From Polytrichum commune (taxonomy: Eukaryota > Streptophyta > Polytrichopsida > Polytrichales > Polytrichaceae), in NCBI GenBank assembly GCA_950295325.1, contig OX485805.1:6078501-6142500 (forward strand): a stretch of 64,000 nt of DNA. The letters run 5' to 3'. Below are positions 1 through 64,000 of the stretch, in pieces (positions within the stretch are counted from its first letter, which is position 1; each line of letters starts with the position of its first letter). Position numbers and translations under genes: made by a program. The notes under the pieces are model-generated. The model was not told the DNA's origin. It was given only the letters and a program-made list of their open reading frames with translations, and made no database searches.

Positions 1-988
1 CACAAATTATAACAAATTATCTTAAATATCTAAAATATATGAAAATATCTTAAACATATCTAAAATATGAAGATATTTACTAATGCTTCCAAAATTAAAA
101 CATGTTCAACTATATTTTATACATCTAAATTAAATTAAGTAAACCTATTTATGCCTAAAATAGATTCAAATATCTTAAACATCTTAAATATAACAATTTA
201 ATGATAATTTCATGTTATTTTAAATTATATATTGCAAAATGCTTCAAAATCTACCTATACAATGCATTAAATTATTATTAAATTGACAACATATTAAAAC
301 ACATATATTAACACCCTCTTATTTGAGTCTACACGTACGTCCGCGTTGCCAAAAAATTTAGTACAACAAAAGAATTTGATATATGGTGTGAACTTCTCTA
401 ACCGATCCGCTTAAAGTTTATTCCAAATCTATGGTTTAAAATCAATCTACAAATTCAATGGCTCAAATTCGTCCTTTATATTATAATTTATAATAAACTA
501 GAATTAGAACGTGATGACTTAACATTATTGATTTATAGATCCCGTCTTGCCTCAAAGAAGACAACTTAACCTAAACCTACCTACTTCGTAGACAAAAGTC
601 TTTTGGACTATCTTGTAGAAGATTTGTCTCATCTTCACGTTTTGTTTTATATGCAGCGGCCCGTATTGGTCGCCGCCGGATTTCTCTTTTGTTTTAGATT
701 ACATTTTTGTTCCAAGATTATTCCAAATCGTTCCCAATAGAGGTTCCGGAAGACTTTTTTAAAAAGTACAATTCATTTGTTGACTTGCACGGGTTATTTT
801 TTGTTGTTTAGTTGCTTTCTAGTTTTGTTTTGATCTTGACCTACTCTAGGTGAATATCTTTTTTTTGGCTTCTAGTGTTGGTTTTGTCTTTGAAACTTTA
901 TATTAAATGTTAACTAGTAAAAGTATCTACCCAAATCATTCAAAAATAGGCTAAGTAAAATTTTATATGTAGTGTTACATTAGCTCTC
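1..988. other. AT-rich intergenic DNA
   Basis: No gene is visible. The first 300 bases are strongly AT-rich with loosely repeated blocks built on the pattern aaatatcttaaa. A short minus-strand frame near 940-1134 has no recognisable content and runs through a hairpin, so it is not called. Confidence 0.6.
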
Positions 989-1030
989 AAAAGAGCATCA
1001 AACCGGCACGCGCCGATTTGATGCTCTTTT
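989..1030. repeat. Compact 19-bp-arm hairpin
   Basis: The arms at 989-1007 and 1012-1030 are inverted copies that differ at one position and are separated by a 4-base loop (acgc). The outer part of the arm, AAAAGAGCATC, resembles the GAGCATC-type ends seen in some plant Harbinger-like MITEs, so it may be the collapsed remnant of a foldback element. This is inference; no clear target duplication is seen. Confidence 0.6.
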
Positions 1031-4000
1031 AATGAGGTCAAATTGAGGCCGCTAAATAATGTTATGAAAAGGAGAGTTAGTATAGTAATCCTTATACTCT
1101 TTAAACACTTCCTTTCACACAAGACTAGGTACAAGCTGGGTTACTTGCTTGCGACCTTTACAATACTTAACAAAATGAATGTTATAGGATGCTACTAGAT
1201 ATGATAAGTGGAGATAATCCACAATAGGTCTTGATCCCTTCTCCCGCCTAGGAGCTTTCGATGGGCGAGGTGGCAATGACAACCCATTAGCATCCTCGGC
1301 CTCATCTCCATCTTCTTCCAAACGCACCACTATTGGAGCGATTGATGCCTACAAAAAGAAAGACAAAATGAACATCTTGCATAAACCTCAACCATAATCA
1401 AAGACTACACATAGAATTTGGAAGCAAACAAAGACTTGAAGGAAGAATTGAAATGAAGAATGAAGGAGCTGGGATTGTATCAATTAGGCCCTTCCCTAAA
1501 CCATACCCTACTGCTGTTCATTTTCTACTGCTGTATACAATTCCAACTCCTTTTACAGTGACTACAGCAGTACATGTTGAGCTCGCAATCCCAGAAACGG
1601 AGAAGCACATCCTCACGGCCGGAAGCAAACCTGCAGTCCGAAGATACTAGAGTCTGGGGAGATTTTTGGGCAAAATCGGCCGAGAACCTAGTGTTTCCAA
1701 GTCCAACCGATTACATGTTGACTTCTTCTGGTTCGTTTGCATTAATTTGAGGTGTATTCTATAAGTTCCTCTAAATTATGAGTAATTTTCCTATTGTTGA
1801 GTGGATGGAGAATCATGTCCAAAAGATGATAATGCTCGGCACAAATAAGAGTTGCAGAAGTTTCGACGTCACAAGATTTATCATACAGAGAGTGACGCCA
1901 GAAAAAAAGACCTTCAACTTGAACTCACAAGAAGTTTTAGCCACCAATGCAAATAAGAAGTACCAAGTGCAATCAGATCCTCCCAAATACGTCCCAAAAT
2001 ACCAAATAGGAGCTCCAAAACACCTAATTATGGCTCCGAAACAGGGACAATCTTCTTCATTTTTATTGAACAATAAAACACCACAAGAAAATAGATCGCC
2101 ACAACAAGAGCAAGAGAACACAAAAACACCAAACAGAAGCTCCGCAATACTTGCAAGAACTTCTTGTTCTTGATGACCAACAAGACACCACAAGAAAAAA
2201 AATCACCACTACAAGAGCTCCGAAATACCTAACAAGAGCTTCGAATCTTGTTCTTGTTCTAGTTGATTCTTAGTTCTTTACATGGTTGCTCTCTATAATT
2301 AGGGTCGGACAAAGTACTTCGGCGATTCAGAGTGTTCGGCGATTCAGAATGTGTTCGGCAATTCAGACACATTACTTCGCCGTCCCTCCTCTGCACATGA
2401 CCCACAACAAATGGGCTAGGTGGCGAGGAGCACAACTCCGACCCTTGCCGCATGTGGAAGCCGGGCTGCAACTGGACCCGGTCTAAAAATCCTGATGGGC
2501 CCGCTCTATTTGATGAACCCATGGTCAAACGCGTTTTGAAGGTCTCCCACACCTTGAAAGGAGTCTGGGTCCGCGTTTTTTTTAGATGTTGCTGACGGGT
2601 TGGCTTTTTGGATACCGACGGGTGATTCCCCTAACTCCCCCAACTCAGCAGGTGTTTAGGGAGGTTAGCGGATAACTCTATTGAACAAAAAAATTCTTAG
2701 AGTTTATTTTTTTCCCATTCGCACCAATTACATAATTTTGAGAACAAATAAGCAAGTTTGAATTTCTTATTAACCTTGCAATGACATAATTTGAAGTGCT
2801 ACATCCAACTAGCTATAATACTTCAAATATTTATAAAAAATTACACACATTCATATTGAAAACCCCAGTTGTAGATGTCCATTGAAAGTCAATGTAGAAG
2901 AAAATAAAATTTTCTTGAACTTTGATCACCGATGTGCTTGTAAAACATTTTACGCTACATTGCAAGTCCTATAGTATTAGGATAGGGAGCAATGGTCATA
3001 AAATCATTAAGCAATGTGTGTTCATTATGTAGGCTCTAAGAATATAACCATTAAACTAAGCTCCTAGCATCCCATGGTTATATTCTCATGGCCCATAGAA
3101 CGAACATATATTGCTTATGAGCATGTCAAATTTTGCATCAGGCTTGGCCTATTTTCTTCACCAATTATGTTTATGAAATTCAAGTCATGTCCTAATTGAT
3201 TTCCATATTTGCCGAGCATGTAGGAAAGAAGGTGACTTTGCATTCTAAACTATTATTTTCCTGCATTGAGATGTGCTCCAATTTGGACAAGGAAGTTGTC
3301 ATTTGGTGCACAATTTGTTCATTAGGCTTTAAAGAATCTAGCTTCATCTACTCTAGATGAATGAGGTAGGTAATGTTGATGCAAACCCAATGTCATCCAT
3401 CGACCAATATCTAGTCGCAACGGAAGTTAAGGGTTAACATAGTAGACCCCCTATGGTAAACACATTAAGGTAAGTGTGTCTAAAGTGGACACTTCCAACA
3501 TCTCAATATATGTAGGGGTTCGACAATCCAAGAAAACTTACAAGAACACATTAGCAAATCGAAATGAGGAACATGAGAGTTGAGTTTGCTATTTTTGGAA
3601 TGAAAGTATATATCTTATGAATTCTTGAAGGGGTGAGCATAGATTTTTCTTAAGTAACTTTCTTTTAGATATGCACATTTCAGACTTGAGTATGTACATA
3701 TAATGCTAGAAACCATTTAAGATCACAAACCACTTTAGGACAACATACCTTAGGAAAGAAATTTGGAGGAGCTCATACATCAACAAAAGTGCATTCAACC
3801 ATATGATAATTCTCAGTTGGACAAGAGGTGGGCAGAAGCTGCACCCAAAATACTATCTCTACTTCACAAAAGTCCTCCCAGAGGACAACATCTATCTTAC
3901 ACACCTCTACTTGCAAAACGAAGTTCTATCCATGTGAGTTTCTGTCCCTAGTAAGCGCAGACACTTGTGCACATTACCTTACACATACAGAAGATTGAAA

Positions 4001-4859
4001 TCTTCAAATTTTCCAAGTTTGTCCACGGCAGTCATTTAATGTGGCCTGTGTCTTCAATCCTTTAGGGTGTCTACTGTCAAAGTCATCTCTTTGAATTCCA
4101 ATTTTATCAGACAAACAATTGATTGGCGAACTGCACACTAGAGGGTTACAACCTTTCAGAGAAAATGGAATGGTTTTGTGGAAGTAGGGATGCAAGCACA
4201 GCTGTAATTGAATTTTAAGTTGTCCGAGCATTAAGTTAGAGAGATACAGAGCTGTTCACGGTCTTGTGAAGGGTGAGAATAACCCTCCACATTGTCTTCG
4301 ATGTGCTTAAATTTTCAACATTAGGGATCTTGTGATGTCAAATGAAGGATGTGAGCCACAAATTTCACGTGCTTTTTGTTCTTTGGAAATCCATGGTGAC
4401 AATAAGTGGTGACACACAGCAGGTGGTTGAGGTTCCACGCATCACAACTTAACATGCCAGGTTTGTAACCATCGCTGTAAGGCTGCCTTGATTAACAGAG
4501 TCGATATCGACTACCGCATTGCACAGTATACACCATGCACATAATCATAAAGGCCAGTTAAAATTACACAGGACGCCAACGTAGAGAACTTCGTAGTTTT
4601 CCGGGTTTTGACATTAATCGGGTGAGCGCTGCGCTTAACTTCTTCACATGATCAGGTGACACTCCCCTCTGTAGCAACTCTAATCTGTGATCTCTCCACT
4701 TGAGCATTTTCGTACGTTAGTATCTCGCCTAATATAGCACTACCACTGTAGGGCAGGTGTGCCACAAAATGTCAAAACCATCACATCACGACTAATACGA
4801 GCACATTAATACTTGATTCACTTTTGCTCTCCTGTCAATGTACTTATCCGGCTTTTATA
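1031..4859. other. Intergenic region, no supported gene
   Basis: Several short open frames occur but none resembles a known family or has supporting splice sites. A minus-strand frame at 1115-1330 is acidic at its start and then basic, and might be an exon fragment. At 2321-2372 a unit of the type ttcggcgattcaga is repeated three times. The part from about 4430 to 4560 is a weak relative of 10360-10440 (shared string cacaacttaacatgcca), so this end already belongs to the repeat family found around the monooxygenase genes. Confidence 0.5.
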
Positions 4860-5116
4860 CTAATCGGTGAGGGCCGCGCGAACGCGAGCCCCCGCTGCCA
4901 CAAATTATGACGTGTATGCCTCCCGTAGGAAGATACTACAGTCACCCGGCCCGGAGTGCAATGGGGCGGGCTCCTCTAGGCCATCCACCTTCTGGATCAT
5001 GGATACACCCCGCCCAGGTAAGTGAGTTCAGAGTCTTCTCGATCGCTACTTGAATGCCACTGCCATTCATAACAACTGCAATCCAAATGGGATAATGAGG
5101 CATGCCACCTGAAGGC
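4860..5116. repeat. Dispersed cassette, copy 1
   Basis: The first of three closely similar copies of a roughly 260-bp cassette (others at 7569-7829 and 8940-9198). All three share a short plus-strand frame containing NYDVYASRRKILQSPG and ending at a consensus 5' splice site (CGCCCAG/GTAAGT). A minus-strand frame containing GIQVAI and KTLNSLTWA is also kept open. The two frames cannot both be explained by protein constraint and I recognise neither. More diverged relatives lie just 3' of both monooxygenase genes (about 10500-10604 and 46955-47056). Homology between copy 1 and copy 3 continues into 5155-5400 and 9220-9440. Confidence 0.75.
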
Positions 5117-5821
5117 TAGCTGCGTTCCCTGATAAGTATTCGGCCGTGTTCTGCTGACATTTCCATCTCTTCTACCTCTCTTCAAAGGTCATCTGCAGGG
5201 TTATGTGGAGATTTGGTCCTCCAATTCTCAACAGTTTGGAAGTCTTTTGACGTCTTGTGCAAGTCATTAAGGCTCTTACTGTAATAAACAACGTTCTTCA
5301 CAATGCGCCCATTGAGACCCCACAACGTCATTTCCCCTTTATGAAACAGCTTAACAGTTATCCCGGACTTGAATTGCGGCAAGAAAGAGGATTGGGTCAA
5401 GAGGATCATGCCTGCTCTCCTTGTATGCTCAGTAGTGATGGCATATCCTTGGATGCTGATGTTCAACTCCTTCCAAGAGAATCATGTGGAAGCAGTGCTG
5501 TCACGATTGCTTTCTTGCTGGATTTCTTGATGGGAATTTCACAAAACTCTACACAATTCACTCTGCATCTCTTTTGACAAGTCGCCCAGATTGTTGGTGG
5601 CCCTTGCCCAGTATCTTCCACAAGATACTATTTTCTGGTGTCTCCTCTATCTGGCAGCTTTTGCAATTGACTTCAGATCTTCAAACAAGTCATATGGACA
5701 TTCCACAGCTTTACACATTTCCACATACAATCCTGCTACAAGTGTGTGTGGAGTTCATGAATGTGGATATGTAAGTAATTACTGCATAATACTCCTTTGG
5801 TAATTAGATGACTTCACATAA
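5117..5821. other. Cassette-associated sequence, possible pseudo-exons
   Basis: The stretch 5155-5400 is repeated downstream of cassette copy 3 (9220-9440), with small insertions and deletions that break the minus-strand frame. Short plus-strand frames at 5484-5803 have no recognisable content. I see no gene that can be supported. Confidence 0.45.
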
Positions 5822-6015
5822 GTGCAAACTCAATTTCATGAAGGTTCCAAGCTAGTTCATGAACCTTCCAACCAATGTGACCAGAGTGTTCTACCAATGT
5901 TACCAAAGTATTCTATCAATGTCATGAACCTTCTACACCGACTTGACATGTGGCTCATTGAGGACAAAGATGCCAACGAAGTTGTCCAACTCAAAAGGAT
6001 CAAAATTGATCTTTA

Positions 6016-6204
6016 ATGATTGAAGTTGGTCGTGAAGGAGTCATTGCCCATGATGTCACACTTGGTGCTTCCAATACAAACAAGTTCTTAGAATTCATCA
6101 AGGCCAAGGTCATTCCTAGCCTTCATAGACAAAAGTTCAGCCTCATGGACAATATCCCATTTCATAGATCTCGTGAAATACACCAAGCTTTGAAGACGTT
6201 GGAC
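6016..6204 (+). pseudogene. Tc1/mariner-like (DDE_3) transposase, 5' part, interrupted
   Basis: This frame reads as the catalytic core of an IS630/Tc1/mariner-type transposase. It contains a stretch ending in FLEFIKAKVIPSL followed by SLMDNIPFHRSREI, the usual second-aspartate block (D-N followed by x-x-F-H). The reading frame stops making sense at 6205, where a 496-bp element is inserted, and continues after the target duplication at 6709. The first catalytic aspartate region is not clear upstream: 5822-6015 is open but I do not recognise it. It is a broken relic, confidently a transposase but not assignable to a named family. Confidence 0.7.
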
Positions 6205-6700
6205 CCCAGGGAGTGCACTATTCAAGTACTGTATTTATACACGTGGGTGCACAAAAGGGGTATTATTTAAAACAAGCATGTACAAAATGTACGTACAAGA
6301 GACATATTGCTATTAAGCAAGAAGTAGATATACATGAGGCTATAGAAAAATATATGTAAAGTGCGCATTTACGCGTTTACGCGTTCAAGTCAGACCTGGA
6401 CCAAGAATCATGTGTTTTTTCATCCACTAAGTAACGACTTTATAACTAAAAATATATGATTTGATATTATACATATAATAGGGCCATATTTTTGCATTTC
6501 CAAACATTTGTACACATGTTATATACAATTTCTGTATTTTTTTTTGGACCCTTGTGTATGTATGGAAATGTATTTTGAAGCAATGAGATTTATAAGTATA
6601 TTGCTTGATTTTAGCAAAAATAAAATGTATACATGGGTATTTTAATAAGGGGCATGCACGCACGTGATGCTTGGTTTTAATGAATAGTGCACTCCCTGGG
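6205..6700. mobile_element. hAT-like non-autonomous element (MITE)
   Basis: The ends are perfect 20-bp terminal inverted repeats, CCCAGGGAGTGCACTATTCA. They are flanked by the 8-bp direct repeat CGTTGGAC at 6197-6204 and 6701-6708. An 8-bp target duplication and CAGGG-type ends are the signature of the hAT superfamily. The interior is AT-rich and has no transposase frame. It sits inside the Tc1/mariner-like transposase relic, so it is the younger of the two. Confidence 0.88.
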
Positions 6701-6708
6701 CGTTGGAC

Positions 6709-6810
6709 ACATCTACTTTTGTTTGCCATGGTATAGTCCATTTCTCAATGTTGTAGAATGGGTATTTGGACACATCAAAAACCATGTCCAACGGAATGAT
6801 CTACAAAATC
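6709..6810 (+). pseudogene. Tc1/mariner-like transposase, 3' part
   Basis: Once the inserted element and one target-site copy are removed mentally, coding similarity resumes here. After a frameshift it reads SPFLNVVEWVFGHIKNHV, which fits the third catalytic block (the E of NVVEW) of DDE_3 transposases. The stop in the other frame and the frameshift show the gene is dead. The extent downstream of about 6810 is unclear. Confidence 0.6.
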
Positions 6811-7568
6811 ATTGAACATTTAAGGTCACAATAATGATGATGTACAAACACTACAGACATGGTTCAAGGTTGGATAAGAGATGTCATTCAAAATTTTGGT
6901 AGAGCTACTCGAGGGGAGTGATTAGGAGAATCTTCTACATAATGTACCGTTCCTTGTGAAATATATTTATACAATTCATGAAGTTGATTTTGTGAAGTTG
7001 TGAATATGAGCACCGAATCCTGAAATTGTCCACAACATGTAGTGAAATTGGATGAAAGTTCAAGTTAAGTTGGTTATTTATATAGTGAACTTGGTTAATG
7101 ATTCCAATGAATTTCGTAGAACCTATTGCTAAATTGGGTGAATTCATCTTACCAACAAAGTAAATACTCAAAGAACAGACAAACATGGCAATTCACTCAC
7201 CTTAACACAAGTGAATGCAAACAATCTACAGAAACTTGCTATGAACACAGCGCTGCCCCCCTTAATAAATGCACATTAAAAAATATAAACCTGAATATAT
7301 ATAAGTTTAAAAAACATAAAAGAACCTTAGCAAGGGGTTGGGAATGTTTTGGAAGCATTTATCAAATTTCCTATGAAGCTTAACGTCGTCACATGATCAG
7401 GTGAGAATCCCCTCTGTTAGCAGCTCTAAGATGCGATCCACTTCCGCATGTTAGTGTCTCTTAGCTAGAATGCTGCCACTATGCCACAGCATGTGAAAAA
7501 GATCACTTTTTGGGAAATGAAAGAGCACAGTTTTGACTTTCATTCAAGGTTCTTTTCCGGTTCCTCTA
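6811..7568. other. AT-rich spacer
   Basis: No gene is recognised. From about 7385 to 7500 the sequence (cacatgatcaggtgag and following) repeats that at about 4640-4760, so the region upstream of the cassettes was copied together with them. Confidence 0.45.
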
Positions 7569-7829
7569 TTAATCGGATGAGGGCCGCGCGAACGCGAGCC
7601 CCCGCTGCCACAAATTATGACGTGTATGCCTCCCGTAGGAAGATACTACAGTCACCCGGCCCGAAGTGCAATGGGGCAGGCTCCTCTAGGCCATCCACCT
7701 CAAGGATCATGGATACACCTCGCCCAGGTAAGTGAGTTCAGAGTCTTCGCGATCGCTACTTGAATGCCAATGCCATTCATAAAAACTGCAATCGAAATGG
7801 GATAATGTAACTCGCCACCTGAAGGACAG
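7569..7829. repeat. Dispersed cassette, copy 2
   Basis: Second copy of the cassette described at 4860. The plus-strand frame reads RAARTRAPAATNYDVYASRR and onward to the same splice-donor-like CCAG/GTAAGT. It differs from copy 1 by scattered substitutions only. Confidence 0.75.
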
Positions 7830-8939
7830 GTATCTTCGGGGTTGCGGGTGGATTTAAAGGTTGTAATCTTCAAGAAGTTGACACTATTGACTATATGGGC
7901 CAAGTTGGATACTTTTTTGAAACTAGAACATGAGTCCTTCTGAGTCCTCCACAATATGTTATAAACTTCATATGTGAAACGACTTAAGAGGAATCCTGCA
8001 CGAAGGAGATGCAAATTAGCACAATCTTGGCACAAGCGCTCTATACTGGTACAAATAACTCCTACAGTGAGAATGTTAAGCAATGATATCACAACCTCTT
8101 TCCTGCTGGAAACCTTTGATGGAAGTATACAACCCACACAATCAACTCAGCTGCATGTCTTTCATAGAATGGCTAACGGTGGCCTTTCTACAGTACATCC
8201 ATAAGAGAACACGATCTGGTAATTTATTCCCTTCTTGTCCAATTAGCTGGGTTGATATCCATGCTTTGAGTGGAGGAATCAACTCTAAACAGAGCAAGTA
8301 CTGCACTAACGCCCACATTCTTGCACAGTTCAAAGAAGTAAAGATATGCTAGATGAAACACCTACAAGTCACAACTCTAGAAGTGCAAACGATTGCATAT
8401 CACGAATGCCTGCATGAAAACAAGAGGGGAAATAACTTACAATGCTTGAATTTCAAACATTTAGACATATCCTCCTCTGTGTGAGGATGACGGATGTGGG
8501 TGAGCTGGTTCATTCTTGCATAAGCACATCTTTGATCCTGTGTAGCATCTTCTGTTCTTTCTAGAGATCAGCAGGTCAAGGACATTAATGAGAATAGGAT
8601 AGGCACCAGGTGGCAGAAACAAGATTTGTGAAACTTTCCCCCAAACCAACGCTGCGCCACAGGTAAAACGAGAGCAGTGAGGAATCGGAACACTTTGAGG
8701 TGCCTATTACCTTGAAACAGTTTCCTAAAGATTGGGGTATGTCTCTTAAGCGTCCGAAACCTGCACACAGACTTATCCTTTGTCACTTCATAGTTAGTCA
8801 CTAGCTGTCTCGGTGTTGGTTGCTGCAATCTATGATGTTCTCGAGAAAGACGACCGCATACGTACAAATGCTTCGAAGTTTTGTGAGCTCGCTGAACAAC
8901 ATTTCTAATTCCCGTTCTACTACACCCTTCGATTTCGGT
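7830..8939. other. Spacer with unassigned minus-strand frames
   Basis: Minus-strand frames at 7700-8137, 8142-8333 and 8568-8867 are open for 60-145 codons but show no motif I recognise and are not joined by convincing splice signals. They may be remains of an exon-bearing gene that the cassettes belong to. I do not call a gene here. Confidence 0.35.
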
Positions 8940-9198
8940 AATTATCGGGTGAGAGCCGCGCGAACGCGAGCCTCCGCTACCACAAATTATGACGTGTATG
9001 CCTCCCGTAGGAAGATACTACAGTCACCCGGCCCGGAGTGCAATGGGGCGGGCTCCTCTAGGCCATCCACCTTCTGGATTATGGATACACCCCGCCCAGG
9101 TAAGTGAGTTCAGAGTCTTCGCGATCGCTACTTGAATGCCACTGCCATTCATAACAACTGCAATCCAAATGGGATAATGAGACACGCCACCTGAAAGA
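8940..9198. repeat. Dispersed cassette, copy 3
   Basis: Third cassette copy, with the same conserved plus frame (NYDVYASRRKILQSPGPEC) and the same CCAG/GTAAGT. It is followed by about 220 bases (9220-9440) that match the sequence after copy 1 but not that after copy 2. Copies 1 and 3 are therefore the longer pair. Confidence 0.75.
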
Positions 9199-9676
9199 CA
9201 GATATTCATCTGCGTTGTCTTGGCATTTCCATCTCTTCTACTCTATCTTCAAGGTCATCTGCAGGTTAAATGGAGATCGGTCCTCCAATTCTCGACAGTT
9301 TGGAAGTCTTTGAGGTCCTGTGCAAGTCATTAAGGCTCTTGCTGTCCTAAACCATCGCAACGTTCTTCACAATGCACCTATCAAGACCCCACAACGTCAT
9401 TTCCCCTTTATGAATCAGCTTAACTAGAAAGAGGATTAGGTCTAGAGGTGTAACAATGTCTTCACCCATTTTAGTTGCATTTGTACATCACTTGTGTTTC
9501 TATCCTTACGAGTAGTATATAAGTACACTAAATAGACCTAATTTTGTGGCCACAATACTTTTCTAGAGCCTGTGCTAATTCACATAATGAAATTAATGTG
9601 GGTCACATCAATTCCGACCCAAATTAATTGTGTAGTTGAAAATTAGTGTGGTTCGTATTAAATTATTTTTTCTAGA
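9199..9676. other. Left flank of the tandem duplication
   Basis: The beginning matches the sequence behind cassette copy 1. From about 9440 to 9676 the sequence is AT-rich with no gene. The homology shared by the two duplication units starts at about 9677 (aattatagtgggtg). Confidence 0.5.
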
Positions 9677-9776
9677 AATTATAGTGGGTGATTATTTTTG
9701 TCCTATGATTGATGTTTAATGTGTTGGTCGAAAGTCTTGATGAAGACTTAGGGGAAGAATTGGGGTCTTGGACCCA

Positions 9777-9785
9777 CGTTAAGTC
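9777..9785. other. Empty site matching the MULE insertion in unit 2
   Basis: The sequence here, cgttaagtc, occupies the position where unit 2 has the 12.6-kb MULE between two copies of cattaattc. Flanking sequence on both sides (cttggaccca and caccttcactagaaaatccc) is shared, so this is the uninserted form, 7 of 9 bases identical to the target duplication. Confidence 0.85.
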
Positions 9786-10853
9786 CACCTTCACTAGAAA
9801 ATCCCTGTGGCTCACACTAATTATTTCCATGCTAACTTTCCACGCACACTAATAGAACTAGTTATTGTAGTTTGAATCTCATCTGGAAACAGTTACTTCA
9901 CTTATGTGAAGTTAGCATTTCTTCATGGTATCAAAGATGGGGTATGCCAATGTAGAATCTTGCATACTGTAGTGAGGTTGAGAGCGAGACAAGAGATTGA
10001 GAGTTCATAGGTACCATGGTCAACGTGATAGCAAAGGAGAAAGTGTTAGAAGGACCCTCCAACTTGAGATCAAGTAAGGAGAGACACAAGTTCAAATTGC
10101 AGACAATTGCAACTTGCTGAGCCTGTCAAGTTTGAAGAAGTGAATGACATTCATGTCCTCTTCTGACACGCAACAGATGATAGTTAGGATCCATACATCA
10201 CTAATGGAAAATGTGTGGGATACTGTCTCATTTTTTCATGAGAACGTCTCTCCGCGAACATACCTGCTAAAACAGTAACGCCCAAATGTCTACATAATGT
10301 CACGTTTAGCGCCTCATAGCACTTCTCGGCTGATTTTGCATGGGTCCCCTCAGATTTCACAACTTAACATGCCAAGTTTGTTACCATAATCACTTTAACT
10401 GCAGCAATTCACAACACACACCTTGCACATATCAGAATAAGGCCGCTTGAATCATGACTTGCATGAAGAAAAATTCAAACTTGTCCAGCATAAAAAAATT
10501 CGCTGCCACATATGATGACGTGTATACCTCCCGTAGGAAGATTAGTCTAAAGTCATGTGGCTTGTGGGGCAATGGGGGAGGCTCCTCCAGGCCATCCACC
10601 TTTTGCAAACATCAATCTGATCATAATTTGTGATCTCGATATAAAGAGATTTGACTCCAACCAAGTTGGCGTGAATCACCAGATGTCTCAGTTCACCCTG
10701 GAGCATTATTCTAATTTCATGAGTGATTCCAACTGTTGTCTCTCGATACATAATAACTTTACTCAGCCTGTGGAGCTTCTCTTTCTACACCTAGTATAGC
10801 CCATCCATTTAAGAATCAAGATGCAATCGAATCAAGATTATGCATCTTGCACT

Positions 10854-10859
10854 TTTATT
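10854..10859 (-). terminator. Possible polyadenylation signal of monooxygenase gene A
   Basis: An AATAAA hexamer on the minus strand lies about 110 bases after the stop codon of gene A. The same hexamer is at the corresponding place in gene B (47307-47312). Weak evidence on its own; position and conservation support it. Confidence 0.4.
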
Positions 10860-10970
10860 CTTCAATCAACTATCACTATTCCAAGCTCTAAGTCCTCACT
10901 GAATAATCTTGACATGAAATTCCACACTCTTTAATGAGTTGGATACCACTTTGCTTTGGATCTTGTTTTG

Positions 10971-13900
10971 TTATTCTTGTTCAGGTTTCCAGTAGGTGGA
11001 GTCTGGATCTCCGGCAACATCTGCTGGGTATCTATTAATCCAACGGTAAAATTCCTTGTTCCGTTTGGCCTTTTCGCCCGGCGACAACTTTTGTACCCAC
11101 TCAGGCACGAAGCATGGCCAGCTTGTCAATTCCGCTGCAAAACCTTGCACCTTTGTGCATCGTGGGATGCGTACCTCCTCATACCTGGTTCAAGAAAACA
11201 AGGCCAATCAAATATTAACAACACATTACAGCAGTGGTTCCAAAAATTTACTTGTTTTTCCTTCTGAGGAGGAGGAGATATGGATTAAGGTGTAGTGTTC
11301 ATAGGTAGCTGAATTCATGTCATTGCTGGTACAAACTCATATAAACTGCATTCTTTGTTTAAATGCAAAACCGAAGCTGTGACCAGGCTAGTTCGGCACA
11401 ACTTAACTAAAATCTTTAAAATATGAAAACACACATCTCTTGGACCCATGGCGATGTAATTTACAATATGAAATTGAAGGGAACAATAATGTAACCTGGG
11501 GAGGGAAAATAACTAAGTGTAATGTCATGTTAACTCATTGTTTTCCGGATGTCATGATATGCATTTTATGACCTTTTTGAACCAGTAATGAAATTCTTCA
11601 AATTTTGAATTAACCTTACAAGATTTTCCCATCCAAATACTTACATATTTCCTCACTTCACTGATGAACTAGCCTCAATCATGCGGTAAACTTCACATGT
11701 ATGGTGTATAAATCAAGGATGAAGAATTTGTTTGGTGGCAAACCATTGAACCTTGGTTGCGTGCAAGTCCCGACCACATAGCTTTGCTTTGAATATGGTA
11801 AAATGGAGAAATTGTGAAGAATTATGCAGCACAATTCATAAAAATTGTTCAGACTCACAATGCACTCATATGTTCATATAGAAAGCTCCTGAAATAGTTG
11901 AAATAGCTGTAAAACCTAGTTCACCTCTTTATAGCATCTGGCAGTGCAGTTTCGGGGGTTTGACTCGAAAACGCATGATGGAGAAGTAGTGTTAATTGAT
12001 GTGCATCTTCATAGGCAACTCGGGTACCCATTCCAGGGCCAGGGTACATGCCATGTGCAGCTGCGTTCAATTATTACAGACCAGATAATTAGAACATCTA
12101 CACTCTATGCCTTTGAAGTAATGATTTTCAAGTAATGATTGCTCAATAAAATCTAGCAAAATTGTAGATAGAACTTTAACATTTAGTGAGATATGCCAGA
12201 AATATTCCACACAAAAAAAACACTTTATTAAACAATCACAACTACACTAAATTCCTATTAATGTGGGCCAATTATTTTCTAGAACCCACATTAATTTTCA
12301 ACTCTCGCCAAATATCTAGTTTGAAATTAGTGCATGCCACATTAATTGTAGATATGCGCACCATAAAACTATGTCCTTTTGGTTGGACATTTCAAGGATG
12401 ACGTAGGGAAAAATGCAGGGCCTTGGCCCCACATTATTTCCAACCTAACTAGACACTTAGATTGACCCTCATTAATTATTTCCACACCATTTTTTTACGC
12501 ACACTAATAATAGGAAAATCTAGTGTAATCTTTTCTTTTCTTTTCTTTTTTGAGACAGAAGGCCGACAGGCCAATGCCAAAGCACAGGAGGCAGTTGACC
12601 ACCTGGCAAGTTTTCCATCAAGTAGAGAGGAGATTTCATAGCCGGGATTCGAACCGCCAACCACTTCCTTGAGATATGGGTATCTCTCCACCATCATCCG
12701 GTAGTTCAAGGTCATTTCGGACCTAAATCTAGTGTAATCTTGAAGTCATGACAATGACATCCTTGACTGCTTTGGAAAGAGGCAACTTCAGAATGACCTC
12801 TAGGGATTTGCCACGTAATAACAGATAAGAAAAAGTAGAAACTTGTTTGTTCAAATAATCTGGCAAGTGAACCAAGTTTGTGGCAAGGAGAATGAGAGTG
12901 AAGTAACATACCGTCTCCCAAAAGCACAACTTGTCCGCTTGGATCACTCCAACTGCCTACAGGTAACCGATCAAAATTCCTGTCTTCACGAATGTGTTGG
13001 CTCTTGGATCTTTCCATGGCTGTCTTCAAATTTAGTAAATCCTCTGTGTCTTCAATCTGCTTCAGCACGCGGATTTTCCGTGCCTCTTGGCCATGGACGT
13101 GGAAATCCGAAGCATAGGATTTTGTAAGTTCTCCACTCTTGTCAGGAACTCCGCATTGCCAAAGCGTGTGGCCAGAACCTGCAAAACCCACCGTATAAAA
13201 CAAATTAACATAAAAATAATATATTTAACTTATCTGGTCAAAATTTGTTTTCATGCTTGTCATGTAAAGAAAATAATATTGAACTTTGATTTTGAGATAA
13301 AAAAGTGTATACCTAGTGTGGGTTAACATGGATGCCTTCAACTAGAATTTGGATTCCTCGCATGCTAACTTGAATATGGAGGTTCTCTTCTATTCTGTTA
13401 TGTATATATGACTTACTTTTTACTGTAAAAATCAAAATTTACAATAGAAACTTATGACAATGTGAAATTTTTCATGAGTGTCTAGTACCAACAGTGGTTT
13501 ATTAGTTTCCAAATCAAGGTATGTGGGCCTTAAGTGGTGACTCTTCTTAATTGGACACATATATTTGAGTAGCATATGGCAAGGCTAGTGGTCAAGAATG
13601 AACACACTTGTCACAATGCAATTGGACTATGTGCTCAAACCACATTGACATTGGGGGCAATATATCTTCTAGAGTGAAATGAAGTAGTTCTTCATCTTTG
13701 AGGCCCAAAATCACTATGAAGGTGATGATTAAGAAGTGCAGCAAGAGATTGAATTCACAAACTGATTCTATAAGTGGAGAACCTGCAAAATCTTACCACA
13801 ATAGTAAGTAATTGTGCCAGTCATTGATGTAGGGTAAATAATGAACTTGATCTCATCATCTTCTTGCAAATTTAGGTCCCTGCTAGAGACAAGGTCATAT

Positions 13901-16900
13901 CTATTATATCTATTATATTGATTAAGGTATATGTGTGTGTGATCAATATCTGATCTCAAAAGGACACCTATACTTGAGTGGTGTATGGTTGGGTGTGAAT
14001 CTAAAAATGGACACCACAAAAATATGTATTAAAAAATGATAGGACTACATGCTCAAACTTTGTTAATCATTCTAGACACAATAGTCAACTTGTGTAGGGG
14101 GGGACTTTTATGATCATTTAATAACTTAAAGAATCTTCACTTTGACAATGAATAAGATATTTATATGAGCTCCAAAATTTTTTTGAAGAAAGTGGCCAAG
14201 GGCACAATTTGGATTTGCTAATCATCTCACACTTGTTTTATATTCTACGAGAAGTGGGTGTAGAGAGGGAAGTGTCCATTTAAGTCCCGCTTACCTTGAC
14301 CAATGTCATGGGCATCTGTCACACTGTCTGGCAACAGAAGATTACAAAATCTGGTTGCATATGCAATGCGATGGTTTGCTTCTGGTGCATTTATTGCAAC
14401 AGGCGGGTTGCTAGTTAGGTATAAAATGAACTATAAGAGTTATTTCACGAGACCAAATATACATGATTCACAAGAACATGGATAGATCTAATTTCAAGAG
14501 CATGAGGTCTACAACTATCAACATAGGTTGCATTATCACCAGGTTGTGAATTTGATATGTAAAATGTTACCTCATTTGATCCACAGGTACAATAGCCAAC
14601 CAAGTGACCAACCCAAGGTCCCGAGGCTCATCACCCACCAACATCTTTCGCACTCGTGACCAAACACCGTCAGCGCCCACTAACAATTTGGCTCTCACAA
14701 CTTTTGTCTCCACTGCACAAGGATCACCTTCCGTCACTTCGAAGCGAGTCTCTACACCCTCCTTCAAAGACATAAGTCAGAAATGGAACAACTGATCATA
14801 CTTTACTGACAGATTTTCCATCTTGTTTGAATATGATAACCTACACGACAAGCTCAACTATGGCTTAAAGTCAGTTGTAACCTATAGTTGGGCGATACGT
14901 GGACTCCATTGACATACATAATTGGTGTGAGGAGGAATTGAGCTAAGTGCCGAGAAATCAAGATTTCATTTCAATCTTTGGTCTCTAGTGCACCACTCAC
15001 AAGCATGGGGATCTGACAATGGATTTTAGCCGCACTCTTCATAGCCACTAACAAGACGCCACATAATCGAGATTCCTCTTCAAACGGGTAATGAAGAATC
15101 ATCATATTGCAATCAGAACAATTTTAGCATAACAATATCCCTTTAAAGAAACGTGCCCCACGAATCTAGAGAGTTATGAATGGAAAGAGATGATTGATGG
15201 GCGTCGCCAATGTGAGATGGGTTTTCTTTTCAATGGGGCAATAGAAGAGGAGAATAAAACAATCTCTTATTGATTGTTAGGTTATTTAAGAATGTGAACC
15301 ATGAGGAGGAAGCACCGCTTGTGGGTGAACTTAAACCAACATATGGATATCTGCCCATAGTGAGTAGGGAAAATGACTCCCAAGTAGATTAGTAGCTACA
15401 ATGGTTAGATCCTTGAGAAGACAACCATGGAACAAAGTAGATTAATCTTCATGACACTTAGATGCTTGAGAAATGGAAGGTGAAAGGGCACCCAAGTTCT
15501 TCAAGATGAGCTATCTTTTGCTCTAGTGCAATCACAAGTTTGCACTTCAACCATCTGACATTGTCATGATGTCAACCCCATGTTTTCCATTTTATTCTTC
15601 TACTTAGAAGTATTTTTGGCATGGGAGAGGGGGTACTAGTGCTAATAAATCCAACTTCCAATAGCAACTGAACAAACATAAGTTAATCTATCATAAACAC
15701 AACAAATGATGAAATTCTTTAATATGCTTCAAAGAAATGAAATTCTTTAATATGCTTCAAAGAAGCAAACTGCCAAACTCTAATTTAAGCATGTACACAA
15801 TTAAATTCCATGGCGGTATAATAATCATACCTCAATGAGCTTGTAATCGACAAACCGGTGCCCATAGTGCACCACACTCGTGTCCAATTCACCAACGAGG
15901 GTGTCAAGGGCGCCCTTCCATGTGATCGCAAACATTCGCTCCGACTCGGTAAGTTGTGGTGCTCGCGCAATTAGCTTCTCCTCTTCACCCGGCGTCCGAA
16001 TCCGAATCGTGAATTTTCCCACGTGATGGCCAACAGATTCCATTCTGTCACTCAACCCTGGCTTGATTCCGTTCAGCGCTCGAATGCCTGCCGCATCAAT
16101 CATCACACCAACGTTTATAAGATGCATGCTCTATTCTAACCAGCATGGTAATGAATCACTAATTAAGCACAGGGAAGTTCTTCAAGTCTGGAGTCAAGAG
16201 TTCTTCAATCGCATTCATTCGTGTTGAATTGAACAAGCTCGTTTGCAGAATCTGCCGAACAGAATAAAAATACAACCACCAACTTGGGAGGAATTTAATT
16301 AAACCAGGACTCAAGGGGGGACTCATTACAGTAACTAGAGCCAAAGGGGGAGCACTTCTCAGAGAGGCCTCCAACAAACTATACAGCATTCAGCAAGCCT
16401 CTCATATTTTGGATCAATACTCAGAAGAAACATGTGTAATTCTAAATATCCTTTACAATTTCAGTCCAAATTGAAGAGTCGAACTCAGGTGTGACTATAC
16501 ATATTACAATGAGAATAAGCTCCTGAAGGTGAATAATGTAATGATATCCAAATGCTATCAAAATTGTGTAGAATCCTACTTAGGGTTGTCAACGTAGAGA
16601 TAGGATGGGCTTTTCTATGCTCCTCGGAGTGAGTTCTCTGCCATTCTAACCTGCCATAATATAAATCGAGGAGAGCATTCATCGCATCAACATTCATTAA
16701 GATGCATGATAAGTATCAAGGGTTGCAAGCAAACCACCAAGAAGCACAAGGAGGAGTCGGTCGAGAGCACTAATTTGACAAGTGAATGAAATTTTCATTA
16801 AATGTTTCGTAACATACCATTTTGTCCAATGGTCATGCCAGTGCCAAAGTGTTTGCGTTCCTTGGGTGATTTCTCAAACACATGCGCCTGAATACCTCGG

Positions 16901-16977
16901 TTTCGTAAGCCAACGGCCAAGGCCAGACCTCCCATCCCTCCTCCCACGATCGCAACATCCATCTCCATCGTTGCCAT
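10971..16977 (-). CDS. FAD-dependent monooxygenase, copy A (8 exons, 468 aa)
   Basis: Exons on the minus strand are 16818-16977, 15831-16087, 14571-14761, 14295-14410, 13797-13862, 12912-13178, 11925-12060 and 10971-11184, total 1407 nt. All introns are GT-AG and phases match at every junction. An in-frame TGA lies three codons before the ATG. The protein has the PHBH-fold group A flavoprotein signature: the Rossmann GGGMGG at residues 12-17 with the ribose-binding Glu at 35 (VFEK), the GADG motif at 168-171, and the GDAAH motif at 351-355 followed by GPGMGTRVAYEDA. It resembles salicylate hydroxylase, zeaxanthin epoxidase and urate hydroxylase-like FAD_binding_3 proteins, which hydroxylate or epoxidise small substrates using FAD and NAD(P)H. 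The substrate cannot be told. No transit peptide is evident, since the FAD motif starts at residue 7. Intron 6 contains a SINE that copy B lacks. Confidence 0.92.
12533..12724 (-). mobile_element. tRNA-derived SINE in intron 6 of gene A
   Basis: The element lies between direct repeats AAATCTAGTGTAATCTT at 12516-12532 and 12725-12741. The allelic position in unit 2 (about 48969-48985) has a single copy. Read on the minus strand it has an internal polymerase III B box GGTTCGAATCC (12645-12655), a looser A-box-like segment (gatggtggagaga) upstream of it, and ends in an A-rich tail AAAAAAGAAAAGAAAAG. It has no coding capacity. A long target duplication, A-rich tail and tRNA-like promoter together define a SINE. 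Confidence 0.88.
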
Positions 16978-17195
16978 CTCTGATCAGTCTTGGAGTCGGT
17001 CGGGATTTCGTGACCTAAGCCAAGTTGAGCTGTACATCTTGCACACCTTATTAGTCCACAACCAGCTAGTAGAGCGAGGATATTGAAATTGGTCAACAAT
17101 GGAGATGGACACCATGTTGGGATCAACAAATGGTCGGTCATCATATGGTCGGCCATCATAGAATAAGTTATTGGGACTGTCACAATAAGTGCCGC

Positions 17196-17386
17196 TCAGG
17201 CATAAAAGGTCAAATCATTGGACAACCAATACGAGGTTATTTTATCCTCTACTTCAACTGCCCACAATTTTTAAAAGGCCCATTCACACATTGGGAGTCG
17301 GCCCAAATCCAGCTCTAGGAGTAGGCCTCCCTTTCTCTCCCTCCCCAGATGTCGTATTGACTGCGAGTTGAATACCTCAAGACTAA
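17196..17386. other. Unit 1-specific sequence 5' of gene A
   Basis: Homology between the two units stops at about 17195 (unit 2: about 53363). Sequence from here to about 19358 has no counterpart in unit 2. It is either inserted here or deleted there. No gene is seen in this short part. Confidence 0.5.
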
Positions 17387-18371
17387 GGGCCACTTCACAC
17401 ACGAGACTGAGGCCGAAACCCCACTAGGGGCAGGCAAAGCAAACCGAGGAACATGATTGGCTGCGGCAGGGGTGCCAATGCCCCACTAGGGGCAGGAAAA
17501 ACGGCGGGAGGGTTACCTGGCAGGGCCGTTGGGCGAATGCAAGTGCCAGGGGAGGGTGCCTGGCTCTCCGACCCCCCCCCCCCCCCCCGGCGCCGGTGCC
17601 CTGCTGGTCCCGGTCTGCACCACCACGTGTACAGGTCTCCTTTGACGTGGACATCCGGGGAGGAGCTCGCTAGAGAGCCTCGGTGCCTCGCAGCTGCGGA
17701 GGGAGCCTCGGTGCCTCGCAGCTGCAGAGAGCCTCCCTCCGCCCCTAGTCTCCCGGTGGCACTGCCCCTCAACCTTGTCGCTAAGTGGGGCAGGAAAGCT
17801 TAATTACCCCTACACACAAGGCTACTGTAGCCTGTGTAAGCCTAGCCCGGCCGGCTAATGGAGCTGCCCCTAGTGGGGTTTCGACCTGAGTGCCCGTGAC
17901 CAGTACAGTATACCCTTTAGCATTCTCATTGGTGGAAAAGGCGGAGCAGGTTAAGTTCGCTTCACACTACGCTTGAGGGACCAATGGAGTATGTGAATGC
18001 GAGATGGATGTAAAGTCTACACGGATTCCCACAGGGCATCTAATGGATCATGTTTCATAGTTACTTGGACTATTTTCAGAAATCACCTCTTGGATTTAGG
18101 TCTAACACTAAATCGGGAGACCATGACACTCCAAATGCTCACAAACCGTTGGTTTATTCTATTTTATCATGTGTGAGGACCCCGCATGAATAAAATGTTA
18201 TTGAAATAGAATCTAGTGGAGGGCCCAATCACATATGACTTCACACTGCACTTGAGGATCCGTGACCACACAACGTGATTTTGGAGGTATCTTGGGATGG
18301 CCTTTGGACACTTTCTTTTGGGCTCTCACAATCTCGTGGTCACAGCTCTTGGCTTGTGTGTGAAGTGGCCC
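17387..18371. mobile_element. TIR element with TAA target duplication (Harbinger-like, non-autonomous)
   Basis: The two ends are inverted copies of GGGCCACTTCACACAC (16 of 16 bases) and are flanked by TAA at 17384-17386 and 18372-18374. TAA/TTA three-base duplications are typical of PIF/Harbinger elements. It contains a second, GC-rich element (17410-17884). Internal pieces at 17955-17980 and 18236-18265 repeat the end sequence in degenerate form, which suggests nested relatives. There is no transposase frame. Confidence 0.7.
17410..17884. mobile_element. Nested GC-rich foldback element
   Basis: Its ends are inverted copies of CGAAACCCCACTAGGGGCAG, the arm itself containing the palindrome CCCCACTAGGGG. 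A third partial copy of the arm occurs at about 17480-17498. CTGAG occurs immediately outside both ends and could be a 5-bp target duplication. A run of 17 C bases sits near 17572-17588. Open frames on both strands here (17395-17803) follow from the GC-rich low-complexity composition and are not called genes. Confidence 0.55.
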
Positions 18372-18374
18372 TAA

Positions 18375-19358
18375 ATTAGGGCCACTTTACACTAGAGTTT
18401 GAGGGCCCTTGACCCATGATATACAAATTATGTGATGCTCGAGAAGCCGGAGACAGTCCAAGTCCACTTTACACTAGCCCTTGAAGGCCTAAGGGCTTAG
18501 AGAAATTCAACTGATGAAAAATCTACATGTTGCCCTACATGGCAATAAGTGGATAATGTGTCATGGTCTACTAGATGTTGCAAAAGGCCCAAACCAAAGG
18601 TGGGTTTAATGTAAAACTTATGGCAATCAATTAGATCACCATTGGCTTCTAGAAAGATTTATATTGTCATGGTGGGAACTTGAACCAAAATGTATGTCGC
18701 AATCCCTCAACATGGTCAACTATATCTTGCACCCTTGATGTAGTTTCACCATTCATGCATAAATAACTGTTCTCGGTATACAATCTATACCACCACAAGT
18801 AGGCCATACACCCAAGTACAAAAACCCCAAAGTTGAATACGACAACAAGATTCCCGAAGCAATTCACTTAGCGCGGTGAAAGGGATAGTCACCCACCCGA
18901 GGTTGGTCCTCAAGAATCGAACACAACATACATTGAAATTAATAAAGACACTTTGCCGCCATAACACCCAACCTCAAGGTTTCCACACAAACACACAATG
19001 TACTAGTTAATATACAACTTTAAACCATTCAGGGCCCTCCCTAGACCCCATCTTCACCTAGCTATCAAAAGGGACCACCTCCGACATGAGGTAGTAGCAT
19101 TTGTCCCATGCTCATGCTCCGTAAACCGGTTCTAGGTTCACACATGATCTTGCGACTATGATCAGTGGTGAATCTCTCTCTCTTTCTCTCTCGTTTTTTT
19201 CTACGGGCAGCCTAATAGTTTACCCTGAAAATAAATAAATAAATAACATATCAGAACATGATGTCACTAGTGTTATTCAAGTAGTAGTATTCTAATGAGA
19301 GTACACTTCATCTCTCTGAGCAAGGAGTGTGAAGCTTGTGGGTCTAGTTACTATGATA
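18375..19358. other. Unit 1-specific sequence, partial TIR-element ends
   Basis: At 18380-18410 and 18459-18485 two further copies of the end motif of the preceding element (GGGCCACTTTACACTAG and CCACTTTACACTAGCCC) lie in direct orientation without visible inverted partners, so they look like truncated relatives. From 18600 to 19358 I see no gene. A minus-strand frame at 18667-18867 is hydrophobic but unrecognised. Confidence 0.45.
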
Positions 19359-19413
19359 GCTTACTTCAATACACTTTCACTTCTACACCTTTTGTGGGTT
19401 GTGAAGCTTGTAA

Positions 19414-19830
19414 GAGCGTCCCCACAAGACCGGACATGGGGCATGCCAACGCCAAAAATGGGGCATCCCAAGTTCCTAGGTGGCGGTACCGGCATAAATT
19501 GAGCCCCACCAATGTCCGGTCCCCCATAATTTAGAACCGGCCCGGGTATAGTAAAGACCTTCCCCTATCATAAATGGTTCATATAAGGGCCCTCCTCCGG
19601 CCCGCCAAGAGATTACTTTAATATCATATACTCCGATATCCTACTTAATCCCATGTCAGATAATAAGTGTCGTTGTCTTATTGTTTGCTTCCTAATTATA
19701 CCGGGGGTATGCTTAAGCTTTGGTGGGCTTTGACTCAAGATGAGCTGCCCCGCCCAAGATGGAGGGCTCCCCAAAGGTATAAAATATTATATACTCTATT
19801 TGGCGTGTATTTGATATGGCGGGGATGCTT
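19414..19830. mobile_element. Harbinger-like MITE with TAA target duplication
   Basis: The 417-bp element lies between TAA at 19411-19413 and 19831-19833. Its ends are imperfect inverted repeats, GAGCGTCCCCAC on the left and AAGCATCCCCGC on the right. Unit 2 has the uninterrupted sequence gcttgtaagtcgagtg at about 53429-53444, which confirms the exact borders. Three-base TAA duplication and GAGCATC-like ends point to PIF/Harbinger. No coding frame is evident. Confidence 0.85.
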
Positions 19831-19904
19831 TAAGTCTAGTGATCATAGTGGTTCACATCGACGCACTTTCACTTTTTCATCTTCATAAGAGTTCTCTACA
19901 AAGT

Positions 19905-22900
19905 AAATAGAAATGGGCAAGAATGACATTGTTGGAGACGAGCTTAGGGTAGCTTGTATGCATAATACGAGGTTACAGATGGATTGTTGTGTTTCATAAG
20001 AAGAACATTTATGGGAAACCCGTGCCAAGAGGTGACTTCGATACAATAACAAAATTAATACGCATTGGGAGATGACTTTACACTTACTTAAATCTAATAG
20101 TGGTTTCTACTTATGATTATTTGTATTTGATTATATCTTAGAAAGCATGAAAGTTTTGTTGACATCGTTAACAAGTAAGAAGTCTAGTGACACCTAATGT
20201 ACAGCCAACTAATATACTTTGTGATATCTTGGGGAGCATGGGCACATGTTAGGATTTCTTCTACAAAGCGTTACACGCCTTCTAAAGAGTTGCTTACTTC
20301 TATCAAGAATCCTACATGAGAATTTCTACATCATCCGGAGCATTTTTTGGTACACTTGACTGTCCTTGCTCCCTACGAGAAATTATATGGTAACATTATG
20401 TTGGTATTTGGTCATTGTATACAATTTGAAGAACTCCAAATTACTATTGTCCAACCCCAGTAAGTGCAAATATTCTTCCACAATCAATGTTAGAATTTGC
20501 ATGATTGACTTACACAAACACTAAAAACTACTAGAGCATGAGGTTTATATGAGAGATTCCACTTGGACTTTGCCAACACCTCCTTTAGTTGATTGATTTT
20601 TTCTTTTTCTTTTTCTTTTCTAAACTTGATAATAAGCTAGTGAGAGCTAACGCTGAGAGAATTAAAACTACCTCACACATACCTCCAGACTTGGACTCCT
20701 AATGAGCACTATGGAGTTATGATCTCCACCAAACAACAACTAGGCTTCTTTCTTTCATCCTCTTGACATCATATTGTGATATAAGGAAGAAACTACATGG
20801 ACGTGATCGAGGGATGATGATTGAGCACATACTTGATCTCCTACTTGCCCAAAGACCTTTAAGGTGGGCTCATACTCACCTAGGAATTATGTGATTTTCT
20901 TTGACAAAATTTGTTGTGTTTTTCACACTCATTCTAAGAATGAATGTTTCCTAGACATATAATTTAAAAGAAAAATGATTTGCAATGCTTCTAGGAAGAA
21001 GGTGGTGTACACAAGATGCATAAGTAATACATGTTCAAAACATGATTTATCCTCACGTATGCTTAGAAAGTGAGAAGCAAGTGTACGTGTTCACCAGTGA
21101 TAAGATTATTTGAACCCTTCATATGAAGGATGTATGTTGTCAAATAAACTAACGTAACATGGCTTTAAATAGAGATGACATATCTTATTTAGACATGTAA
21201 TTGATCATTACAAGATTAAACAACTATCCTATGTATATACGTTAATGAGATATACACCCACAATATGTGCCTACATAAGGAACATTCACTTACTAGTATA
21301 GTGCGGATTGACAACTCTCGTAGTAAATACTCAACCTCTCCATTCACTCCGACTTCTCCAATGCTTTACAACTCATGTGCACATTTCATTATGTTTGCAC
21401 TTGGCTTGTCTTGGCATGAGGTTTGGAGATGGGCAATGTCAAGAAGCTTGATCCCACAGTTGAAAGATTAAATCACCATGCTCACATAGTGGTGCAAGGC
21501 TATTAAAAATCATCTTTCTAACTTGTCATAATGGAATCTAGGTTTATTTTAAATAAAAATAGAATTTTAAAAACCAAAAAAATAGAGTCATGCATACCAA
21601 GTGTTCAATTGACACAAGAAAACAACTGAAAAATATCTTAACACCCCCAAAAATACGAAAAGTTTACATCTCAAAGTTTACATTTATTTATTTATTTATT
21701 TATCTTAAAACAACAACAACAAACTTTGCCATAACCCTCTTCTTTCCCCTACCCATCCATGTATTCTTGAACATTTTATGATTTTTTTTGATGCCGTGAT
21801 CCACCAGGTATCAAATACCAAGTTTTATTACAATATCTATACCCACTAAGTATATGAAAAATGATGCTAACACATCTATGAAAGTAAAACACGATAGTTC
21901 GCTCATATTGAAGGCGACTTGATCATTTGAAATACCTTGTTATCTCGACATTTTCTAGGATAGCAAGGTGAATCAATTAGGAGAGGAACTAAGCTCTTGT
22001 TGGCCAATTTTTGGAGGGTTGTAGCAATTTTCATGAGATGTTTTATCCTCTTGCATACATGATGACACATAAAATCTATCATCTTCATGATGGTAGTATT
22101 TGTAATAGCCTTGGGACCATAGAAGAGTGTTAGATAATTGGAGCATAATATGTGCAAATAGTGGTGCATTGCATGAATGATAGGTTTCTTGACCTCCATG
22201 GATTTAATGCACCTTAGTTTCAATTGGTCCTATCGTTTGTCCTAGAGTTGCGGAGGAGAGGACACGTGCAACTAAAGAATGGTTGGGAAGACTTTTATCA
22301 AGTTTGAAGTCTCTAAAAATGAGCAAGTTAAATGCCGAGGCTACTATAGTGCCTTGAGATGGACCTAGAAATTATGTGAAACTATTTTTGGGAGGCATGG
22401 GCTTATGCAACCATGGTTCGTGAGTGGTTGGCCTAGCTTACACAAACTTGGCATAGAGTGCTAGTAATCCCTTCTAGTACAACAATGAGTGAGAGAGAGA
22501 GTTCTTCAAGCAAAACTTCATCAATATCCATTTACGAGCTAATTTGAAATTGAAAACACTTGATGCACCAATGTAGATTTCATTGGCAAATTACCCATTG
22601 GTTGCAACTCAATTATGATTTTATGGTTACCCTCTCAAACTTACATATTAACCAACTCATCAAGAGTTTGATCCCGAGACTTCACACATAACTCTCTTGT
22701 AGTGGGAAAGTGAGGTTCATCAAGTGGATTTTTGGTAAAATGTCTTGAAATTCAACACTTCCATCATGTACAACTTCAACCAAATTCTTACATGTGTCCA
22801 CTTCCTTGCTATAAGAAAAAGAAAAAAATCCCCCAATTATCAATCATATAATGATGACTTGACATAATAGAGCAATTTGGTTCATAAACAACATCATATT

Positions 22901-23285
22901 TGATACGAAAGTTGTTCATACATACTACAACCCAAGGGAAAACCCTAAGGAATGCATGCACCTACCAAAGGAAACCTAACATACAACATTAAGTCCGCCT
23001 AGCTTAACACATGTCAGTGCACAATTTGATGTTCATGCATGACAAGCTTCGTTAATGAATATCATGTTGGTTCGGAACAACCTTTCAACCTCTATCACAA
23101 CCTCCATAGTTAATATTATTTCAATTGTCCAACTTATTGATTTCACATTCTCCCATGAGGAAGTCCCCGACAACACTATTCAAGTCAATAGATAAATAAA
23201 TACATAAATTTCAAACACTCGTAAACATCATGAAAAGACATTATTTGATTTGTCAACCTCACTATCATCATGGCCAATGTAAGTG
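19905..23285. other. Unit 1-specific AT-rich region, no supported gene
   Basis: This 3.4-kb stretch has no counterpart in unit 2, which has about 340 unrelated bases at the corresponding place (53520-53860). Only short open frames are present, none with recognisable motifs. A poly-purine/pyrimidine patch is at 20600-20625 and a tttatttatttat run at 21682-21703. Target duplications were not found, so insertion here versus deletion in unit 2 remains open. Confidence 0.45.
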
Positions 23286-24118
23286 GAGGTATACATATAG
23301 ACTTCATTGATATTTTCCCTAGCCAACATAAGTATGTGTGTGTATGTGAATAAAACCACCTTATAGCTCTTAAATACCTCACAATGTTAACGTTATGTAA
23401 ATGCCACTCTGAAAACCACCAATTCCCATCCTCCCCCCCCCCCCCAAGCATTAAAAAACACCCATCTAGATGATCACGCCCCAACGACATCCAACAAACT
23501 ATGGCCAACTAAAACCTAATTTTGAAGTGCCAAAGCCTCCACAATGACAGCCCCCAACCCCTTTTCTAGTGGTTTGATTCATCAACCTCACTATCAGCAT
23601 GGCGCGTGAATGCGAAGGTATATATAGAGGTCAATAATATTCTTCGTAGTCAACAAAAAAACATGGTACATATGTATGTATGATAAATCCACCTCATAGC
23701 TCTTAAATACCAATTTCCCCCTCCCTAACCATTTAAAACCCCATTGAGATGATCACGCCCGAACAACAACCCAACAATCTATGGGCCAACCGGAAAACCA
23801 ACTTGAATCCCCAATGCTCCCATGATGACAAGCACCAACCCTTTTCCCATGTGGGTTAATATATCAACCTCATTGTTGTCATGTCCAATGTATGTGGAGA
23901 TATACATACAAACTTAGTTGATAACTTCCATAGCCAACAAAAGCGTAGTACATAGTCAAGTATAAATAAAAACTACCTTTGAGAGAAGGCAATACTGTTT
24001 TTTCCATAGGCTAGGCTTGTAAACTCATAAGTCCCACGTATACATAAGAGCTCCTATCCCAAATGGTGAAGCATCTCCAATTTAAGTCAACCCCCATTTG
24101 TCATTCATCTCTCTCTTA
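23286..24118. repeat. Shared backbone left of the Harbinger element
   Basis: Matches 53862-55134 of unit 2, including the run aggtatacatatagacttc and the block ending in cattcatctctctctta. Within it a motif around ctatgggccaac, 'cctccacaatgaca' and 'catcaacctcac' recurs several times in diverged form, so this backbone is itself built of old tandem copies of roughly 250-300 bp. A C-run sits at 23429-23445. No gene. Confidence 0.7.
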
Positions 24119-25956
24119 GGGCCTGGCCGCACCCAGTGGTGCTGGGCCGGGGCTCTGTTAGCTGAAAGGTCGGTCAGGGGTCCGCCATTCGGGTAGGGGG
24201 GGCCACCGGGTCCAGGACCCGGGTCCAAGTTGGGTGGCCGCAGCGGGTGGCTATGGACCGGATTCCCGAGGACTTTCATCCATCCCAGTCTGTCCGTCCG
24301 CATGCTTCGACGCCCTTCCGCCCGCACGGCTCCCCACCTCCGTGTCGCGCCTGTGTGCTGCGCTCCCAAGCCACCAACTCCGTGCAGATGGAGATGGAGG
24401 AAGCCGCGGCGACCGGAATTGACACTGAACTCCGAGAGCTCCACTTCGGGTGAGCAATCCATGGGTCTTCTTCTCCCTCACAGGTCTCCTTGTCCCCTAC
24501 GCCTGTGGCTGCAATGTTAGGGGTTTTGGGTTCGGCCATCTCCGCGTCTGGGTTGCGGCAATCTCCATCCTGGTTCGGCGCCACTGCCCGATTCGAGTCT
24601 CCGCAACAGCAATTATCGCCCCTGAACGGTGGGTGGGGGCAAAACCGGGCCGCAATCGTGCCCAGGCCAACACTGCTCCGCGGCAGGGCCCAGTCTCGCC
24701 AATTCATTCCGGCGTCTGTATGCTTGGGAGGGGGTTGCGCAGTTCATCCGCTGAGCCCCCCACTACCGAGGTTTGTGCTGCAACTGCGGGAGCGCTCCCA
24801 TTCTCTTGCAGGCGCAATGGGCTGGCCCACGCCAGCCGGGATGATTGCTCTTAGCGGCTCGCTGCGGCGATTGCCATGGACAATTGTCGGGTTTTGGGTT
24901 CGGTGTTCTTCTAGGACTAGGGCTTCAGTCTCTGCACTAGTGCTGCCATGCAGGGTTGCCACCGCAGGGTGGTTTTTGTATATGGGCATTTCGCCCTTCT
25001 TGATAATTGCTGCGATGTTTCATCGCGCCTTCCAATTCTGTGCCTCTCCCTTTGCGCCTCCACATCTGCCTCCGTGTGTTCTTGCGTTGTTGCGGGTCCC
25101 TCTGTCCCATTCGCCCATGGATTGTGCTTTTCTTGTGTGTAATGCTCCTCCTGCATTTCGCCCATACTGTCGCTGTGTATAAGGGTATGCACGGTGGTTG
25201 GGGACTGCTCTCCTCCCTTCTCTCCGGGAGTGGTGTTCCTGCAGTGCGCCCGAACATAGTCAAGCAATTCAAGCTATGTCTGGCATCTCTGCGCGCCGAA
25301 GTGCATCTGCTGCTCCGTGCCTTCCATGCTTGTGTGTCGCACCGCCCTCCTCTGATGGCCAAATTATGTGTGCTTTGCACCCGTCGATTTCTCTCGTCAC
25401 CGATGCTTCGTTTTTGCACCTTGCGGCACGCTCTGACGGCGCCAGAAATATATCCTCCCCATTCATGGATTCCAGTGGGGGTTCGTGCCTCCAGAGGGTT
25501 AATGCACCTGCCGCATGCTCGTTTCGAATTCAATGGGTGAATGTTGTTTGTTTCGCATGAATGTTTTGCGAATTCAATGCTGTGGGCCGCGTGCGGAGCC
25601 CATTGCGTGTGTTTCTCTGTTTGTGCAATGACGTTCATGGTGCCTTCTGTTATTTACATGCACCTCTGAGCGGCGCAATGCCTCCCGTTCATATATCTGC
25701 AGGGTGCAAGACTATTGGCAAGGATACAAACTTTTCTGCTACGGTTTTTATTCGCACTCTGCTCGACATGAAGCCGAGTTTCGGGAATCCAAATTGGGTT
25801 CGTTCTTTCTCCCATGTGTGTGCGTTCTTGGCGTGTTATGGTTGAGGGTTCCCCCCCCCTCGTCGTGGTTTTTTTTTTTTGGTTCTCTGCGTGTCTCCGT
25901 GGTCACCCGAATTGCTGCAATTGACAGGACGCCTTGTGTGGCGGCGTCACGGGAGG
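24119..25956. other. Harbinger 5' region, GC-rich, probable promoter and leader
   Basis: Long overlapping frames exist on both strands (for example 24490-25182 plus and 24937-25638 minus). None has a recognisable domain, and they overlap each other in many frames, as expected from GC-rich DNA. I take this region as promoter, leader and perhaps intron of the transposase gene. Confidence 0.4.
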
Positions 25957-26268
25957 ATGGCATCTCCCTCCCACAATGCCATCCGCACAACGTGCACACA
26001 GTTGCTCCCTCTTGTAGAAATGTTCTGCAAGTGGGAATTGGGCGAGGACTGCAGCGATCTCCGGGCACTGATGCTGCGGTTCGACTCGGAATTGGAGTTG
26101 GCAACGCATGAGCTTGGGCGCTCCCTCCTCTGCATGCTTCGAAATGACAACATCGATTTTGACAGCCTGCCGAGGCATACAGAGGTTCCCGTTCGTACCA
26201 ACCCGTTCGCAGGTGTCACAGAAAGGTTGCAGGCGGCTGGCATTGCCATCCGAGATCTGCACGCACAG
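25957..26268 (+). CDS. Possible 5' exon of the Harbinger transposase gene, or a small third ORF
   Basis: From the ATG at 25957 the frame reads 104 codons with a coding-like composition: leucine-rich, with LRALMLRFDSELELATHELG suggesting an amphipathic helix. It reaches a potential donor at CACAG/GTGCAC (26268/26269) in phase 0. The transposase frame has a potential acceptor TTGAAG/GTTGCA at 26686/26687, also in phase 0. Joined, the gene would encode about 673 residues. This link is inference. The frame could instead continue to a stop at 26361 as a separate 134-residue protein. I do not recognise its sequence. Confidence 0.45.
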
Positions 26269-26686
26269 GTGCACCTCCTCTCGGTGTCCTACTCCACATT
26301 ATGCCTAGTCTCATGCCGCGTTCTATCATGGACGATTGTAGCCACAGTGTTATTTTCCTAGCAGTCGAGTTGGCCTCGGGTGGCCAAATTTTTTGTAACA
26401 ACCACAGTTCGATTTACAGTGCCTCTTTGTGTTTAAGGGAACCGCATAATTTCGGTCACTCTCTGTTATGGTTGTGTTATGGTCAGTTCTGCCCTGTATT
26501 GCCATTTCAAGTGCATTCGAAGGTTAGCTCATATTGCCACCGACAGTTGTGTGCGTGTGTTTCAAAATGACTGCAACTTAAATTTGTACAGAGTAGCAAC
26601 ATTCTGGTTCGGCTTGAATACACCAGCAGCTAGTCTAGTTCCTAAGCATTTTTGTCTGCGCTTGATCCGGCTCCTGGTGCTTGAAG

Positions 26687-28396
26687 GTTGCACCCAGCGA
26701 AGGAGCAGCTGCCGCTCAATTATCCTCGGAGCTGGATCCTCCCTCCCGCACCCTTCCACCTCCTGCACACCCGGTTCCAGAAGTTCCAGCACCGTCCACG
26801 ATTCCACCACCATCAGACCCAGCTCGCATGCCTCTGCCTGTGAATTGGTCCCCTCCCCGAGCACCTCCCTGTGGTGCTCGACCTCCTGCAGACTTTCCAG
26901 CCGAGGGTCCCGAGAGCATTCCCCTGCGGCATGCAACTACACTGGAATCAACGTCCACACTACCCAATAGCTCTGCTATTCACACACTCTTGAATTGCAT
27001 TGACATATGTGTAGTAATGGTTACCATGTACATCACATCAACAGAGGCAATTGCCCGACACAGCTCACACATAAAACAAATGAGGAGGGTGGAGGATGGA
27101 GATGTTTCCATGGCATCGCGCACCACATTGGGTAGACACGCACCGGATGAGGATGAACTGGAACACCCACACACCCGACAAATCATTGACCTCCTGGCTT
27201 GGAACATTGGAGTCGAGAATGCTCGGTGGTACGTGAAACCAAGGTCAACCTGTTGGTTTGAAGAGTACCTATTTAGCATCTACACGCCGGACATGTTCTA
27301 CGACATCCTGCGCATGAGGCGGCGGACATTTGACAGGCTAGTCCAAGATCTGCGACCATTCATACAGGGGCAGCCTACGCATTGGAGGCAACCTATTGGT
27401 GTTGAGAAAAAGGTTGTGGTCACATTATTCAAGCTAATGCATGGTGTGTCCATACCCCTCGTCGCCGATAAGGCCGCTCTCGGGAAATCAACCGTGGGTG
27501 ACATTCTACGGCAGGTGTGCTATGCCATAAGCCACAACTTCGGCCACCTCATAGCTTGGCCAGTTGGCAGGAGGCTGCCTCGAATCGCCGCCGCATTCCA
27601 AGCAAAGCAGTGGTTCCCGAACTGCATTGGGGCCATAGATGGATCCCACATCTACATCGCATCGCCCTCAAACAGCATAGTTGCGGCTGATCATCGGAAT
27701 CGCTACAAGTCCTTCTCCATACTGCTGCAGGGGGTGGTGGACAGTAAGTGCTACTTCACGAGCATCAACACTGGCCCGCCGGGGTCCCTACACGATAGCG
27801 CCCACTTCAAGAGGACTGAGTTGTACCGCAGAGTTGAGGAGGGTGTGATGGGCGGATTCCACGACGACCCGATGTCGTGGCCATCGGCTCTCCCATTTCC
27901 ACCATACATTGTGGGGGATCGCGGATACCCGTTGTTGAGTTGGTGTATCACACCTTTCAAAATGGGGCCAATGGGTATACCGCTTTCCCAGGAGGAGGTG
28001 TGGTTCAACCGCAAACACTCATCCACAAGGATGAGTGTCGAGAGAGGATTCGGAATTTTGAAATCCAGGTTCAAGGAGATTGGAACCAAATCATCCTTGA
28101 AACTGGATTTCCTGCCTACAGTCGTGCATTGCTGTTGTGTGTTGCACAACATCTTGCTTGCAAGCAAGGACCGCACCCTAGACCAAATTCTTATTGATTG
28201 TGACCTCCCGCCCATGGACGACACTGACGTGACACCCACACAAGAAGAAGAAGGATTTTTGCCTCCAAGACCAATGGGTCTTGTGAGTGAGGAGCGGGCG
28301 TTGCTTGAGGGTCAAATGGCCAGGGAGGACCTCTTGGACTATCTAGTTAGAGTCCAAAACTCCCAACACACAGCCACTCATGCAAGAAGACGTTGA
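26687..28396 (+). CDS. PIF/Harbinger DDE transposase (DDE_Tnp_4)
   Basis: The open frame ends at TGA 28394-28396. In order it has a proline-rich N-terminal part (to about 26970), a segment typical of plant Harbinger nucleases (DMFYDILRMRRRTFDRLV), and a helix-turn-helix-like LGKSTVGDILRQV. The catalytic triad follows: Asp in GAIDGSHI (27638-27640), Asp in VGDRGYPL (27917-27919) and Glu in VERGFGILKSRF (28040-28042). All three acidic residues are present. The family cuts and pastes DNA and makes TTA/TAA duplications, matching the element ends. No ATG opens this frame near 26687, so the true start is upstream through splicing or at an internal Met. The stretch around 26960-27045 looks less coding-like and may hide a short intron. 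The 3' end overlaps the end of the convergent Myb-like gene by 50 bp. Confidence 0.9.
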   Translation, partial: VAPSEGAAAAQLSSELDPPSRTLPPPAHPVPEVPAPSTIPPPSDPARMPLPVNWSPPRAPPCGARPPADFPAEGPESIPLRHATTLESTSTLPNSSAIHTLLNCIDICVVMVTMYITSTEAIARHSSHIKQMRRVEDGDVSMASRTTLGRHAPDEDELEHPHTRQIIDLLAWNIGVENARWYVKPRSTCWFEEYLFSIYTPDMFYDILRMRRRTFDRLVQDLRPFIQGQPTHWRQPIGVEKKVVVTLFKLMHGVSIPLVADKAALGKSTVGDILRQVCYAISHNFGHLIAWPVGRRLPRIAAAFQAKQWFPNCIGAIDGSHIYIASPSNSIVAADHRNRYKSFSILLQGVVDSKCYFTSINTGPPGSLHDSAHFKRTELYRRVEEGVMGGFHDDPMSWPSALPFPPYIVGDRGYPLLSWCITPFKMGPMGIPLSQEEVWFNRKHSSTRMSVERGFGILKSRFKEIGTKSSLKLDFLPTVVHCCCVLHNILLASKDRTLDQILIDCDLPPMDDTDVTPTQEEEGFLPPRPMGLVSEERALLEGQMAREDLLDYLVRVQNSQHTATHARRR

Positions 28397-29522
28397 ACAT
28401 TAATTGCAGACTAGGAAGACATGAATTGAGTGAGCCACCAAACCTTGTAAGCGCGTCCATGGATGACGCCAACATCAGTAAAGCGCCCGTCATGTTGCCC
28501 AAGTTCTTCGTCCGCTCCACCTCCAAGTCATAGAATTTCTGTTCCATGGTTGCAGCTTGTGTCTCTTTTTGTGTGAGTCTAGCCTCCCTCGCTGTGTCAA
28601 ACGCCAACACATCGGTTCTCCATGCACGTTTGTCGATGTCCTGGGCCTCCACTATGGCGAGGTATTCGTGGTTGAAGTCCTTAACAAAATCCACAAGATT
28701 ATCAGTCCCCACCGCTTTCCTCTTGCGTCCAGTGGAGCCCGGCGTGTCATTTCCTGGAGTTGTTGACGTGGGTGACTCGGATGTTGCTGTTGTACTACCC
28801 AAGGGGCTTCCCACTCCCCCAAACGACGAGCCACGGGGCGCCGGAGGGGAGCGCCTGCATGGCCGAGCCACCGGTGGCGCCGGTCTGTCGGAGTCAAACA
28901 CATCCGTCGACCTCCCAAAAATTTGTCGTCTACCCACAAAACCCTCCATGTCCATGTACATGGCTTCGCTGAACTCCAAGGACATCTTCCTTGTCTTGGA
29001 TAACTCTTTCTTCTCCTCCCGGGTCATTCCCCACCAATTCGCAGAGCCTGTGCCCTCTATGTAGTCCTTGAGTTTCTTGTAATCTTTGATCAAACCATCC
29101 CACTTGTTGGTGATTTGGTCGGCATCCCTAGCCCTAAAGCCCACCACAGCCATGCAACCCGCCAAAACCGCTTTCCATGCAGCTGTGCCGTATACAAATT
29201 TTGCAAGGGAGGGCTGGTTGCAATTATGCCTCCCATCCCACTCAATTCGCTTCTGACCAATGAGGACAAGCATTTCTGCCTCGGTCCAGTTCGGGCCCCG
29301 GACCTTGTGCGAGGTTGGCACCTGCGATTGAGAAGAAGCTGGAGATGGACGCCCACTGCTGGATCTGCCCCTAGCACGGGCTGGAGCTACTGTGGCTGTA
29401 GCTTCGAACTGAACAGGCCCCTGCGAGTCGGGGATGTCTGCTGGAAAATCGTTCTGAACGTCTCTGGGAACTTGGCAGGATGGGCACTGGGAGGCCTCTC
29501 CCAAGTGCACAATCTCATCCAT
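28347..29522 (-). CDS. Harbinger Myb/SANT-like DNA-binding protein (391 aa)
   Basis: From the ATG at 29522 the protein has a low-complexity N-terminus rich in Ser, Pro and Arg. A trihelix/Myb_DNA-bind_4-like domain runs from about residue 76 to 155 (RGPNWTEAEMLVLI, then AAWKAV, QITNKWDGLIKDYKKLKDY). A disordered Ser/Thr/Pro linker follows, then KRK (possible nuclear signal), then a C-terminal helical region (EARLTQKETQAATMEQKFYD) that could be a coiled coil. In PIF/Harbinger elements this second protein binds the element ends and brings the transposase into the nucleus. It is convergent with the transposase and overlaps its last 50 bases. The last 20 residues are encoded opposite the transposase tail and may be an annotation limit rather than the true end. 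Confidence 0.88.
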   Translation of the reverse strand: MDEIVHLGEASQCPSCQVPRDVQNDFPADIPDSQGPVQFEATATVAPARARGRSSSGRPSPASSQSQVPTSHKVRGPNWTEAEMLVLIGQKRIEWDGRHNCNQPSLAKFVYGTAAWKAVLAGCMAVVGFRARDADQITNKWDGLIKDYKKLKDYIEGTGSANWWGMTREEKKELSKTRKMSLEFSEAMYMDMEGFVGRRQIFGRSTDVFDSDRPAPPVARPCRRSPPAPRGSSFGGVGSPLGSTTATSESPTSTTPGNDTPGSTGRKRKAVGTDNLVDFVKDFNHEYLAIVEAQDIDKRAWRTDVLAFDTAREARLTQKETQAATMEQKFYDLEVERTKNLGNMTGALLMLASSMDALTRFGGSLNSCLPSLQLMFNVFLHEWLCVGSFGL

Positions 29523-32195
29523 GATTGGGAAAAATATGCAGTCCACGCACAAGGTTCACAGTCTAGCAGTATTCCTGCAAAATCGGAGAGCCAATGAAGC
29601 AAAGCACAACTGAATTTTCACACACATGGCACAGTCCCCGTGCAGGGCAGGGGAGCCGGCTAATGAAACAGCAGAGTATGGATCAACGTGCAATTGCAGA
29701 CTGAAAGACAGTGTGAGGCTTCATGGGTATATGGAACCCAGAGCATGAAGAGTAAGGGACGGCATACTAGTGTGCGGTATCATGCATGGGAAAACACGCT
29801 GACATTAGAGTCTGATCAGAGAGCTGGAAGCAACTAATATGAGATCCAATGCCGCAAAACATGAGGGAGGCATATCATCGGTACCGTGGACATAGCCAGG
29901 AAGGACACAGAAGAGCCGACATCCACGACCAAATGAAACCACATTGAACCCAATAAAGCAAACACATGGAGGCAGATGGGCTTGTACAGAAACGGATGGC
30001 ACCCACATAGAAATATGCACGTATATATTGCTATATGTGAGAGCACAGACAAGGTCCACCGAAAAGAATGCCTTGCCGTGCACATGGTAACAATGGGCGC
30101 ATGTCCCTACAGATTTCACACGGCCATGCAGAGAATGACTCGCACAATGGCAGGCGAATGTGGAACTATGGCCTCTACCACTGTGCTGCAAACTACAAGG
30201 GCCGCCAAACACCGGGCCGCTCGGCTGCGGCACCAGGGGCAACCAGGTGCAGAACATAAAAATCCTAACTATGGAACTGCAGGGGCTGCTAGCAGAGCCC
30301 GAGCAATGGCACGGAGACTGGAAATGAATATGTGGGCAGACTTCTGGGTATCTCCTCGCCGAGGAGAGGAAGGGCCGCCTCGCAGCATCGTTGGCCGGGC
30401 GAGCGGTTGAGGTGAATCCTGCACAACATAACCCGTGCATTCGCACACAACGCAGGAGTAATGTCAATACACAGGGCCTGTGGAGGCTGCAATCGACAAG
30501 AGAATCAGAGCTGCCACCTACCAGTTTGCGGAGTCCAACCAGCAAAGCGAGAAGCGTGACAGATCGGCAAGACCGCCCATACAAGGATCTGGTATTGTGC
30601 GGCATGGGAGAAGAACATTAGGCAATTCAGTCGCACCTGCACGGATTCGAACAGCCCGGCCTCCCAGGCGAAGTCCAAAATATGTGTCTGAAACACACAA
30701 AGACGCAGCCAACAGACATACGGGAGTCGTGAAACAAGGCAGAAAAGTTGAAGACACATACCACACAGCAACAATAGAGCGATGGGGATTGTCATGTGCA
30801 GCCACATGACAAGCACGGCACGAATGCGGCACGGTTGCCACACACAGGGGCGATGCCTGGGCGCAACATTGAAGGTTTGACATTGTAAACCTCGGCACCG
30901 CAATACGCCGCCGGCACTCCGCTCAACATGGTGACAGATTTCACGGAGCAGCAGGCAAAGCATGGCGGCATGACTGAATGCGAGGGGCAGAAAAAGCAGT
31001 AGGGTTTCTTGTTGAATGTACCTGGGCGCGGCAGACGCGACAACGCCGGGAAGCGTGTACCTCCTGTACACGGAGGGTGCAGGTCTCGACGATTGGGCAG
31101 CAACAACGCGCAAAGGGAGCGTGAGATAACTGCTCCACCGGAGAACAACAGTCTGGAGACACAACTTGCACATTGTCAAAATGTTTGCATCCAGGATGCC
31201 CCCCCCCCCAATGTGCACGCAGGCGACGGCAAGAGGAGGGAGAGCGACGAACCTGCCAAAGGAGGGAGCAGGCATGGAAATGGACAAGGAGAAAACGCGC
31301 AGGCAGGAATGATAGACACACGCAACGCACAGGGCTGGACCAGAACAGCAGGACGGCCATAGCGGTGGGGTAAGTGGGAAACGCACACGGACGACAGCGG
31401 CAAGCTCGCACCGGAATGAAACCCTAAACAACGATGCTCTGTAAATGGACACGAGGAAAAAATGCAGGATTGTCCGGCATTATGCCATGGTGGCGGAGGG
31501 CAGCGATACGCGCATTGCAACGGCAAGGGACGCATAAACTCCCGGACCCAAAAACAGCGAAAACAAAAAAAACAATACGGCAATGAGGATTACCAGCGAT
31601 GGGGAGGCGGTGCGGCAAATGGCTCCCACTGTGTTGGGGACTGCAGCTGTATGGTGCGTCCGCGCCTGCACTCGCGCAGACAGCTTCTCCCAAACGCTTC
31701 CTGGGTTCCGGTCACTCGTAACCACTCCCGAACCCCTGCCTCGCACACCTCCACATGCGAACCTCCATGCGGGGCGATCCCTCAGCAGCTTCAAACGGCA
31801 GTCGCGATCGCAGCAGCGTAGCCGGCTGGTCCTCCAAGGCCGCGTCCACGACCCGCAGCAGAAATGCGGACGATGCTCGGCGACCCCCACAACCGTCCGC
31901 CAAGCTCCCGCCCGAACCGCGGTGGAGCTGTCAGGGGGAGACGAAGTCCATCCCTACTGCCGGTATTTCATCCACCTCATCCAGCGTCTTCCCCAGAACG
32001 TTGGTATTTGGCGCCGGTGGGAAAGCAGTGTTGTCACCAGCTTGGCAACCCTTTCCGGCAGGAATGAAGAGCCGACAAGCTCTGACATCCATGTAACCGC
32101 TCCGTTTTGGGATCCCCTGTTCCGGACCCAGTTACCCGTTCTGCACCTGTTCCAGCACCATTTCCGGGCTGGACCCTCCGGGTGCGGCCCCCTCC
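29523..32195. other. Harbinger 3' region, upstream of the Myb-like gene
   Basis: GC-rich DNA with many overlapping frames on both strands, including a 315-codon minus-strand frame at 30505-31452. None has a recognisable domain. It most likely holds the promoter and perhaps 5' exons of the Myb-like gene. A minus-strand frame at 31712-31903 is a candidate exon without proof. C-runs occur at 31200-31209. Confidence 0.4.
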
Positions 32196-32198
32196 TTA

Positions 32199-33473
32199 CT
32201 CAAACAAAATACATAGTTCAAAATGTTGACCACCAAGTTGTTGCACGGAGAGAAAGAAGTTACCAACAGAGAAAAAAAAACACATTATTACCATCGAATT
32301 GAGAGCCTATAACATTACACACGTTGCATGCCTAGTTGCTCTTTTTTTCCAAATAAAAAGAGCTAGTAACATTGGCACGGGTGCCGGGAATAAAATTAGG
32401 ATAAATTAAGGTTGCAAGTCATGCATTGTCAATGTGGACTGACTGCTAACAATTGACGCAATAGGTGAGTCCCGCATGCCAACAATGTGTGGCTGGATGC
32501 TTTTGATTTTTTTAAATAACACTAATTGTTGTAACTAAACATAGGATCATGTGATTAATCAACTTTGCAAGTAAACAATACTGAGGTTGAGTACTATTCA
32601 TTTTGCAAGGGTGGCCCAACATATGAGCCTGGACATAACCAAATTCTGGGCACTTGGGGTTGTAGTACCCTAGTGTTGAGTAATGTTAAAAGGAGTCGTA
32701 CATAGACACCTAGTCAAATAGCTAAAAGAAAATTTGTCTTCATCCTTTGTAAAGAATTGACTAAAATTCATGCACCAGAGAACCATGATTATTATTATTC
32801 TAAATTTAAAACTAGAAGAAAGCTCGAACCTAACAAACAAAACAAACAACAACAACAACAAAAAAGACTCCAAATTACTATTCCCAAATTTGCCACCATG
32901 TGGCATGGCCGTGATTCTCAATCCCACCTTCCCAAAGTAAGGCATTTTACCTTACCTAACATCTCATGAGCCATGATCATAGCAAGGGACACACACTCTT
33001 ATTCATACATCGATGTTATTTTCTTTCTCTTTTTTGTTGATTAAGTTTCATTCATACTATATTATTATGTTGATTGAGGCACCTTTGTCAAGTCAATAAT
33101 TTGGTTACCCAAGATATTTACTATGGTAGCCTTTAATGCATCTACATGTAACTGGGTGTATTAGCACATGCCGATCCATGTCACCTTAAGATCATTACAT
33201 GACATTCATCATGAATCATTCACATGATAATTATCCCCAGTAGATGTAATTTCTAGCACTTTTCAATACTATATTGTTACACCACAAAAACGTTTCAATG
33301 CTTATAGTGTTTCGTGCTCCCTTTTGTTCCCGTTTCAAAAGATAGGAGTGGATCATGTTTTTCTTCTTTTTTGGGCACAAGGTGAAAAAATCAATTGCAA
33401 GAAGAAAAGTGATGGAAGTGGATCAAGATCATCTTCCTTGTAGTGTTCAATGAAGAGGAATGTCACAAGGAAC
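32199..33473. repeat. Shared backbone right of the Harbinger element
   Basis: Collinear with 55135-56294 of unit 2 with many small differences (for example caaaatacatagttcaaa and ccaccatgtggcatggccgt). No coding frame is convincing; both copies are AT-rich. The last bases form the right edge of unit 1. Confidence 0.7.
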
Positions 33474-33587
33474 AATTATAGTGGGTGATTATTTTACTTT
33501 TCTCCTATGATTGATATTTAATGTGTTGGTCGAAAGTCTTGATGAAGACTTAGGGGAAGAAGTGGGGTCTTGGACCCACATTAATTC

Positions 33588-34099
33588 GCCTAACATTACC
33601 ATACCCAATGGTATTTACTCAGTTTAGGAAATCGAGGCCCTGCAGTCGGGTGCCAGACTGTACCCTGTTTTTTCGATCCCTGCGCTGCCGGGTCACCCTG
33701 TCCACGAAGCCGGACCCATCCATGCCCCGGCCTGTACCCGTCCCTGTCGCCAGCCTGTAACGGACCCCGCCACGCTAGCAGCCATGGCAACTGCCACAGT
33801 GGCCGCCACGCTGGCCACCCGTTCAAGGGGACGGCTCATCCCGACTCCCGATGACACAATGAACCTCCCATCAGGAGGACATGCCTTGCATCATGCCATT
33901 CTCATGGATGCAAAATCATGTGGACCATCACCCACATCCATCGATGGGTGGTAAGCTAATCAGCCTTGGGGATTGGGCTCTCCATAGGTGTTTTCAAACT
34001 TCTCCACCCCGCTTGATTCTCTGTAACCTGCTCCCTCAACACACGCTCCGGATTTTTGCCACAATGGAGCGTGCTGCGATCCATGTGATGATGGACTCA
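33588..34099 (+). repeat. MULE left terminal inverted repeat
   Basis: The 512-bp arm matches the reverse complement of 45701-46212 with very few differences (such as gatttttgcc versus gatttctgcc). A 76-codon frame occurs in both arms at mirrored positions (33596-33826 and 45974-46204). It follows from the inverted repeat and is not called a gene. Confidence 0.93.
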
Positions 34100-34328
34100 A
34101 GGGTTTAGGGAGATCGCACTGTGGAGTGCTTGCTTCGAACGCGGTGGTTACAGCGAAGGTGTTTTCGAACTTCTCCACCCCGCTTGATTCTCTGTAACCT
34201 GCTCCCTCAACACACGCTCCGGATTTCTGCCACAATGGAGCGTGCTGCGATCCATGTGATGATGGACTCAAGGGTTTAGGGAGATCGCACTGTGGAGTGC
34301 TTGCTTCGAACGCGGTGGTTACAGCGAA
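33987..34328. repeat. 171-bp tandem repeat at the inner edge of the left TIR
   Basis: Two nearly identical 171-bp units (33987-34157 and 34158-34328). The first straddles the TIR border at 34099. A third, more diverged unit lies at about 34545-34690, and the sequence following it (34730-34900) repeats 34360-34530. Subterminal repeats of this kind are often transposase binding sites; that role is inference. Confidence 0.85.
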
Positions 34329-37300
34329 GGTGAGTGACATTGCTTCACAATTATGTTTAAACCTCCAATCAACCATCATTGTTGCTTGATCGTAACCTAC
34401 CCATTTGCTTTCCAGTGCGGATCTGTGCCGCACTGACAGGGTGCAATTATGATGTGGCAAAGCGTGACAAGGCAAATTGTGTGATGATGATTGCCATGTA
34501 CCAGATGTACTTGGTCATTGTGTTCTGAAATAAACATGCCTTCAGCCACCCAGCTTGATTGTAAACTGCTCCTTCAACAGGCAGTTTGGATTTAGGGTTT
34601 TGGAGCGTGCTGCGATTGCAGCAATGATGGAGTCAAGGGTTTAGGGAGATTGCATTGTGGAGCGCTTCGAACATGGTGGTTACAGCCTAGGTGAGTTGCA
34701 TCACGACACATCTTTTTCGTAAACCTCCAATGAGCCATCAACTACCTGTTCGTAACATACTCATTTGATGTACAGTCCGGATTTAGGGTGCACTTGAGTG
34801 TCTGCCTTGAAGTGATAGAATGCAACTATCATGTGACAAGGAAGATCGTGTCATGACGATTGCCATGTACCAACTGTACTCGCTCCTTGCGTTTTGTCAT
34901 AATGCATCATGTTACACATCACATAATTGGGTTCTACAACTTCTGCTTGCCTATTGAGTTTCATTGACTTCGTTGTCATTGTGTGGGTTTAGGTGTGAGG
35001 TACCAGAAGGAGAAGCGAGAGCTAGCAGTTTACCGCACTACGTTGCTGGGAGCACGAGCGCAAGGTCCAAAAAAGTTGGTTTCCGCCGCAAATCGCGCTT
35101 CTTGCTGTAACATGTGAGTGATTCACACGTATTCCATGCATTTTCCCCTCCATGAACTTATGCTGTGGCGTTTTCAGGGATCTGCCGTTTTGGGGTTATG
35201 GTCACGCTTTCTCTGTGAATGGATTAGTTCTTTCTCTGTCTTCCTGGCATTTCTCTCCGAAATCCTTTGTTAACATCAGAGTTAACATCACAGGAATTCA
35301 CATTTCACACTACATCTCAACAGGCATCAACCGCCTTCCGAAAGCCCCTGAATTTGTTGCCATTTATATGTGAATGACTTAACTGATTCTTTTATAGAAT
35401 ATGAATAAACAGCAAATCAGCTTTACAAGTACCCAAGGACAAGAATTGCAGGATAGTTTATAGAGGGATTAATGAAGTTACATCATAGGGGATGAGGTAG
35501 AAGAAAGAAAGGTAACCGGATCCAACAAAGCCTGAAAGATTGGAGGAATTTTGTAGTGAAGAGCGAACAAGAAAACTAAAGAAAGAAAGAAAATAATAGC
35601 GTAAAAGGGTGGATAAAAAATATAGGGGAGTGGATTAAAGGCACAAACCACAGTTGTTGCAACCGCAAGTTAACCCCACTTTTGTTGAAATCCCTTTGAG
35701 TCTAGAGAGGGTTTTGCTTTTAGCTGCAAAGTGCTGGGAGCAGGTGAAGAGCTCATGTTTGTGTTCAAACGAAGTATGTCTTCAAAGTCTAGTAATGAGG
35801 TTGGCTCTGCAATAGGAGCAGTTTAGGATGAAGCAAACAAGTTCTACATGTTGTTTCCATCTACACAGTGATGTGCAGGTGGCTTTCTGCTGCAACTACA
35901 TGGTATGTCTTGTATGGCTACTTGGAGGAAAGGCTGTGATAGATTTTTTTTTGTTGCTCTTTTTGGAACAATTCCCATGCATAAGACTGTTGAAGTTTAT
36001 AATTGTATGCCCTCCTTGCTTCGTTCTGTGTACGAATAATCCTGCTTTCGAAGCCTTTCCCGAATTGGGCTGAAGGTTTTTTGGGATTGTGTCTGCATTT
36101 CTCAATTCTTCACTCAGGAGCTCGCAGACATCTGCATGCAGTAGGCTTGTGTCACCTGTTATTTTATCATTGTATCTGGACTAAAGCACGTTACATATTC
36201 AGTTCTCTTTAGATCACAAACACCTGAGGATGTACTTGTTATGCATAATTTTTGATGTAAACTATGATTTTATGTGTTAAGTGTAATGTAAATAAGTTGC
36301 ATTCAGTCCATGTGTTTTGTGTAATGTAACTTAGTTTGCTGGGATGGTTGAAGTAACTTGTGGCTTATAATAGATGAATATGATGTCTCTTATGTCTGTT
36401 GAAGCTATGGATTTTGATTTATTAAACAAGCATGAGTGTTGCTGCAGGCACAACAAATGTATGCAACCTTGACTGGGACTGCCACTTCCGGGCCGTAGTA
36501 CGTGGAACGTTACGCGGTGGGAACGTCACAGAAAAGGTCGTTACGCCGGCCAGGAGGTGCGCGCTGCCGTAACATGTGAGACCTTCACACCTTTTCCCGG
36601 CAGTTTTTCTCCCGCCTCCTTCATATGTAGATGCCCACCATTTTGTCTCCTCCCTTCTCTTCTTCTTTCGCGTCGCACATACCATTTTGGGTGCATCTTT
36701 AGGGTTTAGGGGTGTATTGCGTACGTCGTAGTATCGTTTCGCGGCACTCCTGTGACGGCATCCCACTCTTGTGTACCAGCACGCGCTTTTGTGCGGGCCC
36801 CTCATTTTCAGGGCAAACGGCAATTCTTTCCCGACCATTCTTTCTCTGTGCCGGCCCCTCTTACTTCCCAGGATCCCGACGTTCTGTGTCAGCCGGCACT
36901 TGCGTACGGGATCCTCTTCTTCTGTCGCATCTGATATTTCCTCCCGCATCCTATTTGTCCGCAGCATCTGGCACTTCTATCCACAAGCCTCGCCTTCTGT
37001 GCCTGCGATATTTCGTTCTTGTTCCTAACTTCTCCTCCGCCATTGCATTTGTGATTAAGAATGTGTTTGTGTCGTATTTCTATTTAGGGTGCATTCATTT
37101 CCTCCATGCTCGACTTCTTTCGCCGCGCATATGCTGCTTCAGATTTGCATGCTTAGGCTCTCTGTGTGTTTAGGTACACCAACTTTTCTGTATGTTTAGG
37201 GTATTTCTTTATCTTGGGTGTTTAGATCCCTTTTTTTCTTGGGTGTTTAGAACCCTTTTTTCTTGGGTGTTTAGGTTTCTTCAACATATTGCACAGGTTT

Positions 37301-37351
37301 TGTCTATAGTATTTGCACTTCAGTTTGCGCTGCACGCTGACCTTGCTGGCC
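34329..37351. other. MULE left interior, upstream of the 942-aa gene
   Basis: No convincing coding exon. Potential splice-like signals are present (ACAGCGAAG/GTGAGT at 34320-34335 and TTTCCAG/TGCGG near 34410), so part may be spliced 5' leader. Two related blocks end in gtaacatgtgag (about 35105 and 36570). At 37210-37275 a unit of the type tcttgggtgtttagaaccctttt is repeated three times just before the gene. Confidence 0.4.
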
Positions 37352-40300
37352 ATGGCCGTGGGTGAGCTTCCTCCCATGGGGGGCAGCAACTTCACTACAC
37401 CTCGCACGTTGCGGGACGTAGCCTGTGTAACAGGCAGGCATTTCCCTGCATTCCCGAACGCGCCTGAAATGGCGTTGTTTCTGGCTATTGACTTGCATCG
37501 TTCTTTGCAGAGAATGGACTCCCATGCACGAGCGCCCGAAGAGGACGACGTTATATATTACGTGAACAGGGATTCGGCTGGTTGGGTGGAGCAGCGTGTG
37601 AGGAGGCGTGTCTACATCGAATTGAAACTAGAGTGCACTCGAAATCGATCTAGGGATAACCAAAAAGCCCGGGATGATTGGTTGTGTGTGTATTGCAGGG
37701 CATCTTTTCCCAGCAAGCTGCGGTTGACAGATCATAGCGTCGTTGGATGCCCGTGTGGACCTGTGGATGAAACAGGCTCGAAGTTGGAGCTGCCTGTGTA
37801 CCCGAACCTGAAGACGGCGAAACAAGGCAAGGACCTCAAACTTGCCTTGCAGCGTGGCGATGGGTCTGTCTGGCATAGCTTGCACGACAATACAGTCTGG
37901 CTCGAGCTTAATCCCGAACTAAGGGACGTCACCTACCCACCCTATGGAGCCAGAGTGCATGAACGAAGATTTTTGGAGCCGACGGTGGAAAACCTGATTG
38001 CTTCACCAGCCCATGCAGCAGATGTGCGTCCACAAGGGAAGCCGAAACCACAACGCCCCCCCAAACAGCATAGTGCAGCAGCCGCGGCAGATGATCCCGT
38101 TGTCATTGAGGACGATGACGAGGATGAACCTGATACGCCCCCTAGCCGGCCCAAAAAACGTCCACATGCGCAGATGGCCGATGGTTTTAGGGTCTTTCAT
38201 TCCAGCCGCCAATTCAAGGCTGCCCCGAGGAGACACACACCTATACCCCAGGCGCAGCCAAGTGGTGGTGAACAACATTCACCGGGCTCGTCACGGAGCG
38301 CACGTTATCGAACTACGGATGGTGTACACCGACAACCGCCTCCCCACCCCATACGCGTTGCTCCTATCCAATGCCGCTGCCCCTCCCCAGAGAGGGCTGC
38401 CATTCTGGCTCCTCCTAGTCCCCCTCCTCCAAGTCCCCCTCCTCCAAGCCCCCCTCCTATGCCACATGTTACGCCAGTGGCTCCTATGCAGAGTTCCCCA
38501 CGTTCACCTGATTTGGCTTCGGGGCTTCGGAAGGATCGACAAACCTTCTATGTCAAAGTGGCAAGTGGCGCGCAAGCATCCGTGAAGATGGACATCCCCA
38601 AGCCGTCTTTGAGGCCCCCAATTCAACCCCCAGGTTTGTTTTATTTGATGGCATGTGGTCTTTTGAAATTTGATTTGGATGGCGGTGAGTTTCAGGCATT
38701 TCAGGCCGAGGTTGAGAAGTGGCAGAACGACCCGTCGTTCATGGACAGGTTGTTTGCAGCCTTTGGTAGATTCCACCTTCCATCGCATCAGGTACAACCC
38801 AATCCGTCTCCCCTCACATGAATGTTTGTCATGTCTATGAATTTCAGAAATACAATATGGTTGGTTTTGGGTGGGCACAACGTTGTGCATAAGTTACATT
38901 TGGAGTTTGTTGGTTTGTGAGTGTGTGGGTTGGCACCTATGATGTCAGATTGTGGCCCTCAACTTATTTTACACCATATGGTGGATGTTTTGTTTTGTCC
39001 ATATGGAAACGGTTTTAGGCACATCCCTGTCCGCTAGGTTTAAAGCACAACCCTGTCCGCTAGGTTTAAAGCACAACCCTGTCCGCTAGGTTTAAAGCAC
39101 AACCCTGTCCGCTAGGTGATATCTCGTCAAGTATCAGCATTGGGTCTAAATGAATCCCAGTAATTTATGTGTCACTCTCACTTGCCTCTTCATTGAGCTA
39201 GAGGTAGTCAGCCTGCAGAGATATGTATTCATGTTCAGAAAAGTATATGTGGCTAGGACTGTAACATGTGGTTCACCGCTTAAGGGCTGTAACATGGGGT
39301 TAAGGAAGGAACAATATTTGTAACATGGTAAGGCGGGTGCTGATGCAGGCAAGGACAGACGTAACACCCCAAATCACAGAAGTTGTTGTTGCCACTGTCA
39401 GCAAGGCCCTTGATGTTGCCGCCGTTGCAGCTGAGGTTGGTGCGCTTGTGAAGTATGTCGAACACACTTTCCTCATGCGAGAGGCGATGAGGCAACGGAA
39501 ACAATGGGAGGATGACCGCCAGGCTAAGGTCACGGAGGCCATTGCCAAGGCAATGAAAGAGTGGGATGATGAGCATTATCCGCGCTTGCTGATGGCAACT
39601 TGGGGCTGGCATCCATTCTATTATTCATTTGTAGCAAATCCTCTCTGTCGTGACTTCACACCCCCCTACCCCTTGTACCACTCAACGGTTGAAGGGTCAG
39701 ATGTGCATGCCTTGGTCTTGCAACAATCTCATGTTACGAGGGTTTATCCTGTGCCTTGGTCAGTCCTCCTGCTTTGTTGTTTCCTTAAATTTCACACCCC
39801 ATTGCCCCCTATGGTGTCACACCCTTCCAATGGCGCAACTCTTGCTAATGTTACGGAATGGTCGAAGCTCGCTGAAGCCGCCGATGGTGAAGGTTCGCGT
39901 TCGTGGCAGGTGGCGACCACCTACTTGAAGGAGGAGGGGTTCCTAGTGTTTGCAGGCGCCCGACCAGTACAGTCGCATGACCAATGGGTGGCCGAAGTGG
40001 ACGATGCTACTCAAGAGTTGATAAATCCTACGTCTGAATGGTGGGCAGAATTGCACATGTGGTGTAACTCAACACGGTTCAGGGCAGTCCAAGACATGGC
40101 CTTTCACGACAGGCAAACATGGATTCAGGCATGGATGATTCGTGATCGGCCCCCTTCCTCTTCGCCCCCGCTCGCATGTTACGACCGTTGGCTACAACAT
40201 CGTGAGCAGCTTGACATTGGATATGTACTTGCAAACCCAGGTATTTTTGGTCATTTTGATGTTACATGAACGTTATGCTTCAGCAATCCCGGCTTCATGT

Positions 40301-40837
40301 GTTCACAATCACTAAACCATTGATGTTCTTGGTTTTGCAGATATCATGGTGCCCCCGTTGGAGCGTAGCGAGTACATGTATGAGCTCCGTAATATTGCTG
40401 AGAATATTGTGCGTGAGCGCTTAGAACACTTTTCAGTCCATCCGCCGGTGCACAATGGGCCTCACACGTTCCAAATAGGGGAGGTGCAGGAGTCATGTCG
40501 CGAAAGTGAAGCCATCCCGGGCAATGCAGAGGCATCTGAGGACCCGCAGCCCCCTCCACATTCCACGCATGCTGCAATCGACTTCTCCTCTACACCTGGT
40601 GGCTCGCAAGCCATCCCGGCATTCCACATACCGATGACGCAAGAGAGGACCCTGGAGGGCTTGCCAAGCCAAATGGACTTTGATTGGTCAGCATCTCCTA
40701 TTCCCACACCTGCAGTGGCTGCAGCGAGTGCCGTGCCCCCCAAAGTTACGGAAGAGAATGCATTTGTGATGGTTTCGCAAATTGCAGAGGAGGCCGTCAA
40801 GAACGCCACACAGCAAATACTTGAACCAAAAACATAA
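37352..40837 (+). CDS. MULE-encoded accessory protein of unknown function (3 exons, 942 aa)
   Basis: The exon model is 37352-38791, 39349-40240 and 40341-40837, total 2829 nt, with GT-AG borders and matching phases (CATCAG/GTACAA to ATGCAG/GCAAGG, phase 0; AACCCAG/GTATTT to TTGCAG/ATATCA, phase 1). I do not recognise the protein. It has a possible C2HC zinc finger at residues 112-133 (C112-x2-C115-x12-H128-x4-C133), an acidic patch VVIEDDDEDE at about 250-259 resembling a SUMO-interacting motif, a basic PKKRPH after it, and a proline-rich linker at about 351-372. A long helical, charged segment follows in exon 2 (MREAMRQRKQWEDDRQAKV), then a tryptophan-rich region. It faces the transposase gene in the same element, which suggests an accessory or regulatory role in transposition. 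An additional intron within exon 2 cannot be excluded. Confidence 0.75.
39021..39118 (+). repeat. 26-bp tandem repeat in intron 1 of the 942-aa gene
   Basis: Almost four units of the pattern cacaaccctgtccgctaggt plus ttaaag, nearly identical to each other. Confidence 0.9.
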
Positions 40838-41044
40838 ACGAATCGACTTAGACTCATGCTACGACCGCAGGATATAGATGTAAATTGCCATGGACATAGA
40901 CATCAATAATGTGAGGGTCCTGATACAAGAGAAAAAACAGGGTTAGTATTAATTTCTAGGTAACCCTTCCCATACCAGCTACACCCAAGGATCATGTGTA
41001 ACATCTATAACATTGGCAGAATGTGAGTTCACATAGTCGCATAC
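40838..41044. other. Downstream of the 942-aa gene
   Basis: Short non-coding stretch between the stop codon and the 29-bp repeat array. Nothing recognisable apart from AT-rich sequence that could hold the polyadenylation site. Confidence 0.4.
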
Positions 41045-41336
41045 GGGGAATGCATAGTTCCAGACTTATGTTACATTAAAGCATAATTTCATACTTATGT
41101 TTCATTAAACCCAAGTTCCAGACTTATGTTACATTAAAGCTTAGTTCCAGACTTATGTTACATTAAAGCATAGTTCCAGACTTATGTTTCATTAAACCCA
41201 AGTTCCAGACTTATGTTACATTAAAGCTTAGTTCCAGACTTATGTTACATTAAAGCATAGTTCCAGACTTATGTTACATTAAAGCATATTTCCAGACTTA
41301 TGTTACATTAATGCATAGTTCCCGACTTATGTTACA
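41045..41336. repeat. 29-bp tandem repeat array, about 10 units
   Basis: Units of the type gcatagttccagacttatg followed by ttacattaaa. Unit variants starting cccaag, gcttag and gcatag recur in the same order, giving a higher-order period of about 87 bp. The array lies between the convergent 942-aa gene and the minus-strand small gene. Confidence 0.92.
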
Positions 41337-41637
41337 GACCTTTGTGTGACGGCACTGAATATGTGTAAGGGACCATAAGCAATCTCTAAGCAATGTAATG
41401 TGATGGGTTCATGTAGACCCAAAAAAAAGTCTTTGTCTCTCCCACTTTTCATTCTGCAATGCAATGTGATGGGTTTCCCGATGCAACGCCATTGTTAGCA
41501 ACACCACAAAACATACCCAATAAGTGATTGTTACAAGTGATTGTTACACATGCGTTAGAGGTCCCAAAAGACACAGTCCGTCCCCTTCATTTCAAAACAA
41601 TGTTTACAATGTAGTCTATTGCTCACTGCATGTTTCA
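41337..41637. other. Spacer between repeat array and small gene
   Basis: No coding frame of note. The motif aatgtgatgggtt occurs twice (41396 and 41462). It probably contains the 3' end of the small minus-strand gene. Confidence 0.4.
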
Positions 41638-42009
41638 CTATGGAGCCCAACTTGGCCTATACACCTTAACCGGACGTTGGTATGCCTTCAGTGGACCGTG
41701 CGGGGAAGGTGCGACAACGGGGGGCGGGGTTGTGAGTTGCCGAACAGCTTCAGCATGTCGGCGACGGAGCCTCCCCGTTTGAGATGGTGACAGGAGCTTT
41801 GGCACGCCATGTGTTGGAAATACCTCCGTTGTGGGTGATCTCGCGATTGCAGCCACACACTGTTGTTGGGAAGCAGGCGGAGGCGTTGTTGGAGGCGTGA
41901 AGAACTCTTCATCGCTAGAAGTCTCGTAACCTGGTCCAATGGCCTCTGGACATCTACAAAACCACTTCCAAACAGCTGTGCTGACCCGGCTCACGTGGAG
42001 GGTTACCAT
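41638..42009 (-). CDS. Small MULE-encoded ORF, unknown (123 aa)
   Basis: A single-exon frame from the ATG at 42009. The protein is rich in Pro, Thr and Ser (FFTPPTTPPPASQ, LTTPPPVVAPSP) with a basic stretch TGRLRRRHAEA. No known domain is visible. A TATAAAG motif about 125 bases upstream (42134-42140), with a C/T-rich stretch before the ATG, gives it a plausible promoter of its own. It lies downstream of the transposase on the same strand. It could be an independent gene or a 3' exon of something longer. Confidence 0.5.
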   Translation of the reverse strand: MVTLHVSRVSTAVWKWFCRCPEAIGPGYETSSDEEFFTPPTTPPPASQQQCVAAIARSPTTEVFPTHGVPKLLSPSQTGRLRRRHAEAVRQLTTPPPVVAPSPHGPLKAYQRPVKVYRPSWAP

Positions 42010-42133
42010 GGTAAAGGAAGAAAAGGAGGAGCAGGGGTTTCATACAAAACCAGCGTTGCCGACCAGTACCCTGAAAAGGGGGAGAGGCAAAGAGGGGTTA
42101 AAGGGAAGTGTGCAAGTGGAGCGAACGTCCGGC

Positions 42134-42140
42134 CTTTATA
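42134..42140 (-). promoter_or_regulatory. TATA box candidate of the small MULE ORF
   Basis: TATAAAG on the minus strand, within GC-rich surroundings, about 125 bases before the ATG at 42009. The sequence between them is rich in pyrimidines, as in a plant core promoter and leader. Confidence 0.5.
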
Positions 42141-42243
42141 TGAGCACCAAGGTCCACCTGCACGTGTGAGGACTTGAAACATGTGACCGTTCCTGTAACA
42201 TGCGCACGTTACAACACGTTACAACACATATGACTGGCTTCAC

Positions 42244-45004
42244 CTATCTACGTTCCAGGAAGTCTCTCCTACGCTTGAGGGACATGTTGTTGCCATCGTC
42301 GTTACGCTGAAAGTGAACCTCTTGCTGGGATGGCTCCACCAGTCCATGTTTAATTTGAGCCAACAATGTTTGTTGCTTCCCCCGCACGATGTGCAAGTCA
42401 GCCAAGAGGTGTTTCAGTAAAAATCTATCACCAGTGGCAGCGTCCATGAACTCGTCAGTAAGGTTACGCACTCGTTTTTCCATGTCCTCCCCAGATTGTG
42501 TGAGACACTGGCCACCACTAGGATGCCAAGGCGTTGGGGTTGGGCAGAGTGGCCCGGTGTCAGTACAATCCACTGGAAAATGAACAACAGGATCGAGCAT
42601 GTTGCCCCGACCACCCTCAGTTGTGCCTGCAAGGGATCCACAGTAACGTGTAATTGTTCCTTCTGCAAGGCTAGGATGGAGTATCATGAGGACTTTAATC
42701 TGATGTTTACATATGTTCCCCTTTAGCGCCCACACACAATCACAACAACCCCACTCACAGTCTGGGCTGTACACAGAGTACAGTTTAGTTGGGTTGTTCT
42801 TGGACGTTACCAACGTTGGTCCGTCATCTGCAATGGGGAGAGTGACACAACTATCAGGAATTTCTCTCGCTTTCAGCACTGCATTTATAACAAATTGCTC
42901 TTGTTTCAAGTTGGGGACAAACCCATGTTGTTTCCTCATTGCCTGGTACCAATAGTGGGAGAGGATTTCCCCTGTCAGCTCGTATATCACCCAGTCCAAG
43001 CGACGTCCATGCGCTCTACCTTTTGATGCACGCAAGGTGGCTTTAAGGTTGGAATGGTAGCTCTCAATAGCTGCATTTGTATCCTGGCCCGCATATGGCA
43101 GGTTACGGTGGCCCACAACCCACATAGGCGTTTTGTCTGCCCACTGTTTGTTGAAGTAAGCCCAAAAATTGCTCACAACAGGGAACCTATCCATGAGAGC
43201 ATTCAACTGCCGAATAGCCCAAGGTCCCATTTCATCTCCCGGGGGACACTTTGTGTCGTACATAATACGGCCCAGCCCCTTAAGCACAGCACCCCTAATG
43301 GCATGATCTTTTATTTTTGCTACCGCCTGTTTCAGCCATGCGCGACGTACATGCCAGAGGCACAGGAATACCTTCACCCCAGGCCATACACAGTACAAGC
43401 CTCCAATTTTAGCCTGGGCACAATCTGTAATGAATGCATTAGGTATCCAATCTCCTTGCACGGAGATCAATTTTTGGGCAAGCGCCTTCATCCAAGGTTC
43501 GAGATCGGGTTGCTTGGAACTAGAAGTGATTATGTATGCCACAGGCACTCCATTCAGCCAATCATCGAAGACCATCAACGTGTACAAAGGAAACTGCAAC
43601 AACAAAGAGAGCAATCCGTTATGTTCGCGGCAAAATACTAAGAAAAAACGGTCCGTAACATGCTGGGAGCAGGATCCTAACAGATACTAACCTTGTTCTC
43701 ATTAGTTGCAAACGTGGCGTCAATGGAGACAGTTTTTTTGTGGCCGTGCTTGAGCATCATATCGTGTTGCCAAGCCGTCTGGATGCCTATTGTGAATGGA
43801 ATATTGTCCCGTGTGATTGCTCCACGGACATGTAACCCTGATTCCTTGTAGTAGAACACAAGCTCAGGATGTTTTTGCACCCACATGCGAACAGATTTTG
43901 CATCATTGTTGTCGCGTTTGTAGGTCTCTATTGCAAGGCGGCCCGCAATGTTACGGATGTCTTGCTCGGAAATGAAAAGGTCTCGGGTGAGCTCCTCGCC
44001 TCTCTCGCACACTTCCATGAACCGTTTCCTATGTTTGCACATTATTTGTGAGATAGACAATCCCAATCGCAAATGACTCATGATGAATTCCCGAACTTGT
44101 GGCGACAGATGGCTTGAGAATCTGCTCTTATGCCCAGTCTTTGTAGCACCATGGCAGAAGAACCCACTCAAGTTGACATGCTGCATCTGGTGGTATGTTA
44201 TTTTTGCCACTGTAGGCTCTAGGTACAATCGTTTGACGACAAATCCACACTGGCATCCCCTTCGCTGGCCCGATCCTCGCATCCTCGCGGATGTCCGTGG
44301 ACCTGTGTGCCCCTTTCCATTTGGTATGTATTTGCCCTTGACATCAAGTTTTCGTTTCTTCTGGTACATGTCATTTGTAACCAATGGTATGTGCGACGCA
44401 TTGTCATTTGGTCCATACTGACAGTGATACCTGTGGGATGGGGAGAACAATAGGTGATGGAGGTGAGAGCCATATAGAAGACGGTTGGAATTTGGCAAGA
44501 TAGAGTAACATTGTAACATGCACAATGGAATACAAATTGCATGTTACAAACACACATGATGATGGTAGAGTAGCTGTTCCACCGAGGGAATAGTAGTTTC
44601 CCCTTGTCGTTTGATGGAGCACCCTGGCAAACAAATTTGCTGGGAGCATCACTGCGCGTCTCCTCGCCTTTCAGAAAATCCTCAACTCTTGCCCAAGGTA
44701 TATACGCAACCGACACTGGAGCAAGCGTCCTGGGATCGGTCCTCCTCCCCTTCACCCGCATGTGGCTTGCCCACGTAAGATCAGTATGCATGAAAGTGCC
44801 TATGTTTGGAGATTGAACCAAACTGCGGATCCGGTGAATATCTGCCTTGTGTAGCTCCTGGTATGTAGACTCGTAAGAGGGCTCCAAGTCTTGCGGTGGG
44901 CGACGTGTTGGTTCCGAGCCATCCACTGTAGGTACAAGAATGTGGTCTTCGCTGTGCATTACAATAGGGGAGTGAACAACGGCATCTGTGACAAACGATC
45001 CCAT
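42244..45004 (-). CDS. MULE transposase (3 exons, 845 aa)
   Basis: The exons are 44556-45004, 43692-44430 and 42244-43593 (2538 nt), with GT-AG borders in phases 2 and 0; an in-frame TAA directly precedes the ATG. The N-terminal part contains a Cys/His-rich region (YHCQYGP, RGCQCGF, then HQMQH) like the WRKY/GCM1-type DNA-binding finger of MULE and FAR1 proteins. The MULE DDE core follows: D387 in SIDATF, D453 in ITDCAQA, C474-x2-H477 in CLWHVRRAW, and E573 in NAAIESYHSNL. A SWIM zinc finger follows at C680-x-C682-x8-C691-x-H693 (CDCVWALKGNICKH). All catalytic and zinc residues are present, so the protein looks functional. The family excises the element and creates 9-bp target duplications, as seen here. 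Exon 1 (RVEDFLKGEE, PRWNSYS) resembles plant SWIM-transposase N-termini. Confidence 0.92.
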
Positions 45005-45700
45005 TTATGCCCTACACCTTCAATGGGAACCCCCACACACCAGGTGGAACTGCTCCCTAAACCCGTTTCCGGTATTGTGGTCAAGGAACCGGTAGATCGT
45101 TTTGTATATGTTCAAATTTCTACATCGTTGGTCGTGTTGCGCCAATACTACCTTGCAGTCTTCCGGGCAAGCTACAAAGACCTCCGCTTCATTATGGTCG
45201 TAGTCAGCAGTTCAATCAACCTAATGCGGCAGTGTTCGTTAGGGATTGATCGTATGTGATTCGTAACATGACGGCAATGACTATCAGAATGGGGAAGGAA
45301 GTACATTCATAGCACGACAATCGTTATGAGGAGATCTTGCATGTATAGCATCACTCCATGGGAGACAGTGAAATACAACTTCCAAGTGGAGTACACAATA
45401 AAAGCAGGTCTGAATCAAACAGTAGGGATATTTGAATGTAGATCTTAAAAGACATCCCTGAAACGTAGTCAGCTGGGGTGCTTGTAACGACCATGTGTGG
45501 CTTGAGCGCCGGCCAAGGTCAGTTTGCTAAACCAGTTTCACTACTTCATTGCTGCTTTCACATCGGAGCATGCAACACACTTCATTGCAACTCGATGGTA
45601 AGTGAGTAGGTTATGATCAATCTCAAGCATAGCAACAATGGAACCCTAAAAAAAAGCGTTGGTGAGGTGATCTTGGCCGCAATGCTTCTCTGCATCATTC
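45005..45700. other. MULE right interior, promoter side of the transposase gene
   Basis: No convincing coding frame. It should hold the transposase promoter and leader; no clear TATA box is seen. The sequence between this region and 45701 is unique until the right TIR begins. Confidence 0.4.
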
Positions 45701-46212
45701 TGAGTCCATCATCACATGGATCGCAGCACGCTCCATTGTGGCAGAAATCCGGAGCGTGTGTTGAGGGAGCAGGTTACAGAGAATCAAGCGGGGTGGAGAA
45801 GTTTGAAAACACCTATGGAGAGCCCAATCCCCAAGGCTGATTAGCTTACCACCCATCGATGGATGTGGGTGATGGTCCACATGATTTTGCATCCATGAGA
45901 ATGGCATGATGCAAGGCATGTCCTCCTGATGGGAGGTTCATTGTGTCATCGGGAGTCGGGATGAGCCGTCCCCTTGAACGGGTGGCCAGCGTGGCGGCCA
46001 CTGTGGCAGTTGCCATGGCTGCTAGCGTGGCGGGGTCCGTTACAGGCTGGCGACAGGGACGGGTACAGGCCGGGGCATGGATGGGTCCGGCTTCGTGGAC
46101 AGGGTGACCCGGCAGCGCAGGGATCGAAAAAACAGGGTACAGTCTGGCACCCGACTGCAGGGCCTCGATTTCCTAAACTGAGTAAATACCATTGGGTATG
46201 GTAATGTTAGGG
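45701..46212 (-). repeat. MULE right terminal inverted repeat
   Basis: 512-bp inverted partner of 33588-34099, followed directly by the second copy of the 9-bp target CATTAATTC (46213-46221). Confidence 0.93.
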
Positions 46213-47306
46213 CATTAATTCCACCTTCACTAGAAAATCCCTGTGGCTCACACTAATTATTTCCATGCTCATTTTCTGCACACACTAATAGAACTAGTTG
46301 GTGTAGTTTCAGTCTCATCTGGAAACAATCACTTGACTTATGTGAAGTTTAGCATTTCTTCATGGTATCAGAGATGGGGTATGCCAATGTAGAATCTTGC
46401 ATACTGTAGTGAGGTTGAGAGCGAGACAAGAGATTGAGTTCATAGGTTCCATGGCCAACGTGATAGCAAAGGAGAAAGTGTTAGAAGGACCCTCCAACTT
46501 GAGATCAAGTAAGGAGAGACACAAGTTCAAATTGCAGACAATTGCAACTTGCTGAGCCTGTCAAGTTTGAAGAAGTGAATGACATTCATGTCCTCTTCTG
46601 ACACACAACAGATGATAGTTAGGATCCATACATCACTAATGGAAAATGTGTGGGATACTGTCTCATTTTTTCATGAGAATGTCTCTCCGCAAACATACCT
46701 GCTAAAACAGTAACGCCCAAATGTCTACATAATGTCACGTTTAGCGCCTCATAGCACTTCTCGGCTGATTTTGCATGGGTCCCCTCAGATTTCACAACTT
46801 AACATGCCAAGTTTTTTACCATAATCACTTTAAAACATAGCTGATATTAACTGCAGCAATTCACAACACACACCTTGCACATATCAGAATAAGGCCGCTT
46901 GAATCATGACGTGCATGAAGAAAAATTCATACTTGTCCAGCATAAAAAAAATTCGCTGCCACATATGATGATGTGTATACCTCCCGTAGGAAGATTAGTC
47001 TAAAGTCATATGGCTTGTGGGGCAATGGGGGAGGCTCCTCCAGGCCATCCACCTTTTGCAAACATCAATCTGATCATAATTTGTGATCTCGATATAAAGA
47101 GATTTGACTCCAACCAAGTTGGCGTGAATCACCAGATGTCTCAGTTCACCCTGGAGCATTATTCTAATTTCATGAGTGATTCCAACTGTTGTCTCTCGAT
47201 ACATAATAACTTTACTCAGCCTGTGGAGCTTCTCTTTCTACACCTAGTATAGCCCATCCATTTAAGAATCAAGATGCAATCGAATCAAGATTATGCATCT
47301 TGCACT

Positions 47307-47312
47307 TTTATT
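47307..47312 (-). terminator. Possible polyadenylation signal of monooxygenase gene B
   Basis: AATAAA on the minus strand about 110 bases beyond the stop codon, at the same place as in gene A (10854-10859). Confidence 0.4.
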
Positions 47313-47423
47313 CTTCAATCAACTATCACTATTCCAAGCTCTAAGTCCTCACTGAATAATCTTGACATGAAATTCCACACTCTTTAATGAGTTGGATACC
47401 ACTTTGCTTTGGATCTTGTTTTG

Positions 47424-50400
47424 TTATTCTTGTTCAGGTTTCCAGTAGGTGGAGTCTGGATCTCCGGCAACATCTGCTGGGTATCTATTAATCCAACGGT
47501 AAAATTCCTTGTTCCGTTTGGCCTTTTCGCCCGGCGACAACTTTTGTACCCACTCAGGCACGAAGCATGGCCAGCTTGTCAATTCCGCTGCAAAACCTTG
47601 CACCTTTGTGCATCGTGGGATGCGTACCTCCTCATACCTGGTTCAAGAAAACAAGGCCAATCAAATATTAACAACACATTACAGCAGTGGTTCCAAAAAT
47701 TTACTTGTTTTTCCTTCTGAGGAGGAGGAGATACGGATTAAAGTTTAGTGAAGTGAGGCAGCTGAATTCACGTCATTGCTGGTACAAACTCATATAAACT
47801 GCATTCCATGTTGAAATGGAAAACTAGCAGTGACCAGGCTAAAATAACTAATATCCTTTTGGCATTACTTAACTAAATCTTAAAATATGAAATCACACAA
47901 AAACTTGGACCCGTGGCGATGTAATTTACAATATAAAATTGAAGGGGAAAAAATGTAACGTGAGAGAAAAAAAGCTATGTGTCATGTCATGCTAACTCGT
48001 TGTTTTCATGATGCCATGATATGCATTTCATGACCTTTTTGAACCAGTGATGAAATTCTTCAAATTCCAAATTAACTTTACAAAATGTTCCCATCCAAAT
48101 AATTAAATATTTCGTCACTTCAGTGATAAACTAGCCTCACTCATGCGGTAAACTTCGCATGTATGGTATATAATTTAAGGATGAAGTAATTGTTTGGTGG
48201 TAAATCATTGAACCTTGGTTGCATGCAAGTTTGACCACATAGCTATGCTCTGAATATGGTAAAATGGAGAATTTGTGAAGAATTATGCAGCACAATTCGC
48301 AAAAATGTTCGGACTCACAATGCACCCATATGTTCATATAGAAAGCTCCTGAAATAGTTGAAATAGTTGTAAAATCTAGTTCACCTCTTTATAGCGTCTG
48401 GCAATGCAGTTTCGGGGGTTTGACTGGAAAACACATGATGGAGAAGCAGTGTTAATTGATGTGCATCTTCAAAGGCAACTCGGGCACCCATTCCAGGGCC
48501 AGGGTATATGCCATGTGCAGCTGCGCTCAATTATTACAAACCACATAATTAGAACATCTACTTGCTATACCTTTGAAGTAATGATTTTCAAGTAATGATC
48601 ACTCAATCAAATCTAGCAAAATTGTAGACAAAAACTTTTGGTGAGATATGCCAAAAATATTCCACACATAAAACGGTACCACTACACTAAATTGTCCTAT
48701 TAGTGTGGGCCAATCATTCCCTAGAACCCACATTAATTTTCAACTCTCGCCAAATATCTAGTTTTAAATTAGTGCATGCCACATTAATTGTATTTTTAGG
48801 AAATAGATATGTGCACCATAAAACTATGTCCATTTGGTTGGATGTTTCGAGAATCATTAGGGAAAAATTGCAAGGTCTTGGGCCCACATTTTATCTAGCC
48901 TGACTAGACAACTAGAGTGGCCCTCATTGATTATTTCCATGACAATGTTTTACCCACACTAATAATAGGAAAATCTAGTGTAATTTTGATGTCATGACAA
49001 TGACATACTTGACTGCTTTGGAAAGAGGCAACTTCGGAATGACCTCTAGGGATTTGCCACAAAATAAAAGACAGGAAAAAATAGAAACTTGTATGTTCAA
49101 ATACTTTGGCAAGGAGAACAAGAGTGAAGTAACTTACCATCTCCCAAAAGCACAACTCGTCCGCTTGGATCACTCCAACTGCTCACAGGTAACCGATCAA
49201 AATTCCTGTCTTCACGAATGTGTTGGCTCTTGGATCTTTCCATGGCTGTCTTCAAATTTAGTAACTCCTCCGTGCCTTCAATCTGCTTCAGCACGCGGAT
49301 TTTCCGGGCCTCTTGGCCATGGACGTGGAAATCCGAAGCATAGGATTTTGTAAGCTCTCCATTCTTGTCAGGAACTCTGTATTGCCAAAGCGTGTGGCCA
49401 GAACCTGCAAAACACACCATATAAATCAAATTAATACAAAAATATATATATTTAACTTATATGGTCAAAAGTTGTTTTTATGCTTGTGATGTAAAGAAAA
49501 TAACATTGAACTTTGTTTTTGAGATAAAAAGTGCATACCTTGTGTGCATTAACATGCATGCCTTCAACTAGAAGTTTGATTTCTCGCACGCTAACTTGAA
49601 TATAGAGGTTCTCTTCTATTCTATGATGTATATACAAGTTATGTTTTATTGTAAAAATGAAGATTTACAATAGAAACTTATGACAATGTGAACTTTTTTG
49701 TGAGTATCTAATAACAATAACGGTTTATTAATTTTTTGATCAAGGTATGTGGGCCTTAAGCGGTGACTCTTCTTAATTGGACTCTTATTAACTGGACACA
49801 TATATTTGAGTAGCATATGGCAAGGCTAGTGGTCAAGAACGAACACACTTGTCACGACGCAATTGGACTATGTGCTCAACACACATCGATAATGGGGACA
49901 ATATATCCACTAGAGTGAAATTAAGGAGTTCTTCATCTTTGAGTCACCAAGTCTCTATGAAGGTGATGATTAAGAAGTGCAACAAGAGATTGAATTCACA
50001 AACTGATTTTATAAGTGGAGAACCTGCGAAATCTTACCACAATAGCAAGATATTGTGGTAGTCATCGTTGTAGGGTAAATAATGAACTTGATCTCATCAT
50101 CTTCTTGCAAATTTAGCTCCCTGCCACAAACAAGGTCATATCTCTTACATTGATTAAGGTATATGTGCCTAATTCAATGTCTGATCTTAAATGGACACCT
50201 ATACTTGAGTGGTGTATCGTTGGGTGTGACTCTACAAATGGACACCACAAAAACATGTATTCAAAAAGGATTGGACTACATGCTCAAAATTTGTTAATCG
50301 TTTTAGACACAGTAGTCAACATGTGTACGGGGGACTTTATGATCATTTAATAACTTAAAGAATCTTCACCTTGACAATGAATAGGATATTTATGTAAGCT

Positions 50401-53173
50401 CCAAAAATTATGAAGAAAGTGGCTAAGGGCACGATTTGGATTTGCTAATCATCTCACACTAATTGCTTGATTTATATTTTACGAGAAGTGGGTGTAGAGA
50501 GGGAAGTGTCCATTTAAGTCCCGCTTACCTTGACCAATGTCATGGGCAACTATCACACTGTCTGGCAACAAAATGTCACAAAATCTGGTTGTATATGCAA
50601 TGCGATGGTTTGCTTCTGGTGCATTTATTGCAACAGGCGGGTCGCTAGTTAGGTATAAAATGAACTGTAAGAGTTACTTCACGAGACCAAATATACATGA
50701 TTCACAAGAACATGGATAGATCTAATTTCAAGAGCATGAGGTCTACAACTATCAACTTAGGTTACATTATCACCAGATTGTGAGTTTGATATGTAAAATG
50801 TTACCTTATTTGATCCACAGGTACAATAGCCAACCAAGTGACCAACCCAAGGTCCCGAGGCTCATCACCCACCAACATCTTTCGCACTCGTGACCAAACA
50901 CCGTCAGCGCCCACTAACAATTTGGCTCTCACAACTTTTGTCTCCACTGCACAAGGATCACCTTCCGTCACTTCGAAGCGAGTTTCTACACCCTCCTTCA
51001 AAGACATAAGTCAGAAATGGAAGACCTGAACATACTTTACTGACAGATTTTCCATCTTGTATGAATATGATAACCTACACAAGAACTCAACTATGGCTTA
51101 AAGTCAGTTGTAACCTATAGTTGGGAGATACATGGACTGGATTGACATACATAATTGGTGTGAGGAGGAATTGAGCTAAGTGCCGAGAAATCAAGATTTC
51201 ATTTCAATCTTTGGTCTCTAGTGCACCACTCACAAGCATGGGGATCTGACAATGGATTTTAGCCGCACTCTTCATAGCCACTAACAAGACGCCACATAAT
51301 CGAGATTCCTCTTCAAACGGGTAATGAAGAATCATCATATTGCAATCAGAACAATTTTAGCACAACAATATCCCTTCGAAGAAACGTGCCCCACGACTCT
51401 AGAGAGTTATGAATGGAAAGAGATGATTGATGGGCGTCGCCAATGTGAGATGGGTTTTCTTTTCAATGGGGCAATAGAAGAGGAGAATAAAACAATCTAT
51501 TATTGATCGTCAGGTCATTTAAGAATGTGAACCATGAGGAGGAAGCACCGCTTGTGGGTGAACTTAAACCAACATATGGATATCTGCCCATAGTGAGTAG
51601 GGAAAATGACTCCCAAGTAGATTAGTAGCTACAATAGTTAGATCCTTGAGAAGACAACCATGGAACAAAGTAGATTAATCTTCATGACACTTAGATGCTT
51701 GAGAAATGGAAGGTGAAAGGGCACCCAAGTTCTTCAAGACGAGTTGTCTTTTGCTCTAGTGCAATCACAAGTTTGCACTTGAATCATCTGACATTTTCAT
51801 GATGTCAACCCCATGTTTTCTTCTTTTTCTTCAACTTAGAAGTATTTTTGGCATGGGAGAGGGGGTACTAGTGCTAATAAATCCAAGTTCCAATAGCAAC
51901 TTAACAAACATAAGTTAATCTACCATAAACACAACAAATGATGAAATTCTTTAATATGTTTCAAAGAAGCAAACTGCCAAACCCTAATTAAGCATGTACA
52001 CAATTAAATTCCATGGCAGTATGATAATCATACCTCAATGAGCTTGTAATCGACAAACCGGTGCCCATAGTGCACCACACTCGTGTCCAATTCACCAACG
52101 AGGGTGTCAAGGGCGCCCTTCCATGTGATCGCAAACATTCGCTCCGACTCGGTAAGTTGTGGTGCTCGCGCAATTAGCTTCTCCTCTTCACCCGGCGTCC
52201 GAATCCGAATCGTGAATTTTCCCACGTGATGGCCAACAGATTCCATTCTGTCACTCAACCCTGGCTTGATTCCGTCCAGCGCTCGAATGCCTGCCGCATC
52301 AATCATCACACCAACGTTTATAAGATGCATGCTCTATTCTAACCAGCATGGTAATGAATCACTAATTAAGCACAGGGAAGTTCTGGAGTCAAGTAGTTCT
52401 TCAATCGCATTCATTTGTGTTGAATTGAACAAGCTCGTTTGCAGAATCTGCCGAACAGAATAAAAATACAACCACCAACTTGGGAGGAATCCAATTAAAC
52501 CAGGACTCAAGGGGGGACTCATTACAGTAACTAGAGCCGAAAGGGAAGCACTTCTCAGAGAGGCCTCCAACAAACCATTACAGCATTCAGCAAGCCTCTC
52601 ATATATTGGATCAATACTCAGAACAAACATGTGTAATTCTAAATATCCTTTACAATTTCAGTCCAAATTGAAGAGTCGAACTCAGGTGTGACTATACATA
52701 TTACAAGGAGAATAAGCTCCTGAAGGTGAATGATGTAATGATATCCAAATGCTCTCAAAAGTTTGTAGAATCTCACTTGGGCTGTCAACGTAGAGATAGG
52801 ATGGGCTTTTCTATGCTTCTGGGAGTGAGTTCTCTGCCATTCTAACCTGCCATAATATAAATCGAGGAGAGCATTCATCGGATCAACATTCATTAAGATG
52901 CATGATAAGAATCAAGGGATGCAAGCAAACCACCAAGAAGCATAAGGAGGAGTCGGTCAAGAGCACTAATTTGACAAGTGATTGAAATTTACATTAAATG
53001 TTTCGTAACTTACCATTTTGTCCTATGCTCATGCCGGTGCCAAAGTGTTTGCGTTCCTTGGGTGATTTCTCAAACACGTGTGCTTGAATACCTCGGTTTT
53101 GTAAGCCAACGGCCAAGGCCAGACCTCCCATCCCTCCTCCCACGATCGCAACATCCATCTCCAACGTTGCCAT
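47424..53173 (-). CDS. FAD-dependent monooxygenase, copy B (8 exons, 468 aa)
   Basis: The exons are 53014-53173, 52034-52290, 50805-50995, 50529-50644, 50038-50103, 49138-49404, 48385-48520 and 47424-47637. Each has exactly the length of its partner in copy A, all borders are GT-AG, and the frame is open throughout. The FAD motifs GGGMGG, GADG and GDAAH are all kept. Differences from copy A are scattered substitutions, for example a Met to Leu near the start, Arg to Gln before NRGIQ, a changed pair in the exon 4 product (TDAHD versus IVAHD), and several in exon 5. No frameshift or stop is seen, so both copies look functional. Intron 6 is shorter because it lacks the SINE. The substrate is unknown, as for copy A. 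Confidence 0.92.
48969..48985. other. Empty site of the intron-6 SINE
   Basis: A single copy of the target (aaatctagtgtaatttt) with continuous flanks at the place where unit 1 has the SINE. Confidence 0.8.
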
Positions 53174-53361
53174 CTCTGATCAGTCTTGCAATCGGTCAGG
53201 ATTTCGTGACCTAAGTCAAGTTGAGTTGTATGTGTTGCAAATTTTAGTCCACAACCATCTAGTAGAGCGAGGATATTAAAATTGGTCAACAAAGTAGATG
53301 GAGACCATGCTGGGATCCACGTATTATGGTCAGCCATCATAGAATATGTTATAGGGACTGT

Positions 53362-53520
53362 CATGATATGTGCCCGGTGCTTTATCCTTCGACCAATACA
53401 CTTTCACTTCTGCACCTTTTGTGGGTTGTGAAGCTTGTAAGTCGAGTGATCAAAGTTGTTCACATCGACAGACTTTCACTTTGTTATCTTCATCAGAGTT
53501 CTCTACAAGTGGAACTAAAA
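53362..53520. repeat. Shared backbone 5' of gene B
   Basis: Matches 19359-19413 plus 19831-19904 of unit 1 and contains the empty MITE site (cttgtaagtcgagtg near 53429-53444). In unit 2 it follows the gene B flank directly, whereas in unit 1 an extra 2.2 kb lies between. Confidence 0.8.
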
Positions 53521-53861
53521 TTAGGTTTAGTTTTTTTATATGTTTATTTTATAATATTTTAGTTTATACCTTCTACTTTCTCAAAGTATTCATACACATT
53601 CAAACTAATTAAGTGTGATTATGTGTAATTGTGTCTACATAACTGTATTAGAAGGTAATTTTGCGCAAGGCCTAGGTTTCTACAAGCATATATACACATT
53701 TGAAGTAATTGAGCCTGATTAAGTGCAAGTAAGTGCATTCAGCCCAATTAAGCATAATGAAGCCTAAACAAGTGTAATTAAGCACATCATTTCTCATATC
53801 TGGATTAAATAATGATTAAGTGCATTTTATAATTAATTGGGCTTATTTAATTTGTATGTTG
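53521..53861. other. Unit 2-specific AT-rich segment
   Basis: About 340 bases without a match in unit 1. They contain a loosely repeated motif around taattaagtg and gcctaattaagc. No gene. Confidence 0.5.
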
Positions 53862-54025
53862 AGGTATACATATAGACTTCATTGATATTTTCCCTAGTCA
53901 ACATGTGTGTGTGTGTGTGTGTGAATAAAACCACCTTATAGCTCTTAAATACCTTGCAATGTTAACATTCTCTAATTGCCGCTTTGAAAACCACCAATTC
54001 CCATGCTTCCCCCTCCCCCCCCCCC

Positions 54026-54453
54026 AAGCATTAAAAAACACCCATCTAGATGATCACGCCCTAGCGACATCCAACAAACTATGGCCAATTAAAACCTAAT
54101 TTTGAAGTGCCAAAGCCCCCACAATGATAGCCCTCGTCCCCTTTTCCAGTGGTTTGATTCATCAACCTCACAATCATCATGGTGCATGTATGCGAAGGTA
54201 TATGTAGACGTCAATGATATTCTTCGTAGCCAACAAAAACAAGCATTAAAAAACACCCATCTAGATGATCACGCCCTAGCAACATCCAACAAACTATGGC
54301 CAATTAAAACCTAATTTTGAAGTGCCAAAGCCCCCACAATGATAGCCCTCGTCCCCTTTTCCAGTGGTTTGATTCATCAACCTCACAATCATCATGGTGC
54401 ATGTATGCGAAGGTATATGTAGACGTCAATGATATTATTCGTAGCCAACAAAA
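54026..54453. repeat. 215-bp local tandem duplication
   Basis: 54026-54240 is repeated as 54241-54453 with only a few differences (gatattctt versus gatattatt, and the length of an A run). Unit 1 has a single, more diverged counterpart near 23450-23660, so the duplication is specific to unit 2 and young. Confidence 0.93.
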
Positions 54454-55131
54454 AATACTCAATACATAGGTACTGTATCTATAGATAAAATCCACCTTGT
54501 AGCTTTTAAAGATTGGTTCCCCCTCCCCTGACCATTTAAAACCCCATTGAGATGATCATGCCCCTACAACAACCCAACAATCTATGGGCCAACTGCAAAA
54601 CCAACTTGAATCATAAATGCCCCCACAATGACAACCCCCGAACCATTTCCCTCCGTGGGCTAGTACATCAACCTCATTATCGTCACGTCCAATGAATGTG
54701 AAGATATGCATACAAAGTTTGTTGATATTTTCCTTAGCCTACAAAAGCATAGTACATAGACATGTAAAAATACAATCCACCTCGTAACTCTTAAATACAT
54801 CACAATGATAATCTTCAAAAAATATCACATTAGAAACTACCAATACATCACCCCCCCCCCCCCTCCCGACCAATAAATTTCCTATTAGAATGATCACACT
54901 CCAACAACAACCCAAGTATACATTGTGGGCCAAAGCCTCCACAATGACCACACACACACCTCCCAAAAAAAAATTAAAAAGTAAAAATAAAACCTTTGAG
55001 AGAAGGCAATACCGCTTTTTCTGTAGCCTAGGCTTGTAACTCATGAGTCCCATGTACAGATAAGAGCTCATATCTTGAATGGTGAAGCGTCTCTCATTTA
55101 AGCCAACCCCCATTTGCCATTCATCTCTCTC

Positions 55132-55134
55132 TTA
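55132..55134. other. Empty site of the Harbinger insertion
   Basis: Single TTA in ctctcttactcaaac. Flanking sequence matches 24080-24118 on the left and 32196 onward on the right, so this is the ancestral, uninserted form. Confidence 0.88.
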
Positions 55135-56294
55135 CTCAAACAAAATACATAGTTCAAAAAGTTGACCACCAAGTTGTTGCATGGAGAGAAAGAAAAAATA
55201 CCAACAGAGAAAAAAAAACACATTATTACCGTAGGAATGAGAGCCTATAACATTACACACCCATGCCTAGTTGCTATTTTTTCCAAACAAGAAGGGCAGT
55301 AACTTGGGCATGGGTCCCGGGAATAGAATTAGGGAAAATTGCAAGTCATGTGTTGTCAACGTGCATTGACTACTGACAATTGACGCAATAGGTGAGTCAT
55401 GCATGCCAACAATGTGTGGTTGGATGCTTTTGATTTTTATAAATAAAATTAATTGTTGTAATGAAACATGGGATTGTGTGGTTAATTAGCTTTGCAAGTA
55501 AATAATACTCGGGTTGGTGACTATTCATTTTGCAAGGGTGGCCCAACATATGGGGGACATAACCAAATTCTCGGCACTTGGGGGTGCAGTTCCCTAGTGT
55601 TGAGTAATGTTAAGAGGAGTAGTACATAGACACCCAATCAAATAGCTATAAAAAAAATTTATGGTCTTCATTCTTTGTAAAGAATTGAATAAAATTCATA
55701 CGCCAAAGAACCATGATTATTATTATTTTAAACTTGAAACTTGAAGATAGCTAAAACCTAACAAACAAATAAACAAAAACTCCGAATTACTATTCCCAAA
55801 ATTTGCCACCATGTGGCATGGCCGTAACCCTAAATCCCTCCTTCCCAAAGTAAGGCATTTACCTTACTTTGCATCTCATGAGCCATGATCATAGTAAGGG
55901 ACACACACTCTTATTCGTACATCGATGTTGTTTTCTTATTCTTTTTTGTTAATCAAGTTTCATTCGTACGATATTATGATTGAAGCACCTTTGTCAACTC
56001 AACAATTTGGCTACCCAAGCATAATTTACCATGGTAGCCTTTAATGCATCTACATGTAACTATGTGTATTAGCACATGCCCATCCATGTCAACTTAAGAT
56101 CATTACATGACATTTATCATGATACATTCACATAATAATTATCCCCAATAGATGTAATTTCTAGCACTTTTCAATACTATATTATTACACCACAATAATG
56201 TTCCGTGCTCCCTTTTGTTCCCATTTCAAAAGATGGGAGTGGATCATGATCATCTTCCTTATAGTGTTCAATGAAGGGGACTGTCACAACGAAC

Positions 56295-57989
56295 ACCAAA
56301 ATCCACTCCCACCTTGCTCTTCATTAATATAGTATGTTAAGTAGATTGCATTATCTTCTTTAAAATAGATAATTAGTTTGTCAAAATAGATTTTGGGGTG
56401 GAAATGATGTGGGTTCAAAATCTCCCCCCTTGCACAAACACATGTGAAATTCCAAAACTCAAGAACACTACTCAATTATAACAACATATTCTCTTTCCGT
56501 TTTGGCAAGCATACTAATATGGAGAACAATAACCTAGAATGGAACCATTCCCATGTTGGCCACTTTTATATAATAACACATGTCAATATGAATCACATTA
56601 TTGTTGGACACCGATAGATTGGCAAGGTAGGTGGATATACTAACCCCTCGAGTAGTTGGCAGTCACATTGGGAATATCCCCCATCATTGCCAAGCTCAAA
56701 ATGTAACTTTGGTGGCACATGCAATCTCAATTCAAAATTTGCTACCATAGCATATGCAAACTTGGGTCTCACATTCAAGAATAATAAACCTTGATGTTTG
56801 GGCCCCACAAAACATTGACAAGGCTCTTAGTATGATAACCATTTTCACACATAGATTTTTGTTTTCAAGCATCCGCAACCCTTCTCAAAATAATAGTAAA
56901 TCATTGTGCTCAAGGTCAAATTACCTCAAGTGATAATGGAGCTAGCTTTCCTAAATATATCATGGGCATGTGCTCCCATGACTTGCTATGGCATTGCGGA
57001 AATAATTAAAGAGAAAAAGGAACGTTAGTGTGACACACTAACGTGCAATGTCCATTGACCATCATCACCTTCTACCCATGGCCACATGGCCATCTGGGGG
57101 AGGGGGAGGCACAAAGGTGACTTACTACATGTTTTTCTCGCATTACTTTAAAGACCACCATGATTATGCTTGAGATCTGGCTATCCTTTTCATAAAACAT
57201 ACTCAAGGGAAAGACAAATTGGGGAGGGGAAGGGTGACAATGTTGATTATTATTGTAGAATTCGAAATTGCTACTCTTATTGGGGGGGGGGGGGGGAGGG
57301 GGTGATATGGGGGCCACACTGGGGGTCCAGCTAGCCCGGCCGGTGTGGACCCCCCCGGAGCTGGGGCCGCCCATCCAGGGTAGATGGGACAGTGTCCCAA
57401 AGGGCCTCGGCTAGTTGGATGCAAAGCGGGAGCCCCCTATGTGAGTGTTATGAAACCAAAACCCCTTATGTTTTGGTCCACTCATATGAGAATATAAAGT
57501 GTTACCATGCTTTCCTTGTTGTAAATTTAAAAATTGACATATATCCTCGGAGTCAATTGTTTTCTTCAAGTCAGCCGTGAGTCATGATGCAAGTAACTTG
57601 AACCCTGGCTTTGGCACTCGGACACTTTGACAGTAGCCTTGATGACAACTGACTTCTTTTCAAAAAGTATATATATGCCACTCAAATAGCTCAAGCCTTG
57701 TACAAATATCCAACATGGGCAAGGGAATCATCATCTTGCACAATGGAATCGTTGCTTGGATGGAGCAAGTGTCGAGTCCAAGGCTGCCATGATGTTAAAT
57801 GCCATTTGGTTTATTCATACAGTGTTGAAATGCATACAGACAAAACACCCCATTATGATTGAACCCGACCGCTGACTTTTAAGGTAAAGTAGACGTGCCT
57901 AATTCGGATATTTTTCTCTTGGCACTCACTTCTATTAAGACATGAAACACACAATCAAGTCGGTGTGAGATGATTAGCAAATCTTAACT
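56295..57989. other. Right flank of the tandem duplication
   Basis: No gene is recognised. A G-run at about 57283-57303 is followed by a GC-rich patch (57304-57420) unlike its AT-rich surroundings. The patch contains the palindromic core agcccggccggtg flanked by gggtcc and ggaccc. Confidence 0.5.
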
Positions 57990-58345
57990 ATGCCCAATAG
58001 CCACTGGCCTCATGATTTTTGGAGCTCATATGAATATCTTATTGATTATCAAAGCAAAGATAATGTTCTAGTCTTGCATAATTTTTCTCATGAAGTGCAA
58101 CAAATGTTGGAGCAGTCCATCACCTTGGATGAGTTCACCAAGGCGGTGGATGCTTTAGCAAATGGCAGGAGTTTGAGACAAGATGGCCTCATTGTTATTT
58201 TTCAAAGCATGTTGGAGATTTGTGGGTGAGGATTTCAGACATATGATGAATGTATTGCTCCTTAAAGGACACATTGTTCCGGGTGTTATGAGAGGACTAA
58301 TTGCCATGTTGTTCAAAGAGGGGGCACCTTATAATACGAAATTAC
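57990..58345 (+). pseudogene. LINE reverse transcriptase, N-terminal fragment
   Basis: The frame contains EQSITLDEFTKAVDALANG followed by RQDGLIVIFQSMLE, and after a frameshift VMRGLIAMLFKEGAP. This order is the start of the non-LTR reverse transcriptase domain (the ...kSPGpDG... and ...liallfKk... blocks). The stop at 58227 and the frameshift show decay. The domain is cut at about 58345, where unrelated repeats begin; its continuation appears at about 59880. Confidence 0.7.
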
Positions 58346-58450
58346 TCATTGGTTAACACTTTTGCTTTGCATTCATGAGGTCCTTGGTTCAATTCTCCCT
58401 TCCATCATGCCCAAAACCTCCCTAGAAATATGTGCACATGTGTATTGCCC
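58345..58450 (+). mobile_element. tRNA-like SINE fragment
   Basis: The segment containing ttgctttgcattcatgaggt followed by CCTTGGTTCAATTCTCC resembles the anticodon-to-T arm of a tRNA-Ala(TGC)-like gene, with a B-box-like GGTTCAATTC. The A-box part (ttggttaacactt) lies at the usual distance before it. It cannot fold as a full tRNA and lies in the middle of broken transposons, so a tRNA-derived SINE head is more likely. Borders are uncertain. Confidence 0.45.
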
Positions 58451-59445
58451 TCCATACTAAACAACACAATTGTTGTGCAATAGCCGTGAAACTAGGGATA
58501 ACACCATCAACAATTAGTCGCATCATTAAAAATTATAGAGCTACGGGGATGCTGGAGGATAAGGAAAGGTTAGAGGCGCCCGCACATTCTTAGTGAGAGA
58601 AGTGATCGTTACTTGGTATGATTGGTGTAAAAATAATAATAGAGTATTGTAGTAAGGTGTCAAAGGGTTTTTCAAGAGGTCTCATATATCACAACTTCTC
58701 CTAACATAGTAAGAAGAGCACTAAAAAAGTGCCAAGGACTACAATGTGAGAAAAAATTTAAATAAAAATAAAAATCTCTTTTTAGATTTTCACAAACAAT
58801 TAAAGCATGAATGGGCAAAATAGCACAAGGATTGGATGGAGAGCACTCGAGGAAAGTTGTATTCTCATATGAAAGTATATTCAACATTGTAGGGTCCGAT
58901 GATTGAAAGTGGTGTTGGATGAGGCTTGATGTAAGCAATCATGTGGTTAGTAAGACTATGAAGCGCGGTAGAGGGAGCATCATGGTTTGGGGTTGCATGA
59001 GTTGGGAGGATGTTGGGGAACTGACCAAAATTGAAGGAAAAATAAATACCAAGCATTATCAGAATATCCTATAGGATATCATGAGCATGTTAGTTGTGAA
59101 ATTCGGAAAATAAGCAGAGGAGTAGATTTGTAACATGCTAACAACCCAAAGTATACCAACATGTCAGCAATCAAATGGTTCAACGATCACGCAATCATAG
59201 TAATGCCATGGAGTGCACAATCCCCCCACATGAATCCTATCTAACACCTATAGAACAAAGTGGACCAACACCTTTGACTTTGTAGAGACCTCTCCACTAG
59301 CAAGGGTGACATTTGGAAGAAGTTGTAGGAGGAATGGAACAACATTGAGGTGGAAGTCGTACAAAAGCTCGTGAAATCCATGCCCAACAGAGTGCAAGCA
59401 TTGGTTGAACGCAAAAGGAGGATACACCAAATACTAGCCAAATAG
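58451..59445 (+). pseudogene. Degenerate Tc1-type transposase
   Basis: With several stops and frameshifts, one can follow the whole Tc1 order: the helix-turn-helix region VKLGITPSTISRIIKNY (about 58480-58540), then RGRGSIMVWGCMSWEDVGEL (about 58960-59020), then PWSAQSPHMNPI followed by a stop (about 59200-59245), then EEWNNIEVEVVQKLVKSMPN and RVQALVERKRR (about 59330-59425). These are the classical blocks of Tc1/mariner DDE transposases (HTH_Tnp_Tc3 and DDE_3). It is dead. It is a different lineage from the transposase relic at 6016-6810. Confidence 0.82.
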
Positions 59446-59879
59446 CATAGCATTGATACAAAATGAACAACAAATAAATTACATTTTTCTATTTTTTGCA
59501 ATGATTTCAATTTCATCCAATGGTTTTCATGTGCCCCGGCACATAATAATGTCAAAAGGGCTAAAAATAATACAACACCCTAACTTCACATATTTACCAT
59601 TTATTATTGGCATGTGAGTCCAATCATGATGGAAATTGATGTAGATACATGCTTTATTTGAACTATGTTGGCACCACGTGACATAAGGTTTTTATGTTTC
59701 CAAGAATATGTCAATTTTGTATGTTTGCAAAGGGTCTTGCATTACTTTTGGAAGTCATTGTAAGGTTTTTGCTAAAGCCCTCCAATATTGGCTTTAACCA
59801 CTCTTCGTGAAGGTTATTGATCATGACCAAACTACCTTTCTTCTGCTCATATACATTCTAGTAAATATTCTTCTCACTC

Positions 59880-60750
59880 ATAAATTTGTTAAGTGGGTAG
59901 AGGAGGTACAACAAGATTCTATTTTTCTTGAAGTTCGATTTTACCAAATCATATGACAAAGTGGCTTGGGATTTCATGTTTAGAGTCCTAGGGAAAATCG
60001 GTATGCCAAATGTACTTATCAATATAAGTTGACTCATTTTTCAAAATGTTGATGTCTTAGCAATCTGAATATTATGCTATAATTCATTCAATTGCATAGA
60101 CGGGTAAGGCAAGGATGCCCTTTGACTCCCTATTTATTTATAGTGGTCACAAACACGCTTAACCACTAGTGAAAGCGGCAATTTGAGACAATTCGCTCAA
60201 AAAATTTATCCTCCCTTCTACCACATTTCAACTTATCATTATCCAATATGTAGATGATATTTCTTGCATTGTTAAGGCAAAAATACCTTATGTGGATAAC
60301 CTGGTTTAGATTTTGCATATTTCTAGCATTGCATACGGCTTGGAAATTAATTGGACAGATAGCGTTGCATATTGGTGTGGTGGTGGTAGCAGGCCTCCAT
60401 GGCTTCATGAGTCCAAAGGAAGTGGCCGATTCAAGGCGACATATCCAAATTGTTAGGAACTACCTTTGCTCTTCATCTCAACCTCCAATATGTGGACAAT
60501 TACATGATCAATAAGGTCAAACGGAAACCTACCTATTGGAATACAATGCATTTTCCTTTAGCAGGTTGGATTCTTATTGTTAACCATGTGTTAATGCCGC
60601 CACTTTGGTATTTCATCGCAGTATGGGTTGGTTCAAGGAAGGTAGTATGTAAGTTTAAGGTTCTCATGAGGAACTATTTGTGGTCTAGACTTGAACACAC
60701 TACTAGAGCAAGATTGAGTTGAAATAATTGTATTATTAGGAAGAAAAAAT
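59880..60750 (+). pseudogene. LINE reverse transcriptase, central and C-terminal fragment
   Basis: Shifting between frames, the blocks FLKFDFTKSYDKVAWDF (about 59927-59980), RVRQGCPLTPYLFIVV (about 60098-60145), IQYVDDISCIVKAK (about 60241-60285) and GLEINWTDSVAYW appear in the order of a non-LTR reverse transcriptase; YVDD is the catalytic motif. Many stops interrupt it. It looks like the other half of the copy starting at 57990, so the SINE-like and Tc1 sequences between them were probably inserted into the LINE. Confidence 0.72.
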
Positions 60751-63200
60751 AGGCATCATGACGAGTCTCACCTCATCAAAGGATGCCATGACCTTGTTAA
60801 TGCACAAATAAATGATCCAAACACTCTAAAGATCAATCTAATCTTTGGGTCATGCTCAAGTTTCGCATTTCTCAACTACAACCTTCCTCTGATGGGAAAT
60901 GGCCCCCCTCTTTCCTTTGCTTTTCACTTCCTCATTCTCATGTAAAGGTTGTTCAAAGGTGTGGCATCACATTGCCAAAGCATTGAAAACTATGTCCATA
61001 TCCATTAGTTTTCTCCCTCCAAATGCTTAGGATGATATCAAGCAACTCAATTTGTGATGAACAAACAAGTTCCATGGTTTGGAATTTGGCATACAATGAT
61101 CAAGGCCTTTGTGTCATTAGAAAACATGACTGAAACAATTCAAAGATATCTAGGACAAGAATCATCAATATTTCTTGCATTGGCAGGAAGCTCAAATCCA
61201 AATTCTCATTCATCAAGGTTTTCCATGGTTTTTGGCTTAAATTGTTGACACACTATGGACACCTTAAGGATGTGATTTTAGGATTGGAAAGGAATTTCCT
61301 ACCAAACATGATCGGGTTGGTCTACATGGACAGAATGCATATGCAGTTCCTACTTGGGTGATGAAAGGAAGCTACTTGAAGGAACATGAAAACGGCATGG
61401 TGCACTTGAGCACTCATTTCATCTGTAGCCTCCGTCACTTTTACATTGGCTCTCAATATTTCACCTCAATGGAGATTCTCCCTAGGGGATTTCACTAGTG
61501 ATTTACACATAAACAACGTGCAAGGAAAAGAAGAGTGGAATACATATTCATAAGATATAATTCTTTTTATTCTTTATAGATGTATAGATGTATAGATGTA
61601 TATTAGGTGATTTACATAGAAACAACATGCAAGAGAAAAAAACGTGGAATACATATTCAGCAGATATAATTATTTTTATTTTGTATACATGTATATCAAG
61701 TCTTTATTAAATTTCCATACATAACATACAATAACATAAATTGTGCTTATTTAATTTAATTTTCTTATATCCTAACAAACATTGGAATGAATAATTTTTT
61801 AGGAGGATGAGTATGTGTAGAGGATAAATTAAGTATGTTAAAAATATAGCAAGGGTTCATTGGAAACATGAATGGAATTTCAACCAATGTGGATGAGATT
61901 CGGTCATTGTGGATGAACTTTGGTTTGTTATGGATAAAACAAGATAAAATTGTTTTTTTAGGGTTAGAAGCACGTTGAGTTAGTTTTCTCTTTCCATTGT
62001 CATTTTACATAGCTCCCTTAACCACATGTCATGCCCTCTACATATTATTTTGTCATTTTGCTATATTTCCTTATGTGACAGACATCAAAATCCAAGGAAC
62101 TCCACTCCAATACCATAAGGAAAAAATTGAATCCCTATTTTTCATAAATAAAATAAGATGCAATTTATTGCACAATTTCAAGTTTTATAATTACCTACAG
62201 GGTGGAGGAAAATGGTGATAATTAGGAATGTTAGTAATTACAGGGTCCCCTAAACACATATTTGGTTCTCATATGTGTATGCCAATTTTATATGAAGGTG
62301 CCTTCCCTGGGGATTCTCCCCGACTAGTTAACGTGCCTCCTAGGGTGGAATTCCATGGATGGTTGTCTAGAGTTAGAATGGATACCTTTGTGCATAGAGT
62401 CTCTAAAGCTCAGTTTCATTTGTTTTTTGGACGTTTTGATGAGTTATATCTTGACTTGGAACCATTGTAGTGGCTAAATGCAACTCCTTTTCTTGTTTTT
62501 TCCACTAAGTCTAGCAGGATGTGGTGAATTGCTCGAACCCATTGTTTACAAGTGGAAACATACCCTTGTGAGCCCAAAAGGGTGCCCACATTTAGTCTTA
62601 GACCCTTGAAACGTTAGTTGATGCACTTTGAAGTAGCATGTTACTTCACAAAAATATAAAAAGAGTGAAATGTTAGTCTTAGAAGTACCATGTTGTAAGA
62701 GGCTAGGATGTGAGTTGTTATTGTGTTTTTACCTTCGGAAGGATTTGAGTGAATGAGGATAGGTAAGGAGAACTTGGATTGAGTAGTTAGTGAGTAGGCT
62801 AGTACAAATGGATGGAGACAACCAAAGTGACTCAAAAGGCAAGTGCATTCGAATTGGGATGAATGGAGGATCACATGAAGCGCACAAGTGGACCACCTCA
62901 TCATGGCCACTTAATGGGGAAGGCCCAAGGAAGAATGCAAGGTGGAGGATAAGCAAATTCTCAAAGCACCAATCAAATCACGAGTTAAGCATCGTGGTTT
63001 GAATTAAGTGGTGAGCGACGATTTGGGAAAGTAAGGGGAGAAAGTTATGGCGGCGGAAAGCGAAGGAGGCTAAGTTTGGGTTGAAGCATCCCAAGTTTGG
63101 TAAAGTGTGGTAGGTAGAAAGCCAAGGCTAGTTAAATGTTCGAATTAGGATCCTTGTTGATCATTTGAGGGAGGAAGGCTTAGAAGATAGGCTTGGCGCC
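60751..63200. other. AT-rich region, possible LINE tail remains
   Basis: Short frames (61054-61248 and 62228-62470) have no assignable motif. Two imperfect copies of a block around gtgatttacac...caacgtgcaagg...gtggaatacatattca occur at about 61498-61560 and 61608-61670, with tgtatagatgtatagatgta between them. No gene is supported. Confidence 0.4.
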
Positions 63201-63267
63201 TACTAAGTAGGAGGAAATCTCAAGGGCTTATCGTGAGCCTTGAGGGTGCTCACCCCCTCAAGCTTAC

Positions 63268-63276
63268 TATATAATC
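63268..63276 (+). promoter_or_regulatory. TATA-box candidate
   Basis: The motif ctatataatccctc sits in an otherwise C/T-rich stretch (ttcttccctcactcatcctctctttcc follows), the usual look of a plant core promoter and transcription start. No gene starts downstream within the window. It could be the promoter of an LTR-type element or of a gene beyond the edge. Confidence 0.35.
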
Positions 63277-63785
63277 CCTCATTCTTCCCTCACTCATCCT
63301 CTCTTTCCTTTGTGCTCCAAGGCACCCCACGAGTTATAAGTGTGGGTGTGGGAAGCCATATTGGAGCACATGTGTGTGCTTAGTTTTTAGTTTGAGAGCC
63401 AAGGCTTGTTAGCCTTGAAGAGGGCTTGACCTCTTGGTAGAATTAGTGTTGACGTGAAGGATTTTAAAGTTAATTCATGATTCCAATTTGTGGTACTTAA
63501 AGTTCATGTTTTGAATACACGTGGTTGCAAGTTCCATGTTTAAGAGTTGAGCACTTGATGTTGTGATGAGTGCAAAAATATACTTGTGTGGATTAGTTAG
63601 TCTTAGTGAAGTTAGGAAATTCTCTCTCCCCCTCTCCTCTCTAGGATTTTAGGATTTTAGGATTAGAGAAGAATTGTGTGATTAGAAAGGGGTTGTTAGT
63701 AGAATTAGGGAAATTAGGTAGGAAGATTAGTTAAGGGCTTGAATAATTAGTGAGGTAGTTGGGGATTACAACTACAAAGTTGTGG

Positions 63786-64000
63786 GTTCATGAAGGAGCT
63801 GGGTTTATGAAGGAGCTGGGTTTGTTTAGTTAGAAAGTAAAGAGCTGGGTTTATGAAGGACCTGGGTTTGTTTAGTTAGAAGCTAAGGAGCTGGGTTCAT
63901 GAAGGAGCTGGGTTTATGAAGGAGCTGGGTTTGTTTAGTTAGAAGCTAAGAAGCTGGGTTTATGAAGGAGCTAGGTTTATGTAATTAGAAAGTAAAGAGA
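63786..64000 (+). repeat. Tandem repeat at the window edge
   Basis: Units of the type atgaaggagctgggttt alternate with tgtttagttagaagctaagg in an irregular higher-order pattern. The array is cut by the end of the window. Confidence 0.85.

Follow-up and report, generated by a model that had tools for sequence, protein, structure and literature searches.

Tandem duplication, the dating of insertions by empty sites and gene conversion are all known processes. In maize, tandem duplicates are reported to account for about 10% of annotated genes (PMC6118310). For the moss Physcomitrella, PMC3045890 describes tandem arrays as showing high similarity and as possible targets of gene conversion. The locus presented here is a well-preserved and legible new example of these processes; no paper on it was found in the literature on moss genomes and on the general topic, searched without the species name. 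As in other tandem duplicate genes of plants, adjacent gene copies in direct orientation, together with their flanking DNA, diverged after the duplication, and there is no difference in kind, but the unit borders and the later insertions are unusually legible. Compared with the concerted evolution described for Physcomitrella (PMC3045890), conversion at this locus appears patchy, and whole blocks seem to have escaped it. The history of the locus can be read from the empty sites of the sister unit, which makes it a clean example. It also shows a trap: raw backbone divergence misleads where conversion is patchy and deletions have gone unseen. Overall, the pair offers a legible yet uneven clock of ordinary genome change.

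The window, i.e. the whole stretch of 64,000 nucleotides that was analysed (G000:C3:6078501-6142500), belongs to a genome of 408 Mb with seven contigs of 42-78 Mb. Self-BLAST and unit-to-unit BLAST revealed two direct, collinear units, and the diagonals of this dot-plot-type comparison were interrupted at the borders of the unit-specific elements. Both the units and their limits (Table 1) agree with the first-pass annotation of this DNA, and the assembly does contain the tandem duplication. Over eight paired segments, 669 of the 9,213 ungapped aligned bases were mismatched (7.3%); this count omits the unit-specific elements and a few bases between the chosen segments, and the alignment was made piecewise across the locally repetitive DNA at 23278-24118. 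The backbone of about 10 kb proposed earlier is a fair measure of the DNA that still aligns, but not of the ancestral unit. A genome search with unit 2 as query, with scores computed for 39 of its 9,478 first-look candidates, found the non-repetitive backbone nowhere but in unit 1. By eye, the junction (33473/33474) and the outer borders have about 1 bp in common, with no sign of a longer repeat, which fits end joining or template switching and not unequal crossing over between repeats. Given the divergence between the units, an artefact of assembly at this point is unlikely. Regarding the left flank, a local repeat family occupies 4633-5355, 7378-7833 and 8944-9424, with a short piece inside the unit (10501-10605), and a weak DDE_3 transposase-like fragment lies at 6010-6267 on the plus strand (19.5 bits, under the Pfam cut-off of 28.6).

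Table 1. Features of the duplicated locus, in window coordinates.
Feature	Position	Strand	Basis or remark
Unit 1	9677-33473		self-BLAST, unit-to-unit BLAST
Unit 2	33474-56294		self-BLAST, unit-to-unit BLAST
Unit 1 gene, predicted FAD-dependent monooxygenase (PF01494)	10971-16977	-	seven exons, 435 aa
Unit 1 exons	16818-16977, 15831-16087, 14571-14761, 13797-13879, 12912-13178, 11925-12060, 10971-11184	-	
Unit 2 gene, structure as unit 1	47424-53173	-	seven exons, 435 aa
Unit 2 exons	53014-53173, 52034-52290, 50805-50995, 50038-50120, 49138-49404, 48385-48520, 47424-47637	-	
Tract 1, almost certainly gene conversion	10559-11278 (unit 1 coordinates)		0/720 mismatches, 506 bases non-coding
Tract 2, probable older gene conversion	14207-16986 (unit 1 coordinates)		91/2,740 mismatches (3.3%)
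SINE, intron 5 of unit 1 gene	12533-12724	-	TSD, empty site, genome copies
TAA MITE, Harbinger-like	19414-19830		TSD, empty sites, copy number
PIF/Harbinger, 8,077 bp	24119-32195	+	TSD TTA, Pfam, empty site
Harbinger transposase ORF	26666-28393	+	DDE_Tnp_4, E 4.4e-30
Harbinger Myb/SANT-like ORF	28350-29555	-	PF13837, 28.9 bits, barely above cut-off 27
MULE, 12,625 bp	33588-46212		TSD, TIRs, Pfam, empty site
MULE-domain ORF	42247-43686	-	PF10551, 28.3 bits, barely above cut-off 27.6
MULE accessory ORF, 503 aa	37310-38818	+	finger-like Cys/His stretch by eye
Tandem duplication of 215 bp, unit 2	54025-54239 / 54240-54454		copies 99.07% identical
Unit 1-only stretch, 2.17 kb	17194-19366		unit 2 deletion, established for the right part, presumed for the rest
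Unit 1-only stretch, 3.38 kb	19902-23277		unit 2 deletion, from older-repeat relatives
Foldback-like element, internal fragment, unit 2 only	53507-53854		cut at both ends

Each unit carries one gene, whose model was made by hand from the genomic sequence. Both genes show an open frame of 435 codons with six GT-AG introns and a single terminal stop, so the earlier statement that neither gene was harmed holds for the reading frames and reaches no further than them. The FAD_binding_3 domain (PF01494, E 4.6e-23, residues 5-350 of 408) covers most of the protein, and the matches in the PDB were flavin monooxygenases, tropone 2-monooxygenase among them (E 3.7e-24); the query in both cases was a 408-aa form in which the small fourth exon is absent. 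Both genes are predicted to encode a class A FAD monooxygenase. They differ by a dN of 0.022 and a dS of 0.059. Two distant paralogues, with 55-57% protein identity, share the chromosome with this locus and lie at 38.8 and 39.3 Mb. Among the 21 amino-acid differences between the units, 10 can be assigned to the branch of unit 1 and 4 to that of unit 2, with 7 left undecided, and the excess of 10 versus 4 is not significant (two-sided binomial, ~0.18, by hand). The fourth exon was placed by phase, by similarity to L007 and by a reading frame in the paralogue L008, where the exon search itself chose other candidates. An 87-bp stretch matching L008 (13519-13605) was also considered as the missing exon and was dropped, given its stops and indels. 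This stretch of intron 4 (49781-49846 in unit 2) is 76-77% identical to an intron of L008, and the introns elsewhere have no match to that paralogue.

Concerning the differences between the units, all five that the first-pass annotation had listed exist, and the borders of the transposons are set by the empty sites of the sister unit. Four of them (SINE, TAA MITE, Harbinger and MULE) are transposon insertions, as it had proposed for all five, and the other one is a 215-bp tandem duplication. Absent from that list were the two large unit 1-only stretches (17194-19366 and 19902-23277), the unit 2-only repeat fragment (53507-53854), another stretch found in unit 2 only, about 215 bp long and near 54770-54990, and, near 33370, a gap of some 70 bp. 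The SINE is flanked by a 17-bp TSD (AAATCTAGTGTAATCTT, 12516-12532 and 12725-12741), and unit 2 has the single target at 48971-48987, with a difference at 1 of 17 positions. Like tRNA-derived SINEs it presents a TSD and an A/T-rich tail, here TTTTC-rich; a B-box-like motif (GGTTCGAATCC, minus strand) was recognized by eye only and the A box was not identified. The TAA MITE lies between TAA copies at 19411-19413 and 19831-19833, has imperfect terminal repeats by eye, and corresponds to a single TAA in unit 2 (53438-53440). It takes 43 of the 49 listed matches of a 6-kb query, which indicates a high copy number, and its site is also empty in L044 and L045, two dispersed relatives of the older repeat that it entered. 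The Harbinger is bordered by TTA (24116-24118 and 32196-32198), present once in unit 2. Finally, the MULE has a 9-bp TSD (CATTAATTC, 33579-33587 and 46213-46221), within the 8-11 bp of these elements, and a single target in unit 1, CGTTAAGTC, with 2 of 9 bases different. Its TIRs of about 510 bp are 99.4% identical (the inverted match of 520 bases, at 99.42%, includes a few flanking bases). Given these TSDs and empty sites, the best reading is that the four transposons inserted after the duplication, and for them the claim that every insertion is younger than the duplication would stand.

Divergence between the units is far from uniform. A change-point fit of the backbone gave five blocks with 3.2, 0, 10.6, 3.3 and 12.1% mismatch, the first of which is mixed (17/257 at 9677-9933 and 11/623, or 1.8%, at 9934-10558). 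The zero block (tract 1) has no mismatch at its non-coding bases, versus 11.7% (255 of 2,184) in the block that follows; were the rate 10.6%, the chance of 0/506 would be ~2e-25, assuming independent sites. Moreover, the longest mismatch-free run covers 723 bases, against a maximum of 176 in 2,000 shuffles. Synonymous differences follow the same pattern, with 0/62 sites in exon 2, 1/47 in exon 3 and 0/44 in exon 7, that is, 1 of ~153 sites versus 16 of ~145 in the other four exons (Fisher ~7e-5, with non-integer site counts and a grouping chosen after the data were seen). Tract 1 is a sharp tract of low divergence over coding and non-coding sites alike, and gene conversion almost certainly explains it. 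The 3.3% block (tract 2) is probably explained in the same way; its introns 1 and 2 show 3.7 and 3.6% mismatch, its right border is soft, with a dS of 0.15 in exon 1 at the edge, and part of its low divergence could be due to constraint. The block mismatches and the exon-wise synonymous contrast point to stretches overwritten by gene conversion, and they give no support to the single "natural relative clock" as it was worded before.

It might be argued that the low-divergence blocks are simply constrained sequence and that the backbone could still serve as a clock, since exons lie in these blocks and the mismatch of tract 2 is lowered without reaching zero. However, tract 1 is unchanged at 506 non-coding bases as well as at the ~44 synonymous sites of exon 7, dense mismatches begin at 11289, just past it, and exons 1, 4, 5 and 6 have dS values of 0.09-0.15, all of which makes constraint a decidedly unlikely explanation. 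The only outgroup genes, the distant paralogues, match in the exons and in one intron 4 stretch of 66-87 bp, so they are silent on constraint at the 3' flank. The order left flank, unit, unit, right flank is also the look of a false tandem duplication, in which the assembler would have set two haplotypes one after the other and the insertions would be allelic. Nevertheless, the unconverted blocks reach 11-12% mismatch, far above the usual allelic divergence, the join has no N run at 33473/33474 (nor is there any N base in the window), and the plastid contig C8 carries rbcL with trnR-CCG beside it, and a gene that we take to be accD; this content shows a plant, and a PDB search with rbcL placed a Rubisco first. 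The trnR-CCG beside rbcL presumably points away from flowering plants, perhaps to a moss, whose sequenced stage would be haploid. Two haplotypes are therefore very improbable, and gene conversion between true tandem copies remains the preferred reading. What ends a conversion tract is a more speculative matter. Unit-specific insertions and deletions could act as barriers, each new element freeing its neighbourhood to diverge, which we consider possible but doubtful. All eight size differences above 60 bp that could be placed (MULE, SINE, two deletions, the 215-bp duplication, the second 215-bp-sized stretch, Harbinger and the gap near 33370) are outside the low-divergence tracts, and the TAA MITE would be a ninth. 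These tracts make up 4,083 of 9,213 aligned bases (~44%), and the chance of eight out of eight would be ~1% (0.56^8, by hand) if positions were independent, but size differences cluster in non-genic DNA and the pattern is only suggestive.

Unit 2 did not only gain DNA. An older dispersed repeat, with relatives at 67-80% identity, extends in unit 1 over 19901/19902 to about 21239, and in unit 2 only a stub is present (53394-53508). L045 matches 19198-19251, 19325-19413 and 19832-20981, and for L044 the matches are 19351-19409 and, split into three pieces, 19832-21239. Neither relative carries the MITE. Since these relatives cross 19901/19902 and unit 2 keeps the stub, unit 2 lost DNA there; sequence comparison demonstrates the 3.4-kb stretch as a unit 2 deletion on this basis. 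In all 6 fetched copies of the foldback-like element, the sequence goes on beyond both ends of the unit 2 fragment, whose simplest reading is filler DNA at a repaired break. At the site of the 2.17-kb stretch unit 2 has 19 bp of other sequence (53375-53393). The older-repeat argument covers its right-hand 169 bases (19198-19366), and the remainder would also be a deletion because of the age of a MITE inside it and because no target duplication was seen by eye. This MITE (17886-18374) differs from its consensus at 46 of 480 positions, which exceeds half the unit divergence (p ~0.001); outside CpG (38/448) the excess is weak (p ~0.02). Unit 2 lost at least most of the 3.4 kb, and probably 5.5 kb in all. 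In the same region, a TAA MITE at 17386-18372 apparently holds another element nested in it (~17412-17886), which is missing in other copies, and a second start of a similar MITE adjoins it at 18378.

The 2.2-kb and 3.4-kb stretches could instead be additional insertions into unit 1, as they are repeat-rich and high-copy MITEs lie inside the first one. Against this, no TSD was seen by eye at the borders of either stretch, the older repeat crosses 19901/19902 in two relatives and leaves its stub in unit 2, and a doubly truncated repeat fragment occupies the break; the argument is weaker for the outer part of the 2.17 kb, and overall we regard insertion as rather unlikely. The converse possibility is that some elements predate the duplication and were later precisely excised from one unit. 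PIF/Harbinger elements are capable of precise excision, but SINEs, to our knowledge, do not excise, the Harbinger differs by 0.05% from its sister copy versus 12% between the units, and the empty site of the MULE has no footprint, so that excision is hardly credible. With insertions after the duplication and deletions in unit 2 as the preferred readings, the proposed growth of the locus, from about 20 kb to its present size of about 47 kb, has to be revised: the start would be nearer 30 kb for the young double locus, an arithmetic value from pieces added and subtracted.

The unconverted blocks, with 11-12% between units, correspond to ~6% per unit. The SINE and the TAA MITE differ from their consensus at 11/192 (5.7%) and 26/420 (6.2%) positions, respectively, and since these values are indistinguishable from ~6%, both insertions would be about as old as the duplication. 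The consensuses were built from hand-picked best matches (10 SINE, 10 TAA MITE, 12 MITE and 6 foldback copies). The fetched copies are at 1.6-4.7% (SINE), 1.0-4.5% (TAA MITE), 3.3-5.8% (MITE) and 2.0-4.6% (foldback) from them, and the window copies are farther in every family, with 9.6% for the MITE at 17886-18374 and 5.7% for the foldback fragment.

Taken as a whole, the following scenario is highly probable, the polarity of its events being read from the repeats and the sister unit. End joining or template switching would have produced the tandem copy of a segment of about 15 kb that carried a single FAD monooxygenase gene and the older dispersed repeat. Unit 1 would then have gained the SINE, the TAA MITE and, very recently, the PIF/Harbinger. 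In unit 2, the MULE would have inserted, 215 bp would have been duplicated on the spot, and two repair events, with filler DNA as their trace, would have removed about 5.5 kb. Conversion between the units would have wiped out divergence around the last exon at the least, and a second stretch, over exons 2-3, was probably affected as well. After the SINE and the MITE may have come the probable tract 2 (3.3%), the 215-bp duplication (99.07%), the MULE (arms at 99.4%, a weak clock), tract 1 and the Harbinger, in an order that is tentative for the last four. Because TIRs may already differ when an element inserts, the MULE arms were not used to fix a date.

Both large elements fit known transposon types. 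The unit 1 element shares with PIF/Harbinger DNA transposons the 3-bp TWA target (TTA here, TAA at the sister copy), the DDE_Tnp_4 transposase and a Myb/SANT-like second ORF, and no tested feature of this 8-kb element sets it apart. Its near-identical sister at C3:5.95 Mb, ~142 kb away, differs at 4 of 8,077 bases. Furthermore, two other transposase pairs on different chromosomes differ at 1/1,719 and 1/1,641 bases. With differences of 0.05-0.06% in three copy pairs over the stretches compared, the family looks recently active. The unit 2 element shares with Mutator-like elements the 9-bp TSD, the long TIRs and the MULE-domain transposase, but it differs in its accessory ORF, which has no Pfam match and is widespread in the genome (at least 97 matches). 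Judged by coordinates, this ORF also lies between the two opposed TIRs in 10 further pairs of the family, and it has the appearance of a conserved accessory gene within this MULE family. The apparent closest relative of the MULE (G000:C1:31991631-32054853) has its TIRs 63 kb apart and the accessory ORF in two pieces, and it seems to have been split by tens of kb of later insertions. Within the window MULE, about 10 copies of a 29-bp unit form a tandem repeat at 41052-41336, and the left arm contains a 171-bp tandem duplication (33986-34332, 98-99%) that the right arm (45701-46219) seems to lack.
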